Source: Shimia sp. (GTDB lineage: Bacteria; Pseudomonadota; Alphaproteobacteria; Rhodobacterales; Rhodobacteraceae). Taken from it: a DNA stretch of 56,100 nt. Numbering within the stretch: position 1 is the stretch's first letter; each line of letters starts with the position of its first letter. Shown piece by piece: positions 1-56,100 of this stretch. The translations under genes and the position numbers were made by a program. Location of the stretch: assembly GCA_024224295.1 (NCBI GenBank), contig JAAENN010000125.1, positions 1 through 56,100 of the forward strand, written 5' to 3'. A model generated the notes under the pieces. That model saw only the letters and a list, made by a program, of their open reading frames with translations. It was not told the origin of the DNA and searched no databases.

Positions 1-903
1 TCGCCGGAGCATCTGGCAGAGCTGATGGTGGGCCGCAAAGTGCTGCTGCGCGTCGACAAAATGCCTGCGGAGCCGGGTGCGACTGTGTTGGACATCAAAG
101 GCCTGCGGGTTGTGGATGACGCTGGCGTGGAGCGGGTGAAACGCATCGACCTGACTGTGCGCGCGGGCGAAATTGTAGGTATTGCGGGTGTGGCTGGCAA
201 CGGCCAGTCCGAACTGCTCGAAGTGCTCGGTGGTTTTGCCGATGGCACCGGCACCATCACCATGAACGGTGCGGAAATCCCGCTGAGCGGCCATGGGGCC
301 GATGGACAAGCCCGTCGCACCGCTGGCATCAGCCACGTGCCGGAAGACCGGCAGCGTGAGGGTCTGATCATGGAATTCGCCGCCTGGGAAAACACCGTGT
401 TTGGCTATCACCATTCACCTGAAATCCAGAACGGCCTGCTGATGGACAACAAAGCCATCTACACCGAAGCCGAAGCCAAGATGCAACGCTTTGACGTGCG
501 CCCGCCTGATCCGAAACTGGCCGCCAAAAATTTCTCCGGCGGCAACCAGCAAAAGATCGTTTTGGCGCGTGAGATCGAGCGCAACCCGGACCTGCTGCTG
601 ATCGGGCAACCGACCCGTGGCGTGGACATTGGCGCGATTGAATTCATCCACCAGCAAGTTGTGAACCTGCGCGATCAGGGCAAAGCGATCCTGCTGGTGT
701 CTGTGGAATTGGAAGAAATTCTGTCGCTGGCTGACCGGGTGGTTGTGATGTTTGACGGCTATATCACCGGCGAACGCGACGCCGCACACACCAACGAAAA
801 AGAGCTGGGCCTGTTGATGGCCGGGATCACCGACACCTCCGCTGTGGCCAATGGCAACGGCGGCAATGACACCACACAACAGGAGGTTCCCGCCGATGGA
901 TAA
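1..903 (+). CDS. Nucleoside/simple-sugar-type ABC importer ATPase, second half (5' end outside window)
   Basis: The reading frame is open from the first base, so only the C-terminal nucleotide-binding domain is visible; the ATG at 25 is internal. These double-NBD ATPases power BmpA-dependent uptake of nucleosides or related solutes. A Walker A-like GVAGNGQSEL lies near 184-213, the signature FSGGNQQK at 532-555, and LLLIGQPTRGVD at 592-627. The Gln in place of the Walker B Glu is normal for the second NBD of this family (as in RbsA and NupO types). The stop overlaps the first permease start by 8 bp, and two permeases follow, the usual YufO/YufP/YufQ order. The binding lipoprotein gene is not in the window and probably lies upstream. 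The exact substrate cannot be read from sequence. Confidence 0.92.
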   Translation, partial: SPEHLAELMVGRKVLLRVDKMPAEPGATVLDIKGLRVVDDAGVERVKRIDLTVRAGEIVGIAGVAGNGQSELLEVLGGFADGTGTITMNGAEIPLSGHGADGQARRTAGISHVPEDRQREGLIMEFAAWENTVFGYHHSPEIQNGLLMDNKAIYTEAEAKMQRFDVRPPDPKLAAKNFSGGNQQKIVLAREIERNPDLLLIGQPTRGVDIGAIEFIHQQVVNLRDQGKAILLVSVELEEILSLADRVVVMFDGYITGERDAAHTNEKELGLLMAGITDTSAVANGNGGNDTTQQEVPADG

Positions 904-1990
904 GATGCCTAAATGGGCTGACATCGTCCTGATCCCCTTGATTTCGCTGCTATTGGCGGCGTTTTTCTCCGCACTTGTGATTTTGGCGATTGGCGAAAAT
1001 CCCATCGCCGCGCTAAAACTCATGGTCGATGGCGCGCTGATGCGGTCGGCTGGATGGGGCTACACGCTTTATTACGCGACGAACTTCATCTTCACCGGCC
1101 TGGCGGTCTCGGTCGCCTTCCACGCACGTCTTTTCAATATCGGTGGCGAAGGTCAGGCGATGCTGGGTGGTTTGGGCGTGGCGCTGTGCTGTCTTTACGT
1201 TCCATGGCCACACTGGTCGCTCGCGATCCTCGGTGCCTCTGTTGGCGCGGCGTTGTTTGGCGCGCTTTGGGCCTTGATCCCGGCGTATCTGCAAGCCAAA
1301 CGCGGCAGCCACATCGTGATCACTACCATCATGTTCAATTTCATCGCTGCAGCGATTTTAAACTATGTGCTGGTGGAATTGCTGCGCCCTGTGGGCGCGA
1401 TGGATCCAGCCTCCGCCAAATTCCCAGAAGCGGTGCACCTGCCAACGTTCCAAGACATGTTCTCCACCGAGGGCAGCAAGCTGTTCCGTGGCGCGCCTGC
1501 CAACGTGACCTTCTTCCTTGCGTTGCTGGCTTGTGTCTTTGTCTGGCTGCTTATGTGGCGCACCAAGCTTGGGTATCAGATCCGCGCTTTTGGGCATTCG
1601 GAGTCCGGTGCGCTTTATGCAGGCATCAGCCCGGTGCGCATCACCGTGATTGCCATGCTGATCTCTGGTGCGCTGGCGGGCATGATGTCGGTCAACACCA
1701 CCATGGGGGAGAGCGAACGTCTGATCCTGAACAGCACCGAGGGCGCTGGCTTTATCGGCATCGCCGTGGCGCTGATGGGGCGCAACCATCCGTTTGGCGT
1801 GCTGCTGGCCGCGATCCTGTTTGGCTTCCTTTACCAAGGGGGCGCTGAATTGGCGCTGTGGACCAGCATTCCGCGTGAGCTGATTGTGGTTATCCAAGCG
1901 CTGGTGATCCTGTTCACCGGGGCGCTGGACAATATGGTGCGCGAGCCGCTTGAAAAACTCTTCATTGCGATGCGCCGGAGGAACGCCTGA
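896..1990 (+). CDS. ABC transporter permease, nucleoside/simple-sugar type (BPD_transp_2), first subunit
   Basis: An inner-membrane permease of 364 residues pairs with the ATPase upstream and the second permease downstream. I place the start at the ATG at 896 (MDKMPKWADIV), behind the strong ribosome site AGGAGG near 881-886, rather than at an earlier in-frame ATG at 851 that lies deep in the ATPase gene. The protein is highly hydrophobic, with a first membrane segment right after the N-terminus and a conserved family loop FNIGGEGQAMLGG at about residues 78-90. The stop shares one base with the next start (TGATG), so translation is coupled. Sequence type matches YufP/NupP permeases of BmpA-dependent nucleoside importers; the substrate is inferred from family only. 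Confidence 0.92.
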   Translation: MDKMPKWADIVLIPLISLLLAAFFSALVILAIGENPIAALKLMVDGALMRSAGWGYTLYYATNFIFTGLAVSVAFHARLFNIGGEGQAMLGGLGVALCCLYVPWPHWSLAILGASVGAALFGALWALIPAYLQAKRGSHIVITTIMFNFIAAAILNYVLVELLRPVGAMDPASAKFPEAVHLPTFQDMFSTEGSKLFRGAPANVTFFLALLACVFVWLLMWRTKLGYQIRAFGHSESGALYAGISPVRITVIAMLISGALAGMMSVNTTMGESERLILNSTEGAGFIGIAVALMGRNHPFGVLLAAILFGFLYQGGAELALWTSIPRELIVVIQALVILFTGALDNMVREPLEKLFIAMRRRNA

Positions 1991-3000
1991 TGGACTTTCT
2001 GACACTGCTTCAAGTGCTAGACACCTCCGTACGTCTGGCAACTCCGCTCCTGCTGGCCTGTTTGGCGGGTTTGTATTCCGAACGCTCCGGCGTGGTCGAC
2101 ATTGGTCTTGAGGGCAAAATGCTGGCAGCAGCGTTTTTCTCTGCCGCCGTGGCCTTCTACTCGGGCAATGCTTGGGTTGGCTTGCTCGCAGGGGTTGGCG
2201 CCTCTGTGGCGCTGGCGGTCATTCACGGGTTGGCCTCGGTGACCTTCCGTGGCAACCAGTTGATCTCCGGTGTGGCGATCAACTTTCTGGCCGCGGGTAT
2301 GACAGTCTTGGTGGCGCAAAGCTGGTTCCGTCAAGGCGGACGTACACCACCGCTGGAAGGGGACGCGCGCTTCAACCCAATTGAGTTGCCCTTTGCAATT
2401 GGTCCTACAGATGCGGCCGCTGCTGACCGACCACTTAGCCAGTTGATCGCCGAGGCAGGACCGTTGCAACAGTTCTACTCCGAACTGATCTCTGGCCACT
2501 CTTCGCTGGTGTATCTGGCGCTGCTGACCGTGCCGTTCACATGGTGGTTGCTGTTCCGCACCCGCTTTGGCCTGCGCCTACGCGCCGTGGGGGAAAACCC
2601 AGCTGCGGTGGACACAGCCGGTGTTTCGGTTGTTTGGCTGCGCTATGCAGCGGTGCTGATCTGCGGTGTGCTCTGTGGCGTGGCCGGTGCTTACCTGTCC
2701 TCTGCGCTGCAAGCCGGTTTTGTTAAGGACATGACCGCCGGTCGCGGGTTCATCGCACTGGCCGCGTTGATCTTTGCGAAGTGGCGCCCGGTCTACGCTC
2801 TTTGGGCGTGTTTGCTGTTTGGCCTGTTCCAAGCCTTGGAACTGCGTCCCGACATCATCGAGAACGTGTCTGGCCTCAAAGTTCAGGTCCAGTTGTTGGG
2901 CGCGCTGCCCTACATCCTGACCGTGGTGATCCTCGCAGGTTTTGTGGGCAAAGCGATTCCACCAAAAGCCAGCGCGGAACCCTATATCAAAGAGCGCTAA
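1990..3000 (+). CDS. ABC transporter permease, nucleoside/simple-sugar type, second subunit
   Basis: This is the second membrane subunit of the same importer, 336 residues, rich in hydrophobic segments, with the family motif SGVVDIGLEGKMLAAAF early in the chain. It resembles the YufQ/NupQ member of BmpA-type importers. The start ATG overlaps the stop of the preceding permease by one base and has a GGAGG a few bases upstream. A clear factor-independent terminator follows the stop within about 20 bases, marking the end of the operon. With the ATPase it completes the membrane part of the transporter. Confidence 0.92.
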   Translation: MDFLTLLQVLDTSVRLATPLLLACLAGLYSERSGVVDIGLEGKMLAAAFFSAAVAFYSGNAWVGLLAGVGASVALAVIHGLASVTFRGNQLISGVAINFLAAGMTVLVAQSWFRQGGRTPPLEGDARFNPIELPFAIGPTDAAAADRPLSQLIAEAGPLQQFYSELISGHSSLVYLALLTVPFTWWLLFRTRFGLRLRAVGENPAAVDTAGVSVVWLRYAAVLICGVLCGVAGAYLSSALQAGFVKDMTAGRGFIALAALIFAKWRPVYALWACLLFGLFQALELRPDIIENVSGLKVQVQLLGALPYILTVVILAGFVGKAIPPKASAEPYIKER

Positions 3001-3020
3001 AACAACGTTCATTCAAGTCC

Positions 3021-3060
3021 AAAACCCCGCCGCAGAGATGTCGGCGGGGTTTTCGTTTTT
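3021..3060 (+). terminator. Factor-independent terminator of the ABC importer operon
   Basis: A perfect 12-bp stem (3021-3032 with 3042-3053) encloses a 9-base loop, and T-rich sequence follows to 3060. It sits 20 bases after the stop of the last permease gene on the same strand. Confidence 0.9.
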
Positions 3061-3187
3061 AGAAGGCAAACCACAGACCACAACCCAGACCTGAATAAGT
3101 CCAGTTTGCAGGCATTGATCTGGCCTGTCAGTGATTTAGCGGTTCAGACAGGTTGCTTTTGCGCCCCTACTGGCGCTATCAAAAAAT

Positions 3188-4105
3188 ATGCAGATCTACC
3201 TCCCCATCGCTGAAGTCTCCGTAAATGCCTTTTTGCTGCTCGGTTTGGGCGGCATGGTTGGGATTTTATCCGGCATGTTTGGAGTTGGTGGCGGCTTCTT
3301 AATGACGCCCTTGCTATTTTTCATCGGCATCCCGCCAGCTGTGGCTGTCGCCACCGAAGCCAATCAAATTGTTGCCTCGTCCTTTAGCGGCGTTTTGGCC
3401 CATTTCAGGCGCAAAACTGTTGACCTCAGGATGGGCACCGTTCTCTTGTCTGGCGGTTTGGTGGGGGCCGCCCTAGGGGTTGTCGTTTTCAACTATTTGA
3501 AGTCCCAAGGACAAGTCGATCTGCTTGTGCGGCTTTGTTACGTTGTGTTCTTGGGTGTGATTGGCTCGCTGATGTTCGTCGAAAGCCTGAATGCCATCCG
3601 CAAGTCCCGCAAAAATGCTGGCCCACCCAAACGCAAGAAGCACAACTGGATTCATGGTCTGCCATTGAAGATGCGGTTTCGCGTGTCTGGGCTGTATATT
3701 TCGGTGATCCCGCCGCTGATGGTGGGCGTTCTGGTGGGTATCCTCTCCGCCATCATGGGGGTCGGCGGCGGATTTATCATGGTGCCCGCGATGATCTACC
3801 TGCTGGGCATGCCGACCAAAGTGGTTGTAGGCACATCTTTGTTCCAGATTATCTTTGTCACCGGCTTCACCACGCTGCTGCACGCGACCACCAACTACAC
3901 GGTGGACATCGCACTGGCGGTTCTGTTGCTGGTCGGTGGCGTAATTGGCGCGCAGATCGGCACGCGGTTGGGAACTTATCTAAAGGCGGAGCAACTGCGG
4001 ATTTTGCTGGCGCTTTTGGTAATCTTGGTCTGTGCCAAACTGGCGCTGGATCTGCTGCTTGAACCAAGCGAGTTGTTCTCCATCGGCGCGGCGGGAGGGC
4101 ACTGA
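3188..4105 (+). CDS. TSUP family (TauE/SafE) membrane permease
   Basis: A 305-residue inner-membrane protein of the sulfite exporter TauE/SafE family, which moves small sulfur-containing or organic anions. The internal duplication typical of the family is visible: GMFGVGGGFLMTPLLF in the N-terminal half and AIMGVGGGFIMVPAMIYL in the C-terminal half, each followed by further hydrophobic segments and separated by a basic cytoplasmic loop (KSRKNAGPPKRKKHN). The next gene starts 2 bp after the stop and encodes a TIGR02186-like protein, a pairing common in Alphaproteobacteria. No strong ribosome site is seen before the ATG. The transported substrate is unknown. Confidence 0.9.
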   Translation: MQIYLPIAEVSVNAFLLLGLGGMVGILSGMFGVGGGFLMTPLLFFIGIPPAVAVATEANQIVASSFSGVLAHFRRKTVDLRMGTVLLSGGLVGAALGVVVFNYLKSQGQVDLLVRLCYVVFLGVIGSLMFVESLNAIRKSRKNAGPPKRKKHNWIHGLPLKMRFRVSGLYISVIPPLMVGVLVGILSAIMGVGGGFIMVPAMIYLLGMPTKVVVGTSLFQIIFVTGFTTLLHATTNYTVDIALAVLLLVGGVIGAQIGTRLGTYLKAEQLRILLALLVILVCAKLALDLLLEPSELFSIGAAGGH

Positions 4106-4107
4106 GC

Positions 4108-4869
4108 ATGAAACGATTGTTGCTGTCTCTGTTGCTGATGATTGCGACTCCAGTTTTGGCCGAAGAGGTTGTGTTGGGGTTGAGCCAGGATCAAGTGGCC
4201 ATCACTGCCGATTTTGACGGTTCTGAAATCCTGCTGTTTGGCGCGGTCAAACGTGAGAGCCCCATCCTGCAAGACCCGCCGCTGGAAGTGGTGATTGCGG
4301 TGTCCGGCCCCAGTGGCCCGCTGACTGTGCGCCGCAAAGAGCGCAAATTTGGCATTTGGATCAACACCGACGCAGTGGAAATCGACCACGCACCCAGTTT
4401 TTACGCCGTTGCAACCTCCGCGCCTTTCAATGAAGCGATGTCCAACGTCGAAGATCAGCGCCACAGTGTGTCGATCCCGCGTGCGATCCGCTCTGTTGGC
4501 GCCCCGGTGGGCATTGAAGATGCCCAAAGCTTTAGCGAGGCGGTGATCCGTATCCGCACCAGTGAAGGCGCCTATCAGGTGCTAGAAAACTCTGTGTCCG
4601 TGGATGAGCAAACCCTCTTTAGAACTTCGATAAAAATGCCTGCCAACCTGACTGAAGGGGACTATCCCACACGGATTTTCCTCACACGCGGCGGCAAAGT
4701 GATCTCCAATTACGAGACCGTGATCAATGTGAACAAGGTTGGTTTGGAACGCTGGCTGTTTGACATGTCGCGCAATCAACCACTGATGTACGGGTTGATG
4801 TCACTGGCAATTGCCATCGCTGCTGGCTGGCTGGCATCTGCTGCTTTTCAGGTGTTGCAACGGCGCTAG
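4108..4869 (+). CDS. TIGR02186-like exported membrane-anchored protein
   Basis: A 253-residue protein with a Sec signal peptide (MKRLLLSLLLMIATPVLAEE), a long beta-rich periplasmic region and one C-terminal membrane helix (about residues 230-248) followed by a short basic tail. It matches the TIGR02186 family as I recall it, which accompanies TauE/SafE permeases. The gene lies 2 bp behind the permease and is certainly co-transcribed. A periplasmic accessory role for the permease is likely from context; no catalytic motif is visible and the molecular function is not known. Confidence 0.85.
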   Translation: MKRLLLSLLLMIATPVLAEEVVLGLSQDQVAITADFDGSEILLFGAVKRESPILQDPPLEVVIAVSGPSGPLTVRRKERKFGIWINTDAVEIDHAPSFYAVATSAPFNEAMSNVEDQRHSVSIPRAIRSVGAPVGIEDAQSFSEAVIRIRTSEGAYQVLENSVSVDEQTLFRTSIKMPANLTEGDYPTRIFLTRGGKVISNYETVINVNKVGLERWLFDMSRNQPLMYGLMSLAIAIAAGWLASAAFQVLQRR

Positions 4870-4941
4870 CTTGTGAGCAGGCTTGCGCCTTTGGTGCGGG
4901 CCGACTACCTGTCACAAAACCAAAGACGAGGCATATTATTT

Positions 4942-6288
4942 ATGGCGCAGACTCCGGAACAGCTTGCAGAAATCATGTTGGACGCGGCCAAAGCGGCTGG
5001 CGCAGAAACGGCAGATGCGATGGTGATGCGCGGCACCTCGGTGTCAATTGATGTGCGCGAAGGCAAGCTGGAACAGGCGGAGCGCTCCGAAGGGGTGGAT
5101 CTCGGATTACGGGTTCTGATTGGGCAACGGCAGGCCAATGTGTCGATCTCGGACACCCGTGCGGAAAGCATCGCCGTCATGGCAGAACGCGCAGTTGCGA
5201 TGGCGAAAGAAGCTCCCGAAGACCCTTATGTTGGTTTGGCGGACACCGACCAACTGGCGCAGAAATTGGACATTGCCGCGCTGGAACTAAACGACCCGAC
5301 GGACGAACCCGCCGCCGCCAGCCTGCAAGAGGATGCGCTGGCTGCAGAGGCGGCAGCCAAGGCGGTGTCCGGTGTGAGCCAAGTGCAATCGGCCACCGGT
5401 GGTTACAGCAGCAGCGAAGTGTTTTTGGCCGCCACCAATGGGTTTGCCGCCGGTTATGCCCGCAGCAGTCGTGGGATTTACGCGACCGCAATTGCGGGCG
5501 AAGGCGAAGCCATGGAGCGCGACTACGATGGCGATTCCCGGATTTTTCAAAGCGACTTGCGTGACCCAAACGAGATTGGCAACTCGGCCGGGCGGCGCGC
5601 TGTTGAGCGGCTGAACGCACGCAAACCTGAAACCGGTAGCTTTCCGGTGCTGTTTGATGAGCGTATATCGTCGTCACTGATCGGCCATGTGCTGGCCGCA
5701 GCCAACGGTGGCATGGTAGCGCGGGGCTCGTCCTGGCTGCGTGAAAAACTGGGGCAGCAGGTGCTGCCGGAAGGTCTATCTCTGATCGAAGACCCAAAAC
5801 GCCCACGCGTGTCTGGTTCCCGCCCGTTTGACGCGGAAGGCCTCCCAACCAAGCGGCGCGCAATCATTGAAAACGGCCTGTTGACAGGCTGGACACTGGA
5901 TTTGGCGACAGCGCGCAAATTGGGCATGAGCTCAACCGGCAATGCCGCGCGTGGGATTTCCTCGCCGCCCTCTCCAAGTAGCTGGAATGTGTCTCTCACG
6001 CAAGGCAACCAAAGCCGGGAAGACCTGATCAAAGACATGGGCACCGGACTGTTGGTGACATCGATGATTGGTTCCACCATCAACCCAACCACCGGCGACT
6101 ACTCGCGTGGGGCGGCGGGGTTCTGGATCGAGAATGGTGAAATCGCCTATCCGGTGAACGAATGTACCATCGCAGGCAACCTGCACGACATGATGAGGTC
6201 AATTGTGCCCGCCAATGATGCGCGCGCGTATCTGTCACGTGTGGTGCCGTCGCTGCTCATTCCGGGGATGACCCTTGCCGGAAACTGA
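4942..6288 (+). CDS. pmbA: PmbA/TldE family protein (TldD/E protease complex subunit)
   Basis: TldD and TldE/PmbA form a heterodimeric metalloprotease that matures or degrades unfolded peptides such as microcins and CcdA. This 448-residue protein lacks the HExxxH zinc motif of TldD, which identifies it as the TldE/PmbA subunit. I start it at the ATG at 4942 (MAQTPEQLAEIML); a GTG at 4873 would add 23 atypical residues. The N-terminal half carries the usual DVREGKLEQAERSEGVDLGLRV segment in shortened view (DVREGKLEQAERSEG). The 3' end overlaps the next gene by 14 bp. tldD is not in the window. Confidence 0.9.
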   Translation: MAQTPEQLAEIMLDAAKAAGAETADAMVMRGTSVSIDVREGKLEQAERSEGVDLGLRVLIGQRQANVSISDTRAESIAVMAERAVAMAKEAPEDPYVGLADTDQLAQKLDIAALELNDPTDEPAAASLQEDALAAEAAAKAVSGVSQVQSATGGYSSSEVFLAATNGFAAGYARSSRGIYATAIAGEGEAMERDYDGDSRIFQSDLRDPNEIGNSAGRRAVERLNARKPETGSFPVLFDERISSSLIGHVLAAANGGMVARGSSWLREKLGQQVLPEGLSLIEDPKRPRVSGSRPFDAEGLPTKRRAIIENGLLTGWTLDLATARKLGMSSTGNAARGISSPPSPSSWNVSLTQGNQSREDLIKDMGTGLLVTSMIGSTINPTTGDYSRGAAGFWIENGEIAYPVNECTIAGNLHDMMRSIVPANDARAYLSRVVPSLLIPGMTLAGN

Positions 6289-7066
6289 TCTTGACCTGCT
6301 GATCAAAGCGGCGCAACGGGCGGGCGAAATTGCCACTCGTTATAGTGGCCCCGACGCCAAAGCCTGGCACAAACCGGAAGGGGCTGGGCCGGTCACTGAG
6401 GCCGACCTTGCCGTCAACGAAATGCTAGAGGACACTCTGCGCGCGGCACGACCGGACTATGGCTGGCTGAGCGAGGAGTCTTTGGATGAGGGCGACCGCG
6501 TACACGCGGAGAAGACCTTCATTATTGATCCCATCGATGGCACCCGTAGCTTTATCGAAGGCTCAGATACCTGGGCGCACGCCTTGGCGATTGCTGATCG
6601 CGGTGTAGTCACGGCGGCGGTAGTGTTCCTGCCGCGCCGGGACAAGCTCTATAGCGCGGCACAAGGTCAGGGTGCGTTTTTGAATGGTGCGCCGATCGCC
6701 TCCGGCGCGAGGTCCGATATGACTGGAGCCAAAGTTCTGGTGGCGCGCCCGGTGATGGACGCATCCCATTGGCAAGGGGCTCCACCCGCATTTGACCGTG
6801 GCTATCGCCCCTCGTTGGCCTATCGCACTGCTTTGGTCGCGGAAGGGCGGTTTGACGCGATGGTCACTTTGCGCCCGACCTGGGAATGGGATGTCGCTGC
6901 GGGCGACCTGATCATCCGAGAGGCAGGGGCGGAGACGGGTGATCGGACCGGCGCGCAGTTGCGGTTCAACAATCCTGATCCGCGCTTGGCCGGTGTGATT
7001 GCTGCGCCAAAGCCGCTCAAAGATCAAATCTGCGCAGCGCTGACCCCGTCTCACGGCGGGCGCTGA
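6275..7066 (+). CDS. Inositol monophosphatase-family phosphatase, CysQ-like (3'(2'),5'-bisphosphate nucleotidase)
   Basis: A 263-residue soluble phosphatase of the Mg2+-dependent, Li+-sensitive superfamily. The metal-binding motifs are present: SEES near residues 66-69, DPIDGTRSF near 89-97 and WEWDVAAGD in the C-terminal part. CysQ-type enzymes remove phosphate from 3'-phosphoadenosine 5'-phosphate in sulfur assimilation; other members act on inositol phosphates, so the substrate is a family-based guess. The start is a TTG at 6275, because an in-frame stop lies directly upstream (6269-6271) and no ATG occurs before the conserved region. The gene overlaps pmbA by 14 bp. Confidence 0.85.
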   Translation: MPETDLDLLIKAAQRAGEIATRYSGPDAKAWHKPEGAGPVTEADLAVNEMLEDTLRAARPDYGWLSEESLDEGDRVHAEKTFIIDPIDGTRSFIEGSDTWAHALAIADRGVVTAAVVFLPRRDKLYSAAQGQGAFLNGAPIASGARSDMTGAKVLVARPVMDASHWQGAPPAFDRGYRPSLAYRTALVAEGRFDAMVTLRPTWEWDVAAGDLIIREAGAETGDRTGAQLRFNNPDPRLAGVIAAPKPLKDQICAALTPSHGGR

Positions 7067-7186
7067 TACCGGACTCGCTGCAATTCTGGTCAAACTTGCA
7101 CCAAGAGACGTGTTCCTCCCCTTGAGGCTTTGGCCCAAGCGCCGTAGGTTGCGGCCAATTCAGCACCTCACAGGAGTGGCCCAAAT

Positions 7187-7429
7187 ATGGCACAACGACT
7201 GCACCTCGTCTTTGGTGGCGAACTGATCGATCCAACCAAAACTGCTTTCAAAGATGTAGATGACATCCACGTGGTCGGCATTTTCCCAAACTACGAAAGC
7301 GCCTATGACGCGTGGAAAGCCGAAGCGCAGAAAACTGTAGACAACGCCCACATGCGCTACTTCATCGCGCATCTGCACCGTTTGCGTGACGAGGATACTG
7401 CGGCGTCTTCCACCGAAGAGCTCGGGTAA
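7187..7429 (+). CDS. DUF4170 domain protein
   Basis: An 80-residue soluble protein with the look of DUF4170 (MAQRLHLVFGGELIDP ... AHMRYFIAHLHRL). This family is found in Alphaproteobacteria, often in front of the Kdo transferase and lpxK genes, as here. A good ribosome site (AGGAG) precedes the ATG, and the next gene starts 8 bp after the stop, so it is part of the lipid A operon. The function is unknown; a link to lipopolysaccharide synthesis is inferred only from position. Confidence 0.85.
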   Translation: MAQRLHLVFGGELIDPTKTAFKDVDDIHVVGIFPNYESAYDAWKAEAQKTVDNAHMRYFIAHLHRLRDEDTAASSTEELG

Positions 7430-7437
7430 GTTTCCAG

Positions 7438-8655
7438 ATGGCGCGCTCGCTTGGCCTTGCGGCGTATCTTGCGTTTGCGCGCCGCCAGCCCCCACGGCTG
7501 ACCGCAATTGACTGCCCGCGCCCCAAAGGCGCGGTCATCTGGCTACACAGTACCGATCCAACACGCGCGCGTACTCTGGCCAAATTGGGCCTACGCTTGG
7601 CAGCGCAGCGTGCCGATGCACATGTACTTTTGACCACGCCCCACGATGTGCCATTGACCCAGACCTTGCCGACCGGTGTGATCTGGCAACCCTGCCCGTC
7701 AGAAAGCCCGGCGGATATCGCGGTTTTTCTGGCGCATTGGCAGCCGGAAATCATGATCTGGCTGGGGTCGAGCATTCGGCCTGCGTTGATTGATGCGGTG
7801 CGCACGCGTGACATCCCGTCGATGATGCTGGAAGTCCACCGCCCCAAGCTGGATCAGAAGCGACGCTGGGGGCCAGAGCCCATTCGTGGAACGTTGTCAC
7901 GATTTAACACGATCTTTGCGCAGGACAACGCCACAGCCATTCGGCTGCGCAAACTGCTGGGCGACAGCTCTAAAGTTGAGATCAGCGGTACCTTGATGGA
8001 AGAGGCCCCGGCCTTGCCGGTGCGCGAGAGCGATTTGAACGAGCTTCGCAGTTGTTTGGCAGGACGGCCGGTCTGGCTTGCCGCACGATTGCAGCCGGAA
8101 GAGCTAGAAACGGTGCTCAACGCCTATCGCGCAGTTTTGCGGCTGTCGTTCCGGATGCTGCTGGTGGTGGTGCCAGACAATCAGAGCAACGCGCAGTCCA
8201 TGCGCGAGACCATCACAGCCGGTGGTTGGCGTGTGGCGGACTGGGACAATGGTGATTTTCCAGAAGAAAACACGCAGGTGCTGTTTGCCGAGACCCCCGA
8301 TGAGCTTGGGCTGTGGTATCGCATTGCGCCCATCAGCTTTATTGGTAGCTCTTTGATTGCGGGGGCAGGTGGGCGAGATCCGCTCGAGCCCGCGGCCCTG
8401 GGCAGTGCGATCCTATATGGCCCGTCGGTGCGCCGCTATCTGGGCAGTTACACACGGTTGGCTAATGTGGGAGCGGCGCGGATTGTGAAAGACGCGGACA
8501 GTTTGACCGCCGCTTTGATGTTTCTCTCCGCCCCGGATCAGGTGGCGGCGATGGCCCATGCGGGCTGGCAAGTGGTGTCAGACAGCGCGGCAGTTTCGGA
8601 CAAAGTCCTCGAACACGCGCATATGTTGATGGACACGCAGGAGGAGCCCGCATGA
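7438..8655 (+). CDS. Divergent Kdo transferase-like (WaaA/GT30) glycosyltransferase
   Basis: A 405-residue protein with the GT30 two-domain layout. The C-terminal domain keeps the nucleotide-sugar site [15 protein letters not shown], close to the [12 protein letters not shown] of WaaA. The N-terminal acceptor domain has lost the WaaA signature: where WaaA has HAVSVGE with the catalytic Glu, this protein has HSTDPTR (His37-Arg43), and the ETELWPN segment reads GSSIRPA. WaaA joins Kdo to lipid A precursor at the inner membrane. The position before lpxK fits that pathway, but the lost Glu leaves open whether it transfers Kdo, another sugar, or nothing. It overlaps lpxK by 4 bp. Confidence 0.75.
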
Positions 8656-9656
8656 GGGAACCTCTGTTCTGGTCCAACAAACCCACCCGCCCCGGCTGGC
8701 AAGCGCGGCTTTTGGCGCCATTGGGCGAGATTTACGCCAAAGCCACCAAATCACGCGTCCGTAAAACGGATGGGTACAAGGCAGCAGTGCCAGTGATTTG
8801 CGTGGGCAATATCAATGCGGGTGGAACCGGTAAAACGCCAACCACAATTGCTTTGACGCAACGACTGATTGGCATGGGGAAATCCCCGCATGTGGTGTCC
8901 CGCGGTTATGGTGGCACGCTTGAAGGCCCCGTGCGGGTCAATGAACGCACACACAAAGCGGAAGAAACCGGAGACGAGCCGCTGTTATTGGCGGCGTTTG
9001 CCCCCACGTGGGTCTCCAAGGACCGCGCCGAGGGTGTGCGGGCGGCAGAGGCAGCGGGCGCGGATGTGATCCTGCTCGACGACGGCTTTCAGAACGCCTC
9101 CGTGCAAAAAGACGCCAACGTGATCGTCGTGGACGCGCATCGCGGGTTTGGCAACGGGCGCTGCATTCCGGCGGGACCATTGCGCGAGCCGGTCACGGCG
9201 GGCATGGCGCGGGGTGACGTGGTTCTATCAATTGGCAATGATGCCGCGCAGGCTAGATTTGCGGAGACCTGGGGCACGCAAGTGACGCTGCCGCACGCCA
9301 AAGGCGCCTTGGCGCCGCTTCAAACTGGCATGGACTGGACAGAAACCCCGTTTTTCGCCTTTGCAGGTATTGGACATCCGGAAAAATTCTTTGAGACCCT
9401 ACGCAGCCTAGGCGCCACGTTGGTGCACACCGAGGCGTTGGCCGATCATCAGGCGCTACCGCCTGCCATGCTCTCACGGCTTTATACGGAATCCCAAAAG
9501 ATGGGCGCGCAATTGGTCACAACCGAGAAAGATGCCGTGCGCCTGCCATTGGAAGTGCGACCACAGGTGCTGACATTGCCGGTACGATTGGAATTGCAGG
9601 ATTGGTCACCAATTGATGCGCTTCTGGCACGCATCGGGGTGACCGGGCAGGACTAA
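8652..9656 (+). CDS. lpxK: Tetraacyldisaccharide 4'-kinase LpxK
   Basis: LpxK phosphorylates the 4' position of the lipid A disaccharide at the cytoplasmic face of the inner membrane. The 334-residue protein begins with a membrane-associated N-terminus, then the P-loop [13 protein letters not shown] at about residues 54-66, and the conserved LDDGFQN segment followed by [20 protein letters not shown]. Length is normal for the family. The ATG overlaps the stop of the WaaA-like gene (ATGA). The downstream gene is convergent. Confidence 0.95.
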
Positions 9657-9667
9657 CCCGCCCGGTC
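9641..9667. other. Hairpin across the lpxK stop codon
   Basis: A perfect 8-bp inverted repeat (9641-9648 with 9660-9667) flanks the lpxK stop codon, 13 bases before the end of the convergent dsbA-like gene. No T-run follows on either strand, so it is a possible mRNA 3' end structure rather than a classic terminator. Confidence 0.35.
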
Positions 9668-9679
9668 AAAAGATATGGC

Positions 9680-10363
9680 TTAGCCACCGAGCTTGCCGTC
9701 GAGGATCTCTTTCAGATCGTTGTAGCTCATGTTGGAATGCTTCTCGCCGTCGATGATCAGCGTTGGCGTGGAGTTCACGTCATCAGCTGCGGCGTTTTCC
9801 TGGAACCAAGCCACCAGTGCTTTGGCTTTGTCTTCGTCCTGCAGGCAGGCTTGCAGTTGATCGTCTTCCAGACCTGCCAGACGGCCGGTTTTACGCAGGC
9901 TGTCGGAGATCGCCACAGGATCACCAGCGCGGGTCCAATCTTTTTGGGTTTTCATCAGGATGTCGGTCATGCCGAAGAATTTCTCCTGACCGCCGCAACG
10001 CGCCACCATGGAAGCCCAGAGGCCGTAGCGGTCAAAAAACACGTCACGGAAAACAAACTTCACTTTGCCGGTATCGACGTAATCTGCCTTCAATGGCTCC
10101 AGCACGTTTTCGTGGAAGCTCGCGCAATGCGGACAGGTGAAGGAGGCGTATTCGATGATGGTGATCTGCGCATCGTCAGCGCCCATGACCATTTCGACAA
10201 TGCCATGCTCATTGTCCGCGCCTTCTGACGACACTGTTTGAATGTTGGAGATTTCCGGCAGGCTAAACGCCGTGGTCGCGGACGATTGCGTATTGGCCAG
10301 CCAGTAAGCCCCACCAGCGACGGCGACAGCCGCAGCGGCGATTGCAGGGATAAAACGGTTCAT
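9680..10363 (-). CDS. DsbA-like thioredoxin-fold disulfide oxidoreductase
   Basis: A 227-residue periplasmic thiol-disulfide protein. The N-terminus is a signal or anchor segment (MNRFIPAIAAAAVAVAGGAY), followed by a thioredoxin fold with active site FTCPHCASFHE and the cis-Pro region NSTPTLIIDG near the C-terminus. CPHC is the DsbA-type active site, suited to oxidation of cysteine pairs in exported proteins; it resembles the DsbA/Com1 group of Alphaproteobacteria. The start overlaps the stop of the dciA-like gene by 4 bp (both leftward), so the two are co-translated. The link between these two genes is commonly seen but not explained by function. Confidence 0.9.
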   Translation of the reverse strand: MNRFIPAIAAAAVAVAGGAYWLANTQSSATTAFSLPEISNIQTVSSEGADNEHGIVEMVMGADDAQITIIEYASFTCPHCASFHENVLEPLKADYVDTGKVKFVFRDVFFDRYGLWASMVARCGGQEKFFGMTDILMKTQKDWTRAGDPVAISDSLRKTGRLAGLEDDQLQACLQDEDKAKALVAWFQENAAADDVNSTPTLIIDGEKHSNMSYNDLKEILDGKLGG

Positions 10364-10878
10364 TCAGAGCCTCTCTTCGCGTTTTTGTTCTTTGAAATTA
10401 CATTTTGGGCAAGGCGCTCCAGCGCTTGCCGCAGGTCATCGTCGCCCACTGGTGCTGCCACTTCGGCGGCCTCAGCACAGGTGGCGGCATCGGGTTTGGG
10501 TTTCTCGGCTTTGGGTGCCGCGCCAAAAACCGCCTGCCCTTCGGCAAAGCCGGTGGGCGCGGTTTGGGTGATGCGCATGTGAGTGATTGCGTTATAGCCA
10601 TAAGCCGCATTGATGCGCGTGCGCAGGGTTTCTTTCTGCATCTCCAACATCGGGGCTTGTGCGCCGGTGGTCAGCACCGTCAACGTGGCACCAAACCCTT
10701 GGCGGCCATACTTTACATCGACTGGCTGACAGATACGGGCGGTGTCTTCGCCCACAATCTCTGCCCAATGAGTCAACACACGCGATTCCGCAAAACCACG
10801 GCTTTCGCTGGCTTTGCGGATGCGCTCTTGCAACAGCGAAGAGGTGCGGGAGAACCCTTTGGTCGTGGCGCGGCGCAT
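10360..10878 (-). CDS. dciA: DUF721/DciA family protein
   Basis: A 172-residue protein of the DUF721 family, whose members (DciA) load or assist the replicative helicase DnaB in bacteria that lack DnaC. The N-terminal half shows the family pattern (HWAEIVGEDTARICQP, then a KH-like segment LTVLTTGAQAPMLEMQKE). The C-terminal half is low in complexity and rich in Ala and Glu, as expected for a disordered tail. It is divergent from mutY and co-translated with the dsbA-like gene. Function is inferred from family only. Confidence 0.85.
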   Translation of the reverse strand: MRRATTKGFSRTSSLLQERIRKASESRGFAESRVLTHWAEIVGEDTARICQPVDVKYGRQGFGATLTVLTTGAQAPMLEMQKETLRTRINAAYGYNAITHMRITQTAPTGFAEGQAVFGAAPKAEKPKPDAATCAEAAEVAAPVGDDDLRQALERLAQNVISKNKNAKRGSE

Positions 10879-10964
10879 GTTGGTCTTGCATCCTTTGGTC
10901 CAGAGCTATTTTAGTGGCTCGGCGCGAGGGCGCCAGTGAAACCCAACCCAAGTGAGGATAAAAC

Positions 10965-12017
10965 TTGCGTGATAGGCCAAACAGCGCCGACCTGCTGACG
11001 TTCTATGATCACAACGCACGCAAAATGCCGTGGCGGGTGGGGCCAAAGGCGCGCGCGCAAGGCGTGCAACCGGATCCGTACCGGGTGTGGATGTCCGAGA
11101 TTATGCTGCAGCAAACCACCGTGGCGGCGGTGAAGGATTACTTTGAGCGGTTCACCGCCAGATGGCCAACCGTGCGGGATCTGGCAGCAGCGGAAGATGC
11201 GGATGTCATGGCAGAATGGGCCGGGCTTGGCTATTACGCCCGCGCACGCAATCTTTTGAAATGCGCGCGGTTTGTGGTCGCGGAACATGACGGTGTTTTT
11301 CCGGACACTGTGGAAGAGTTGCTCAAACTGCCAGGTGTTGGACCTTACACGGCTGGCGCCGTGGCCGCGATTGCCTTTGATCAGACTGCCACGGTTGTGG
11401 ATGGCAATGTGGAGCGGGTCATGGCGCGGCTGTTCAACATTCACACGCCGTTGCCCGCAGCCAAGCCGGAACTGACCGAGAAAGCAGCACAGCTCACCCC
11501 ACAGAACCGTCCGGGAGACTATGCGCAGGCGGTGATGGACCTAGGGGCGACCATTTGCACCCCGCGCAATCCCGCCTGCGGGCTCTGCCCCTGGCGCGTT
11601 CCCTGCAAGGCGCAAGCGGCGGGCACGGCGGCAGACCTCCCGAAGAAAACCCCAAAGAAACCCAAACCAATCCGCCATGGTGTGGTCTATATCGCCAAAC
11701 GTGTGGATGGGGCCTATTTGCTGGAAACGCGACCGGACAGCGGTCTTCTAGGCGGGATGTTGGGCTGGCCCGGTTCCGAGTGGACCGAAGGGGAAGCGCC
11801 CCAACATGACGCGCCGATCAGGGCGGAGTGGAAAACCCTGAATGCCGAGGCACGGCACACGTTCACGCACTTCCACTTACGGCTGACTGTGAAGACGGCA
11901 CTCGTACCGATGGATCGTAAGCCTTCGGTGGGCACCTTTGTGGCACCGGAGCAGTTTGATGCCGGCAACCTACCCACAGCTATGCGCAAAGCCTTTGATC
12001 TTTATCGCGGCACTTGA
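10965..12017 (+). CDS. mutY: A/G-specific adenine DNA glycosylase MutY
   Basis: MutY removes adenine paired with 8-oxoguanine. The 350-residue protein has the catalytic Glu segment WMSEIMLQQTTV, the helix-hairpin-helix LPGVGPYTAGA, the catalytic Asp in VVDGNVERVMARLF, and the [4Fe-4S] ligands CTPRNPACGLCPWRVPC (C-x6-C-x2-C-x5-C). A C-terminal NUDIX-like domain for 8-oxoG recognition follows. The start is a TTG at 10965, with a good ribosome site (AGTGAGGA) 6 bases before it; no ATG occurs before the catalytic region. It is transcribed away from dciA. Confidence 0.95.
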   Translation: MRDRPNSADLLTFYDHNARKMPWRVGPKARAQGVQPDPYRVWMSEIMLQQTTVAAVKDYFERFTARWPTVRDLAAAEDADVMAEWAGLGYYARARNLLKCARFVVAEHDGVFPDTVEELLKLPGVGPYTAGAVAAIAFDQTATVVDGNVERVMARLFNIHTPLPAAKPELTEKAAQLTPQNRPGDYAQAVMDLGATICTPRNPACGLCPWRVPCKAQAAGTAADLPKKTPKKPKPIRHGVVYIAKRVDGAYLLETRPDSGLLGGMLGWPGSEWTEGEAPQHDAPIRAEWKTLNAEARHTFTHFHLRLTVKTALVPMDRKPSVGTFVAPEQFDAGNLPTAMRKAFDLYRGT

Positions 12018-12080
12018 CCTCATTGCACTAATGTCCGCTTCGCCGCATAGTTTGCGCAATGATGTCAAAGGACTGTGGTT

Positions 12081-13214
12081 ATGATCGACTCCTCCCACGT
12101 TGCCAAGTTCACCAGCGCTTTGCCCTTTTGGTGCTCCCTGCTTCTGATCCCGCTAGTGTGGATCACCGCCGGATTGGGCGGATGGTGGGTGGTGCTAGTG
12201 CCGATCACCACATGGTATCTCTTTGCCGCTTTGGACGCGGTTACGGGGCTCAACCTAGAAAACGCTGACCTGGACACAAGCGACGAGCAGTTAAAGTGGT
12301 ATCAACTGGTCACCTTGATTTGGGCACCGGTGCAGTTTCTCACGATCTTTGGCCTGATTTTCTATGCCACACGGGCGGACCACCTCAGCACCGGCGCGCT
12401 TATTGGTCTGTTTTTTGGGGTGGGCGTGATCAGTGGCACCATCGGCATCAACTACAGCCATGAGCTGATGCATCAGAAGCCCAAGGCGGAACGCTGGCTC
12501 GGGGATATTCTGCTGGCGATGGTGCTTTATTCACATTTCCGCAGTGAGCACCTGCTGGTGCATCACCGTTATGTTGGCACGCCGCGCGACCCTGTCACAG
12601 CGCGCTACAACGAAGGCTTCCATCGGTTCTTTCCGCGTGTGCTGATTGGGTCGCTCAAGTCATCCTTCAAAGCCGAGAAAGACATGCTGGCGCGCAAGAG
12701 CCTGCCGTGGACCGACCTGTCCAACCCGTTCTTTCGTTACTGGGCGCTGCAGGGCGGGATGCTGCTGCTAGCCTTGCTCATTGGCGGCTGGCTGGGTGTA
12801 GCATTGTTCATCTGGCAGGCGTGGATTGCGATCTGGCAGCTGGAGCTGGTGAACTACGTCGAGCACTACGGTTTGACGCGCAAACATCAAGGTGAGGGCA
12901 AATATGAACATGTGAAGCCGCATCACAGCTGGAACGCCGCCCACAAAGCCTCCAACTGGTTGCTGATCAATTTGCAGCGCCATTCGGACCATCACTACAA
13001 GCCGGACCGCCGCTTTCCGCTTTTGCAGAACTATACCGATGCGGAGGCGCCACAGCTGCCCTTTGGCTATCCCATCATGACCATCGCCGCGATGATCCCG
13101 CCGGTGTGGAAACGGGTGATGAACCCACGTGTGCGTAAGTGGCGGGATATGTATTACCCGGAAATCACCAACTGGCAGCCCTACAACAAGGCCAAGAACC
13201 CACTACCGCGCTAA
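12081..13214 (+). CDS. alkB: Alkane 1-monooxygenase (AlkB family)
   Basis: A 377-residue integral membrane non-heme di-iron hydroxylase that oxidises terminal methyl groups of medium-chain alkanes. The eight-histidine set is present: HELMHQ, EHLLVHHRYVGTPRDPVTA, and LQRHSDHHYKPDRRF, together with the family mark NYVEHYGL. At least four long hydrophobic segments lie in the N-terminal half and around the second His cluster. I start at the ATG at 12081; a GTG at 12075 is possible but has a poorer ribosome site. No rubredoxin or rubredoxin reductase gene lies alongside, so electron partners must be elsewhere. Its stop overlaps the stop of the convergent cyclase by 4 bp. Confidence 0.93.
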   Translation: MIDSSHVAKFTSALPFWCSLLLIPLVWITAGLGGWWVVLVPITTWYLFAALDAVTGLNLENADLDTSDEQLKWYQLVTLIWAPVQFLTIFGLIFYATRADHLSTGALIGLFFGVGVISGTIGINYSHELMHQKPKAERWLGDILLAMVLYSHFRSEHLLVHHRYVGTPRDPVTARYNEGFHRFFPRVLIGSLKSSFKAEKDMLARKSLPWTDLSNPFFRYWALQGGMLLLALLIGGWLGVALFIWQAWIAIWQLELVNYVEHYGLTRKHQGEGKYEHVKPHHSWNAAHKASNWLLINLQRHSDHHYKPDRRFPLLQNYTDAEAPQLPFGYPIMTIAAMIPPVWKRVMNPRVRKWRDMYYPEITNWQPYNKAKNPLPR

Positions 13215-14608
13215 GAGACGCCGTGGTCTTCGGGCCGTTCAAAGGCCCAGACCGTCAACTTTTCCGCCACGCCGCGCACATCCTGGTCGGTGAATTTCTG
13301 AAGCCCATCTAGGCATTCATCACCGCCCTCTTTTAGCACTTCGGCCCGCATCCCGTCGCTGATCACCAATCGGGCGTTGAGGCCACGCGTCATGCTTTCG
13401 AGGCGAGACGCAACGTTTACTGTGTTTCCGACAACAGCAAATTCAAGTCGGTTGGCACCAATGTCGGCCAAAACTGCTGGTCCATAGTGCGCGCCAAAAC
13501 CGACCCGCAAAGGGGGCTGTCCTTTGGTAATGCGCGCATCATTCCAAACGTCCACATCCGCCATCATCTGACGGACACAGCGCAGCGCATTCTGCGCATC
13601 GTGATCAGACGGGCTGGGCGTGCCAAAGGTCGCCATCAAACCGTCCCCGAGGTATTTGTCGAGTGTGCCTTCATGGGCAAACACCGCATGCTCCATCAGG
13701 CCGTGGAAGTCGCGCAGAGTTTCAATCACCTCTTCGGGTTTTCGTGTGGCCGCAAACTCGGTGAAGCCAACAATATCCACAAACAGCACCGCGATGTTGT
13801 GTGAGCGAATTTGTTTGAGCGGCTCGTCGTTCTGGCTCAACTCTTCCACCACGTTGGGGGAGAAATAGCGCGACAGGTTTGTGCGTTCCCGTTCCAACGC
13901 TGCATTGGATCGAAGCAGCCCGTTGAAGCGCCGCATGGAGATGCCCAGCGTCAAAGCCACTAAGAGAAAGACCACAATCTCCTGAAAGCGCAGCCGAACA
14001 TTGAAGTTGTTCGGGTCGAGCATATGCGCGAGGTCCGGCCAGCCGGGCAATGCAAATTTGACCGCATCACTCATGTCCGGGACTGGATCCGTGAGCCAGA
14101 ATGACAACGCCAAGGCTGCCGCCCACATGCCCGCCGTCCAGGTGCCAATCGCAATCACCGTGCGCCAAGAATAGGCCAAAGTGCCCATCGCCAAGATTAG
14201 GAAAAGGTATTGGAAATTGCCAAAGCGGTACTGCATCGCCTGTGGCCAGTCATCCAACCCAATGGGGTTGGGACCAATGATTCCAACAACCATCAGCAGG
14301 AGATCGACGAAGATCAGAAAGAGCTCCAGTTTGGAGCGCCCCACCCGACCAGCGCGGCGGATCAGCCAGCCGTTCACGCAAAGCAAGAAAAGGATGAAGA
14401 CGTAGTAGAACACCTCCGGCCAATGCACCGTAAATAGCAAAAAAACCGCAATTATGGACATCGCCACCCAGCGGGCTTTTACAGCGAGATCGAGCCCTTC
14501 GCGCTTATGACGCTCCAGCACTGCTTCAGTGTAGCTGTCGGTACGTTCTACGCTGCTTTCAGGCCGTTCCTGATTGACCAGCTTATCCTGTTGCGCATGC
14601 TCGACCAT
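13211..14608 (-). CDS. Membrane class III adenylate/guanylate cyclase
   Basis: A 465-residue protein with a cytoplasmic N-terminus of about 45 residues, roughly six membrane segments (about residues 46-220), a short linker and a C-terminal CHD cyclase domain (about 260-455). Both metal-binding aspartates are visible (VLFVDIVGFTEF and KYLGDGLMATFG), as is the substrate-pocket segment FAVVGNTVNVASRLE, so the enzyme should be active. Class III cyclases of this kind make cAMP; guanylate activity cannot be excluded. It faces alkB tail to tail. What the membrane part senses is unknown. Confidence 0.92.
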   Translation of the reverse strand: MVEHAQQDKLVNQERPESSVERTDSYTEAVLERHKREGLDLAVKARWVAMSIIAVFLLFTVHWPEVFYYVFILFLLCVNGWLIRRAGRVGRSKLELFLIFVDLLLMVVGIIGPNPIGLDDWPQAMQYRFGNFQYLFLILAMGTLAYSWRTVIAIGTWTAGMWAAALALSFWLTDPVPDMSDAVKFALPGWPDLAHMLDPNNFNVRLRFQEIVVFLLVALTLGISMRRFNGLLRSNAALERERTNLSRYFSPNVVEELSQNDEPLKQIRSHNIAVLFVDIVGFTEFAATRKPEEVIETLRDFHGLMEHAVFAHEGTLDKYLGDGLMATFGTPSPSDHDAQNALRCVRQMMADVDVWNDARITKGQPPLRVGFGAHYGPAVLADIGANRLEFAVVGNTVNVASRLESMTRGLNARLVISDGMRAEVLKEGGDECLDGLQKFTDQDVRGVAEKLTVWAFERPEDHGVS

Positions 14609-14674
14609 TGGCTGGCTCTCCGTTCTCTCGGGCTGAGATAAGTGTTGTAGGCAAGCTTACACCCCCACCGCGAC

Positions 14675-14702
14675 AAAAAAACCCCGCCGGAGTACGGCGG
14701 GG
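14675..14702 (-). terminator. Factor-independent terminator, leftward, behind ccrM
   Basis: An 8-bp GC-only stem (14682-14689 with 14695-14702) with a 5-base loop is followed, on the minus strand, by seven T residues (A run at 14675-14681). It lies about 180 bp after the ccrM stop and before the cyclase start, so it most likely ends the ccrM transcript. The stretch between it and ccrM (14703-14879) shows no convincing gene. Confidence 0.85.
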
Positions 14703-14879
14703 AAGTCTGGATACCTGCGTAGTCAGTTCGGCTACAGGCATCCGGCGGTATAGTTATCTGTAGTATGGAAGTTGACGCGCCCCATGGCACCTTGCGTTTG
14801 GTCCGGATCGCTTGTGCGCAGATTTGCCTTTAGGACAATAGCGACAAGCGACCCAGGTCTTGGGGTACCGCAAAGTGAC

Positions 14880-16022
<1,143 letters not shown>

Positions 16023-16050
16023 TTAGTGCGCTCGTTATGTGGATAAGTTT

Positions 16051-16089
16051 GAGTCAAACACGATTCGGCGTCAATTTCTTTTTTGAATC
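16051..16089 (-). promoter_or_regulatory. Cluster of three GANTC methylation sites in front of ccrM
   Basis: GAGTC (16051-16055), GATTC (16062-16066) and GAATC (16085-16089) fall within 39 bp in the gap between rnhB and ccrM. GANTC is the CcrM target, and in Caulobacter methylation of GANTC sites in the ccrM leader reduces its transcription. A role here is inferred; no clear CtrA site was found beside them. Confidence 0.6.
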
Positions 16090-16095
16090 AGAGAG

Positions 16096-16731
16096 TTAGT
16101 TTTTCGCTTGATACAAGATATTGTGCACAGGCTTAAACGAACGCCTATGATGTGGGGTCACCCCCAGTTCGACGAGCGCCTCTCTGTGCTTTTTGGACGG
16201 GTATCCGGCGTTTGTTTCCCATCCGTAACCAGGGAACTGTTGCGCCAAATCCATCATGATGGTGTCACGCGCTGTTTTGGCCACGATTGATGCGGCGGAA
16301 ATCGAGAGTGATCGAGCATCACCCTTAACAATTGCTTCGGAGTTTTCTTGCAACCCCAGCGGGATTAAATTGCCGTCGATCAACAGATGGTCCGGGCGGG
16401 ACAACAGCCCGGCCACGGCCCGCTCCATGGCGATGTGGCTGGCGCGCAGGATGTTGTGCGCATCAATTTCTTCGACCGTGCAATGCGCAATACAAACATC
16501 GGCCACTTTCAGAATTTCCTCGGTCAGCGCTTCGCGCCTCTTGGCAGTCAGTTTCTTGGAATCATTCAGGCCATCAGGAATGTTGTTGGGATCCAGCACC
16601 ACCGCCGCCGCGGTCACCGGGCCGGCCAAGGGACCACGCCCCACTTCGTCAACTCCGGCCACACGGATCAAGCCGCGGGCAAAAGCTGCATTTTCTAGGG
16701 AAAAATCGGGGGCTGTATTCTCTTTTGTCAT
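16096..16731 (-). CDS. rnhB: Ribonuclease HII
   Basis: RNase HII removes ribonucleotides from DNA and RNA primers from DNA-RNA hybrids. The 211-residue protein carries the catalytic Asp-Glu pair in GVDEVGRGPLAGP and the later acidic positions in LLIDGNLIP and ISAASIVAKTARD. I place the start at the ATG at 16731 (MTKENTAPDF), behind AAGG; an upstream ATG at 16767 overlaps the terminator of the neighbouring gene and adds an atypical Arg/Gly-rich leader. It lies upstream of ccrM on the same strand, a common order in Rhodobacterales. Confidence 0.93.
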   Translation of the reverse strand: MTKENTAPDFSLENAAFARGLIRVAGVDEVGRGPLAGPVTAAAVVLDPNNIPDGLNDSKKLTAKRREALTEEILKVADVCIAHCTVEEIDAHNILRASHIAMERAVAGLLSRPDHLLIDGNLIPLGLQENSEAIVKGDARSLSISAASIVAKTARDTIMMDLAQQFPGYGWETNAGYPSKKHREALVELGVTPHHRRSFKPVHNILYQAKN

Positions 16732-16768
16732 ATTACCTTGAGAACCACCTCGGAGGCGTATGCGCAAG

Positions 16769-16800
16769 AAAAAAGCCGGGCAGCCCCTCGTCTGCCCGGC
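16769..16800 (-). terminator. Factor-independent terminator, leftward, behind the 144-residue exported protein
   Basis: A 9-bp GC-rich stem (16775-16783 with 16792-16800) and 8-base loop is followed on the minus strand by six T residues (16769-16774). It separates the exported-protein gene from rnhB. Confidence 0.85.
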
Positions 16801-16852
16801 CAGTTGCCGATCTTACTGTCGGCTTGCACACCGCTCGATGGTGGGGATCCGT

Positions 16853-17287
16853 TCAGCGCCAAACCACCTTGTAGCCGTTCTTGCTCAGGCATTGGCTTTT
16901 GTAGCCCGAAATACGGCCATTCACGCCTTTACGCTTGAAGTAGCACTGCTCTGGTAGGCGATAGGCAGGGTATTGCGCGCGGAACAGACACCGCTGTCCG
17001 TAGCCCTGGATGATGCGTCCATTCTTGGCTTCAAATCGTTTGGCACAGTGGCTGGGCAACCACGCTTTTTTCTTTGGCTTCGGTTTTGTCACTGGCTTAG
17101 GCACTACTGGGGCTGGGTCAGATTTCTTTTTGTCCGCTACTGCAGCCCCAATCACGGCCAGCGCAGTTACGCCGAAAAGCAGCGCGGCGATGGCATCCTC
17201 ATCCATGGCATTGGCACGGGGCGCGGTCGCGCCGGTCAGAATGATGGCGATACTCAAAACGGAGGCGATAAACGATTTGGAAGTCAT
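16853..17287 (-). CDS. Small exported protein with four C-terminal cysteines, unknown function
   Basis: A 144-residue protein with a Sec signal peptide (MTSKSFIASVLSIAIILTGA, cleavage likely after PRANA), a second hydrophobic stretch (about residues 32-50), a Pro/Lys-rich linker and a C-terminal module of about 70 residues. That module has four spaced cysteines in similar contexts (HCAKRF, RCLFRAQY, QCYFKRKG, QCLSKNGY), suggesting two disulfides in the periplasm. I do not recognise a named family. It has its own terminator and is divergent from the next small exported protein. Confidence 0.75.
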   Translation of the reverse strand: MTSKSFIASVLSIAIILTGATAPRANAMDEDAIAALLFGVTALAVIGAAVADKKKSDPAPVVPKPVTKPKPKKKAWLPSHCAKRFEAKNGRIIQGYGQRCLFRAQYPAYRLPEQCYFKRKGVNGRISGYKSQCLSKNGYKVVWR

Positions 17288-17415
17288 GGCGAAGTCCTGC
17301 TTTTAGAATGTTGCCCGGGCTGTGCGCCGGTTTGCTCATCCTTTTTCGCCGGAACTCCAAAAATCTCACAATATCAGCACCTTGTTATGTGATATCAGGA
17401 ACGCGAACCAACTTG

Positions 17416-17428
17416 GTTATTGAATAAC
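17416..17428. promoter_or_regulatory. Palindrome in the divergent promoter region of two exported-protein genes
   Basis: GTTATT-G-AATAAC is a perfect 13-bp palindrome with near-symmetric flanks (CTTG before, AAG after). It lies 27 bp before the start of the 100-residue protein gene and 129 bp before the opposite gene. Its AT content stands out from the surroundings, so an operator is plausible; the regulator is unknown. Confidence 0.4.
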
Positions 17429-17455
17429 AAGCCGTGTTTGCGCCAAGGTCTGCTT

Positions 17456-17758
17456 ATGAAACAGCTCATGACATATAGCCTCTGTATTGGAGCCCTCGTC
17501 GCGGTGCTCGCAGCCCCAAGTGCTGCGCTCGCCGCCGACTGCTATGCCGATTACAAAGCCAAGAAGGACACCCCGTTGCGCCTGCATTACGGAGTGATCG
17601 ACCTCAAAAACGGCTGTGATGCCGGATCCGCAAAGCAAGAAATTGCCGCCCGCATTGGGAAAGACGGATGGACCTTGTTAAACGTGCTCTCGGTTTTTGA
17701 CGCCTCAGAGCTTTCCGGAAAGGAAGACAGTGCAGGACAATTCTACCTCCGTTATTGA
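17456..17758 (+). CDS. Small exported protein of unknown function, partner of the membrane winged-helix gene
   Basis: A 100-residue protein with a clear signal peptide (MKQLMTYSLCIGALVAVLAA, cleavage near AALAADC). The mature part has two cysteines and ends in GQFYLRY; similar small proteins are, as I recall, conserved in roseobacters without a known role. I start at the ATG at 17456 behind AAGG; an earlier ATG at 17420 would destroy the signal peptide shape. Its last 29 bp overlap the following gene, which strongly suggests coupled translation with the membrane-anchored winged-helix protein. Confidence 0.75.
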   Translation: MKQLMTYSLCIGALVAVLAAPSAALAADCYADYKAKKDTPLRLHYGVIDLKNGCDAGSAKQEIAARIGKDGWTLLNVLSVFDASELSGKEDSAGQFYLRY

Positions 17759-18434
17759 AACCCGGCGCAGCGGTGGGCGGATCGTTGCACTTGGGATCGG
17801 GGCAATTGTCCTGATCCTGTTGGCCTGTGCGGCGCTGCTGCTGCTGACCTTGCCGGATGCCAATGCCTTTAACGCCCGTGTCGAAACGCTGTTCTTGGCC
17901 AATGATGACCTGACTGGTCAGGCGGAAATCAAACTGCTTGAGATTCTCGCGCAGTCCGGCACAGCCTTTGCTGACACCCTCGCCAGCTACCGCATGGTTA
18001 TCCTGGTGCTGCTGGTGTTTGCCACCGGCATGATGATTGCCGCGCTGGTGTTTCTTGTCGGCCTGATCACAATGAACCGCCGCATGGCGCAGATTGAGCG
18101 CGCAGGTATTCAGGTGACGTCACTGATTGTCAGCCGCGAAGAGAAAACCGTGTATCTCAATGAGATGGGTTTCAAGCTAACAGACGCGGCTATGGAGACG
18201 CTGTCAGTTCTGGCGGAGGCGCGCATGGACGATGATGTTTTGTCCGGGATCGAGCTGGAAAGCGTGATTTCTGGAAAACCCTCTACCGATTGCGAAGAAG
18301 CTGCTGGCGCCACGCGCATCAAACGCCTTCGGGACTCGTTGGGCAATCAGATGGTGAGCCAGCTTCTTGTCAAAAACATCGCGCGCAAGGGTTACGTGCT
18401 CTCGATCGACAAGGATGTGATAGAAGTGCTCTAG
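17730..18434 (+). CDS. Membrane-anchored protein with C-terminal OmpR-type winged helix
   Basis: A 234-residue protein with two membrane helices (about residues 18-41 and 89-114), a periplasmic loop of some 45 residues between them, and a cytoplasmic C-terminal region. That region ends in a segment like the OmpR/PhoB winged helix (RIKRLRDSLGN, then IARKGYVLSI). ToxR/CadC-type membrane regulators carry this domain at the N-terminus, so the layout is reversed. The GTG start at 17730 has AAGGA 6-8 bases upstream; the TTG at 17697 is less likely. Overlap with the small exported-protein gene suggests a sensor partner. DNA binding is inferred, not shown. Confidence 0.65.
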   Translation: MQDNSTSVIETRRSGGRIVALGIGAIVLILLACAALLLLTLPDANAFNARVETLFLANDDLTGQAEIKLLEILAQSGTAFADTLASYRMVILVLLVFATGMMIAALVFLVGLITMNRRMAQIERAGIQVTSLIVSREEKTVYLNEMGFKLTDAAMETLSVLAEARMDDDVLSGIELESVISGKPSTDCEEAAGATRIKRLRDSLGNQMVSQLLVKNIARKGYVLSIDKDVIEVL

Positions 18435-18439
18435 GAGTG

Positions 18440-18464
18440 CGGCACACAATTGCTTGATGTGCCG
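18440..18464 (+). other. Hairpin behind the winged-helix gene
   Basis: A 7-bp inverted repeat (18440-18446 with 18458-18464) begins 5 bases after the stop codon. It is followed by CT-rich sequence with several T residues rather than a clean T-run, so it is only a possible terminator. Confidence 0.35.
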
Positions 18465-18502
18465 GCCCTCCCCTTGTTTGCCTTTTGTTCACTCCCCACA
18501 TA

Positions 18503-18511
18503 GGGGGGGGG
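18503..18511 (+). repeat. Nine-G homopolymer upstream of the DUF427-cyclase gene
   Basis: An uninterrupted run of nine G residues ends 39 bp before the ATG of the cyclase gene. Tracts of this length can change by slippage and could alter promoter spacing or leader structure; no evidence of variation is available here. Confidence 0.6.
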
Positions 18512-18550
18512 ACTGCGTGACAGGGGTGACGATCATGGAAGGATCAGGGC

Positions 18551-20104
18551 ATGGAAGGTTCACGTTTTGGCACCAATGCGGGCTACGGGATTGAAATCAA
18601 GCCTATCGCCTCTACCGTGCGCGTTCTGCGCAACGGACAGGTTCTGGCCGAAAGCACCAACGCCAAGGTGATGTACGAAACACGTCTGACGCCGCAGATT
18701 TATATCCCCAGAGAAGACATTCTGGCGCCGTTGTCGGGCGAAACCGAATTGCAGACGTTCTGCCCTTTTAAAGGCACGGCGCGCTATCACGACCTGCTGC
18801 TGGACGACGAAACCATCTACAACGGTGTCTGGTGTTACGACGACGCCATGCCGGAAAGCCGCGCGATCAATGGGCATATTGGCTTCATGCCCGGCGCGCA
18901 GGTTGAGTTTGACCTGGGCGGCGTGGACCTTGATCCGGTCGCTGATGGCAACATCACCGGCCCGCTGGTGGACTGGCTGATGCGCGGCGCGGCGTTTGAG
19001 ACCACCCCCGAGGACTTCATTGGTGCACTGGGCAAAAAAATGGTCGAGCACGGCATTGCCGTAACCCGCATGAGTGCGATGATCTGGTCGCTACACCCGA
19101 TGATTGCCGGAAAGAACTACATCTGGAGGCGTGACGAAGAAGAGATCACCACTTTTGCGCCATCCTACGAGCTCTATGACCACCCGTCTTTCAAAAACAG
19201 TCCGTTGAGCTACGTTTCCAAGGGGCTGGGTGGTATTCGACAAAAGCTGACCTGCGATAGGTCTGAAATGCGGTTTCCAGTGATGGAAGAGCTGAAGGAA
19301 GAAGGCGCAACCGACTATGTTGCCATGCCGCTGTTCTTTAGCGATGGACAGATCAACGTGCTGACCCTGACCAGCGATCATCCTGACGGGTTCACGACAG
19401 CCAACCTCGGACTGATCTTTGAAGTTTCCACCGTGATCAGCCGCTTCTTTGAAGTCTTTACGCAAAAAGAAAATGCGCAATCGTTGCTCGAAACTTATGT
19501 GGGGCGACGCACAGGCGCGCGGGTTCTCGGTGGCGAAATCCGGCGTGGCGATGGTGATGACATCGACGCAGCAATCATGTTCTGCGACTTACGTGGCTCA
19601 ACACGGTTGGAAGAAGAGCTGGGTCGCAAAGACTACATCGAACTGCTCAACATGTTCTTTGATACGGCATCTACGATTGTGCATGCCCATGAGGGCGAGG
19701 TGTTAAAATTCATCGGCGACGCTGTGCTTGCCGTATTTCCAGATACCGAAGACGGCACCGATGCAGGTGCCGAAGCCTTGCAGGCTGCGCGCGAGATTGT
19801 CGCTAAGCTGGCCGAACTGCGCGAAGAAGACCCAAACCACTGCTGCGAATGCTCGATTGGTATCTGCTACGGCCAGGTGACCTACGGCAATGTCGGCTCT
19901 CAGGAGCGGCTGGATTTCACCGTCATTGGCCGACCTGCGAACATCGCTGCGCGCCTTGGGGACTATGGCAAAACCGTGGGCCATCGTATTGTCGCCTCTG
20001 GCCGCGTCGCGCAACACGCACCCGACAGCAAGCCACTTGGGCCAGTATCTCTACATAACGTGAAAGAGCCCGTCGAAAGCTTTGCCATTTCAGCAGACAT
20101 TTAA
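18551..20104 (+). CDS. DUF427 - class III cyclase fusion protein
   Basis: A 517-residue soluble protein. Residues about 8-125 match DUF427 (IYIPREDI, TFCPFKGTARYHDL, AINGHIGFMPG), a small beta-rich domain of unknown function normally found alone. A middle region (about 135-310) resembles the sensory-like segment found in other alphaproteobacterial cyclases (WSLHPMIAGKNYIWRRD). The C-terminal CHD domain (about 335-515) has both metal-binding aspartates, Asp346 in FCDLRGST and Asp390 in FIGDAVLAVF, plus FTVIGRPANIAARL, so cyclase activity is expected. The ATG at 18551 follows GGAAGGA. Overall cAMP production under control of the N-terminal domains is the likely role. Confidence 0.9.
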   Translation: MEGSRFGTNAGYGIEIKPIASTVRVLRNGQVLAESTNAKVMYETRLTPQIYIPREDILAPLSGETELQTFCPFKGTARYHDLLLDDETIYNGVWCYDDAMPESRAINGHIGFMPGAQVEFDLGGVDLDPVADGNITGPLVDWLMRGAAFETTPEDFIGALGKKMVEHGIAVTRMSAMIWSLHPMIAGKNYIWRRDEEEITTFAPSYELYDHPSFKNSPLSYVSKGLGGIRQKLTCDRSEMRFPVMEELKEEGATDYVAMPLFFSDGQINVLTLTSDHPDGFTTANLGLIFEVSTVISRFFEVFTQKENAQSLLETYVGRRTGARVLGGEIRRGDGDDIDAAIMFCDLRGSTRLEEELGRKDYIELLNMFFDTASTIVHAHEGEVLKFIGDAVLAVFPDTEDGTDAGAEALQAAREIVAKLAELREEDPNHCCECSIGICYGQVTYGNVGSQERLDFTVIGRPANIAARLGDYGKTVGHRIVASGRVAQHAPDSKPLGPVSLHNVKEPVESFAISADI

Positions 20105-20189
20105 CCTGTCCCGACTTGCCGCAAGCCAACGCTTGAACCCGCGCAACTGATCGCGGTAACATCCTTCAGGCTTATCGGAAAGAATAACA

Positions 20190-21206
20190 GTGACTCAGAA
20201 AAACCGCTCTTTGACCCTTCGTGATGTATCTGAAGCTTCGGGGGTGTCCGAGATGACGGTCAGCCGCGTCTTGCGCAACCGCGGGGATGTGTCTGCGGCC
20301 ACCCGCGACAAGGTGCTGACGGCGGCTAAAGAGCTGGGATATGTGCCCAACAAGATTGCCGGTGCGCTGGCGAGCCAGCGGGTGAACTTGGTTGCAGTAA
20401 TAATCCCGTCGCTGTCCAACATGGTTTTCCCTGAGGTGCTGAGCGGAATCAGCCAGATTCTGGAAGACACCGAATTGCAGCCGGTAGTCGGCGTGACCGA
20501 CTACCTCCCTGAAAAGGAGGAGAAAGTTCTCTACGAAATGCTGTCCTGGCGGCCCTCTGGTGTGATCATTGCAGGGCTCGAGCACACTGAGGCATCCCGT
20601 GCGATGCTACAGGCAAGCGGCATTCCTGTCGTGGAAATCATGGATACTGACGGCGATCCTGTGGACGCCATGGTGGGCATTTCACACCGCCGCGCGGGCC
20701 GCGAAATGGCCGCTGCAATCCTGAAAGCGGGTTACAAAAAGATTGCCTTCCTCGGCACCAAAATGCCGCTCGACCACCGCGCGCGAAAACGGTTTGAAGG
20801 CTTCACTGAAGTGCTGGCGAAGTCTGGCGTTGAAGTGGTGGATCGCGAGTTTTATTCGGGTGGCTCTGCACTGGCCAAAGGTCGCGAGATGACGGAAGCC
20901 GTGCTGGACCGCAGCCCGGATGTGGATTTTATCTACTACAGCAACGACATGATTGGCGCTGGCGGCTTGCTCTACCTTTTGGAGAAGGGCATCGACGTGC
21001 CGGGGCAGATTGGTCTGGCTGGCTTCAACGGTGTCGAATTGCTGCAAGGACTGCCACGGCAATTGGCGACCATGGATGCCTGCCGCCGGGAAATTGGCAT
21101 CAAGGCGGCAGAGATCATTGCCGCCCGCGTCAACGATGTGGAGAAGGACAGCCAAGTCACATTGGCCCCCACCATCAGCTTTGGTGACACGCTGCGCGAC
21201 GCTTGA
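20190..21206 (+). CDS. LacI family transcriptional regulator (gluconate-repressor-like)
   Basis: A 338-residue repressor with an N-terminal LacI helix-turn-helix (TLRDVSEASGVSEMTVSRVL) and hinge helix (PNKIAGALASQR), then a periplasmic-binding-protein-like effector domain. The sequence is closest by eye to the GntR gluconate-repressor subgroup (DRELQPVVG-like and DACRREIG segments). The start is a GTG at 20190 with GGAAAGA upstream. It ends 5 bp from the convergent glycan cluster, and no sugar catabolic genes are adjacent, so its target operon is not evident. The effector is unknown. Confidence 0.9.
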   Translation: MTQKNRSLTLRDVSEASGVSEMTVSRVLRNRGDVSAATRDKVLTAAKELGYVPNKIAGALASQRVNLVAVIIPSLSNMVFPEVLSGISQILEDTELQPVVGVTDYLPEKEEKVLYEMLSWRPSGVIIAGLEHTEASRAMLQASGIPVVEIMDTDGDPVDAMVGISHRRAGREMAAAILKAGYKKIAFLGTKMPLDHRARKRFEGFTEVLAKSGVEVVDREFYSGGSALAKGREMTEAVLDRSPDVDFIYYSNDMIGAGGLLYLLEKGIDVPGQIGLAGFNGVELLQGLPRQLATMDACRREIGIKAAEIIAARVNDVEKDSQVTLAPTISFGDTLRDA

Positions 21207-21211
21207 AGGGC

Positions 21212-22129
21212 TTAGCCCTTCAATTTGGCACGCGCCGCATTCAGGGCCTTGCGGAAGTTGGGTCCGCCGCGTCGCGATAGAACCGCAGAACAGTAATTTG
21301 CGATCAGCCACGGACGCCCATCCGCCAATACCGTGTTAAGCATCTCTTTCTGATAGCGGCCGACTTCGCGCCGGGCCCGCATCATGCTGTAAAACTTGGA
21401 CGCGGTCATATCGCCAGCCACGCAGCTTTCGATAACCGGCTTAAGCAGCCCCAACATGATCCAGAGAGAGGCGATCCGGTGCCCCATATACCGGCAGCGG
21501 TATTTGCGGACGTTATCGCCACGGAACAGCGCAGCGTGCATCGCGTCCAACCCCATCCGAGGATCGTAGAAAATGTTCACCTCACCAGCCTCCGCAATCA
21601 TGTCTGGCCCATAGGCGTAGCGCCCGCGAAAATCCCGATGCCAGGCTTTGCGATAACGGGTTTCCCAACTGGCGATCTCACGGTCCAGCGTTGCCTGCGG
21701 CGAAATACAGATGACGGTTGCGCCGGGGGCAGCGGCAGAGAAAACAGAGGCGGCATAGGCGCCCATTGACGCCCCGTAAAACACCACCTTTTCAAACTGC
21801 TCAAAGAAACCTTCGTCGCGCAGACAGTCAAAGAAATCAAAAACCGCTTCGTCGCGATACCAAGACCAACCGTGCGCCATCAGGCCCAGCATCGACCAAC
21901 CGCGTGACGTGACAAAGTTGTGGCCCCACGGCATCCGCTCAGCGCTGTCTTCATAGACGTGATCTAGGTTTTCGAACGTCACAATCAGGGTTTTGCCCTG
22001 TTTGATGTAAAGCGCGGAGTGCTCCTCGCCCAACTCTTCAAAAAACCCACGCTCAGCGCCGATTTTCTTCAGATTACCTTGCCAGTCAGATTGGCTGGGC
22101 GCGTCGAGTTTGGTGTCGCCATCCGCCAC
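21212..22129 (-). CDS. Alpha/beta-hydrolase-like protein, last gene of a glycosyltransferase cluster
   Basis: A 305-residue cytoplasmic protein with a hydrolase-type nucleophile elbow FYGASMGAYAASVF and preceding beta-strand pattern (LIVTFENLDH). I start it at the GTG at 22129: the ribosome site GGAGGG lies 6 bases before it and the previous gene stops 2 bp upstream; the longer frame would overlap that gene. The C-terminal third is helical and basic. Homologues in roseobacters, as I recall, carry doubtful names. Co-transcription with three glycosyltransferase-type genes suggests a role in making or modifying a surface glycan; the substrate is unknown. Confidence 0.75.
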   Translation of the reverse strand: MADGDTKLDAPSQSDWQGNLKKIGAERGFFEELGEEHSALYIKQGKTLIVTFENLDHVYEDSAERMPWGHNFVTSRGWSMLGLMAHGWSWYRDEAVFDFFDCLRDEGFFEQFEKVVFYGASMGAYAASVFSAAAPGATVICISPQATLDREIASWETRYRKAWHRDFRGRYAYGPDMIAEAGEVNIFYDPRMGLDAMHAALFRGDNVRKYRCRYMGHRIASLWIMLGLLKPVIESCVAGDMTASKFYSMMRARREVGRYQKEMLNTVLADGRPWLIANYCSAVLSRRGGPNFRKALNAARAKLKG

Positions 22130-22131
22130 GC

Positions 22132-23139
22132 TCAGCCCTCCTGAAAAAGGCGCGGCGCACCTTCGATCAACTGTGTGCGCCATTGCTTGATCTGTCCGGT
22201 TTCCACCAAGTAGTCCCGCGATAGCTTTTCCACCGATGCTTCGCCTTTCAGCGATTCAATCGCGACCTTGGCCTGGAACTCCGGATCGGTGACTGGGGCC
22301 TTGGCGGTTTTCTTTTTTGGCGGGATCAGCGCGGCATCCGGATCAATATCGTGCTTCCGCATGACCTTGTCCAAGAATGACCCACGCCGCGGGCGGTTGT
22401 TCTCTTTCTCCTCCAGACGTGGCTTCATCCGCCGTGCCCAGAAATGCACCCCTTTGGTTTCCTCGGTTAGCCAGTCTTTCTCGATATCAAAGGCGCTGCG
22501 GATCATCTTATTGCGGTCCTTGAAAGACACCGGATAAAACGCCGCCTCAGGCTCCGCATATTTGATTTCGCCGGATTGCTGCAGGAAATAAGTCACCGCC
22601 GCTGGGCCGGTGAATCCCCAGTTTTGCTCGGTCATGTGGACTGGGCGACCGGCATCTTTCTCCGCCTGGAGTTCCTTCTGCTGCCAAGGCTTCAACCATG
22701 GACCAATCGCGTACTCGTCTTCAAAAAACACTAACATCGCATCCAGCGCTTTTGAGGTTTTCGGCAGGCCAAGCACTGCATTGCAAACCAGCCCTTCTTT
22801 CTCCCAGCCAAACACCGATTTACGGGTGTAGTTGAAGGGGCGGTAACAATAAATATCCGCATCGACCCAAATCTTATCGGTCTTCTTCAGCATGTTGAGC
22901 CGCCATAGATCGGCATGGATCGCCGGGCTGCCAGTGCGGGCGTGGCGGTGCATCGGTTCACCAGGGAAGATCTCCGCCGCATCAGCCGCATGCACCCCTT
23001 CAGGCACGTTAGGGATCTCTTCGTAGCTATAAAGCGTGGTGTGATGGCCCGCATCAGCAAAGGACTTGAGGCAAAGCTGCTCCAACCAAGAAAGTTGCCC
23101 ACCGATCCAAAGGGACGCAATTTCGGGAAGTTTGGCCAT
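22132..23139 (-). CDS. Glycosyltransferase (DXD sugar-binding type) with C-terminal transposase-like HTH segment
   Basis: A 335-residue protein. The N-terminal 240 residues look like a sugar transferase of the GT32/capsular type: SLWIGGQLSWLEQLCLKSF, then WRLNMLKKTDKIWVDADIY with a DAD metal/nucleotide-sugar motif. Residues about 284-335 are unlike any glycosyltransferase and closely resemble the N-terminal helix-turn-helix of IS3-family OrfA (FQAKVAIESLKGEASVEKLS, then GQIKQWRTQLIEGAPRLF). No other IS remnant is next to it, and the reading frame is intact. ATG at 23139 follows GAGG. It sits in a leftward cluster with two GT2 genes and the hydrolase-like gene. Confidence 0.85.
   Translation of the reverse strand: MAKLPEIASLWIGGQLSWLEQLCLKSFADAGHHTTLYSYEEIPNVPEGVHAADAAEIFPGEPMHRHARTGSPAIHADLWRLNMLKKTDKIWVDADIYCYRPFNYTRKSVFGWEKEGLVCNAVLGLPKTSKALDAMLVFFEDEYAIGPWLKPWQQKELQAEKDAGRPVHMTEQNWGFTGPAAVTYFLQQSGEIKYAEPEAAFYPVSFKDRNKMIRSAFDIEKDWLTEETKGVHFWARRMKPRLEEKENNRPRRGSFLDKVMRKHDIDPDAALIPPKKKTAKAPVTDPEFQAKVAIESLKGEASVEKLSRDYLVETGQIKQWRTQLIEGAPRLFQEG
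22135..22290 (-). other. IS3 OrfA-like helix-turn-helix coding segment fused to the glycosyltransferase
   Basis: This part encodes the last 52 residues of the glycosyltransferase. The pattern of hydrophobic positions and the closing QW..QL.EGA..LF match the HTH_Tnp domain of IS3-group OrfA by eye. It may be a domesticated fragment that now binds nucleic acid or protein, or convergent helices. Confidence 0.55.
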
Positions 23140-23223
23140 TATACCTCAACCTTTGTTCTTACTTTGGAAACAGTTTACGCGGAAACCATTGGGCTGTCTT
23201 CGGAAATTCCACGACAATTTGTG

Positions 23224-25488
23224 TTAGTGCGCCGTGTCTTGCTTCTCTACCGTGAAGAAAAAATCTTCAGGCAAGTCACGTTCAACAACCCAATCAGGGA
23301 TGACTTCGGGACCGGCAAGGAAGACATTGGCACCAAAATGCGGATGCAAGCGGGCCAAACGCTCCTGACGGGCGCTGGTCAGGTCATCGTAGAACTTACT
23401 ATAATTCGAGGTTTCCTTAAGCGCGTCGATTTTGGCGCGGTGACGATCCACAGAAAACGCATGCGCCTCTGCAATCTCGGGGTCCGACAACAACTGGTCC
23501 ATCTCCATTTGCATCGCAGGGATCATGCGCTGGATCGAGGTCTCTTCCTCAGTGTTGTTGTTCATACGGAACCAATAGGCCATGCCCTGATCGCGATCCA
23601 CGTGGTTCACCCGACCACGATCACGCTTCACCAAGAAGCTCTCGGCCGAGCGTACGGCGTAGTGATTGAGCTGCACCAGATCATAGCCGATTGTGTCCGT
23701 CGTAGAACGCCAAGCGTTACGATACATATCCTTGGGCAACAGTTGGCCGGAGCCATTGACCCAATTGATGTGCGACCAAAGTTGCGGATTAAGCCCTTTA
23801 GGTCGGTGCACGCCCAGCTTTTTAAACAGGCCGATGTTGCGGTAAAGCGTTTTAAACCCCCACGCCTGATGTGGCTTGCGGGTTATCTCCCGCGCACATC
23901 GCGTGAACTGCGCCATAAGCGGTTCGTCTGCAAATTCATGTACGTCCGAATTGCCAAACAACCGCCAAGTGCAGGAGATAAGGTTGGCGTCGCCCACCGC
24001 CTCAAACAGCGCCGGAAGCGTGCCATCACCGACCTTCACATTAATGAACTCATCCACATCCATGGAAATCACCCAATCCGCGTCTTGGATGATCTCTTCC
24101 TTTTCGCCGGCCTGAAGCGCGGCGTGTTGCGGTTTGAGGTTGGTGCCTTTGAACGGGTTTTCCCGGTGCTGCACAAAGCCTTTGTCCTGTAGCAGGTCCA
24201 GGAACGTATCCGTGCCGTCGTTACAGTCGTTGGTGTAGACCAGCACGTCTTTCACCCCAATGGCGCGGTGATAGGCCAACCATTCCAGAATGAATGGCCC
24301 CTCGTTTTTCATACAAGTGATGATCGCCACATCGTTGTCAGCAGAGTTCACCTTGGGCGTGGGGATATCCGGCATACGGATCGGCTTGTGGTCAAACTTC
24401 TTTTTGGACAGTTTGATCAGCTCCGCCTCTTCGATGAGCGACGTCTTTGGCACAATCTGTCCAACACTGTCAGTGGGATGGCGCAGCCCCATGCAGCGGT
24501 AGAATTTGACCCATTCATCTCCCTCAGGCTTTGCTCCCACCACGCGGATCAAGCGCCAAACTACGTCAGGTCCAGTTTTCTGTGGTGCCACCACCCAACG
24601 CCGGCGCAGTTTGGCCGCGTCAAACTGAACGCAGATGTGATCCCCATGGCGCACCGGTTCATCATTGCGCACACGCCACGGATAGCAATGCTGCCCAACA
24701 AGCGTTACCACACCAGCGGCCGACTTGACCGCCATGTCAAAGATTGTACGCCCCTTGGTGCCCTTGCCTTTGATTTGCATGACCAGGTCGGAGATATCCA
24801 GCAACGCAACCGCCTGCGCCGCGTTGAGCCAGCGGTAGCGGATCATTTCGATCAATTGCAATTCGGCCAGCGGCGAGTCCCATGGGGACGGCGGCGGAAT
24901 GTCCATCCGGTCTTTGCCTGGCGCATCCGGCGCATTGTAGGGATGCGCCTCTGACGGCAAGTCCAAAGCGCCCAAAGGCGCATCCACACGCACCACCATT
25001 ATGTGCTTCAAGCCCGCAATGACCGAAGCTCCAGCCTCCAGCTCTTCCAGATAGGTTACATCCTTGCCCGGCTCCGCCCGATCCAGGATCACCACGCCTT
25101 GCAAATTGTGATGTGCTGCGTGGTAGCGCAGCCAATCCAACGTGGCTTGCGCAGTTTGACCATTGCGTACCGCCAGCATCACATTGAGCGCCGCGAAAGT
25201 GTCCAACTCCTGTGGTTCTAGCGGCAAGCGACGTTCTTCGCCGTTCACCTTGACCGCAGGCGCGTCGCCTTCATAGGTCAGATTGACGATCAGGCCATTG
25301 CCTACACTGCGCGTATTGGTGATTTTTGTCTGCTCACCCGGCTTGAGATCTTTCTCCGCCAGTCCGGTTTTAAAAAAAGCCAAACCCTCCGGGCGGTCAG
25401 AGACGTCCAACTTCAAACAAGATAGAACGGTGCTGCCAGCCACCTGTGTGTGTGCCAGTTCACGATAGTGAAACGCCGCTTTACCCAT
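23224..25488 (-). CDS. Large two-part glycosyltransferase (GT2, DVDEF type)
   Basis: A 754-residue cytoplasmic protein. The C-terminal half (from about residue 385) is a GT2-like domain of the PF13704 type: AIITCMKNEGPFILEWLAYH, VYTNDCNDGTD, and the acidic motif WVISMDVDEFINV, then LNHYAVRSAESFLVKRDRG. The N-terminal half (about 380 residues) has a separate fold with a strand-helix pattern (LQGVVILDRAEP ... IMVVRVDAPLG) that I cannot name, possibly another glycan-handling domain. The ATG at 25488 follows AAGGGG, which lies inside the longer frame starting at 25509. It follows the smaller GT2 gene by 41 bp and is a paralogue of it in the C-terminal half. Confidence 0.85.
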   Translation of the reverse strand: MGKAAFHYRELAHTQVAGSTVLSCLKLDVSDRPEGLAFFKTGLAEKDLKPGEQTKITNTRSVGNGLIVNLTYEGDAPAVKVNGEERRLPLEPQELDTFAALNVMLAVRNGQTAQATLDWLRYHAAHHNLQGVVILDRAEPGKDVTYLEELEAGASVIAGLKHIMVVRVDAPLGALDLPSEAHPYNAPDAPGKDRMDIPPPSPWDSPLAELQLIEMIRYRWLNAAQAVALLDISDLVMQIKGKGTKGRTIFDMAVKSAAGVVTLVGQHCYPWRVRNDEPVRHGDHICVQFDAAKLRRRWVVAPQKTGPDVVWRLIRVVGAKPEGDEWVKFYRCMGLRHPTDSVGQIVPKTSLIEEAELIKLSKKKFDHKPIRMPDIPTPKVNSADNDVAIITCMKNEGPFILEWLAYHRAIGVKDVLVYTNDCNDGTDTFLDLLQDKGFVQHRENPFKGTNLKPQHAALQAGEKEEIIQDADWVISMDVDEFINVKVGDGTLPALFEAVGDANLISCTWRLFGNSDVHEFADEPLMAQFTRCAREITRKPHQAWGFKTLYRNIGLFKKLGVHRPKGLNPQLWSHINWVNGSGQLLPKDMYRNAWRSTTDTIGYDLVQLNHYAVRSAESFLVKRDRGRVNHVDRDQGMAYWFRMNNNTEEETSIQRMIPAMQMEMDQLLSDPEIAEAHAFSVDRHRAKIDALKETSNYSKFYDDLTSARQERLARLHPHFGANVFLAGPEVIPDWVVERDLPEDFFFTVEKQDTAH

Positions 25489-25529
25489 TGTCTGCCCCTT
25501 TTTACCCACTGCCCGCCTGCACGTTAGTG

Positions 25530-26582
25530 TCAGGATTTTTTATTGTTGGCTCGTTGATACCATTGAACCAACTGCCGCTGCAAATCACGCGGCGGCACCT
25601 GGCTGCTTCCGGCACAGAGGATTTGAGACATCAGTTCCTGCACCTCCGGCTGCACGATCAAGGTTTCAAAGCGCTGGCGATGCCATTGCACGCCCGCTGA
25701 GTGTGCTTCTGCAACGCAATCAATAGCCTTCAAGTGCTGCAGCGCTTGCTCGGTTGCAGGCCGCATTTGGCAGATAGAGGTATTTACCTCGGTGTTGAAA
25801 TTGCGTTCTACCCAATAGGCGAGGTCAATCTTTTTGGTTGCGCGATTGGGCAGCCCTCTATCGCGCTTCACCGCAAAAGCTGCCGCAGAGCGCACAGCAT
25901 AGTGGTTCAACTCGACCAACTCCCGCGCCACGCCGAGATCATAAAGCGATAGGCGTTGCGGATTTTGGGCCAGAAACGGATGCACGGCTTGGCCCGAGCC
26001 GTCCACCATCTTGGGCAATCCAGCTTTTTCAGGGTCTTTTTGTTTGGGCCGATGCACACCAAACTGATTGAAAGGCCCCTTCGCGCGAAACAGCGTTTTA
26101 AACAGACTGGCCGCAACCGGATACTGAGCTTGCGCCGGAATGCTACGGGTGAACTGTTCGGTGACTGGAGTGTCCTCTATGTCGACGAGGTCATTGTTCC
26201 CAAACAAACGCCATGGCAACAGGATTGCATCGGTATCTGTCGGTACTTTGCCCAACAGATCACGGATTTGATGCCCGGGCATGTGGACATTGAGAAACTC
26301 ATCTACATCCGTGACCATGATCCAATCCGCCGCCTTGCGCAGCGGGTGTTTCCACGCCTGCCGCAACGCCTGCCATTGAACACTTTTGTTCGGTTCCGGC
26401 TCATGCGGCACGTGCGCCACTTCACCCGCATCGTCCAACAGGGACAACAGCTGGTCGGTGCCGTCATCACAATCGTTGGAATAGATCAGAAAGTCTGTCA
26501 CTCCGGCCGCGCGGTGATGCGCGATCCATTCCAACAGATAGGGCGCTTCATTTCGCACCGATGTGACGCTCAAAATGCGCAA
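25530..26582 (-). CDS. GT2-like glycosyltransferase (DVDEF type), first gene of leftward cluster
   Basis: A 350-residue transferase with SVTSVRNEAPYLLEWIAHHR, IYSNDCDDGTD, the acidic motif WIMVTDVDEFLNV and NHYAVRSAAAFAVKRDRG. This is the same domain as the C-terminal half of the next gene. I prefer the TTG at 26582 (giving MRILSVTSVRNE, the usual N-terminus of the family, with GAGG 8 bases upstream) over the GTG at 26621. Members of this group are found in surface polysaccharide loci; donor and acceptor are unknown. The cluster reads leftward through three more genes with short gaps. Confidence 0.85.
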   Translation of the reverse strand: MRILSVTSVRNEAPYLLEWIAHHRAAGVTDFLIYSNDCDDGTDQLLSLLDDAGEVAHVPHEPEPNKSVQWQALRQAWKHPLRKAADWIMVTDVDEFLNVHMPGHQIRDLLGKVPTDTDAILLPWRLFGNNDLVDIEDTPVTEQFTRSIPAQAQYPVAASLFKTLFRAKGPFNQFGVHRPKQKDPEKAGLPKMVDGSGQAVHPFLAQNPQRLSLYDLGVARELVELNHYAVRSAAAFAVKRDRGLPNRATKKIDLAYWVERNFNTEVNTSICQMRPATEQALQHLKAIDCVAEAHSAGVQWHRQRFETLIVQPEVQELMSQILCAGSSQVPPRDLQRQLVQWYQRANNKKS

Positions 26583-26641
26583 CGAACTGGCCTCAAGGTT
26601 TGTGTGAACTGTGCATACCACAGGGCGCGGGCGTGGCTAAA

Positions 26642-26669
26642 CAGCCCTTAAGAAAAACATCTTAAGCTG
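26642..26669. promoter_or_regulatory. Inverted repeat with two CTTAAG half-sites in a divergent promoter region
   Basis: CTTAAG (26647-26652) and CTTAAG (26661-26666) are separated by 8 AT-rich bases, and flanking CAG/CTG extends the symmetry with a 2-base bulge. It lies between the leftward glycosyltransferase cluster and the rightward solute-binding protein gene. An operator or promoter element is plausible. Confidence 0.4.
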
Positions 26670-26780
26670 AGTCTTGTCGGAAACACCTGTCAGATCACAG
26701 GCTTATGTCTTGCCCCTGTGATGGACACAGTGAAGAATAGTGACACGCCACCTCGATCTTCGCCTGCACAAGAGGACGCC

Positions 26781-28442
26781 ATGACTTTTACCAATCGCAA
26801 TGGACAGCCGATGCCCTCTCACCTTCTGCACCATGCAGGCAGGGTGAGGCGAGACGGCATGGACCGGCGAGAGTTTTTGGCGCTGGCCAGCGCGTTTGGG
26901 GCAACCTCGACCACCGCCTACGGGATGCTGGGCCTTACAACACCCGCAGCGGCGCAGGCCATGCCAAAACAGGGCGGCACCGTACGTATTCAACAGGAGG
27001 TACGTGCCCTAAAAGACCCCCGCCTGTTTGACTGGCCGCAGATCGCCAATTTTACGCGCGGCTGGCTGGAAACTCTGATCACCTATGAAAGTGATGGCAC
27101 GTTTAAACCAGGACTTTTGGAAAGCTGGGAGATTTCCGACGATGCCAAAACCTATACGCTCTTTATCCGAAAAGGTGTGAATTGGAACAATGGTACCCCA
27201 TTCACCTCAGACGATGTGGCCCGAAACATCCGCAGTTGGTGTGACCGCGACTTGGCGGGCAACTCTATGGCTGGACGCTTTGCCACGCTGATTGACCCGA
27301 ACACCAATCATGCCCTCGAAGGTGCTATTGAAGTTGTGGATGATCACACTGTGCGCCTCAACCTGCCCAAAGCCGACATCTCCTTAATCCCCGGGATGGC
27401 GGATTATCCGGCTGCGATTGTGCCGGGCGGGTTTGATGCGGCAACGATGCTGGAAAATCCAATTGGTACGGGGCCATACTTGCCTGAGAGCTTAATACCC
27501 GGTGAAAGAGGCGTCTTGGTACGCAATGCCAATCATATTTGGTGGAACCAGGGCAATGGCGCCTGGCTGGACCGGATTGAGTTTCTTGACTTTGGCACCG
27601 ACCCTGCCGCCTGGGCGCAAGCGGCACGGGAGAAGGCAATCGACATGACCTACTCCGTGGACGGCGAATACGCGGACCTGATTGGCAATCTTGAAAGCTG
27701 GACCAAACACGACGTGATTTCCATGGCGACGGTTGTGGTCCGCCCCAATCAGACCGCTGAGGTGGGCGGCATCAATCCCTATGCCGACCAACGCATGCGC
27801 CAAGCCATTATGAAAGCCGTGGACAACGCGATTTTGCTTGAATTGGGCAACGATGGACGAGGGGAGGTGGCGCAAAACCACCACATCGGCCCAGCCCATC
27901 CGGAGTACACGGACATTGGCATGCCGGAGTATGACCCCGAAGGCGCAAGAGCATTGCTTAAAAAGGTGGGTGCTGAGGATTTCGAAATGGAAATCCACAC
28001 CATCGACGACGCTTGGCGAAAAAACACCACAGATGCGGTGGTGGCGCAGCTGCGCGATGCCGGTTTCAAAGCGACAACCCGCATCGTTCCGGGAAACACC
28101 TACTGGGACAACTGGGACAGCTTTCCTTTCAGCGCGACGGACTGGAACCACCGCCCGCTGGGGGTCCAAATCTGGGCCTTGGCTTATCGCAGCGGGGAAG
28201 CCTGGAATGAGTTTGGATATGCCAACTCTGATTTCGACGCTATTCTAGACGAAGCACTCGGCACATTGGACATCGACAAACGCCGCGCTTTGGTCGCACA
28301 GGGCGAAAAAGTCCTGCAGGATGATGCCGTGACCATCCAACCCTACTGGCGCGCTTTGGCAAACCACACGGTGGATGGGCTAGAAGGCGGGGCGCATCAC
28401 ATCTCGTTTGAGATCCGCCCCGCCGAGTTGCATTGGACCTGA
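26781..28442 (+). CDS. Family 5 (peptide/opine-type) ABC solute-binding protein, Tat-exported, orphan
   Basis: A 553-residue periplasmic binding protein of the SBP_bac_5 family (peptides, nickel, glycosides and others). A twin-arginine signal is present (DRREFLALASAFG followed by a hydrophobic stretch and AAAQA). The mature part has the family pattern GTVRIQQEVRALKDPRLFDW, GLLESWEISDDAKTYTLFIR, and NNGTPFTSDDVARN. The ATG at 26781 follows AAGAGGA; an ATG at 26721 is in frame but less likely. No permease or ATPase genes accompany it, and the next gene is convergent 4 bp away, so the transporter partners must be elsewhere. Ligand unknown. Confidence 0.88.
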   Translation: MTFTNRNGQPMPSHLLHHAGRVRRDGMDRREFLALASAFGATSTTAYGMLGLTTPAAAQAMPKQGGTVRIQQEVRALKDPRLFDWPQIANFTRGWLETLITYESDGTFKPGLLESWEISDDAKTYTLFIRKGVNWNNGTPFTSDDVARNIRSWCDRDLAGNSMAGRFATLIDPNTNHALEGAIEVVDDHTVRLNLPKADISLIPGMADYPAAIVPGGFDAATMLENPIGTGPYLPESLIPGERGVLVRNANHIWWNQGNGAWLDRIEFLDFGTDPAAWAQAAREKAIDMTYSVDGEYADLIGNLESWTKHDVISMATVVVRPNQTAEVGGINPYADQRMRQAIMKAVDNAILLELGNDGRGEVAQNHHIGPAHPEYTDIGMPEYDPEGARALLKKVGAEDFEMEIHTIDDAWRKNTTDAVVAQLRDAGFKATTRIVPGNTYWDNWDSFPFSATDWNHRPLGVQIWALAYRSGEAWNEFGYANSDFDAILDEALGTLDIDKRRALVAQGEKVLQDDAVTIQPYWRALANHTVDGLEGGAHHISFEIRPAELHWT

Positions 28443-28446
28443 GGTC

Positions 28447-29571
28447 TTAGTGCGACAGGCAGGCTTCGAACTGGTTCGCCAAGGTCTGGATCAGATCCAC
28501 ATAATTTGGCGTATCCTGCTTGGCCCCGGTTGGGTCCAGCTCTTCGGAGTGTAGATCCAGGCCTTCGCTGATCGCTTTCACGATATCGTCGTTGAACTGC
28601 GGCTCTGTGAAAACACATGTGATGTTGTTGTTGGTCAAAATGTCCTGAATGCCTTTTAGACGTGCAGCACTTGGGGAGGCGCCGTCGCCGTTCAGAAAGG
28701 CTCCGGAGGCAGCAAGGTCGAAACGGGTCTCAAAATACTGATACGCATCATGAAACACGACGAAACCCTTACCCTGCAGAGGCGCTAGCTGTTCAGAGAT
28801 GGAGGTCGTCAACGCGGCCAATTCCGCGTCCAGATCCGCTGCATTGGCGCGGTAGGTGGCCGCGTTTTCCGGATCAATCTCTGACAATTTCAACGCAATT
28901 GCGCTGGCCCAGAAGCGAGCGTTTTCCGGGTCAAGCCACGCGTGGGGATCTACACCTTCGTGGCTATGGCCGTCATGGGAGCCATGTGCATCGTCGTCGC
29001 CATGCTCCTCATGCTCCTCATCATGGTCATCGTGGCCGTCTTGGTGATCCGAATGATCATCGTGGCCGTCATGGCCTTTATCGGCATGATCACTATGATC
29101 GGCGTGATCATCTTTGTGTTCGTCGTGATCATCTTTGTGTTCGGCGTGATCGTCATAGTGATCTTCATGTTTATCACCATGATCGTGATGATCTTCGCCA
29201 CCCAGAGACACCTCAAAGAAAGCTTCACTCTCGCGGAACTCCAACTCACGGGTGCCGTTCAAATGAAGCAATTCCAGCGTCGCGGCGTTGCCTGCCAACG
29301 AGTCAATCGACTCTTCCAACATCGGGGTAAGCTCGGCGCCGACCCAAATCACCAGTTCCGCGTTTTGCAACGCGCGGGCCTCGGAAGGACGCATGGCATA
29401 GTCATGTGGGGAAACGGTTGCCGGCAGCAGCTGTTGAGAGGTGCCCACCCCATCCATAACCCTAGCGACAAGCGCTTGAATAGGCGCAATATCTGTCACG
29501 ACCTTTGGTGCATCCGCCTGCGCGGAAAATGCTACAAGAGAGGCTACGAGGGCCGCGTTGATGATTCGCAT
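28447..29571 (-). CDS. znuA: Zinc ABC transporter substrate-binding protein ZnuA
   Basis: ZnuA captures Zn2+ in the periplasm for the ZnuBC importer. The 374-residue protein has a signal peptide (MRIINAALVASLVAFSAQAD) and three ligand-type histidines in SPHDYAMRPSEAR, DPHAWLDPENARF and VVFHDAYQYF. Between the first two lies an unusually long His/Asp/Glu/Lys-rich loop of about 80 residues (coded by roughly 28957-29200), longer than the charged loop usual in ZnuA. It is divergent from zur and shares the presumed Zur operator. It ends 4 bp from the convergent binding-protein gene. Confidence 0.95.
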   Translation of the reverse strand: MRIINAALVASLVAFSAQADAPKVVTDIAPIQALVARVMDGVGTSQQLLPATVSPHDYAMRPSEARALQNAELVIWVGAELTPMLEESIDSLAGNAATLELLHLNGTRELEFRESEAFFEVSLGGEDHHDHGDKHEDHYDDHAEHKDDHDEHKDDHADHSDHADKGHDGHDDHSDHQDGHDDHDEEHEEHGDDDAHGSHDGHSHEGVDPHAWLDPENARFWASAIALKLSEIDPENAATYRANAADLDAELAALTTSISEQLAPLQGKGFVVFHDAYQYFETRFDLAASGAFLNGDGASPSAARLKGIQDILTNNNITCVFTEPQFNDDIVKAISEGLDLHSEELDPTGAKQDTPNYVDLIQTLANQFEACLSH

Positions 29572-29617
29572 GTAGGAAACTCCTAAACTCGATGTTTGCT
29601 CTGGCTGTAATCGAAGC

Positions 29618-29630
29618 GTTATATTATATC
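29618..29630. promoter_or_regulatory. Candidate Zur operator between znuA and zur-znuCB
   Basis: GTTATATTATATC is a near-perfect 13-bp palindrome with a single mismatch pair, resembling the core of alphaproteobacterial Zur boxes (GTTATAnTATAAC). It lies 46 bp before the znuA start and 29 bp before the zur start, suited to control both directions. Confidence 0.7.
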
Positions 29631-29659
29631 AAGTCATCCAATCAGAGCGGAGAGGCGAC

Positions 29660-30142
29660 ATGCAAACAGTGGGCTTTGAAAATCACGACCACACGGTCTG
29701 TGTGGGAGTCGGTATGAAAGCCGCAGAAGACGTATGCGCCGCACAGGGTTTACGACTGACCAAAGGCCGGAGGCGTGTGCTGGAAATCCTGCTGCAGGAA
29801 CACCGAGCTATGGGGGCTTATGACATCCTTGGCATGTTGTCCGACGAAGGCTTTGCGTCCCAACCCCCGGTGGTCTATCGCGCGCTGGATTTTCTGGTTG
29901 CCAACGGTTTTGCCCACAAGATCCAGAAACTCAACGCCTATATCGCTTGCGCTCATCCAGGAGATTCTCACACGCCAGTTTTCTTGATCTGTCGCGCATG
30001 CGAAACCGTGGCTGAAACCGCCGCGCCCTTGCAGTCTACTCTCGGTGAAGCCGCTGAAAAAATTGGATTTAAAATAGAAACCACCATTGTCGAGGCTGAG
30101 GGCATGTGCCCGAGATGTCGCGAAACGGAGACCGCCGTATGA
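29660..30142 (+). CDS. zur: Zinc uptake regulator Zur (Fur family)
   Basis: A 160-residue Fur-family repressor that shuts off zinc uptake when Zn2+ is plentiful. The winged helix is recognisable (LRLTKGRRRVLEILLQEHRA and PPVVYRALDFLVANG), followed by the metal-site segment HPGDSHTPVFLICRACETV and the structural zinc cysteines CRAC and CPRC. The ATG at 29660 follows AGCGGAGAGG. The stop overlaps the znuC start by 4 bp, so regulator and importer are co-translated, and the presumed operator lies just upstream, pointing to autoregulation. Confidence 0.93.
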   Translation: MQTVGFENHDHTVCVGVGMKAAEDVCAAQGLRLTKGRRRVLEILLQEHRAMGAYDILGMLSDEGFASQPPVVYRALDFLVANGFAHKIQKLNAYIACAHPGDSHTPVFLICRACETVAETAAPLQSTLGEAAEKIGFKIETTIVEAEGMCPRCRETETAV

Positions 30143-30897
30143 GGTTGGTGACGATTAATGGCCTGTCTATACAACACGGTACCCACCAGGCCTTGGCCAA
30201 CGTGGCACTGAGCATCGACAAGGGCGAGATTGTCACCATTGTTGGCCCCAACGGCAGCGGGAAGTCGACGTTACTGCGTTGTATCATCGGGGCGTTGAAA
30301 CCGGATAGCGGCACCATTCTGAAAGCCGCCGGCATGCGGATTGGCTATGTGCCGCAGAAACTCGCAATTGATGTGACCATGCCGCTCACGGCAGCGCGGT
30401 TTTTATCTTTGCCCAGGCGGCGTAGCACGGCGGATATTCAAACGGCACTACAACAGGTTGGGGCCGATGGCTTGCAGGATCGCCCGATGGCTGGCCTGTC
30501 TGGCGGGCAGTTTCAACGGGTATTGCTGGCGCGCGCTTTGATGGACAAGCCGGACCTGCTCATTCTGGATGAACCGACCACCGGCCTGGATCAGCCTGGA
30601 TCTGCGGATCTTTATCGGCAAATTGAGCAGGTGCGCCAAGACACCGGTGCGGCCGTTTTGATGGTGAGCCATGAACTGCATGTGGTGATGAGCGCGTCGG
30701 ACCGTGTGGTCTGTCTCAATGGCCACGTGTGCTGCCACGGCACGCCAGAGATTGTTGCCTCAGCCCCGGAATATCGCGCGCTGTTTGGCACGGGCACTCA
30801 TGGCGCATTGGCGCTCTACCGCCACGAACATGACCACCACCATCACCACGATCATGACGACAGCCATGATTGCGGGCACGATCACGGATCCCATTGA
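30139..30897 (+). CDS. znuC: Zinc ABC transporter ATPase ZnuC
   Basis: A 252-residue ATPase that powers zinc import with ZnuB. Walker A (GPNGSGKSTLL), signature LSGGQFQRVLLARAL and Walker B LLILDEPTTGLD are present. The last 24 residues are His/Asp-rich (HEHDHHHHHDHDDSHDCG), a feature of many ZnuC proteins and probably a cytoplasmic zinc-binding tail. The start is the ATG at 30139 within the zur stop (ATGA); the longer upstream frame lies inside zur. znuB follows 1 bp after the stop. Confidence 0.94.
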   Translation: MRLVTINGLSIQHGTHQALANVALSIDKGEIVTIVGPNGSGKSTLLRCIIGALKPDSGTILKAAGMRIGYVPQKLAIDVTMPLTAARFLSLPRRRSTADIQTALQQVGADGLQDRPMAGLSGGQFQRVLLARALMDKPDLLILDEPTTGLDQPGSADLYRQIEQVRQDTGAAVLMVSHELHVVMSASDRVVCLNGHVCCHGTPEIVASAPEYRALFGTGTHGALALYRHEHDHHHHHDHDDSHDCGHDHGSH

Positions 30898-30898
30898 T

Positions 30899-31699
30899 AT
30901 GTTTGACGACTTTCTGATCCGCGCCCTGTTTGCCGGCGTGGGCGTGGCCTTGGCAGCAGCTCCTTTGGGTTGCTTTGTCGTGTGGCGGCGCATGGCTTAT
31001 TTTGGCGACGCCACAGCACATGCGGCGATCCTTGGCGTGGCACTGTCTTTGGGGTTCGGGGTGTCGATCTTTGTGGGCGCGATGGGCGTGGCTTTGGCGA
31101 TGGCGTTGACCGTGTCCAACCTGTCAGAACGGGGCTATGGCGTGGACACGATTTTGGGGGTTTTGGCGCATTCAGCGCTGGCGTTTGGCCTTGTGGCCGT
31201 GTCTTTTTTGCGGGGAGTGCGGCTCGATCTGAACTCGTATCTGTTTGGCGATATTCTTGCGGTCAGCAAGGTTGATCTGCTGGTGATCTGGGTCGGCGCT
31301 GCGATTGTGATCGGGCTGATGGCCTGGCGGTGGCAGGCGCTTCTGACGTCTACCGTCAACCGTGGACTGGCCTATGCCAGCGGGATCAATCCCAAGCGAG
31401 AACAACAGCTTATGACGCTTGGCCTCGCCATTGTGGTGGCCGTCGCAATTAAGGTTGTGGGCGCGTTGTTGATTGTGGCCATGCTGATCATTCCGGCGGC
31501 GGCGGCCCGCGCGGTGGCGCGCTCGCCTGAAGCGATGGCCTTTGGCGCTGCGGGCATTGGGGCGCTGGCGGCAGTGGGCGGATTGGGCATGTCTTACCAG
31601 ATGGACACGCCCGCCGGACCGTCAATTGTCTGCGCGGCTGCGGTCCTGTTTCTGGCCTTCAATCTGGTGGCGTGGATGGCGACAAAAGCCGCCCGTTAA
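30899..31699 (+). CDS. znuB: Zinc ABC transporter permease ZnuB
   Basis: A 266-residue inner-membrane permease of the ABC-3 family with about seven or eight hydrophobic segments. Family marks are RRMAYFGDATAHAAILGVA near the N-terminus and LLIVAMLIIPAAAARAVA in the C-terminal third. The ATG at 30899 is one base after the znuC stop. It ends the zur-znuC-znuB operon; a large nested inverted repeat lies about 90 bp downstream before the convergent gene. Confidence 0.94.
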   Translation: MFDDFLIRALFAGVGVALAAAPLGCFVVWRRMAYFGDATAHAAILGVALSLGFGVSIFVGAMGVALAMALTVSNLSERGYGVDTILGVLAHSALAFGLVAVSFLRGVRLDLNSYLFGDILAVSKVDLLVIWVGAAIVIGLMAWRWQALLTSTVNRGLAYASGINPKREQQLMTLGLAIVVAVAIKVVGALLIVAMLIIPAAAARAVARSPEAMAFGAAGIGALAAVGGLGMSYQMDTPAGPSIVCAAAVLFLAFNLVAWMATKAAR

Positions 31700-31792
31700 C
31701 CTGCCAAAAGCCACGTCGGTATTGCGTCGGTATCACGGCTGTTTCGCGGAGGTCCAAATTTTTGCGCGCTCCGCGCTGTTAACCTTTTGGCA

Positions 31793-31883
31793 CATGCCGA
31801 AAAAAAACGGATCACTTAACGCTGCCTGAAATCGAGGATTTCAACGCGTTAAGCGATGCGTGACACTTCAGGTATTCGGCATG
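31793..31883. repeat. Nested inverted repeat between convergent znuB and hydrolase genes
   Basis: Three perfect inverted repeats share one centre: outer CATGCCGAA/TTCGGCATG (31793-31801 and 31875-31883), middle CTTAACGC/GCGTTAAG (31815-31822 and 31846-31853) and inner TGAAATC/GATTTCA (31827-31833 and 31837-31843) around a GAG loop. No T-run marks it as a simple terminator. The rest of 31700-31888 shows no gene. Confidence 0.75.
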
Positions 31884-31888
31884 CTGCC

Positions 31889-33133
31889 CTAATCAGTCAA
31901 TGCGGCGTGCACCAAGGCTTTGAGCTGTGGCCGGGTCGGATAAGAGCTCGACGGCGAGAGCTGCGTGAAGAACACCACCGACAGCTTTTCCACCGGATCG
32001 ATCCAGAAGAACGTCGAGGCCATGCCGCCCCAACTGAAGTCGCCGACACTGCCGGGACAGCGGGCGCGGGCGGGGTCGAGCACGACCGCGCCACCCAAAC
32101 CAAAGCCCATGCCGTCCATTGGCTGTTCGGCAAAGCTCATCGGCCCCATGGAGGCGATGTCGCCGGGCAGGTGATTGGAGGTCATGAAGCGCACGGTGCG
32201 CGGCGACAGCAGGCGCACATCGCCCAGCGCGCCGCCCCGGCGCAGCATTTCGGCAAACCGCAGGTAGTCGTCCATGGTCCCCACAAGACCACCACCGCCG
32301 GAGTGCATGGAGGCATTGAGGAAGGGCGAGCCGTCGGTTGTGTCCACAAGACGCAGCGTATCCGCGCCGATCTTCGCCTGATTGAGCGCCATCGCGTCGC
32401 CTTCAAGCGGCGTATACAAATCTGCAAATCGTTCCTCGGTGCCGGGGATCACCGAAAACCCTGTTTCGGACATACCCAGAGGATTGAGGATTTCGCTTTC
32501 TAAGAATTCGGCGAGACTCTGGCCAGTGATGACTTCGATCACACGGCCCAGAATATCGATGCTCACGGAATACTCCCAGCGTGTGCCGGGCTTAAACGCT
32601 AAAGGCAGCGCTGCCACCTGATCCGCCATATCGGCCAATACGCCCTGATTGGCTTTGAACATCAGGTCCTGCGCGTCCATCTGTTTCGCCAACAGGCCGG
32701 GATTAAACGGGTAGCTCAGACCGCTGGTGTGGGTCGCGAGCTGATGCAGGGTTGGGGTGGCGCAGGGTTCCAACTGATCCATGGTCGAGGCGCCGAGCAC
32801 CAGCGCGTGACAGTCTTTAAAAGCCGGAATGAAATTGGACACTGGCGCATCCAGATGCACCAGGCCACGCTCCACCAACATCATCAGCGCAACCGTGGTG
32901 ACCGGTTTGGTCATGGAATAAATCCGCGCCACGGTGTCCCGTTCAAACGGCGCGCCGGAGGCGATGCTGCGCAATCCGGTGGCGTGGTCAAACACCACAT
33001 CACCATTGCGTGCTATCAAAGCCCCACAACCGGCATATTTACGATCGGAGACAAGTTGGTCCATCCAGCTCGACAGCTGCGCCAAACGGTTGGTGTCAAA
33101 CCCCCGGTCCTGCGGTAAAGCTGTGCCGATCAT
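31889..33133 (-). CDS. Beta-lactamase-fold serine hydrolase (class C / esterase type)
   Basis: A 414-residue protein of the beta-lactamase/penicillin-binding-protein superfamily. The catalytic SxxK reads SMTK in VARIYSMTKPVTTVALMM, the YxN position reads YSV in WEYSVSIDILGRV, and the third motif is HSGGGGL. No signal peptide is visible, so a cytoplasmic esterase or amidase is more likely than a true beta-lactamase. The ATG at 33133 follows CGGAGG. It is convergent with znuB and divergent from the secreted multidomain protein. The substrate is unknown. Confidence 0.85.
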   Translation of the reverse strand: MIGTALPQDRGFDTNRLAQLSSWMDQLVSDRKYAGCGALIARNGDVVFDHATGLRSIASGAPFERDTVARIYSMTKPVTTVALMMLVERGLVHLDAPVSNFIPAFKDCHALVLGASTMDQLEPCATPTLHQLATHTSGLSYPFNPGLLAKQMDAQDLMFKANQGVLADMADQVAALPLAFKPGTRWEYSVSIDILGRVIEVITGQSLAEFLESEILNPLGMSETGFSVIPGTEERFADLYTPLEGDAMALNQAKIGADTLRLVDTTDGSPFLNASMHSGGGGLVGTMDDYLRFAEMLRRGGALGDVRLLSPRTVRFMTSNHLPGDIASMGPMSFAEQPMDGMGFGLGGAVVLDPARARCPGSVGDFSWGGMASTFFWIDPVEKLSVVFFTQLSPSSSYPTRPQLKALVHAALTD

Positions 33134-33205
33134 GGATGCCTCCGAAACTTCTTAATCTGACGCCAACAGTGCCTTTTGGGTGGGGCCACGGGCAAGGTGG
33201 TAAGA

Positions 33206-33213
33206 CTACGTAG
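33206..33213. promoter_or_regulatory. CTACGTAG palindrome in the divergent region before the polysaccharide/PKS-NRPS locus
   Basis: An 8-bp perfect palindrome lies 73 bp before the hydrolase start and 105 bp before the start of the secreted multidomain protein. TAC-GTA symmetry is typical of some LuxR/NarL-type regulator sites, but short palindromes also arise by chance. Confidence 0.25.
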
Positions 33214-33317
33214 GTCATTTGTCCCTTGGGATAGTTGTAGGCATGCAACCTATGCCCTTTGATCAGCCCCCTAAATCGCCCATATTGGTCCCAACACAGG
33301 CGAGGAGGACCCGGCGC

Positions 33318-36290
33318 GTGTTTACAAAAACCTTGAAACAGAGACTTGGGGCTGCCGTCGCAGCGGCGTCCCTTTTGGTGACGGCGCAGACTGCCACCGC
33401 TCAGGACACAGCCCAAACCACCGCCCCCCCTGCCCCGCAGACGGTCTATGTGTTTGGCAATAGTCTGGTGCATCATCTGACCGACAGCGATGAAACCACG
33501 GTGCCATATTGGTTGAGCCAAATGGCACTGGCGGCGGGTACGGAGTTGAAACTGGACGGGCAATGGGGCTTTCTGCGCGACTTTGCCAAGAGCGAGACAC
33601 CCAGTTCCGGGTGGCGGTTTAAGAACGTGGCGCGTGGCTGGACGCGGGACTACCGCAACTTTGCTGATGTGGACTGGGACACCATTGTGATCACCCCGGC
33701 CAACTTCATTCAGTATCAGAACGCCGACAAAGCCTTTCATGGCGACAACCCCGACAACGCCTCGCCGCTGTCAGCCACTTTGGACGTGATCGACAATATG
33801 CAGAGTGCCGTGGGCCCGGTGCGGATTGCGATCTATGAAGGCTGGGCCGATATGGGCAGTCAGGTCAAAAAGTTCCCGCCCAGTGCGCGGCAGATGCGCA
33901 AGTATCAGCGGTTCAACAGCGGCGACTACCACGACTGGTTTGAGGACTATGTTGATGCCCTGAGCGACGCCCGGCCGGATGCGGAGATTGACCTGATCCC
34001 GGTGGCGAGCACCTTGGCGGAGCTGATCGACGATGGTGTGCTGGATGGGCTGGATGCCGAGGTGTTTTACACCGACGATGCGCCGCATGGCACGCCGACG
34101 ACCTATTTCCTTGCCGCCGCAATCACTTATGTGAGCCTCTATGAGGCGGAATTGCCTTTGGAGCTTGATATTCCCGACACCATCCATGCGGATGTGCGCA
34201 CCTATTGGGAAGCGGTACGCGATGAAATCCACCGACTGGTTCTAAAACCAATGAAACAAGCGGCGGCCCGGGAGGTGCCGTCCGGTGCGCCCTTTCGCAC
34301 GCCGGATGGTGACGCGCCGCAGTTAGCCGGGCTTGGGCTGGCTGATCCGGCGCTGGCCATGGGGCTAAGCGGGATCAGCGATTGGTCCACGCAGCAGCCG
34401 TTTATCAATGTGATGAAAACCGCGCGTCCCTGGGTGGGGCATTTGCCGGGCCAATGGGGCGGCGTGCGTTTTGAAGAGCTGGATGCGCGCGGCTTACTGG
34501 ACGCGGAAGGCTGGATCTGGGGCGTGCCGGAGGACATCGAGTCGGTGGAGGCGCTGATCCTGACCGACCTGCCGGAGGAGGCCAGCGCTCTGGCCGGGCG
34601 CTACCGAGTGACATGGCAAGGTGCCGGGGAGATTGAACTCACCGGACGGGCGCGGGTGACATCAAAAGCGCCGGGGGCAATCTGGTTTGACTTCACGCCG
34701 GGCGAGGGGCCGGTGGGGATCAAGATCCGCCAGCCGGACCCGGATATGACAGGCGATTATGTACGCGACATTCAGGTGATGGCGCAGTCATATATAACGC
34801 TCGCAGAGGCCGGTGCGGTGTTCAATCCGGCTTGGCTCAACGTGGTCGATGACCTGCGCATGGTGCGCTTTATGGATTGGATGAAGACCAACGGCTCCAC
34901 GCAGTCCAGCTGGGAGGGGCGGCCTCTCACGAGTGACTTCACCTATGGCTGGCGCGGAGTGCCGGTGGAGGTGATGGTGCGGTTGGCCAATGAGATTGGC
35001 GCGGACCCGTGGTTCACCATGCCGCATCTGGCGGATGAGGATTATTTGACCAACTTTGCCAGCTATGTGCGCGATCATTTGGACGCCGAACTCAATACCC
35101 ATGTCGAATACTCCAACGAGATGTGGAACTGGGGCTTTGAACAGGCGCAATGGGCCTTGAAAGAAGGCGAGGCGCGTTGGGGCAAAGGCCAAGACGTGCA
35201 GATGCAGTTTGCCGGGATGCGGGCGGCGGAGATGGCGCGCATTTGGGGCGAAGTCTACGACGAGGCCGCTGAGGGGCGGCTGACACGGGTGATTGCGACA
35301 CACACCGGCTGGCCCGGATTTGAAGAGGGGCTGTTGCAAGCGCCGTTATGGCAGGCGGAGGGCAATCCCGCGCCGGTGAGCTTGTTTGAGGCCTACGGTG
35401 TGACCGGGTATTTTGGCGTGACGTTGGGGTTGGAAGATGAGGGTGCGCAAGTGTTGCGCGGCTGGCTGGCGGATGCGCGCAAAAAGGCGGAAACTGCGGG
35501 CGCGGCAGAAGGGCTGCAACGGGCGGCGCTGACGGCATATGTGGACGTGCACGCGCATGATGGCGTTGCGGCGCAGGCGGCAGAGTGGCTGCGCAAGGGT
35601 GAGTTGACTGAACTCACCGGGAAGCTGTTGCCATATCACCGCGATGTGGCCCGCAAGAATGGTCTGAAGCTGGTGATGTATGAGGGCGGCAACCACGCAG
35701 TGGGCGTGGGGATCGAAGCGAATGACGAGGCGCTGACCGCGTTCTTTATGGAATTCAGCACAAGCGCCGAGATGGGCGAAATGTATGAAGAGCTGCTAGC
35801 CGCGTGGCGCAGTTTGGGGGGGCAGAGCTTCAATGCCTTTACCGATGTGGGCAAGCCCAGCAAATGGGGCAGCTGGGGGCATCTTCGGTATTTGGGGGAC
35901 AAAACACCCCGGCATGATGTGCTGATGGATTATAACCTCACAGGGCCACATTGGAGTTCGAACCGCGCGGAAAATGTCTTCTTACACGGCGGGATTTACC
36001 TTGGCGGCGACACATCCGATCGACTTGAAGGCACGGGCAAACGGGATGTGCTTTTGGGCATGGGCGGCAATGATGTACTGGTGGCGCGGGGACCGGGGGA
36101 TCTGCTGCATGGCGGGCCGGGCACGGATCGAGCGATTTTGCCCGGACCACAGAGCGATTACGAGTTCAGCCGCGAGGGCGCGCAGGTGCGGGCCATTGCG
36201 ACGGGACGGAACTATCTGTTGACCGAGATGGAGGCCGTGGCCTTTGAAGAGGCGCCCGCACTGGTACTGCCGCTGAGCGGGCTTTTGTGA
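33318..36290 (+). CDS. Secreted SGNH-like / glycosidase-like / RTX calcium-binding multidomain protein
   Basis: A 990-residue exported protein. After a signal peptide (LGAAVAAASLLVTAQTATAQ) comes an SGNH-hydrolase-like domain with GNSLVHH (Ser52) and DAPH (Asp254, His257), as in DxxH of that superfamily. A middle beta region (about 370-480) follows. Next is a TIM-barrel-like part with the clan GH-A type acid/base HVEYSNEMWNWGF (Glu601) and a later MYEGGNH (Glu789). The C-terminus (about 896-940) has RTX-like nonapeptides (LLGMGGNDVLVARGPGDLLHGG in part), suggesting type I secretion and calcium binding. The GTG at 33318 has GAGGAGG upstream. Adjacent surface glycan genes suggest it binds, trims or deacylates the polymer; this is inference. 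Confidence 0.75.
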   Translation: MFTKTLKQRLGAAVAAASLLVTAQTATAQDTAQTTAPPAPQTVYVFGNSLVHHLTDSDETTVPYWLSQMALAAGTELKLDGQWGFLRDFAKSETPSSGWRFKNVARGWTRDYRNFADVDWDTIVITPANFIQYQNADKAFHGDNPDNASPLSATLDVIDNMQSAVGPVRIAIYEGWADMGSQVKKFPPSARQMRKYQRFNSGDYHDWFEDYVDALSDARPDAEIDLIPVASTLAELIDDGVLDGLDAEVFYTDDAPHGTPTTYFLAAAITYVSLYEAELPLELDIPDTIHADVRTYWEAVRDEIHRLVLKPMKQAAAREVPSGAPFRTPDGDAPQLAGLGLADPALAMGLSGISDWSTQQPFINVMKTARPWVGHLPGQWGGVRFEELDARGLLDAEGWIWGVPEDIESVEALILTDLPEEASALAGRYRVTWQGAGEIELTGRARVTSKAPGAIWFDFTPGEGPVGIKIRQPDPDMTGDYVRDIQVMAQSYITLAEAGAVFNPAWLNVVDDLRMVRFMDWMKTNGSTQSSWEGRPLTSDFTYGWRGVPVEVMVRLANEIGADPWFTMPHLADEDYLTNFASYVRDHLDAELNTHVEYSNEMWNWGFEQAQWALKEGEARWGKGQDVQMQFAGMRAAEMARIWGEVYDEAAEGRLTRVIATHTGWPGFEEGLLQAPLWQAEGNPAPVSLFEAYGVTGYFGVTLGLEDEGAQVLRGWLADARKKAETAGAAEGLQRAALTAYVDVHAHDGVAAQAAEWLRKGELTELTGKLLPYHRDVARKNGLKLVMYEGGNHAVGVGIEANDEALTAFFMEFSTSAEMGEMYEELLAAWRSLGGQSFNAFTDVGKPSKWGSWGHLRYLGDKTPRHDVLMDYNLTGPHWSSNRAENVFLHGGIYLGGDTSDRLEGTGKRDVLLGMGGNDVLVARGPGDLLHGGPGTDRAILPGPQSDYEFSREGAQVRAIATGRNYLLTEMEAVAFEEAPALVLPLSGLL

Positions 36291-36384
36291 CACAGGGTTG
36301 ATGTGAAAGGGGAAATCCCCCTGCCCCGACTTGCACCGATCTGATAGGTTGCGCCAAACGTGACGTCAGAGGCGAGCCATTTCC

Positions 36385-37209
36385 GTGCTGAGCATTCTCA
36401 TTCCGGCCAACAATGAGGCCGCCCATATCGGCCCCTGTTTAGAGGCGGTTTTGGCCTCTGACGGGCCGGAAGTGGCGCAGATTGTGGTGGCGGCAAATGG
36501 CTGTAAAGATGACACGGTGCAGATTGCCGAAAGCTTCGGCACAGCAACTGAGCGCAAAGGCTGGAGCCTCACGGTTCTTGACCTGCCCGCTGTGGGCAAA
36601 ATGGGCGCGTTGAACGCTACTGACGCGGCCGCCAACTTTGGCAACCGCGCCTATCTGGATGCCGATGTTCTGGTGGACCCTGCGTTGATAGGACAGATTG
36701 CCGAGGCGCTGAACACAGACGCCCCAAGATATGCCAGCGGTAAATTGCGGCTCTCACGCGCAAAGACTTGGGCCACGCGGGCCTATGCCCGCACCTACAG
36801 CAAGGTGCCCTTCATCACCCACGGTGTGCCGGGGGCCGGATTGTTTGCGGTGAACGCCACCGGTCGCGCGCGTTGGAAAGAGTTCCCCGGCATCATTTCG
36901 GACGACACCTTTGTGCGGTTAAACTTCGCGCCAGTGGAGCGCATAGGCACCGCAGCGGGTTACGATTGGCCACTGGTTGAGGGATTCGCCGCGCTGGTCA
37001 AAGTGCGGCGGCGCCAAAACGCCGGAGTGAACGAAATTAAGGCACGGTTTCCAGAGCTACTCATAAACGACGACAAATTCACGCTCAGCTTAGGCAGAAA
37101 ACTAACCATGATGATGCGCGATCCTTTGGGCTTTTCGGTCTACGCGGCGGTCTCGATGGTGGTGAAACTTTCGCCGCAGAAATCCAGCTCTTGGGAGCGC
37201 GGCAGATGA
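36385..37209 (+). CDS. Family 2 glycosyltransferase
   Basis: A 274-residue GT2 enzyme with a GT-A fold: LSILIPANNEAAHIGPCLEA at the N-terminus, the donor segment AVGKMGALN, and the DXD-like motif YLDADVLVD. A later EFPGIISDDTFVRL provides the usual acidic ED-like motif for the catalytic base. It lacks multiple membrane spans, so it adds a sugar at the cytoplasmic face of the inner membrane. The start is a GTG at 36385; the stop overlaps the flippase start by 4 bp. Donor sugar unknown. Confidence 0.88.
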   Translation: MLSILIPANNEAAHIGPCLEAVLASDGPEVAQIVVAANGCKDDTVQIAESFGTATERKGWSLTVLDLPAVGKMGALNATDAAANFGNRAYLDADVLVDPALIGQIAEALNTDAPRYASGKLRLSRAKTWATRAYARTYSKVPFITHGVPGAGLFAVNATGRARWKEFPGIISDDTFVRLNFAPVERIGTAAGYDWPLVEGFAALVKVRRRQNAGVNEIKARFPELLINDDKFTLSLGRKLTMMMRDPLGFSVYAAVSMVVKLSPQKSSSWERGR

Positions 37210-38573
37210 GCCGCCTCAGGAACCTGACCCAGGGCAATTCGCTGGCCGCCCGCGCCATTCGCAGTGGCGGCTGGACGATCTTGGGTTATGGCGGGTCACA
37301 AGCGCTGCGGCTGGCCTCCAACCTGATCCTCACACGCCTGCTCTTTCCAGAGGCGTTTGGCCTCATGAGTCTTGTGTGGGTTTTCTTGCAAGGGCTGTCC
37401 AACTTGTCGGACATGGGCGTGACCCAGTCGATCCTGCAAAGCAAACGCGGCGAGCATCGCGCCTTCCTCGACACCGCCTGGACCATACAGGTGCTACGCG
37501 GGGTGTTCCTGCTGATTCTGACATGGGCTTTGGCCGTGCCAGCGGCGGCGTTTTATGACGCGCCAGAGCTGGCCGAAATTCTGCCAGTGGTCGGCCTGAC
37601 CCTGCTGATCATGGGGCTGTTCCCCACCAAAAAGGACAGCGCCAACCGCCAGCTTGCGTTGGGGCGGATCACTTTGATTGATCTATCTGCACAGGTGATT
37701 GGATTGGTGGTCGGCGTGGCGATTGCCTGGGCCACGGGATCGGTTTGGACCTTGGTGGCCAACGCGGTGACCACAACGGTCATGCAGTTGATTTTTTACT
37801 ATATTTTCCTACCGGGCGCGATCAACAAACCGCGCTGGGACAAGCCTGCCGCCGGGGAATTGATTCACTTTGGCAAGTGGATTTTCCTGTCCACAGCCGC
37901 CGGCTTCCTGCTGTCACAAGGTGACAAAATTGTGCTGGGCAAACACCTCAGCCTCGGCGCGCTTGGGGTCTATAACATCGGCTACTTCCTGGCGTCCTTC
38001 CCGCTGCTTCTGGGCGGGATGCTGATGCGGCGGATCATGATCCCGATTTACCGCGAAAAGCCCCCTAGCGAGAGCGCTGACAACCGCGCCAAATTACACA
38101 AGATGCGCATGCTTTTGAGCGGAGGTTTGATGGGGCTTCTGACGCTGTTTGCCCTGATCGGCGTCTGGCTGGTCGCCGCGCTTTATGACCCCCGTTACGC
38201 GCTGGCAGGCGGCGTGGTGGTGCTTCTGGCGGTGATGCAAATTCCGCAAGTGATTGCCCTGACCTACGATCAGGCGGCTTTGGCCGCCGGGGACAGTCGC
38301 GGGTTTTTCATGCTTGCGGCCATACGGGCCACGTTGATGATGGGCGGGTTGATACTTGGGGCCAGCCAATACGGCCTCACCGGTGCCTTGTTGGGCCAAG
38401 GCCTGGCGATGGTTCTGGCCTATCCTGCGGTGGTCTGGCTGGCGCGGGCGCATGATGCCTGGGACGCGCGGCATGACGCGGTGTTCTGTACCCTTGGCAT
38501 CGGTATTGGTGGCCTCGCCTTTTGGCTACATCAGAGCGCGATTGTTAAGCTTTCTGCCCTCAATTTGCCCTGA
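37206..38573 (+). CDS. Wzx-type polysaccharide flippase
   Basis: A 455-residue membrane protein of the MOP superfamily (polysaccharide transport group) with about 12-14 hydrophobic helices. N-terminal pattern RSGGWTILGYGGSQALRLAS and ILTRLLFPEAFGLM is typical of Wzx proteins (WzxC/AmsL type). It should flip an undecaprenyl-diphosphate-linked glycan across the inner membrane. The ATG at 37206 is in the stop of the GT2 gene (ATGA). The PKS gene follows after a 99-bp gap. Confidence 0.9.
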   Translation: MSRLRNLTQGNSLAARAIRSGGWTILGYGGSQALRLASNLILTRLLFPEAFGLMSLVWVFLQGLSNLSDMGVTQSILQSKRGEHRAFLDTAWTIQVLRGVFLLILTWALAVPAAAFYDAPELAEILPVVGLTLLIMGLFPTKKDSANRQLALGRITLIDLSAQVIGLVVGVAIAWATGSVWTLVANAVTTTVMQLIFYYIFLPGAINKPRWDKPAAGELIHFGKWIFLSTAAGFLLSQGDKIVLGKHLSLGALGVYNIGYFLASFPLLLGGMLMRRIMIPIYREKPPSESADNRAKLHKMRMLLSGGLMGLLTLFALIGVWLVAALYDPRYALAGGVVVLLAVMQIPQVIALTYDQAALAAGDSRGFFMLAAIRATLMMGGLILGASQYGLTGALLGQGLAMVLAYPAVVWLARAHDAWDARHDAVFCTLGIGIGGLAFWLHQSAIVKLSALNLP

Positions 38574-38607
38574 TTTCACCTTCCTACTGGACCGATGGCG
38601 TTTTATC

Positions 38608-38655
38608 CTTAGGTCAACGGAAAGAGTCCCCACAACAGAAATGGGACCGACTAAG
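38608..38655 (+). other. Possible leader hairpin upstream of the PKS gene
   Basis: Outer arms CCTTAG/CTAAGG (38608-38613 and 38650-38655) enclose inner arms GTCCC/GGGAC. A single GANTC site (GAGTC, 38624-38628) lies within. The element ends 17 bp before the PKS start; a role in RNA folding or regulation is speculative. Confidence 0.3.
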
Positions 38656-38672
38656 GCGTAATGGAATAGCAG

Positions 38673-41600
38673 GTGGACGTGGTGACCAGCCCAACCGACC
38701 AACCGGTCGCAGAAACGGATATTGCCATTGTAGGTATGGCCGCTCACCTGCCCGGCGCGGGAGGGATTGATCAGTATTGGCACAACTTACGCAACGGCAT
38801 CCGCTCCATCCGCAAGCTGAGCGAAGACGAGCTTCTGGCCAATGGCGAAAGCCGGGCGAAGTTGGCACATCGCAACTACGTGCCCGCCGCGGCCACGGTT
38901 GACGGCTTTGCCGATTTTGACGCCGAGTTTTTTGGCCTGTCTCCAAAAGAAGCCGCGATCATGGATCCGCAGCACCGCCAGTTTCTGGAGGTGAGCTGGG
39001 AAGCCTTGGAAAATGCGGGCCACATGCCGGAGCATTTTGGCGGGCCGATTGGCGTGTTTGGTGGCTGCGGCATGGGCAGCTATTTCTATTTCAACATCTG
39101 CTCCAACCGTGATCTGGTGGACAGTACTGGCATTTTCCTGTTGCGTCATACGGGCAACGATAAGGACTTTTTGACCACACGCTTGAGCCACATTTTGGAT
39201 TTGAACGGGCCAAGCCTTGGGGTGCAGACGGCGTGTTCCACCTCGCTGGTGGCGGTGCATTATGCGGCGCAGTCGATCCTGAATGGCGAATGTGACATGG
39301 CGCTGGCCGGGGGCGTGACCCTCGAGCTGCCGCACGGGCGCGGCTATGTGTTTGAGGATGGTGAGATCCTGTCGCCAGATGGCGAATGCCATGCGTTTGA
39401 CCACCGCGCGCAGGGAACTGTGTTTGGCTCCGGTGCAGGTGTGGTTGTGCTGCGGCGGTTGGAGGATGCGATTGCTGAAGGCGATCACATCTGGGCCGTC
39501 ATCAAAGGGTCAGCGGTCAACAATGATGGCAGCGACAAAGCTGGGTATTTGGCACCTTCGGTGGGTGGACAGGCGGCGGCCATCGCGGACGCTATGGCAA
39601 TTGCTGATGTGCCTGCGGACTCGGTGGATTACATCGAGTGCCACGGCACCGGCACCTATCTGGGCGACCCGATTGAAGTCGCAGCGCTGACGGAAGCGTT
39701 TCGCGAGACCACGGAAGAGACCGGGTTTTGTCGCATCGGCTCGGTGAAAACCAACATTGGGCATTTGGATACAGCGGCGGGTGCCGCAAGCCTGATCAAG
39801 ACGTCTTTGGCGCTGCACCACAAAGAGATGCCGCCAAGCCTTGGGTTTGAAAAACCCAATCCCGCGATTGATTTTGAGAGCAGCCCGTTTGCGGTGAACG
39901 CGTCCTTGCGTGACTGGGAGAGCCACAAAGGCCCGCGTCGTGCGGGCGTTAACAGCCTTGGCGTGGGCGGCACCAATGCGCATGTGGTGGTTGAAGAGGC
40001 GCCTGCGCGGGCGGAGAGCCCAGAGAGCGACTGGCCGTTTCAACTGATCGCGGTGTCTGGCCGCTCAACCAAAGCGCTGGACGCCAATGCGGCCAATCTG
40101 GCCGCGCACCTGCGGGCCAACCCGGAGCAACCTCTGGCCGATGTGGCGCATACGTTGCTGAACGGGCGGCGGGCGTTTGAGAAACGGCGTGTGGTTGTGG
40201 CCGAAAGCCATGAACAGGCGGCAGCGTATCTGGAAAGCGGCAATCTGCGGCGGGTGTTCACGCATACGGCGGACGGCGACGCGCCGGAGGTGGTCTTCAT
40301 GTTCCCCGGTGGTGGGGCGCAATATGTGGGCATGGGGTGTGACCTCTTTGAAACCGAGCCGGTGTTCGAAGAATGGATGGAGCGCGGCTTCGCGCATCTG
40401 GCGGGCAACGGCGGCGAAGAATTGCGCGCGCTTTGGCTTGCCGAAGGGGATGCGGTTGCCGAGGCCGAAGAGCGACTGAAACAACCAAGCCTGCAATTGC
40501 CGCTGATCATGATGGTGGAATACGCGCTGGCGCAGCTCTGGATGAGTTGGGGCGTGACACCGGCCGCGCTGGTCGGCCATTCCATGGGCGAAAACACCGC
40601 GGCCTGTCTCGCCGGCGTGATGTCCTTTGAAGACTGTCTGGGGCTGGTGCAGTTGCGTGGGCAGCTGTTTGACACGGTGCCGGCGGGCGGGATGTTGTCC
40701 ATTCCGCTGCCGTTGGCGGAAGTAGAGCCCCACCTGAGTGACGAGATTGATATCGCGTCAGTGAATGCGCCCGCGCTGACCGTTGTGTCCGGGCCGGATG
40801 CGGCGCTGGATGATTTGTCGACCAAGCTGGCGGCGCAGGAGATTGAAACGCAGCGTGTGCCCATCAACATCGCGGCGCATTCACGTATGTTGGAGCCGAT
40901 CCTTGGCCGGTTTGGCGACTATCTGCGTACAATTCAGCTTCACGCACCGCGTGTGCCGATCATTTCGAACCGCACAGGCGCCACGTTGCTGGACAGCGAA
41001 GCCACCGATCCCGACTACTGGGTGGGCCACCTGCGCAACACCGTGTTCTTTGCCGACGACATCACCACCCTCGCGCAGGAAAGCGCGCGGGTGTATCTTG
41101 AAGTGGGTCCCGGCAAGGCGCTGTCGTCGCTGGTGAAAATGCACGGTCAGGTGAAAGCCGACAAGGTGCTGTCTTCGCTGCGCCATCCCGAAGATGACAT
41201 TAGCGATGATGCTTATTTCCTCACCGTATTGGGCCAATTGTGGGCCTGCGGTGTGGCTGTGGACTTTGACCAATATTGGGGAGATCTGTCGCGTCAAAAG
41301 GTGGTGCTGCCATCTTATGCTTTCCAACGCAGCCGCTACTTCATCGAACCGGGCCAGGGTCAGATTGAAGCGCAAGACGAGTTGCTGATGCGGCTCGAAG
41401 ACACTGCCGATTGGAGTTATGCGCCGGCGTGGACACCTCGCCTAGCCGAATGTGAGATCGACATAGACAGCGAGTTAAGCGACGCAGAAAAGCACAGCTG
41501 GCTGATCTTCACCGACCAAGGCGGAACCGGCGCCGCGCTGGCCAAACGGTTGCGCGATGCGGGGCAGGATGTGGTCACCGTGACCACCGGCGACGCCTTT

Positions 41601-44600
41601 TCCGAGACCGGACCAGACAGCTACGCGCTGGCGCCGGAGCGGGGGCGCGATGGCTATGACGCGTTGATCCACAACCTGATGAGCAAGGGCCGCGTGCCTG
41701 ATCGTGTTGTGCATATGTGGCTACTGACCGAAGATGAAAGCCACCGTCCGGGATCAAGTTTTTTCCATCGCAATCAGGAACACGGGCTGATGAGCCTGTT
41801 TTTCCTCGCCCAGGCGGTGAGCGACGAAAACCTGCCGACACCATTGCACATTACTGCTGTGAGTTCCGGCGCAGTGCAGGTGCGCAAAGAGGTGCTCCCC
41901 TATCCGGAAAAATCCACCGTGTTGGGCGCGGTACAAGTGATCGGGCGTGAGTTGCCCGGCACAACTTGCGCGCTGTTGGATGTGGAAGCGCCAACTACGA
42001 AAACGCGCGGCGGGTTGGTCACCAAACTGCTCGAAGACATTCTGGCCACCCCACGCGGACAGATTGCAGCTTGGCGCGGTGAAAAACGCTTTGAGCGCAG
42101 CTATCGCAAGGTGGCAATGGACGGCGCGGAGATACAGGTTTTCAAAGACGGCAGCACCTATCTGATCACCGGTGGCTTTGGCGGTATTGGGCTGACATTG
42201 GCGGAGCGCATGATCAAAGAGGCCAGCGCCAACGTTGTGCTTTTGGCCCGAGACGGATTGCCTGCACGGGAGAGCTGGGCCGACTACCTGCGCGGCCATG
42301 CACCACATGATCGCGTGGCGCAGCGCATTCGCGCGGTGGAGCGGCTGGAAAGCCTAGGTGGCAAAGTGCTGCCACTGGCGGCAGACGTGTGCAACGTTGA
42401 CGAGATGGCGGAGGCTGTAGAGACGGCCCGCGAGGCTTTTGGCGACATCAACGGTGTGATCCACGCGGCGGGCGTGATCGACGACGGTCCGCTACTGGCC
42501 AAAACCTCGGCGAGCATCGACGATGTGCTGGCCCCAAAGCTGCACGGCACACAAGTGCTGGAGAAATTGTTCCCGGATGGCAGCCTCGATTGGCTGGTGC
42601 TGTTTGCGTCCTCCTCAACCGCCACTGCACCTGCGGGGCAAATCGATTATGTCGCCGCCAACGCCTATTTGAACGCCTATGCGCAGTCGCGTCTGACCGA
42701 CAAAACCCGCGTTCGCGCTATCAACTGGGGTCTTTGGGCCGAGGTTGGCATGGCCGCCGAAGCGGTTGCGGCACGACAAGGTCACCTAGTCGACGCACCG
42801 ACCGAGGCAATCGACAATCCCTTACTGCAAGGCGCGGGATTTGATGCGCAGGGCAACCGAATTTTCACCGCCGCCCTCTCTGCCAAAGACTGGATTTTGG
42901 ACGAGCATCGCACGCTGGATGGCGATGCGGTGATGCCCGGCACCGGGTATATTGCGCTCGCGTATGAGGCCTTGAAGGAGCAGGGCGAAACCGCCCCGTT
43001 TGCGTTACATGACCTTTTGTTCCTGCGTCCGATGCGCGTGAATGACAGCGGCACGGAGATGCGATTGCGCCTGATCCGCTCGGATGAAGGCTACCGGTTT
43101 GAGGTGCAAACGGCAGTAAGCTTTGATGGCCGTCGCGGCTGGCAAACCCATGCCGAGGCGCGTCTGGCGCCAGTGCGCACCGGTGTCCCAGCCGTGTTGG
43201 ACCTGAACGCGCTCAAGGCAGACTGCCCCGTGCAGCAAAACGGCTTTGGCGCTGCGTTGAGTGCGCCGCAAGAAGCGCACATGCGGTTTGGCCCGCGTTG
43301 GAAAGTACTGCGCGAAACCGCGCTAGGCGCCCAAAAGGGCCTCGCGCGGCTGAGTTTGGACGCGCAATTTGACGGCGATGAGTTGCAGCTGCACCCGGGC
43401 CTTTTGGACATTGCCACTGGCTGGGCCATGGATCTGATCCCCGGCTATGCGCAGGGCCATTTGTGGGTGCCAGTGGGCTATGACCATCTGGTTCGCCATG
43501 GGGCATTGCCAGCTGAGGTGATGAGCCACGTAACTTTGGTAGAGGGCAGCAGCGACGCAGGTTCGGCGCGGTTTGACGTGGTGCTATCTGATGCCAACGG
43601 CGCGGTGAGCATAGAGGTCAAAGGCCTGTCTTTACGGCAGGTGGAAACCGCGGCGGGCTTTGCCAAGGCGCAACCGTTGAGCAAGGCGGAAGTCACCTTT
43701 GACGAGGACGCACAGGCGCAAGCCCCGCTGTCCGCCGCCGAAGAACGGCTGGCGCACAATCTGTCCCAAGGCATTCCACCGGAGATGGGGGCCGATCTGT
43801 TTGAGGCAGCGCTGCGCGGGGACCGGTCGCAAGTGGTGATCTCTTCGCTTGATCTGGCCGCGCTGATTGCGCAGGCCGAGGCGGGCGCGGAAGAAGACAA
43901 CGGGCCAAGCCAGAGCTTTGAACGGCCGGAGCTGGAAACCGATTTTGTGGCACCAGAAACCGATATTCAGCGTACTTTGGCAGGCTTTTGGCAGGATCTG
44001 TTGGGTGTGGAGCAGGTTGGCATCCGCGACAGCTTCTTTGACCTCGGCGGGCACAGCCTGATCGCGGTGCGCCTGTTTGCCATGGTCAAAAAGGCCTGGG
44101 CGATTGAATTCCCGATTTCGGTGCTGTTTGAGGCGCCCACCATTGAAACCTGCGCCGCGATGATTGCGGAGCGGGTGGGTGACACGGCGCTGGGGGGTGA
44201 GGCGACTGGGGACACTCCTGCGGAAGCAGAGGTGCGCCCACAAAGCCGGTTCACCCATCTGGTGCCGATGCATCAGGGCGAAGGCGGGCATCGTACGCCA
44301 TTCTTCCTTGTGGCGGGCATGTTTGGCAACGTGTTGAACCTGCGCCATCTGGCGCATTTGATTGGCGCGGATCGGCCATTCTATGGCCTACAGGCACGCG
44401 GCCTGTTTGGCGATGCCGCGCCGCATGATGATCTGGTGGAGACCGCTACGGATTACATCGCGGAGATGAAACAGGTGCAGCCGGAAGGCCCTTACCTGTT
44501 GGGCGGTTTCTCTGGTGGCGGTATCACCGCGTATGAGATTGCGCGGCAGTTGGAAGCGCTAGGCGACGAGGTAGCGCTGGTGGCGATGCTCGACACGCCC

Positions 44601-45107
44601 CTGCCAGTGCGCCGTCCGCTGTCCCGTCAGGACCGGATACGCATCCAGATGCAGGAGTTGAAATCCAAAGGCGTGGCCTATCCGCTGATCTGGGCCAAAA
44701 ACCGGATTGCCTGGGAGATCGAGAAGCGCCGCCCAACGGAGGAAACCGAAGGTGAGGCGCAGGGGCAGCAGTTCCACGATGCCGAGATCGAGGCGGCTTT
44801 CCTGCGGGCTGTGGCGCAGTATCCGATGCATGCGTGGGCCGGCAATCTGGTGCTGTTCCGTCCGCCGCTGGTGGGCAAATGGGACATGGGCGACGGGCGT
44901 CTGGTGGACGCGGATCGGGCCTATGTGTTCCACGACAACGACTGGCAACAATGGGTGCCGGATGTGCAGGTGTTTGAGGTGCCGGGCGATCACGACAGCA
45001 TGGTACTGGAACCCAATGTGCGGGTGCTGGCAACCCGCATGAAAAAGGTGATCGCGGCGGCAGAAAAAGACCTGCCCAAACGCGCGGCGCGGAGGGCAGC
45101 GGAATGA
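38673..45107 (+). CDS. One-module type I polyketide synthase, KS-AT-KR-DH-ACP-TE
   Basis: A 2144-residue megasynthase. The ketosynthase (about 14-440) has the full triad Cys188 (TACSTSL), His324 (ECHGTGT) and His364 (NIGHLDTAAG). The acyltransferase (about 550-840) has Ser637 in GHSMGE. The ketoreductase (about 870-1385) has TGGFGGIG and the Ser/Tyr/Asn set in LFASSSTATA and YVAANAYLNAY. A dehydratase follows, with His1412 (EHRTLDGDAVMPG) and Asp1579 (LHPGLLDIA); DH after KR is an unusual order. The carrier domain has Ser1795 (LGGHSL), and the C-terminal type I thioesterase has Ser1947 (GGFSGGG) and His2107. All sites look intact. The start is a GTG, either 38673 or 38682. Confidence 0.93.
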   Translation: MDVVTSPTDQPVAETDIAIVGMAAHLPGAGGIDQYWHNLRNGIRSIRKLSEDELLANGESRAKLAHRNYVPAAATVDGFADFDAEFFGLSPKEAAIMDPQHRQFLEVSWEALENAGHMPEHFGGPIGVFGGCGMGSYFYFNICSNRDLVDSTGIFLLRHTGNDKDFLTTRLSHILDLNGPSLGVQTACSTSLVAVHYAAQSILNGECDMALAGGVTLELPHGRGYVFEDGEILSPDGECHAFDHRAQGTVFGSGAGVVVLRRLEDAIAEGDHIWAVIKGSAVNNDGSDKAGYLAPSVGGQAAAIADAMAIADVPADSVDYIECHGTGTYLGDPIEVAALTEAFRETTEETGFCRIGSVKTNIGHLDTAAGAASLIKTSLALHHKEMPPSLGFEKPNPAIDFESSPFAVNASLRDWESHKGPRRAGVNSLGVGGTNAHVVVEEAPARAESPESDWPFQLIAVSGRSTKALDANAANLAAHLRANPEQPLADVAHTLLNGRRAFEKRRVVVAESHEQAAAYLESGNLRRVFTHTADGDAPEVVFMFPGGGAQYVGMGCDLFETEPVFEEWMERGFAHLAGNGGEELRALWLAEGDAVAEAEERLKQPSLQLPLIMMVEYALAQLWMSWGVTPAALVGHSMGENTAACLAGVMSFEDCLGLVQLRGQLFDTVPAGGMLSIPLPLAEVEPHLSDEIDIASVNAPALTVVSGPDAALDDLSTKLAAQEIETQRVPINIAAHSRMLEPILGRFGDYLRTIQLHAPRVPIISNRTGATLLDSEATDPDYWVGHLRNTVFFADDITTLAQESARVYLEVGPGKALSSLVKMHGQVKADKVLSSLRHPEDDISDDAYFLTVLGQLWACGVAVDFDQYWGDLSRQKVVLPSYAFQRSRYFIEPGQGQIEAQDELLMRLEDTADWSYAPAWTPRLAECEIDIDSELSDAEKHSWLIFTDQGGTGAALAKRLRDAGQDVVTVTTGDAFSETGPDSYALAPERGRDGYDALIHNLMSKGRVPDRVVHMWLLTEDESHRPGSSFFHRNQEHGLMSLFFLAQAVSDENLPTPLHITAVSSGAVQVRKEVLPYPEKSTVLGAVQVIGRELPGTTCALLDVEAPTTKTRGGLVTKLLEDILATPRGQIAAWRGEKRFERSYRKVAMDGAEIQVFKDGSTYLITGGFGGIGLTLAERMIKEASANVVLLARDGLPARESWADYLRGHAPHDRVAQRIRAVERLESLGGKVLPLAADVCNVDEMAEAVETAREAFGDINGVIHAAGVIDDGPLLAKTSASIDDVLAPKLHGTQVLEKLFPDGSLDWLVLFASSSTATAPAGQIDYVAANAYLNAYAQSRLTDKTRVRAINWGLWAEVGMAAEAVAARQGHLVDAPTEAIDNPLLQGAGFDAQGNRIFTAALSAKDWILDEHRTLDGDAVMPGTGYIALAYEALKEQGETAPFALHDLLFLRPMRVNDSGTEMRLRLIRSDEGYRFEVQTAVSFDGRRGWQTHAEARLAPVRTGVPAVLDLNALKADCPVQQNGFGAALSAPQEAHMRFGPRWKVLRETALGAQKGLARLSLDAQFDGDELQLHPGLLDIATGWAMDLIPGYAQGHLWVPVGYDHLVRHGALPAEVMSHVTLVEGSSDAGSARFDVVLSDANGAVSIEVKGLSLRQVETAAGFAKAQPLSKAEVTFDEDAQAQAPLSAAEERLAHNLSQGIPPEMGADLFEAALRGDRSQVVISSLDLAALIAQAEAGAEEDNGPSQSFERPELETDFVAPETDIQRTLAGFWQDLLGVEQVGIRDSFFDLGGHSLIAVRLFAMVKKAWAIEFPISVLFEAPTIETCAAMIAERVGDTALGGEATGDTPAEAEVRPQSRFTHLVPMHQGEGGHRTPFFLVAGMFGNVLNLRHLAHLIGADRPFYGLQARGLFGDAAPHDDLVETATDYIAEMKQVQPEGPYLLGGFSGGGITAYEIARQLEALGDEVALVAMLDTPLPVRRPLSRQDRIRIQMQELKSKGVAYPLIWAKNRIAWEIEKRRPTEETEGEAQGQQFHDAEIEAAFLRAVAQYPMHAWAGNLVLFRPPLVGKWDMGDGRLVDADRAYVFHDNDWQQWVPDVQVFEVPGDHDSMVLEPNVRVLATRMKKVIAAAEKDLPKRAARRAAE

Positions 45108-46114
45108 GTGGTCCTTCCCTTTTGATCGTGATCCTGAATTGGCGCACGCCGGAGATGACCCTTAAAGCGGCCGAGGCGACGGCGCGGGAAATGGCCGGGA
45201 TCGACGGGCAGATCGTGATAGTCGACAACGACAGCGGCGATGGCTCGTTTGAGGTCATGACGGCGGGCATTGATAAGGCGGACTGGGCGAAAGGCCGCGT
45301 GGAAGTGGTGCAGTCTGGTCATAATGGTGGCTTTGGCGCGGGCAACAACTTTGGCATCCGCCATGGGCTGGCGCAGCGTGATTTTGATTTTGTCTACATC
45401 CTGAACTCCGACGCCTTTCCGGATGCAGGCAGCATCACCGCGTTGCTGGAGCATATGGACCAAATGCCAACCTGCGGCTTTGCGGGCAGCTACATTCATG
45501 GCGAAGACGGCGAACCGCATTTGACCGCTTTTCGCTTCCACTCCGTTGGCGGCGAGCTGGAAGGCGCCGCGCGGGTGGGCGTGATCAGCCGCGCATTGCA
45601 CACACACATCGTGCCCTTGCCCATCCCCGCGGAAACCACGCGGGTGGATTGGCTGGCAGGGGCGTCTATGCTGATGCGGCGTGAGGTGCTGGAGCAGATT
45701 GGCCTCTTTGACGAGACCTTCTTTCTCTACTTTGAGGAAACCGACCTCTGCCTGCGTGCTCAACGCGCGGGGTGGCACACGGATTATGTGCGCTCAAGCT
45801 CTGTGACCCACATCGGATCGGTCTCAACCGGCATGAAGACCTGGCAGCGTATGCCACAATACTGGTTTGACAGCCGCCTGCATTACTTCCGCAAAAACCA
45901 CGGCGGGGCCTATGCCTTTGCCGCCACTTTGGCACATGTCACTGGGGCCTGCCTGTGGAAACTGCGCCGTGTGATTAGCGGCAAACCCAAGCGGGACCCG
46001 GAACATTTCCTGCGTGATCTGATCACCCACTACATCACATCTCTCTTCACTCGGACGCCGCGCGAACCGTCCAAAATCCCCACATTGTCTGTTCGCAAGG
46101 AGGCCTCCTCATGA
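45104..46114 (+). CDS. Family 2 glycosyltransferase, rhamnosyltransferase-like
   Basis: A 336-residue GT2 enzyme of the RfbF/WcaA-like rhamnosyltransferase type: [44 protein letters not shown], the DXD region [10 protein letters not shown], and [20 protein letters not shown] with the ED catalytic motif. The ATG overlaps the PKS stop by 4 bp and its own stop overlaps the NRPS start by 4 bp, so a glycosyltransferase is translationally locked between the PKS and NRPS genes. This is direct evidence from layout that sugar transfer and polyketide/peptide assembly belong to one pathway. Donor and acceptor are not known. Confidence 0.9.
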
Positions 46115-49100
46115 GCCTTGATAGTTTCACCAACGCCGCGCCGATGTCTGCCGTGATGATTGGCAACGAAAGTCTGCTGATCCAATGCGCCTCGCTTTGG
46201 CTCGACACCGGAAACACGCTGATCGCTGTGGTGACGCGCGCGCCGGAAATCCGCGACTGGGCCACCGAAGCTGGCTTGCGGGTGATTGCGTCGGACAGTG
46301 ATCTTGCCGCTGAACTGCTGGGGGAGCGGTTTGACTGGCTGTTGAGTGTCGCCAATCTGGACATGTTGTCAGACACCGTGCTGAAGCTGCCCGCCAAAGG
46401 TGCGGTGAACTTCCACGACGGGCCATTGCCACGCTATGCGGGTTTGAATGCACCGGTCTGGGCACGCATGGCGCAGGAGCCGCGCCACGGCATCACTTGG
46501 CACAAGATGGAAGTGGGCGCGGACACCGGCGAGATTGTTGCCCAGCGCATGTTTGACATTGGGCAGGCCGACACCGCCCTGACGCTGAACACCAAGTGTT
46601 ATGCTGCCGCCATCGAGAGCTTCCCGGACGTGATGCGTGCCTTGGGCGAAGACCTCGCCAACACCCGCGCGCAGGACATGAGCCAACGCAGCTACTTTGG
46701 TCGCGCCAAACGTCCAGAGGCCGCCGGGCGGATTGATTTCCGCCGCGATGCGCAAGACGTGGTGGCGCTGGTGCGCGCGCTGGACCATGGCGATTACTTC
46801 AACCCACTGTTTGCCCCCAAAATGGTTGCCGCTGGACGGGTGCTGCTGGTGACATCTGCCGAAGTCGCCGAAAGCGCGGGTCGGGGTGAGCCCGGCGCGG
46901 TGCTATCCGTGGATGAGACCAGTGTGACCGTGGCCTGTGGCCGGGGCGCGATTGTGCTGAGCGGATTGACAGATGGGGCCGGTCAGGAAGAGACCGCCAG
47001 CCATGTGATCCGCGCAGGTGAGCGCCTGCCGCTGTTGGACAAATCCGCCAGCGACGCGCTGACCGCCACCATGACCCCGATTGCCAAAGCTGAGCCGTTC
47101 TGGCGTGCGCGCTTGGCTGAATTTGTGCCCGCCACCTTGCCGCTTATCCGCGGCGCGGGCGATCTGGCGGATATGCGCCAGCTGCCGCTTTCTATTTCTG
47201 AGACTCCCTCCAAGAGTATCCTGACCGCTGTCGCCATTTGGGCGCTGCGGTCAGGCCTTCCGGAGGTCTGTGATGTGGCCTATCGCGGTGCGGAACATCC
47301 GCAAGCGGCAGGCCTGATTTCCCCATGGGTGCCTCTGCGTGTGGGGGCCGAACTGCTGCATGACACGGTGGCCGAGGCCAACACAGCCATGGCGGAGCGC
47401 GTGGCGCAGGCCGATGCCAAAGGCAGCTTTGCCAGCGATTTGATTGCCCGCGATCCTGCACTCTCAGCACCAACGATGCCGGACTTGGCGGTGACAACCG
47501 GCGGCTTGGCAGGCCCCATCGAAGGCGCGTCGATGACCGTGGCGATTGGCGCAACCGGTGCGGTGCTGCACTTTGATGCGGCGCGGATATCCCCTGAACA
47601 CGCCGCGCGTTTGGTAGCGCGCTTGGTATTGATCTGCACACAGATTGGCACAGCGGCCAACGTGGCCGATCTGGACGTGCTGCCCGAGGCGGAGCGCACT
47701 GAGGTGTTGACCACATGGAATGCCACTGAGGCGCCGTTTGATCCCGATTTCACCATGGCGGCACAGTTTGAGGCGCAGGTGGCCAAGACGCCGGACGCCC
47801 CGGCGCTGGTGTTTGAGCATGAGGTGCTGAGTTATGCCGACCTGAACGCCCGCGCCAACCGTGCAGCACATGTGTTGCGCGACATGGGGGTGACCCGTGG
47901 CGCGTTGGTGGGACTTTGCTTGCGCCGGTCGCCGGATTTGGTGGTCGCCGCTTTGGCAATCCTGAAAGCGGGCGGGGCCTATGTGCCGATGGACCCGGCC
48001 TACCCTGCCGATCGTCTGGCCCATTACATCAGTGACAGCGGCGCAAGTGTGATTGTGACACAGGCCGTGCTGACCCGCGACTTGCCCGTGCACAACGCGC
48101 AGGTGCTTGAGATGGATACGGACGCGCGGCTTTCTGCAGCGTCAGCGTACACTCCGGAGGCCATCGTCACCGGCGATGATCTCGCCTATCTGATCTACAC
48201 CTCTGGCTCGACCGGCACCCCCAAAGGCGTGATGGTCGAGCACGGCAATGTCGCGAATTTCTTTGCCGGGATGGACGCGCGCATCCAATATGAGGCGGGC
48301 GACAGCTGGATGGCGGTCACATCACTGTCTTTTGACATTTCGGTGCTGGAACTGTTTTGGACCCTGTCGCGCGGTTTCAAGCTGGTGCTGTCGGGGGATG
48401 AAACCACCACGCAGATTTCGGGTGGCCGTTTGCCAGCCACCGCGGGTGGCATGGATTTCTCGATCTACTACTGGGGCAATGACGATGGTCAGGGCTCCAA
48501 GAAATACGAACTTTTGCTGGAAGGGGCAAAGTTTGCCGACGCCCACGGCTTCTGCGCGGTCTGGACGCCAGAGCGGCACTTCCACGCCTTTGGTGGCCCC
48601 TACCCCAACCCCTCGGTGACCGGTGCAGCGGTCGCGGCAGTGACCAAACAAATTGGCGTGCGGGCGGGATCCTGTGTCTCGCCATTGCACCACACGGCGC
48701 GCATCGCCGAAGAATGGGCGGTGATCGACAACCTCACCAATGGGCGGGCTGGCCTCGCGATTGCCAGTGGCTGGCAGCCGGATGATTTTGTGCTGCGGCC
48801 TGAAAACACGCCGCCGCGCAACCGCGATGTGATGTTTGAGCAAATGGACGACCTGCGAAAACTTTGGCGCGGCGAAGAGGTGGCATTCCCTAAAAATGAC
48901 GGCGCGATGCATCCGGTGATGACACAGCCGCGCCCGGTGTCCAAAGAGCTGCCACTGTGGGTGACCACAGCGGGCAACCCGGAGACATGGAAAGATGCGG
49001 GGCGCAATGGTTGTAACGTGCTGACGCACCTGTTGGGGCAGAGCGTGGAAGAAGTTGGCGCGAAAATTGCGCTCTACCACGACGCGTTGCGCGAAGCCGG

Positions 49101-50772
49101 ACACAACCCGGATGACTTTACCGTCACTTTGATGCTGCACAGCTTTTTGGCAGAAGATCGCGACACCGCCCGCGAGATTGCACGCGAGCCGATGAAAGAT
49201 TACCTGCGCGCGGCGGCTGGCTTGATCAAAAGCTACGCGTGGGCGTTCCCGGCGTTCAAAAAACCCGAAGGCGTGAACAACGCGTTTGAGCTGGACCTTG
49301 GTATTCTGAGCGACGACGAGTTGGAAGAAATCCTTGATTTCGCCTTCCTGCGCTATTTTGAGGACAGCGGGCTGTTTGGCACGGTGGAAGATGCTTTGGA
49401 TCGGGTCGAGCAGGTCAAGCGCATTGGCGTGACCGAGATTGCTTGTCTGATCGATTATGGCATCGACAGTGCGACAGTGTTGGAAGGGCTAAAACCGCTG
49501 GCCGAGGTGCTGAAACGCGCCAATGAAGGCGGCGAGCTGGACCCTGAGGACGTGTCGATTGCGGCACAAATGATCCGTCATAAGGTGAGCCACCTGCAAT
49601 GCACCCCATCGATGGCGCGGCTATTGACCGACAACGAAGAGGCGCGGTTTGCGCTCTCTGGTGTGAAGCAGATGATGGTGGGCGGCGAGGCGCTGTCTGG
49701 CAGTCTGGTGACCGATCTGAACGCAGCCAGCGGTGCCAAAGTGCAAAACATGTATGGCCCAACCGAAACTACCATCTGGTCAACCTCGGCGATGGCGGAT
49801 GCCAGCGAAGGCGTCGCCAACATCGGTGATCCCATTGCCAACACGCAGGTCTATGTGGTGGACGCCTCGGGCGCGCCTGTGCCTGTGGGCGTGGCTGGCG
49901 AGCTGTTGATCGGCGGCGTCGGGGTGACCCGTGGCTATTGGCGGCGGGACGCGCTGACAGCGGAGCGGTTCATTGCCAATCCGTTTGGGGATGGGCGTCT
50001 CTATCGCACCGGCGACCTTGTGCGCTGGCGCGCGGATGGCAAGCTCGACTTCCTCGGAAGGGTGGATCATCAGGTGAAGCTGCGCGGCTATCGGATTGAG
50101 CTGGGTGAGATTGAAACCCGGCTGGAAGAGGTGCCCGGCGTGGCGCAGGCCGTGGTTATGGCACGCGAAGACACCGAAGGCGACGTGCGGCTGGTGGCCT
50201 ATCTGCGTGGTGACGTGCCCGGGGAGGCAGACATTCGGGCACAGTTGCGCGAGCACCTGCCAAGCTTCATGCGGCCACAGCACTATGTGACGCTGAGGGA
50301 CTTCCCGCTGACGCCCAACAAGAAGGTCGATCGCAAGGCGCTGCGGCGTCCTGAGGAAACCCGCAAGATCACCACGCCAAAGGTCGAAGCTGCGGCCCCG
50401 TCTGCGCCTGTGGCAGCGGGAGGCGACATTGCCAAACTGGTGGCAGATGTCTGGGCCGAGGTAATGGGTGTGCGCGAAGTGGTGGCCACCGACAACTTCT
50501 TTGATCTGGGCGGCCACAGCTTGCTGGCGGTGCAGGCCCACCGTGAAATCCGGGCACGGTCAGGTGCAGCGAAGTTGTCGATCACGGATGTGTTCCGCTT
50601 CCCAACGCTAAATGCGCTGGCGGGCCGTGTACAAGAGCTGACCGGCACGCCCAAACCGACGGATGCGCCGGAAGCCAAAGCCGCCGAAGAGGTCAGCGAA
50701 CAAGCACAAAGCCGCGCGGAAACTATGAGCAAACGCCGCGCCATGCGGGCGCGGCGGGGGGCGCGGACATGA
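46111..50772 (+). CDS. One-module NRPS: formyltransferase - half C domain - A domain split by luciferase-like monooxygenase - PCP
   Basis: A 1553-residue protein. Residues about 10-300 are a formyltransferase with Asn100, His102 and Asp138, matching the spacing of the catalytic N/H/D of Met-tRNA formyltransferase. Residues about 325-540 look like the C-terminal lobe of a condensation domain; HHxxxDG is absent. The adenylation domain starts near 545, with A3 ([11 protein letters not shown], about 696) and A4 (FDISVLELF, 741). Residues about 780-1138 are a MupA/Atu3671-type FMN luciferase-like monooxygenase ([21 protein letters not shown]). A-domain sequence resumes at TPSMARLL, then NMYGPTETT (1213). 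The carrier Ser is Ser1470. There is no thioesterase. Predicted substrate by pocket residues: glycine. Confidence 0.92.
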
Positions 50773-51503
50773 CCCTGTCGCCCAATCAGCATCTTGTGGC
50801 CTTAAAATCTCTGGCGGAGCGCATTGCCCCGCCACAGGTCGCCGTGGCCGTGACCGACCCCGCGCGTGGGGTGGCTGTGGTTTGGCCGCAGGAAGCACCT
50901 GCCATTGCTCGCGCCGTGCCCAAACGGCGGCGCGAGTTTGCCGCCGGACGTCAAGCCGCGAGGCTGGCGATGCAGACATTGGGTGTATCGGAACAAGCCG
51001 TGCCGACACGCCCCGACCGTGCGCCGCAGTGGCCCAAAGGTTTGACCGGATCGATCACCCATGACGCCACCAGTTGCGTGGCGATTTTGGGGGCAGGCCG
51101 CCATTTCCATGCGCTGGGCGTGGATGTGGAACCCGATGCGCCGCTCCACGAAGACCTGATCGCCGAGATCTGCCTGCCACAGGAACACGCCTGGTTGATG
51201 GAAGTGCCAGCCCCTCGCCGCGCCCTGATGGCGCGGCGGCTATTTTGCGCCAAAGAGGCGGTGTACAAAGCGCAATATCCCCTCACACAGACGTTGTTTG
51301 GCTTTGACGCCATTCAGGTTACACTGAACGTGCGCAGCACCGGCTTCACCGCGCGGTTTATGCAATCTGTGGGGGATGTGCCCGAAGGAACGGTGCTGTC
51401 TGGACAATGCGGCACCGGTGGCGGTCACGTACTCGCCATGGTCACGCTGGGCGCACAAGCGGGCATGGAAAACGCAAATTTTCCGGTTTGCGCCACGGGA
51501 TAA
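50769..51503 (+). CDS. 4'-Phosphopantetheinyl transferase (EntD/Sfp type)
   Basis: A 244-residue enzyme that attaches the phosphopantetheine arm from CoA to carrier-domain serines. The Mg2+-binding motifs are present: ALGVDVEPD (about residues 117-125) and [13 protein letters not shown]. The N-terminal pattern ([13 protein letters not shown]) and SITHD segment are of the EntD subgroup. The ATG overlaps the NRPS stop by 4 bp. It very likely activates Ser1795 of the PKS and Ser1470 of the NRPS, which makes the locus self-sufficient for carrier activation. Confidence 0.93.
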
Positions 51504-51535
51504 CCACATTCGATTGTCATAAATTGTCTGCAAGA

Positions 51536-51554
51536 GCACGAATCCGAGTCGTGC
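51536..51554. promoter_or_regulatory. Near-perfect 19-bp palindrome holding two GANTC sites
   Basis: GCACGAATCCGAGTCGTGC has 8 of 9 base pairs symmetric. It contains GAATC (51540-51544) and GAGTC (51546-51550), placed symmetrically around the central C. It lies 22 bp before the start of the Wzz-like gene in the 73-bp gap after the phosphopantetheinyl transferase gene. It may be an operator whose binding depends on CcrM methylation. Confidence 0.55.
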
Positions 51555-51576
51555 CAAGACGATATTGAGGACCGGC

Positions 51577-52848
51577 ATGGACAAGTTCCAATCATTTGGC
51601 GAGGTGCTGAGCATGCTGCGCAGGAGGTTTTTCCTGTGGGCAAGCATCATTGTCATTGGCGGGTTGATCTCGCTCGCCTATGTGCTGGGGCTGCCACGCG
51701 AATATGAGACCTACGCCACCATTCAAATCGAGCAGCCCTCGATCAAAACCGGCGCAACCACGCCTGGGGCGCTGAACGCCGATATCCTGCAAAAACTGCA
51801 AATTGTGGAACAGCGCGTGATGGCGCGGGACAACCTGCTGACCATCATCGACAAGTTTGGCCTCTACGCGGATGCACCGCTCAGCGAATTGCAGAAGGTG
51901 GACCTACTCCGCAATGCAGCAGGCGTTGTGCATATCACCAATCCGGATTTTCGCTGGCGTCAGGACATCAGCCCGTCTGCGCTTTTGGTCTCTGTGCGCA
52001 TGACCGATCCGGTTCTTGCGGCCAATGTTGCCAACGAGTTGGTGAACAATGTGCTGGAGCAAGAAGAAAAGCGCCGTACCGAGCAAGTCAGCGAAACGCT
52101 GTCATTCTTTGACAGTGAGGAACGCCGCATTGGCGCCGCGATCACCAATCTGGAACAACAGATTGCCGATTATAAACAGGAAAACGCTGTGCTGCTGCCC
52201 GGCGGGGTAGAGGCCCTGCGCACCCGGCTCACGGACTTGCAGCAGATCGAATTGGAAGTGCAGCGCCAGCTTTTGGAGAATGTTGGCATTTCCAGTGGGG
52301 GCAATTCCGTGCGTGCCCAGCGCCTGCGTCGCCTGCAAGAAGAGGGCGAACTGTATCAGATTGAAATCGCCGAGATCGAGGCCGCGCTCAAAGACACGCC
52401 GCGCATTGAGCAGCAATACAATCGCCTCGAGCGGCAACTGACCAAATTGGAAGAACAGTATCAAGCGATCACCGCCGGCAAGGCTGAGGCGGAGATGCAG
52501 CAGATGCTGGAGGCCAGCCAGAAAACCGACAGTTTCACCGTTCTGGAAAAGGCGCTGCCGCCGGACTGGCCGATTACGCCATCGCGTAAACGCATTCTGG
52601 CTATGGGCGGTGTACTGTCTGTCATGCTCGCTTTGAGCCTGGTGTTTGTGCTGGAAATGCGCAGCCCAGTGATCTGGACACGTGGTCAGATGGAACGCCA
52701 GCTGCGCCTGCGTGCAGTGGCAGCCATTCCGGTTCTTGAGACCCCGCGTCAACGCCGGATACGCAAGCTGCGGCGCGGCGCCAAAGTGGTCGGACTGCTA
52801 GCGGTGTCTGGCGGATTGGCGGCAATGATTCTGAAATTGGGCAAATAG
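51577..52848 (+). CDS. Wzz/GumC-like chain-length determinant protein (no kinase domain)
   Basis: A 423-residue inner-membrane polysaccharide co-polymerase. It has a first helix (about residues 21-43), a Wzz-type periplasmic domain (TYATIQIEQPSI, then DPVLAANVANELVNNVLEQE), a long coiled-coil region (about 165-295), a second helix (about 333-352), and a basic cytoplasmic tail with a possible further hydrophobic segment at the end. No tyrosine-kinase (Wzc C-terminal) domain is present, and no Wza-like outer-membrane gene is in the window. The ATG at 51577 follows TTGAGGA. It should set polymer length together with the Wzy-like protein downstream. Confidence 0.9.
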   Translation: MDKFQSFGEVLSMLRRRFFLWASIIVIGGLISLAYVLGLPREYETYATIQIEQPSIKTGATTPGALNADILQKLQIVEQRVMARDNLLTIIDKFGLYADAPLSELQKVDLLRNAAGVVHITNPDFRWRQDISPSALLVSVRMTDPVLAANVANELVNNVLEQEEKRRTEQVSETLSFFDSEERRIGAAITNLEQQIADYKQENAVLLPGGVEALRTRLTDLQQIELEVQRQLLENVGISSGGNSVRAQRLRRLQEEGELYQIEIAEIEAALKDTPRIEQQYNRLERQLTKLEEQYQAITAGKAEAEMQQMLEASQKTDSFTVLEKALPPDWPITPSRKRILAMGGVLSVMLALSLVFVLEMRSPVIWTRGQMERQLRLRAVAAIPVLETPRQRRIRKLRRGAKVVGLLAVSGGLAAMILKLGK

Positions 52849-53324
52849 CGGCCGCAATCGCGCCACAATTCGACCCGGTTGCGCGGGCTTTTTTGCGAAT
52901 CGCTGCCAACTTTTGGTTGAGTGACGTTTAGTCAGTTTTTCACCCTACGAAACAATCAAAAAGCAGTTTACACCACCGTTTCCAAACGCGAACCACAATT
53001 TGGCAAGCTTGTCACAAATTTTAACCAAGACCTCAAAAAGTATCGAAAGTATAATGCGTCATATCCTTTATTTTCAATTTGTTACGGTAAACTATCCGAA
53101 AGTTAAGGTGGATTTCTGTAAATTTGTGACTAATGTAAGTCCTGGGTGGGCGCTTCTTATGAAGGAGCATCAAAAAAAGCGACGTCGCAAGGACCTATGT
53201 GATCAGCCCCTGCTGCCGGGGTGCTTAATCTAACAAGGTACGTGAGACACACGTTCGGACCTTATCGGATCCGGCGAAGAAACGTTGCGGTTCAATTTGA
53301 TGCCCTTCTGGTTGGGTTACGGGG
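52849..53324 (+). other. 476-bp AT-rich gene-less region before the sugar-phosphate transferase gene
   Basis: From about 52910 to 53130 the composition is markedly AT-rich compared with flanking genes. It contains a perfect TATAAT (53050-53055) without an obvious -35 box. A 24-codon open frame (53159-53233; basic, starting MKEHQKKRRRKDL) has no convincing ribosome site and is probably not translated. The region likely carries the promoter and a long 5' leader for the downstream polysaccharide genes. Confidence 0.5.
52874..52894 (+). terminator. Possible weak terminator behind the Wzz-like gene
   Basis: A short stem CCCG/CGGG (52874-52877 with 52884-52887) is followed by C and six or more T residues. 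The stem is short, so termination would be partial. Confidence 0.4.
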
Positions 53325-53999
53325 ATGACACTGATGGCGCTTTTTTTGCGTGAAGATTTTGAACAGGGCTTTGAGGTCACGCCGGTGCGCTCCAGCGCAT
53401 ATCGCAGCGTGTTCAAACGCGCGTTCGATATCGTGTTTGTCCTGATCATCGCTGCACCGGTGACGCTGGTTGTGCTGCTGCTGGCCTTGTTCGTCTCTCT
53501 AGATGGCGCCTCGCCGTTCTACCGTCAGGAGCGTGTGGGCAAAAACGGCACGCGTTTCTCTATGCTGAAGCTGCGCTCTATGGTGCCCAATGCGGACCGC
53601 AAGCTGGAGGCATATCTGCGTGCCAACCCGGCGGCGCGTCTGGAATGGAACGAGAAACAGAAGCTGGCCCATGATCCGCGCATCACACCGATTGGCCGCA
53701 TCATCCGCAAAACCTCGCTGGACGAGCTGCCACAGTTCTTGAACGTTCTAATCGGCGACATGTCCGTTGTTGGCCCGCGCCCGATGATGCCGGAACAGAC
53801 CGCGCTGTACCCAGGCACCGCCTATTACCGCATGCGCCCGGGTATCACCGGTTTCTGGCAAATTTCTGAGCGTAATGAGTGCTCCTTTGCCGAACGCGCA
53901 GCTCACGACAGCCATTATGACCGGGCGCTAAGTCTGCGTACTGACGTTGCCGTCGTGTGGCGCACGGTGGCCGTGGTGATGGCCGGCACCGGCGTGTGA
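53325..53999 (+). CDS. Priming sugar-phosphate transferase (undecaprenyl-phosphate, WbaP/PssA C-terminal type)
   Basis: A 224-residue monotopic phosphoglycosyl transferase that begins repeat-unit synthesis by moving a sugar-1-phosphate to undecaprenyl phosphate. After a 30-residue N-terminus and one membrane helix (about residues 31-55) come the family motifs PFYRQERVGKNGTRFSMLKL, KTSLDELPQFLNVLIGDMSV and VGPRPMM, then RPGITGFWQIS. Only the catalytic half of WbaP-type proteins is present, as in PssA/ExoY. The ATG at 53325 or 53334 may be used; the latter has better ribosome-site spacing. It fits with flippase, Wzz and Wzy proteins of the locus. Confidence 0.93.
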   Translation: MTLMALFLREDFEQGFEVTPVRSSAYRSVFKRAFDIVFVLIIAAPVTLVVLLLALFVSLDGASPFYRQERVGKNGTRFSMLKLRSMVPNADRKLEAYLRANPAARLEWNEKQKLAHDPRITPIGRIIRKTSLDELPQFLNVLIGDMSVVGPRPMMPEQTALYPGTAYYRMRPGITGFWQISERNECSFAERAAHDSHYDRALSLRTDVAVVWRTVAVVMAGTGV

Positions 54000-54103
54000 G
54001 CGCCACACCCTGACAGTTTGAGACTCGCGCGCTATAGTCATGGCGCGCGTTTTGCGTTTGTGTGGCCCAGACCACGCTGCTCACAAAGGAAGACCTCACG
54101 CCA

Positions 54104-55648
54104 ATGCCCAACATGCTCGCCACGTTGATGCTTATGCTTTGGCCCGTGGTTATTTGGCGGCTGTTTGTCAGCCTGTCGCCGGGACGAGCATTGATCTGGT
54201 CCTTGCTGGGCGCCTATCTCCTGCTGCCCCCACCGCCTGCGGAATTTGATTTCCCGCTGATGCCAGCGCTGGACAAAGGCAGTCTGCCCAATCTGGCGAT
54301 CCTGATCGTGGTGTTCTTTGTCCTTCCGCAACGGCCCAAGTTGCTGCCCGAGAGCCGATTGGCCCGGTTGCTCTTAGGGATCATGATTTTCAGCCCTGTG
54401 ATCACGGTCTTTACCAATGGCGAGCCTCTGGTCTTTACCGATACCTATGTGCGTGGGCTTTATTTTCAGGATGCGATCGCGCAGCCAATCAACCAGTTCA
54501 TTGGCATCATTGGCTTCCTGATGGCGCGCGCCCTGCTGCGCACCCGCGAAGATCAGCGTGACCTGTTGCTGGCGCTGATGATTGCCGGGCTGGCGTATTC
54601 CCTGCCAATCTTGATCGAAGTCCGGCTCAGTCCGCAACTTAACAATTGGGTCTATGGCTACTACCAGCACCTGTTCAGCCAGACCATTCGCGGCAATGGC
54701 TATCGTCCGATGGTGTTTCTGTACCATGGCATCTGGCTCGCCTATTTTGTGCTCACGGCTCTGCTCGCCGCCCTGACACTGTGGAAAGCCGACACCGGTC
54801 GAACACGCGCGAAGTATCTGATTGCCGTGTTTTACCTGGTCGCTGTACTGGTGCTCTGCAAAACTCTGGCGACGCTTGTATATGCCGGTGCGGCGGGGGT
54901 TTTGGTCATCTTCCTCAACGCGCGCACGCAAGTGAAAGTGGCTGCGATCTTGGCGCTGATGATGCTGGCTTATCCGGTGCTCAAAACCTCAGGACTGGTG
55001 CCCAGCGACGCGATGATTGCTCAGGCAGAAAAAGTAAGTGCGGAGCGCGCCCACTCCCTGAGCTTCCGGATTGAGAACGAAGACGTGCTGCTGGACCGCG
55101 CGTTGCAAAAGCCGCTGTTTGGTTGGGGTATCTGGGGCCGAAACCACATTCACAACCCGACTTCCGGCCTGATCACCTCGGTCACAGATGGCTATTGGAT
55201 TATTGTAATCGGTGTCTGGGGTTGGGTTGGCTATATCGCGCAATTCGGCCTAATGGCGTTGCCAATCTTCCTTGTGCATCGTGAGTTGGGACGGATCAAA
55301 GTGGCTGAGCGCGACAGTTTTAAACAAGACGCCTCTTTTGCTTTGCTGGATGAACACCACCTGCAGAAACGTGATGATCGCGGAATCTCCCCTTATCTGG
55401 GGCCGCTGGCTTTAATGCTGGGATTCAACATGATCGACATGTTGCCAAACGCAACACTCACGCCCACTACCTGGCTGATTGCCGGTACGCTTTTTGGTCA
55501 TGCTGAACGACTGGCTCATTTGCGCAAAGGTACGGAATCAGTGTTGCGGCGCAGCCCGATGAGCCGCCGAGAGGATGGGGAAGACGAGGTGACTGCTGAG
55601 GTGGCGATGGACCAACCAGCGCCAGCCAAGCGTCGCACCATCCTGTGA
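54104..55648 (+). CDS. Wzy-like polymerase / O-antigen ligase family membrane protein
   Basis: A 514-residue protein with about ten to twelve hydrophobic segments and a large loop containing ENEDVLLDRALQKPLFGWGI, the pattern of the Wzy_C (O-antigen ligase/polymerase) family. It probably joins repeat units in the periplasm or ligates glycan to an acceptor. The ATG at 54104 is preceded by AAGGAAG at 11 bases; a GTG at 54062 would add 14 polar residues. The charged C-terminal tail is cytoplasmic. The stop is 1 bp from the end of the convergent acetyltransferase gene. Confidence 0.85.
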   Translation: MPNMLATLMLMLWPVVIWRLFVSLSPGRALIWSLLGAYLLLPPPPAEFDFPLMPALDKGSLPNLAILIVVFFVLPQRPKLLPESRLARLLLGIMIFSPVITVFTNGEPLVFTDTYVRGLYFQDAIAQPINQFIGIIGFLMARALLRTREDQRDLLLALMIAGLAYSLPILIEVRLSPQLNNWVYGYYQHLFSQTIRGNGYRPMVFLYHGIWLAYFVLTALLAALTLWKADTGRTRAKYLIAVFYLVAVLVLCKTLATLVYAGAAGVLVIFLNARTQVKVAAILALMMLAYPVLKTSGLVPSDAMIAQAEKVSAERAHSLSFRIENEDVLLDRALQKPLFGWGIWGRNHIHNPTSGLITSVTDGYWIIVIGVWGWVGYIAQFGLMALPIFLVHRELGRIKVAERDSFKQDASFALLDEHHLQKRDDRGISPYLGPLALMLGFNMIDMLPNATLTPTTWLIAGTLFGHAERLAHLRKGTESVLRRSPMSRREDGEDEVTAEVAMDQPAPAKRRTIL

Positions 55649-55649
55649 C

Positions 55650-56100
55650 CTAGCAGCCGTACCCCGGCTTCATCTTCAACACCTTCGCAGGTACACCACC
55701 AACCACAGCCCCAGCGGGCACGTCCCCTGTGACCACAGCATTGGCGCCCACTTCAGCATCCGCGCCAATGGTCAACGGGCCAATCACCTTGGCCCCCGCG
55801 CCGATGTCGACATGGCCCGCCAACACCACCGCGCCTGACAAGGTCACCTGATGCATCAACTGACAGTTCGGGCCAATCGTGGCGTTGGGGTGCACAACGA
55901 TGCCGGTAGGGTGCGGCAGACGCAGACCTCCGGCAATCTGCATATTCAGGTGGAGTTCGGACTGGGTGATCACCGACCAAAACCGGTGCGACAGCACCCA
56001 ACGTTTGGAGGCCAACACACCAAGCACCCCGCCCCGCGCCTTGGCCGCCTGATAGCGGCGCAGCGCGCGCAACAGCTTGGGACCGGGATCCCAGAACCCA
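55650..56100 (-). CDS. Hexapeptide-repeat acetyltransferase, serine acetyltransferase-like (5' part outside window)
   Basis: The frame is open through the right end of the window, so the N-terminus is missing; at least 149 residues are visible. The C-terminal half is a left-handed beta-helix with hexapeptide repeats and the family ending (GIVVHPNATIGPNCQLMHQV, GAGAKVIGPLTIGADAEVGA, VPAGAVVGGVPAKVLK). It resembles the serine acetyltransferase/EpsC group found in exopolysaccharide loci, where such enzymes O-acetylate sugars. Cysteine synthesis cannot be excluded, but the location next to Wzy and sugar-transferase genes favours glycan acetylation. Confidence 0.85.
   Translation of the reverse strand, partial: GFWDPGPKLLRALRRYQAAKARGGVLGVLASKRWVLSHRFWSVITQSELHLNMQIAGGLRLPHPTGIVVHPNATIGPNCQLMHQVTLSGAVVLAGHVDIGAGAKVIGPLTIGADAEVGANAVVTGDVPAGAVVGGVPAKVLKMKPGYGC

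What the first reader, a model, noticed from the sequence alone, without database searches (positions are those of the whole stretch)
33318..56100. A PKS-NRPS assembly line built into a Wzx/Wzy polysaccharide locus
Seen in sequence: GT2 and flippase overlap by 4 bp; PKS, GT2, NRPS and phosphopantetheinyl transferase overlap in series by 4 bp each; Wzz-like, priming transferase, Wzy-like and acetyltransferase genes follow. A glycosyltransferase is translationally locked between the PKS and NRPS. Known: PKS/NRPS loci usually have their own exporters (ABC, MFS, RND), while Wzx/Wzy sets export glycans. Inference: the locus makes a polysaccharide or lipid-linked glycan carrying a small formylated aminoacyl-ketide group, or a glycosylated polyketide-peptide exported by the flippase.
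Basis: partly seen in the sequence, partly recalled or inferred. Interest (0 to 1): 0.92.

Follow-up and report, generated by a model that had tools for sequence, protein, structure and literature searches.

The report
Polyketide-peptide line inside exopolysaccharide gene cluster
Many marine roseobacters carry a small antibiotic-style assembly line together with the genes for one particular surface sugar polymer, which suggests that they decorate that polymer with a custom-made chemical group that is still to be looked for.

Summary
In detail: all four 4-bp overlaps and all gene types are there, and the system is conserved in Rhodobacteraceae. An NRPS orthologue (formyltransferase, truncated C domain, glycine-type A domain split by a luciferase-like monooxygenase, PCP) occurs in 145 of 394 genomes. 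Of these, 137 carry a homologue of this locus's Wzy, against 19 of the other 249; some carry it far away. PKS, GT2, NRPS and phosphopantetheinyl transferase sit together in several arrangements of one Wzx/Wzy gene set. One relative (G104) has homologues of all six glycan families without the NRPS, two more have four, so PKS-NRPS looks like a decoration cassette. An SGNH-like domain goes with it (40 of 57 cassette loci, 0 of 8 cassette-free ones). Published locus tags put a probably homologous Phaeobacter inhibens NRPS nine tag steps from exoYC, a priming transferase whose deletion strongly reduces a biofilm exopolysaccharide; its authors reported no sugar-modification genes there. Best reading: a short N-formyl-glycine-derived ketide acyl group made for the repeat unit of a secreted polysaccharide. 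Chemistry and attachment are inferred. Against it: G217 carries the cassette with no glycan gene among the neighbours tested and no such Wzy. New variant of a known kind.

The parts
33219..36290 (+). SGNH-like (residues ~70-360) + glycosidase-like (~365-910) + RTX-repeat protein; in many relatives the SGNH part is a separate ~310-aa gene after the PPT
   Evidence: weak Pfam only (DUF4886 / Lipase_GDSL_2; RTX 20 bits, below cut-off); the glycosidase label rests on my reading of the sequence, no credible Pfam or PDB match
36385..37209 (+). GT2a, family 2 glycosyltransferase
   Evidence: PF00535 E 4e-12
37206..38573 (+). Wzx-type flippase
   Evidence: PF13440 E 2e-46; ATGA overlap
38673..45107 (+). 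Type I PKS, KS-AT-KR-DH-ACP-TE, one module
   Evidence: KS, AT, KR, ACP and TE motifs in 44 of 44 relatives' PKS checked, DH motif found in 39 of 44
45104..46114 (+). GT2b, rhamnosyltransferase-like GT2 between PKS and NRPS
   Evidence: (TIGR01556 below cut-off)
46111..50772 (+). NRPS: formyltransferase - truncated C - A(1) - LLM monooxygenase - A(2) - PCP
47029..47745 (+). Truncated condensation domain (C-terminal lobe only, no HHxxxD)
   Evidence: profile matches EntF residues 236-452 (E 2e-4) and microcystin synthetase B 407-468 (E 4e-12); no HHxxxD in this stretch in the 51 of 52 relatives whose ORF holds it
48457..49509 (+). LLM monooxygenase inserted in the A domain
   Evidence: TIGR04020 residues 783-1133, 475 bits
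50769..51503 (+). 4'-phosphopantetheinyl transferase
   Evidence: PF17837 and PF01648
51565..52848 (+). Wzz/PCP-like chain-length protein
   Evidence: PF02706 33 bits; TIGR03007 126 bits, below its cut-off
53325..53999 (+). Priming sugar-phosphate transferase (WbaP/ExoY type)
   Evidence: PF02397 E 3e-57
54062..55648 (+). Wzy-like polymerase / O-antigen-ligase family
   Evidence: PF04932 24 bits, below cut-off; homologues in 156 of 394 family genomes
55650..56099 (-). Hexapeptide transferase, cut by contig end
   Evidence: PF00132

Best explanation
The locus makes a Wzx/Wzy-dependent secreted polysaccharide whose repeat unit carries a small acyl group built by a dedicated NRPS-PKS cassette. 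Shown by sequence: cassette and glycan genes are conserved together, in several arrangements, and co-occur also when far apart. Inferred steps: the PPT arms the carriers; the NRPS loads glycine on its PCP, the F domain caps the amine with formyl, and the monooxygenase may hydroxylate the alpha carbon. As there is no complete C domain, the PCP can only be a starter, so the chain passes to the PKS, which adds a malonyl-type unit and reduces and dehydrates it (probably a 4-formamido-but-2-enoyl type chain, hydroxylated or not). The PKS thioesterase releases or transfers it, and it ends as an ester or amide on a sugar of the lipid-linked unit or the polymer. The SGNH protein is the candidate exported enzyme that transfers or trims the group. 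BacT, GT2a, GT2b, Wzx, Wzy and Wzz make, flip and polymerise the unit.
For: Co-occurrence in 394 genomes of 393 genera: Wzy in 137 of 145 NRPS genomes vs 19 of 249 others; SGNH/glycosidase protein 129 of 145 vs 12 of 249. Of 128 genomes with both places entered, 11 have the Wzy on the same contig but >25 kb away (up to 418 kb) and 24 on another contig, some of these only because assemblies are broken. 44 of 57 cassette loci show two or more of six glycan families, 14 all six (loci of very different length, six close Shimia relatives, profiles built from these loci). 0 of 19 control regions around other NRPS genes has a hit of 150 bits or more to those six (3-20 kb each). Cassette-free glycan loci exist. 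SGNH in 40 of 57 cassette loci, 0 of 8 cassette-free ones. Shinella and Aminobacter carry PKS, NRPS and PPT with flippase, Wza and O-antigen-ligase genes. PKS motifs conserved; F-domain N-H-D in 50 of 51 relatives. NRPS directly followed by a PKS or PKS/NRPS gene in Methylobacterium and M344 supports NRPS as starter. P. inhibens exoYC (PGA1_c05260; PMC10984933) and NRPS (PGA1_c05350; PMC4062626) are nine tag steps apart; in G295 BacT is the ninth gene after the NRPS.
Against: No chemistry: no glycan or metabolite structure was seen. G217 has the cassette with no glycan gene among ten credible neighbours and no Wzy match. Eight of 145 NRPS genomes lack the Wzy and 16 lack the SGNH/glycosidase protein (some are fragmentary). 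13 of 57 cassette loci show fewer than two of the six glycan families, and SGNH was not found in 17 of 57. No gene is identified as the transferase onto the sugar; the SGNH role is a guess. Fisher values ignore phylogeny. One relative (G126a) has lost the F-domain histidine and aspartate. P. inhibens itself was not in hand; that link rests on tags, gene order and a primer.
Confidence: 0.55

Rival explanations
1. The assembly line makes the anchor, primer or special lipid of the polysaccharide rather than a substituent on each repeat unit, as has been proposed for the RkpA/WcbR polyketide synthases of capsule loci (proposal recalled).
For: A type I PKS in capsule loci is the nearest precedent (PMC3908369, passages). 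One module can act iteratively. The cassette is tied to the glycan pathway as tightly as in the main reading.
Against: A priming transferase of the undecaprenyl-phosphate type is present, so no other carrier is needed; an N-formyl cap and the lack of an enoyl reductase do not suggest a membrane lipid; KS-AT-KR-DH-ACP-TE plus NRPS is a different architecture from a lone PKS.
Confidence: 0.17
2. A free or glycosylated small polyketide-peptide is made and leaves by the flippase; the polymer genes are coincidental or make a separate product.
For: NRPS and PKS look like natural-product enzymes; a distant branch (G144, M344) sits in PKS/NRPS loci without these glycan genes; G217 has the cassette without glycan genes among the neighbours tested.
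Against: Co-occurrence with Wzy in 137 of 145 genomes, also when far apart; GT2b is shared with cassette-free loci; deletion of the probably homologous exoYC in P. inhibens strongly reduces a lectin-binding matrix polymer (PMC10984933, passages and section 9).
Confidence: 0.17
3. Linkage without function: two neighbouring genomic-island systems inherited together.
For: 16 plasmid records hold most of the NRPS in one place, so joint transfer is possible.
Against: Different gene orders with the same content, co-retention when far apart, none of 19 control NRPS regions with the glycan genes.
Confidence: 0.04

Closest known systems
RkpA/WcbR type I PKS of rhizobial and Burkholderia capsule loci
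   Same: A type I PKS gene inside a polysaccharide synthesis and export cluster (PMC3908369, passages read)
   Different: Here Wzx/Wzy genes, a formylating glycine-type NRPS with a monooxygenase, its own PPT and an SGNH protein. No direct sequence comparison with RkpA was made
P. inhibens DSM 17395 chromosomal exoYC exopolysaccharide locus
   Same: By locus tags and gene order probably the same kind of locus; Wzx/Wzy type; OPX not in the cluster, and here none on the window's contig
   Different: 'Polyketide' does not occur in the text of that paper, and its authors state that no sugar-modification genes were detected
NRPS starter modules with formyltransferase (LgrA) and glycine modules with monooxygenase (MtaG) (both recalled)
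   Same: F-A-PCP starter logic; glycine A domain interrupted by an LLM monooxygenase
   Different: Both features in one protein with a truncated C domain, tied to a glycan pathway
Acylated amino sugars of O-antigens and flagellin glycans (recalled)
   Same: Dedicated acyl group on a glycan
   Different: Those use CoA- or ACP-bound acyl donors, not a PKS-NRPS assembly line (recalled)

Membership tests
Wzx/Wzy-dependent polysaccharide locus | Priming transferase, Wzx, Wzy, Wzz in one locus | tested here: met
   Wzy by a sub-threshold Pfam score but a conserved family
Wzx/Wzy-dependent polysaccharide locus | Outer-membrane Wza/OPX in the locus | tested here: inconclusive
   Whole-genome search found three PF02563 genes, none on the window's contig, but the locus is cut by the contig end. 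Annotated in the Aminobacter and Shinella loci
NRPS starter module with formylation | Formyltransferase N-H-D site, A, PCP, no complete C domain | tested here: met
   activity not testable
Glycine-activating A domain | Specificity code close to known glycine codes | tested here: inconclusive
   DILQMGMIWK read by eye; 32 of 52 relatives read DILQ[M/L]GM, 10 were not fully readable by the script, 10 differ; the glycine codes themselves are recalled
RkpA/WcbR capsule PKS | Orthology to RkpA/WcbR | not tested
   No RkpA sequence was compared
SGNH hydrolase / acyltransferase | Ser of block I and Asp-His of block V | tested here: inconclusive
   Conserved GHSLV and DxIH in the separate ~310-aa form; the window's fused form reads GNSLV and DDAPH; Pfam support weak, no credible PDB match; block names recalled

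The most novel reading that the evidence does not exclude
A modular 'glycan-decorating assembly line': a formyl-glycine NRPS-PKS cassette with its own PPT and an SGNH transferase that has been added to a widespread roseobacter exopolysaccharide pathway, so that a matrix polymer important for attachment and for aggregation with algae carries a non-sugar ketide group on every repeat unit.
Probability: 0.5. Interest if true: 0.85.

Novelty: new variant of a known kind. Interest (0 to 1): 0.75.

Why it matters
The Phaeobacter genome paper seen here lists its PKS and NRPS genes under secondary metabolism, while the polysaccharide paper on the probably homologous locus does not mention polyketides; the genomic evidence says that the two belong to one pathway. 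If true, a widespread group of orphan PKS-NRPS clusters in a major marine bacterial family makes polymer decorations, not free metabolites. It also gives a direct, testable question about the adhesive matrix of roseobacters in algal associations, in a strain in which gene deletions have been made.

Tried and rejected
Structure of the SGNH/glycosidase protein: the AlphaFold model from seven close sequences is useless (mean pLDDT 33) and was not searched. The F-truncated-C model (mean pLDDT 67) showed formyltransferase-fold proteins in the 50 PDB rows listed, so it says nothing on the truncated C domain. Profile searches of the glycosidase-like and SGNH parts against PDB gave nothing credible. 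The other exoYC primers gave no informative match. Motif script: the last two A-code letters printed are one position off (index slip), its F-motif pattern was too narrow (33 of 52) and its HHxxxD stretch missed some ORFs; both were redone by alignment or relative to the A3 motif: N-H-D in 50 of 51, and one HHxxxD in G034 that lies in the formyltransferase part. One search counted five PKS/NRPS neighbours; one (G107) is an over-long ORF call with GT2b in between, so four remain. First Pfam runs on G217 used a greedy ORF caller that picked antisense frames; repeated with codon-position composition. Considered and dropped: siderophore, because the glycan genes are what co-occurs. Ten paper searches (two returned nothing, one search was for locus tags) showed no paper that links a PKS-NRPS to this polysaccharide; most hits were seen as listings only, and the library holds open-licence PMC papers only. 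PMC8739492, PMC11340318, PMC8383342 and PMC5577590 were read in passages only.
Full report
OBSERVATION. The window is one whole contig (C125, 56,100 bases) of a 4.56-Mb genome. The closest relatives of its NRPS in the genome collection are mostly Shimia (Rhodobacteraceae), 81-95% identical in the best tblastn segment. Between flippase and PKS there are 99 bases (38573/38673). The 1023-aa gene at the left edge is part of the system.

ENZYMOLOGY READ FROM SEQUENCE. PKS: KS-AT-KR-DH-ACP-TE. KS, AT, KR, ACP and TE motifs are present in all 44 PKS of relatives checked, the DH motif in 39 of 44, the other five not found by the narrow pattern. NRPS: an Fmt/ArnA-like formyltransferase with the N-H-D triad (the role of the triad is recalled) in 50 of 51 relatives whose ORF covers it, lost in G126a; a truncated C domain that keeps only the C-terminal lobe (profile match to EntF residues 236-452; no HHxxxD in that stretch in 51 of 51 relatives); an A domain interrupted by an LLM monooxygenase (TIGR04020); and a PCP. 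The A code read by eye, DILQMGMIWK, resembles glycine codes (recalled). Without a complete C domain this protein can only start a chain (inference). In Methylobacterium and in Aliiroseovarius M344 the NRPS is followed directly by a PKS or PKS/NRPS gene, which fits that order.

CONSERVATION. NRPS orthologues, full-length or partial at contig ends, were found in 145 of 394 family genomes (E better than 1e-100); a further 16 match at E 1e-60 to 1e-86 over parts only, mostly the second half of the A domain and the PCP. I set this cut after seeing the values. Of the 145, 129 carry the SGNH/glycosidase protein against 12 of 249 others, and 137 carry the Wzy against 19 of 249 (both at E 1e-30 or better). 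The 394 genomes cover 393 genera; the Fisher values (4e-70 and 2e-73) do not correct for phylogeny. I entered both places for 128 of the 137 genomes: 104 have NRPS and Wzy on one contig, 93 of them within 25 kb, 11 further apart; 24 have them on different contigs, which in broken assemblies need not mean distance. In G186 the cassette with Wzz is on one contig (40 kb looked at) and BacT-Wzy-SGNH/glycosidase-GT2a-Wzx on another.

GENE NEIGHBOURHOODS. I mapped 57 loci of relatives with the NRPS (11-48 kb each, several cut short, two each from G126 and G132, six close Shimia relatives; profiles were built from these loci). PKS 53 of 57, GT2b 46, PPT 45, SGNH 40, Wzz 39, GT2a 35, Wzx 35, glycosidase-like 34, Wzy 24, BacT 22; 44 have at least two of the six glycan families (GT2a, GT2b, Wzx, Wzy, Wzz, BacT at 150 bits or more), 13 fewer than two. 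Of the 13, three are a distant branch (G144, M344, and L015 of Nitrospinaceae). Three are Hyphomicrobiales: Aminobacter and Rhizobium BG6 carry flippase and O-antigen-ligase-family genes by annotation, profile or Pfam, Methylobacterium shows only a weak Wzz-like gene. The others are L014, G118, G126b, G185, G023, G285 and G217. G126b has glycosyltransferase, epimerase and GMC oxidoreductase genes beside it; G023 has a priming transferase, a Wzy and a flippase within 12 kb; G285 has a Wzy and a priming transferase within about 22 kb. G217 is an exception: none of ten credible neighbouring ORFs is a glycan gene. Arrangements seen: SGNH/GH-GT2a-Wzx-PKS-GT2b-NRPS-PPT-Wzz-BacT-Wzy as here; Wzy-PKS-GT2b-NRPS-PPT-SGNH-GH-GT2a-Wzx with Wzz and BacT reversed (G302, G278, G295); BacT-Wzz(reversed)-Wzy-PKS-GT2b-NRPS-PPT (G175, G034); and BacT-PKS-GT2b-NRPS-PPT-SGNH-Wzy-GT2a with Wzx further on (Ruegeria conchae).

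CONTROL. In 19 regions (3-20 kb) around other NRPS genes of 16 family genomes there is no hit of 150 bits or more to the six glycan families. Four of them have weak Wzx-like hits (43-69 bits), two weak Wzz-like hits (72 and 105 bits) and one a weak hit to the glycosidase-like profile (107 bits).

A DECORATION CASSETTE. Twelve genomes carry the glycosidase-like protein but no strong NRPS match. I fetched eight of them, 15-20 kb each: G104 has homologues of all six glycan families around it, G189 four, G321 four, G077 two, G257 one, and G193, G215 and G105 none. None of the eight shows the SGNH domain, which is found in 40 of 57 cassette loci. So the sugar pathway can exist without the cassette, GT2b belongs to the sugar pathway, and the SGNH domain goes with the cassette. 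Nineteen genomes in all have the Wzy without the NRPS. G193 has a PPT beside the glycosidase-like gene without the NRPS, which I cannot explain.

LINK TO EXPERIMENT. In P. inhibens the chromosomal exoYC is PGA1_c05260 (Table 1 of PMC10984933; its methods text gives PGA1_c05320). Passages and section 9 read: its deletion reduces attachment and biofilm structure, lectin binding in the matrix was not detected by imaging and significantly lower when quantified, and algal-bacterial aggregates are fewer and smaller; the authors say genes for sugar modification were not detected and the OPX lies elsewhere. PMC4062626 (passages) lists NRPS PGA1_c05350 in the same strain and, in strain T5, PKS Inhi_1972 and NRPS Inhi_1974, one tag between them; the PKS tags printed for the two other strains look swapped to me. 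No P. inhibens sequence of these genes was compared. In G295 the priming transferase is the ninth gene after the NRPS, as nine tag steps would predict if tags step by ten (my inference). The exoYC reverse qPCR primer matched with up to two mismatches in 9 of 115 NRPS genomes tried (of 145); two of these places (G295, G073) lie about 10.5 kb downstream of the NRPS, in G295 inside the priming transferase gene, the other places elsewhere. PMC5429656 (passage) reports PGA1_c05260 as down-regulated by quorum sensing.

MECHANISM. See Best explanation. Shown: gene content, motifs, co-occurrence. Inferred: glycine, formylation, hydroxylation, one extension, transfer to a sugar, SGNH role.

NOVELTY. 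A PKS in capsule loci is known (RkpA/WcbR). A formylating NRPS + PKS + PPT + SGNH cassette tied to a Wzx/Wzy polymer did not show up in ten paper searches of the open library, most hits of which I saw as listings only.

Noticed in passing
L151, L152, L154 (G355, G258, G228): Another kind of NRPS-PKS-NRPS locus lies beside weak Wzx-like flippases (43-69 bits); L155 and L156 have a PKS or NRPS near Wzz-like proteins of 725-763 aa. A second, different PKS-NRPS/glycan link may exist in the family.
   Followed up: no
L118 (G193), around 10-12.7 kb: A phosphopantetheinyl transferase of this cassette type (289 bits) sits next to the glycosidase-like gene in a genome without a strong NRPS match.
   Followed up: no
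L089 (Ruegeria conchae) 5149-6801; L092 (Aliiroseovarius M344) 36407-38008: VPLPA-CTERM exosortase XrtD genes are annotated near NRPS loci of both the glycan-linked and the distant type.
   Followed up: no
window 23224-26621, - strand: Two neighbouring genes with Glyco_tranf_2_4 (PF13704) domains lie about 7 kb left of the locus on the other strand; relation to the locus unknown.
   Followed up: no
window 28447-31699: ZnuA-type zinc uptake genes with a Fur-family regulator and an ABC-3 permease: ordinary neighbours.
   Followed up: no
L091 1-1635 and L142 1-2531 (Paracoccus): A second NRPS gene, followed by a WecB/TagA-type glycosyltransferase gene, is annotated in the same Paracoccus glycan loci.
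   Followed up: no
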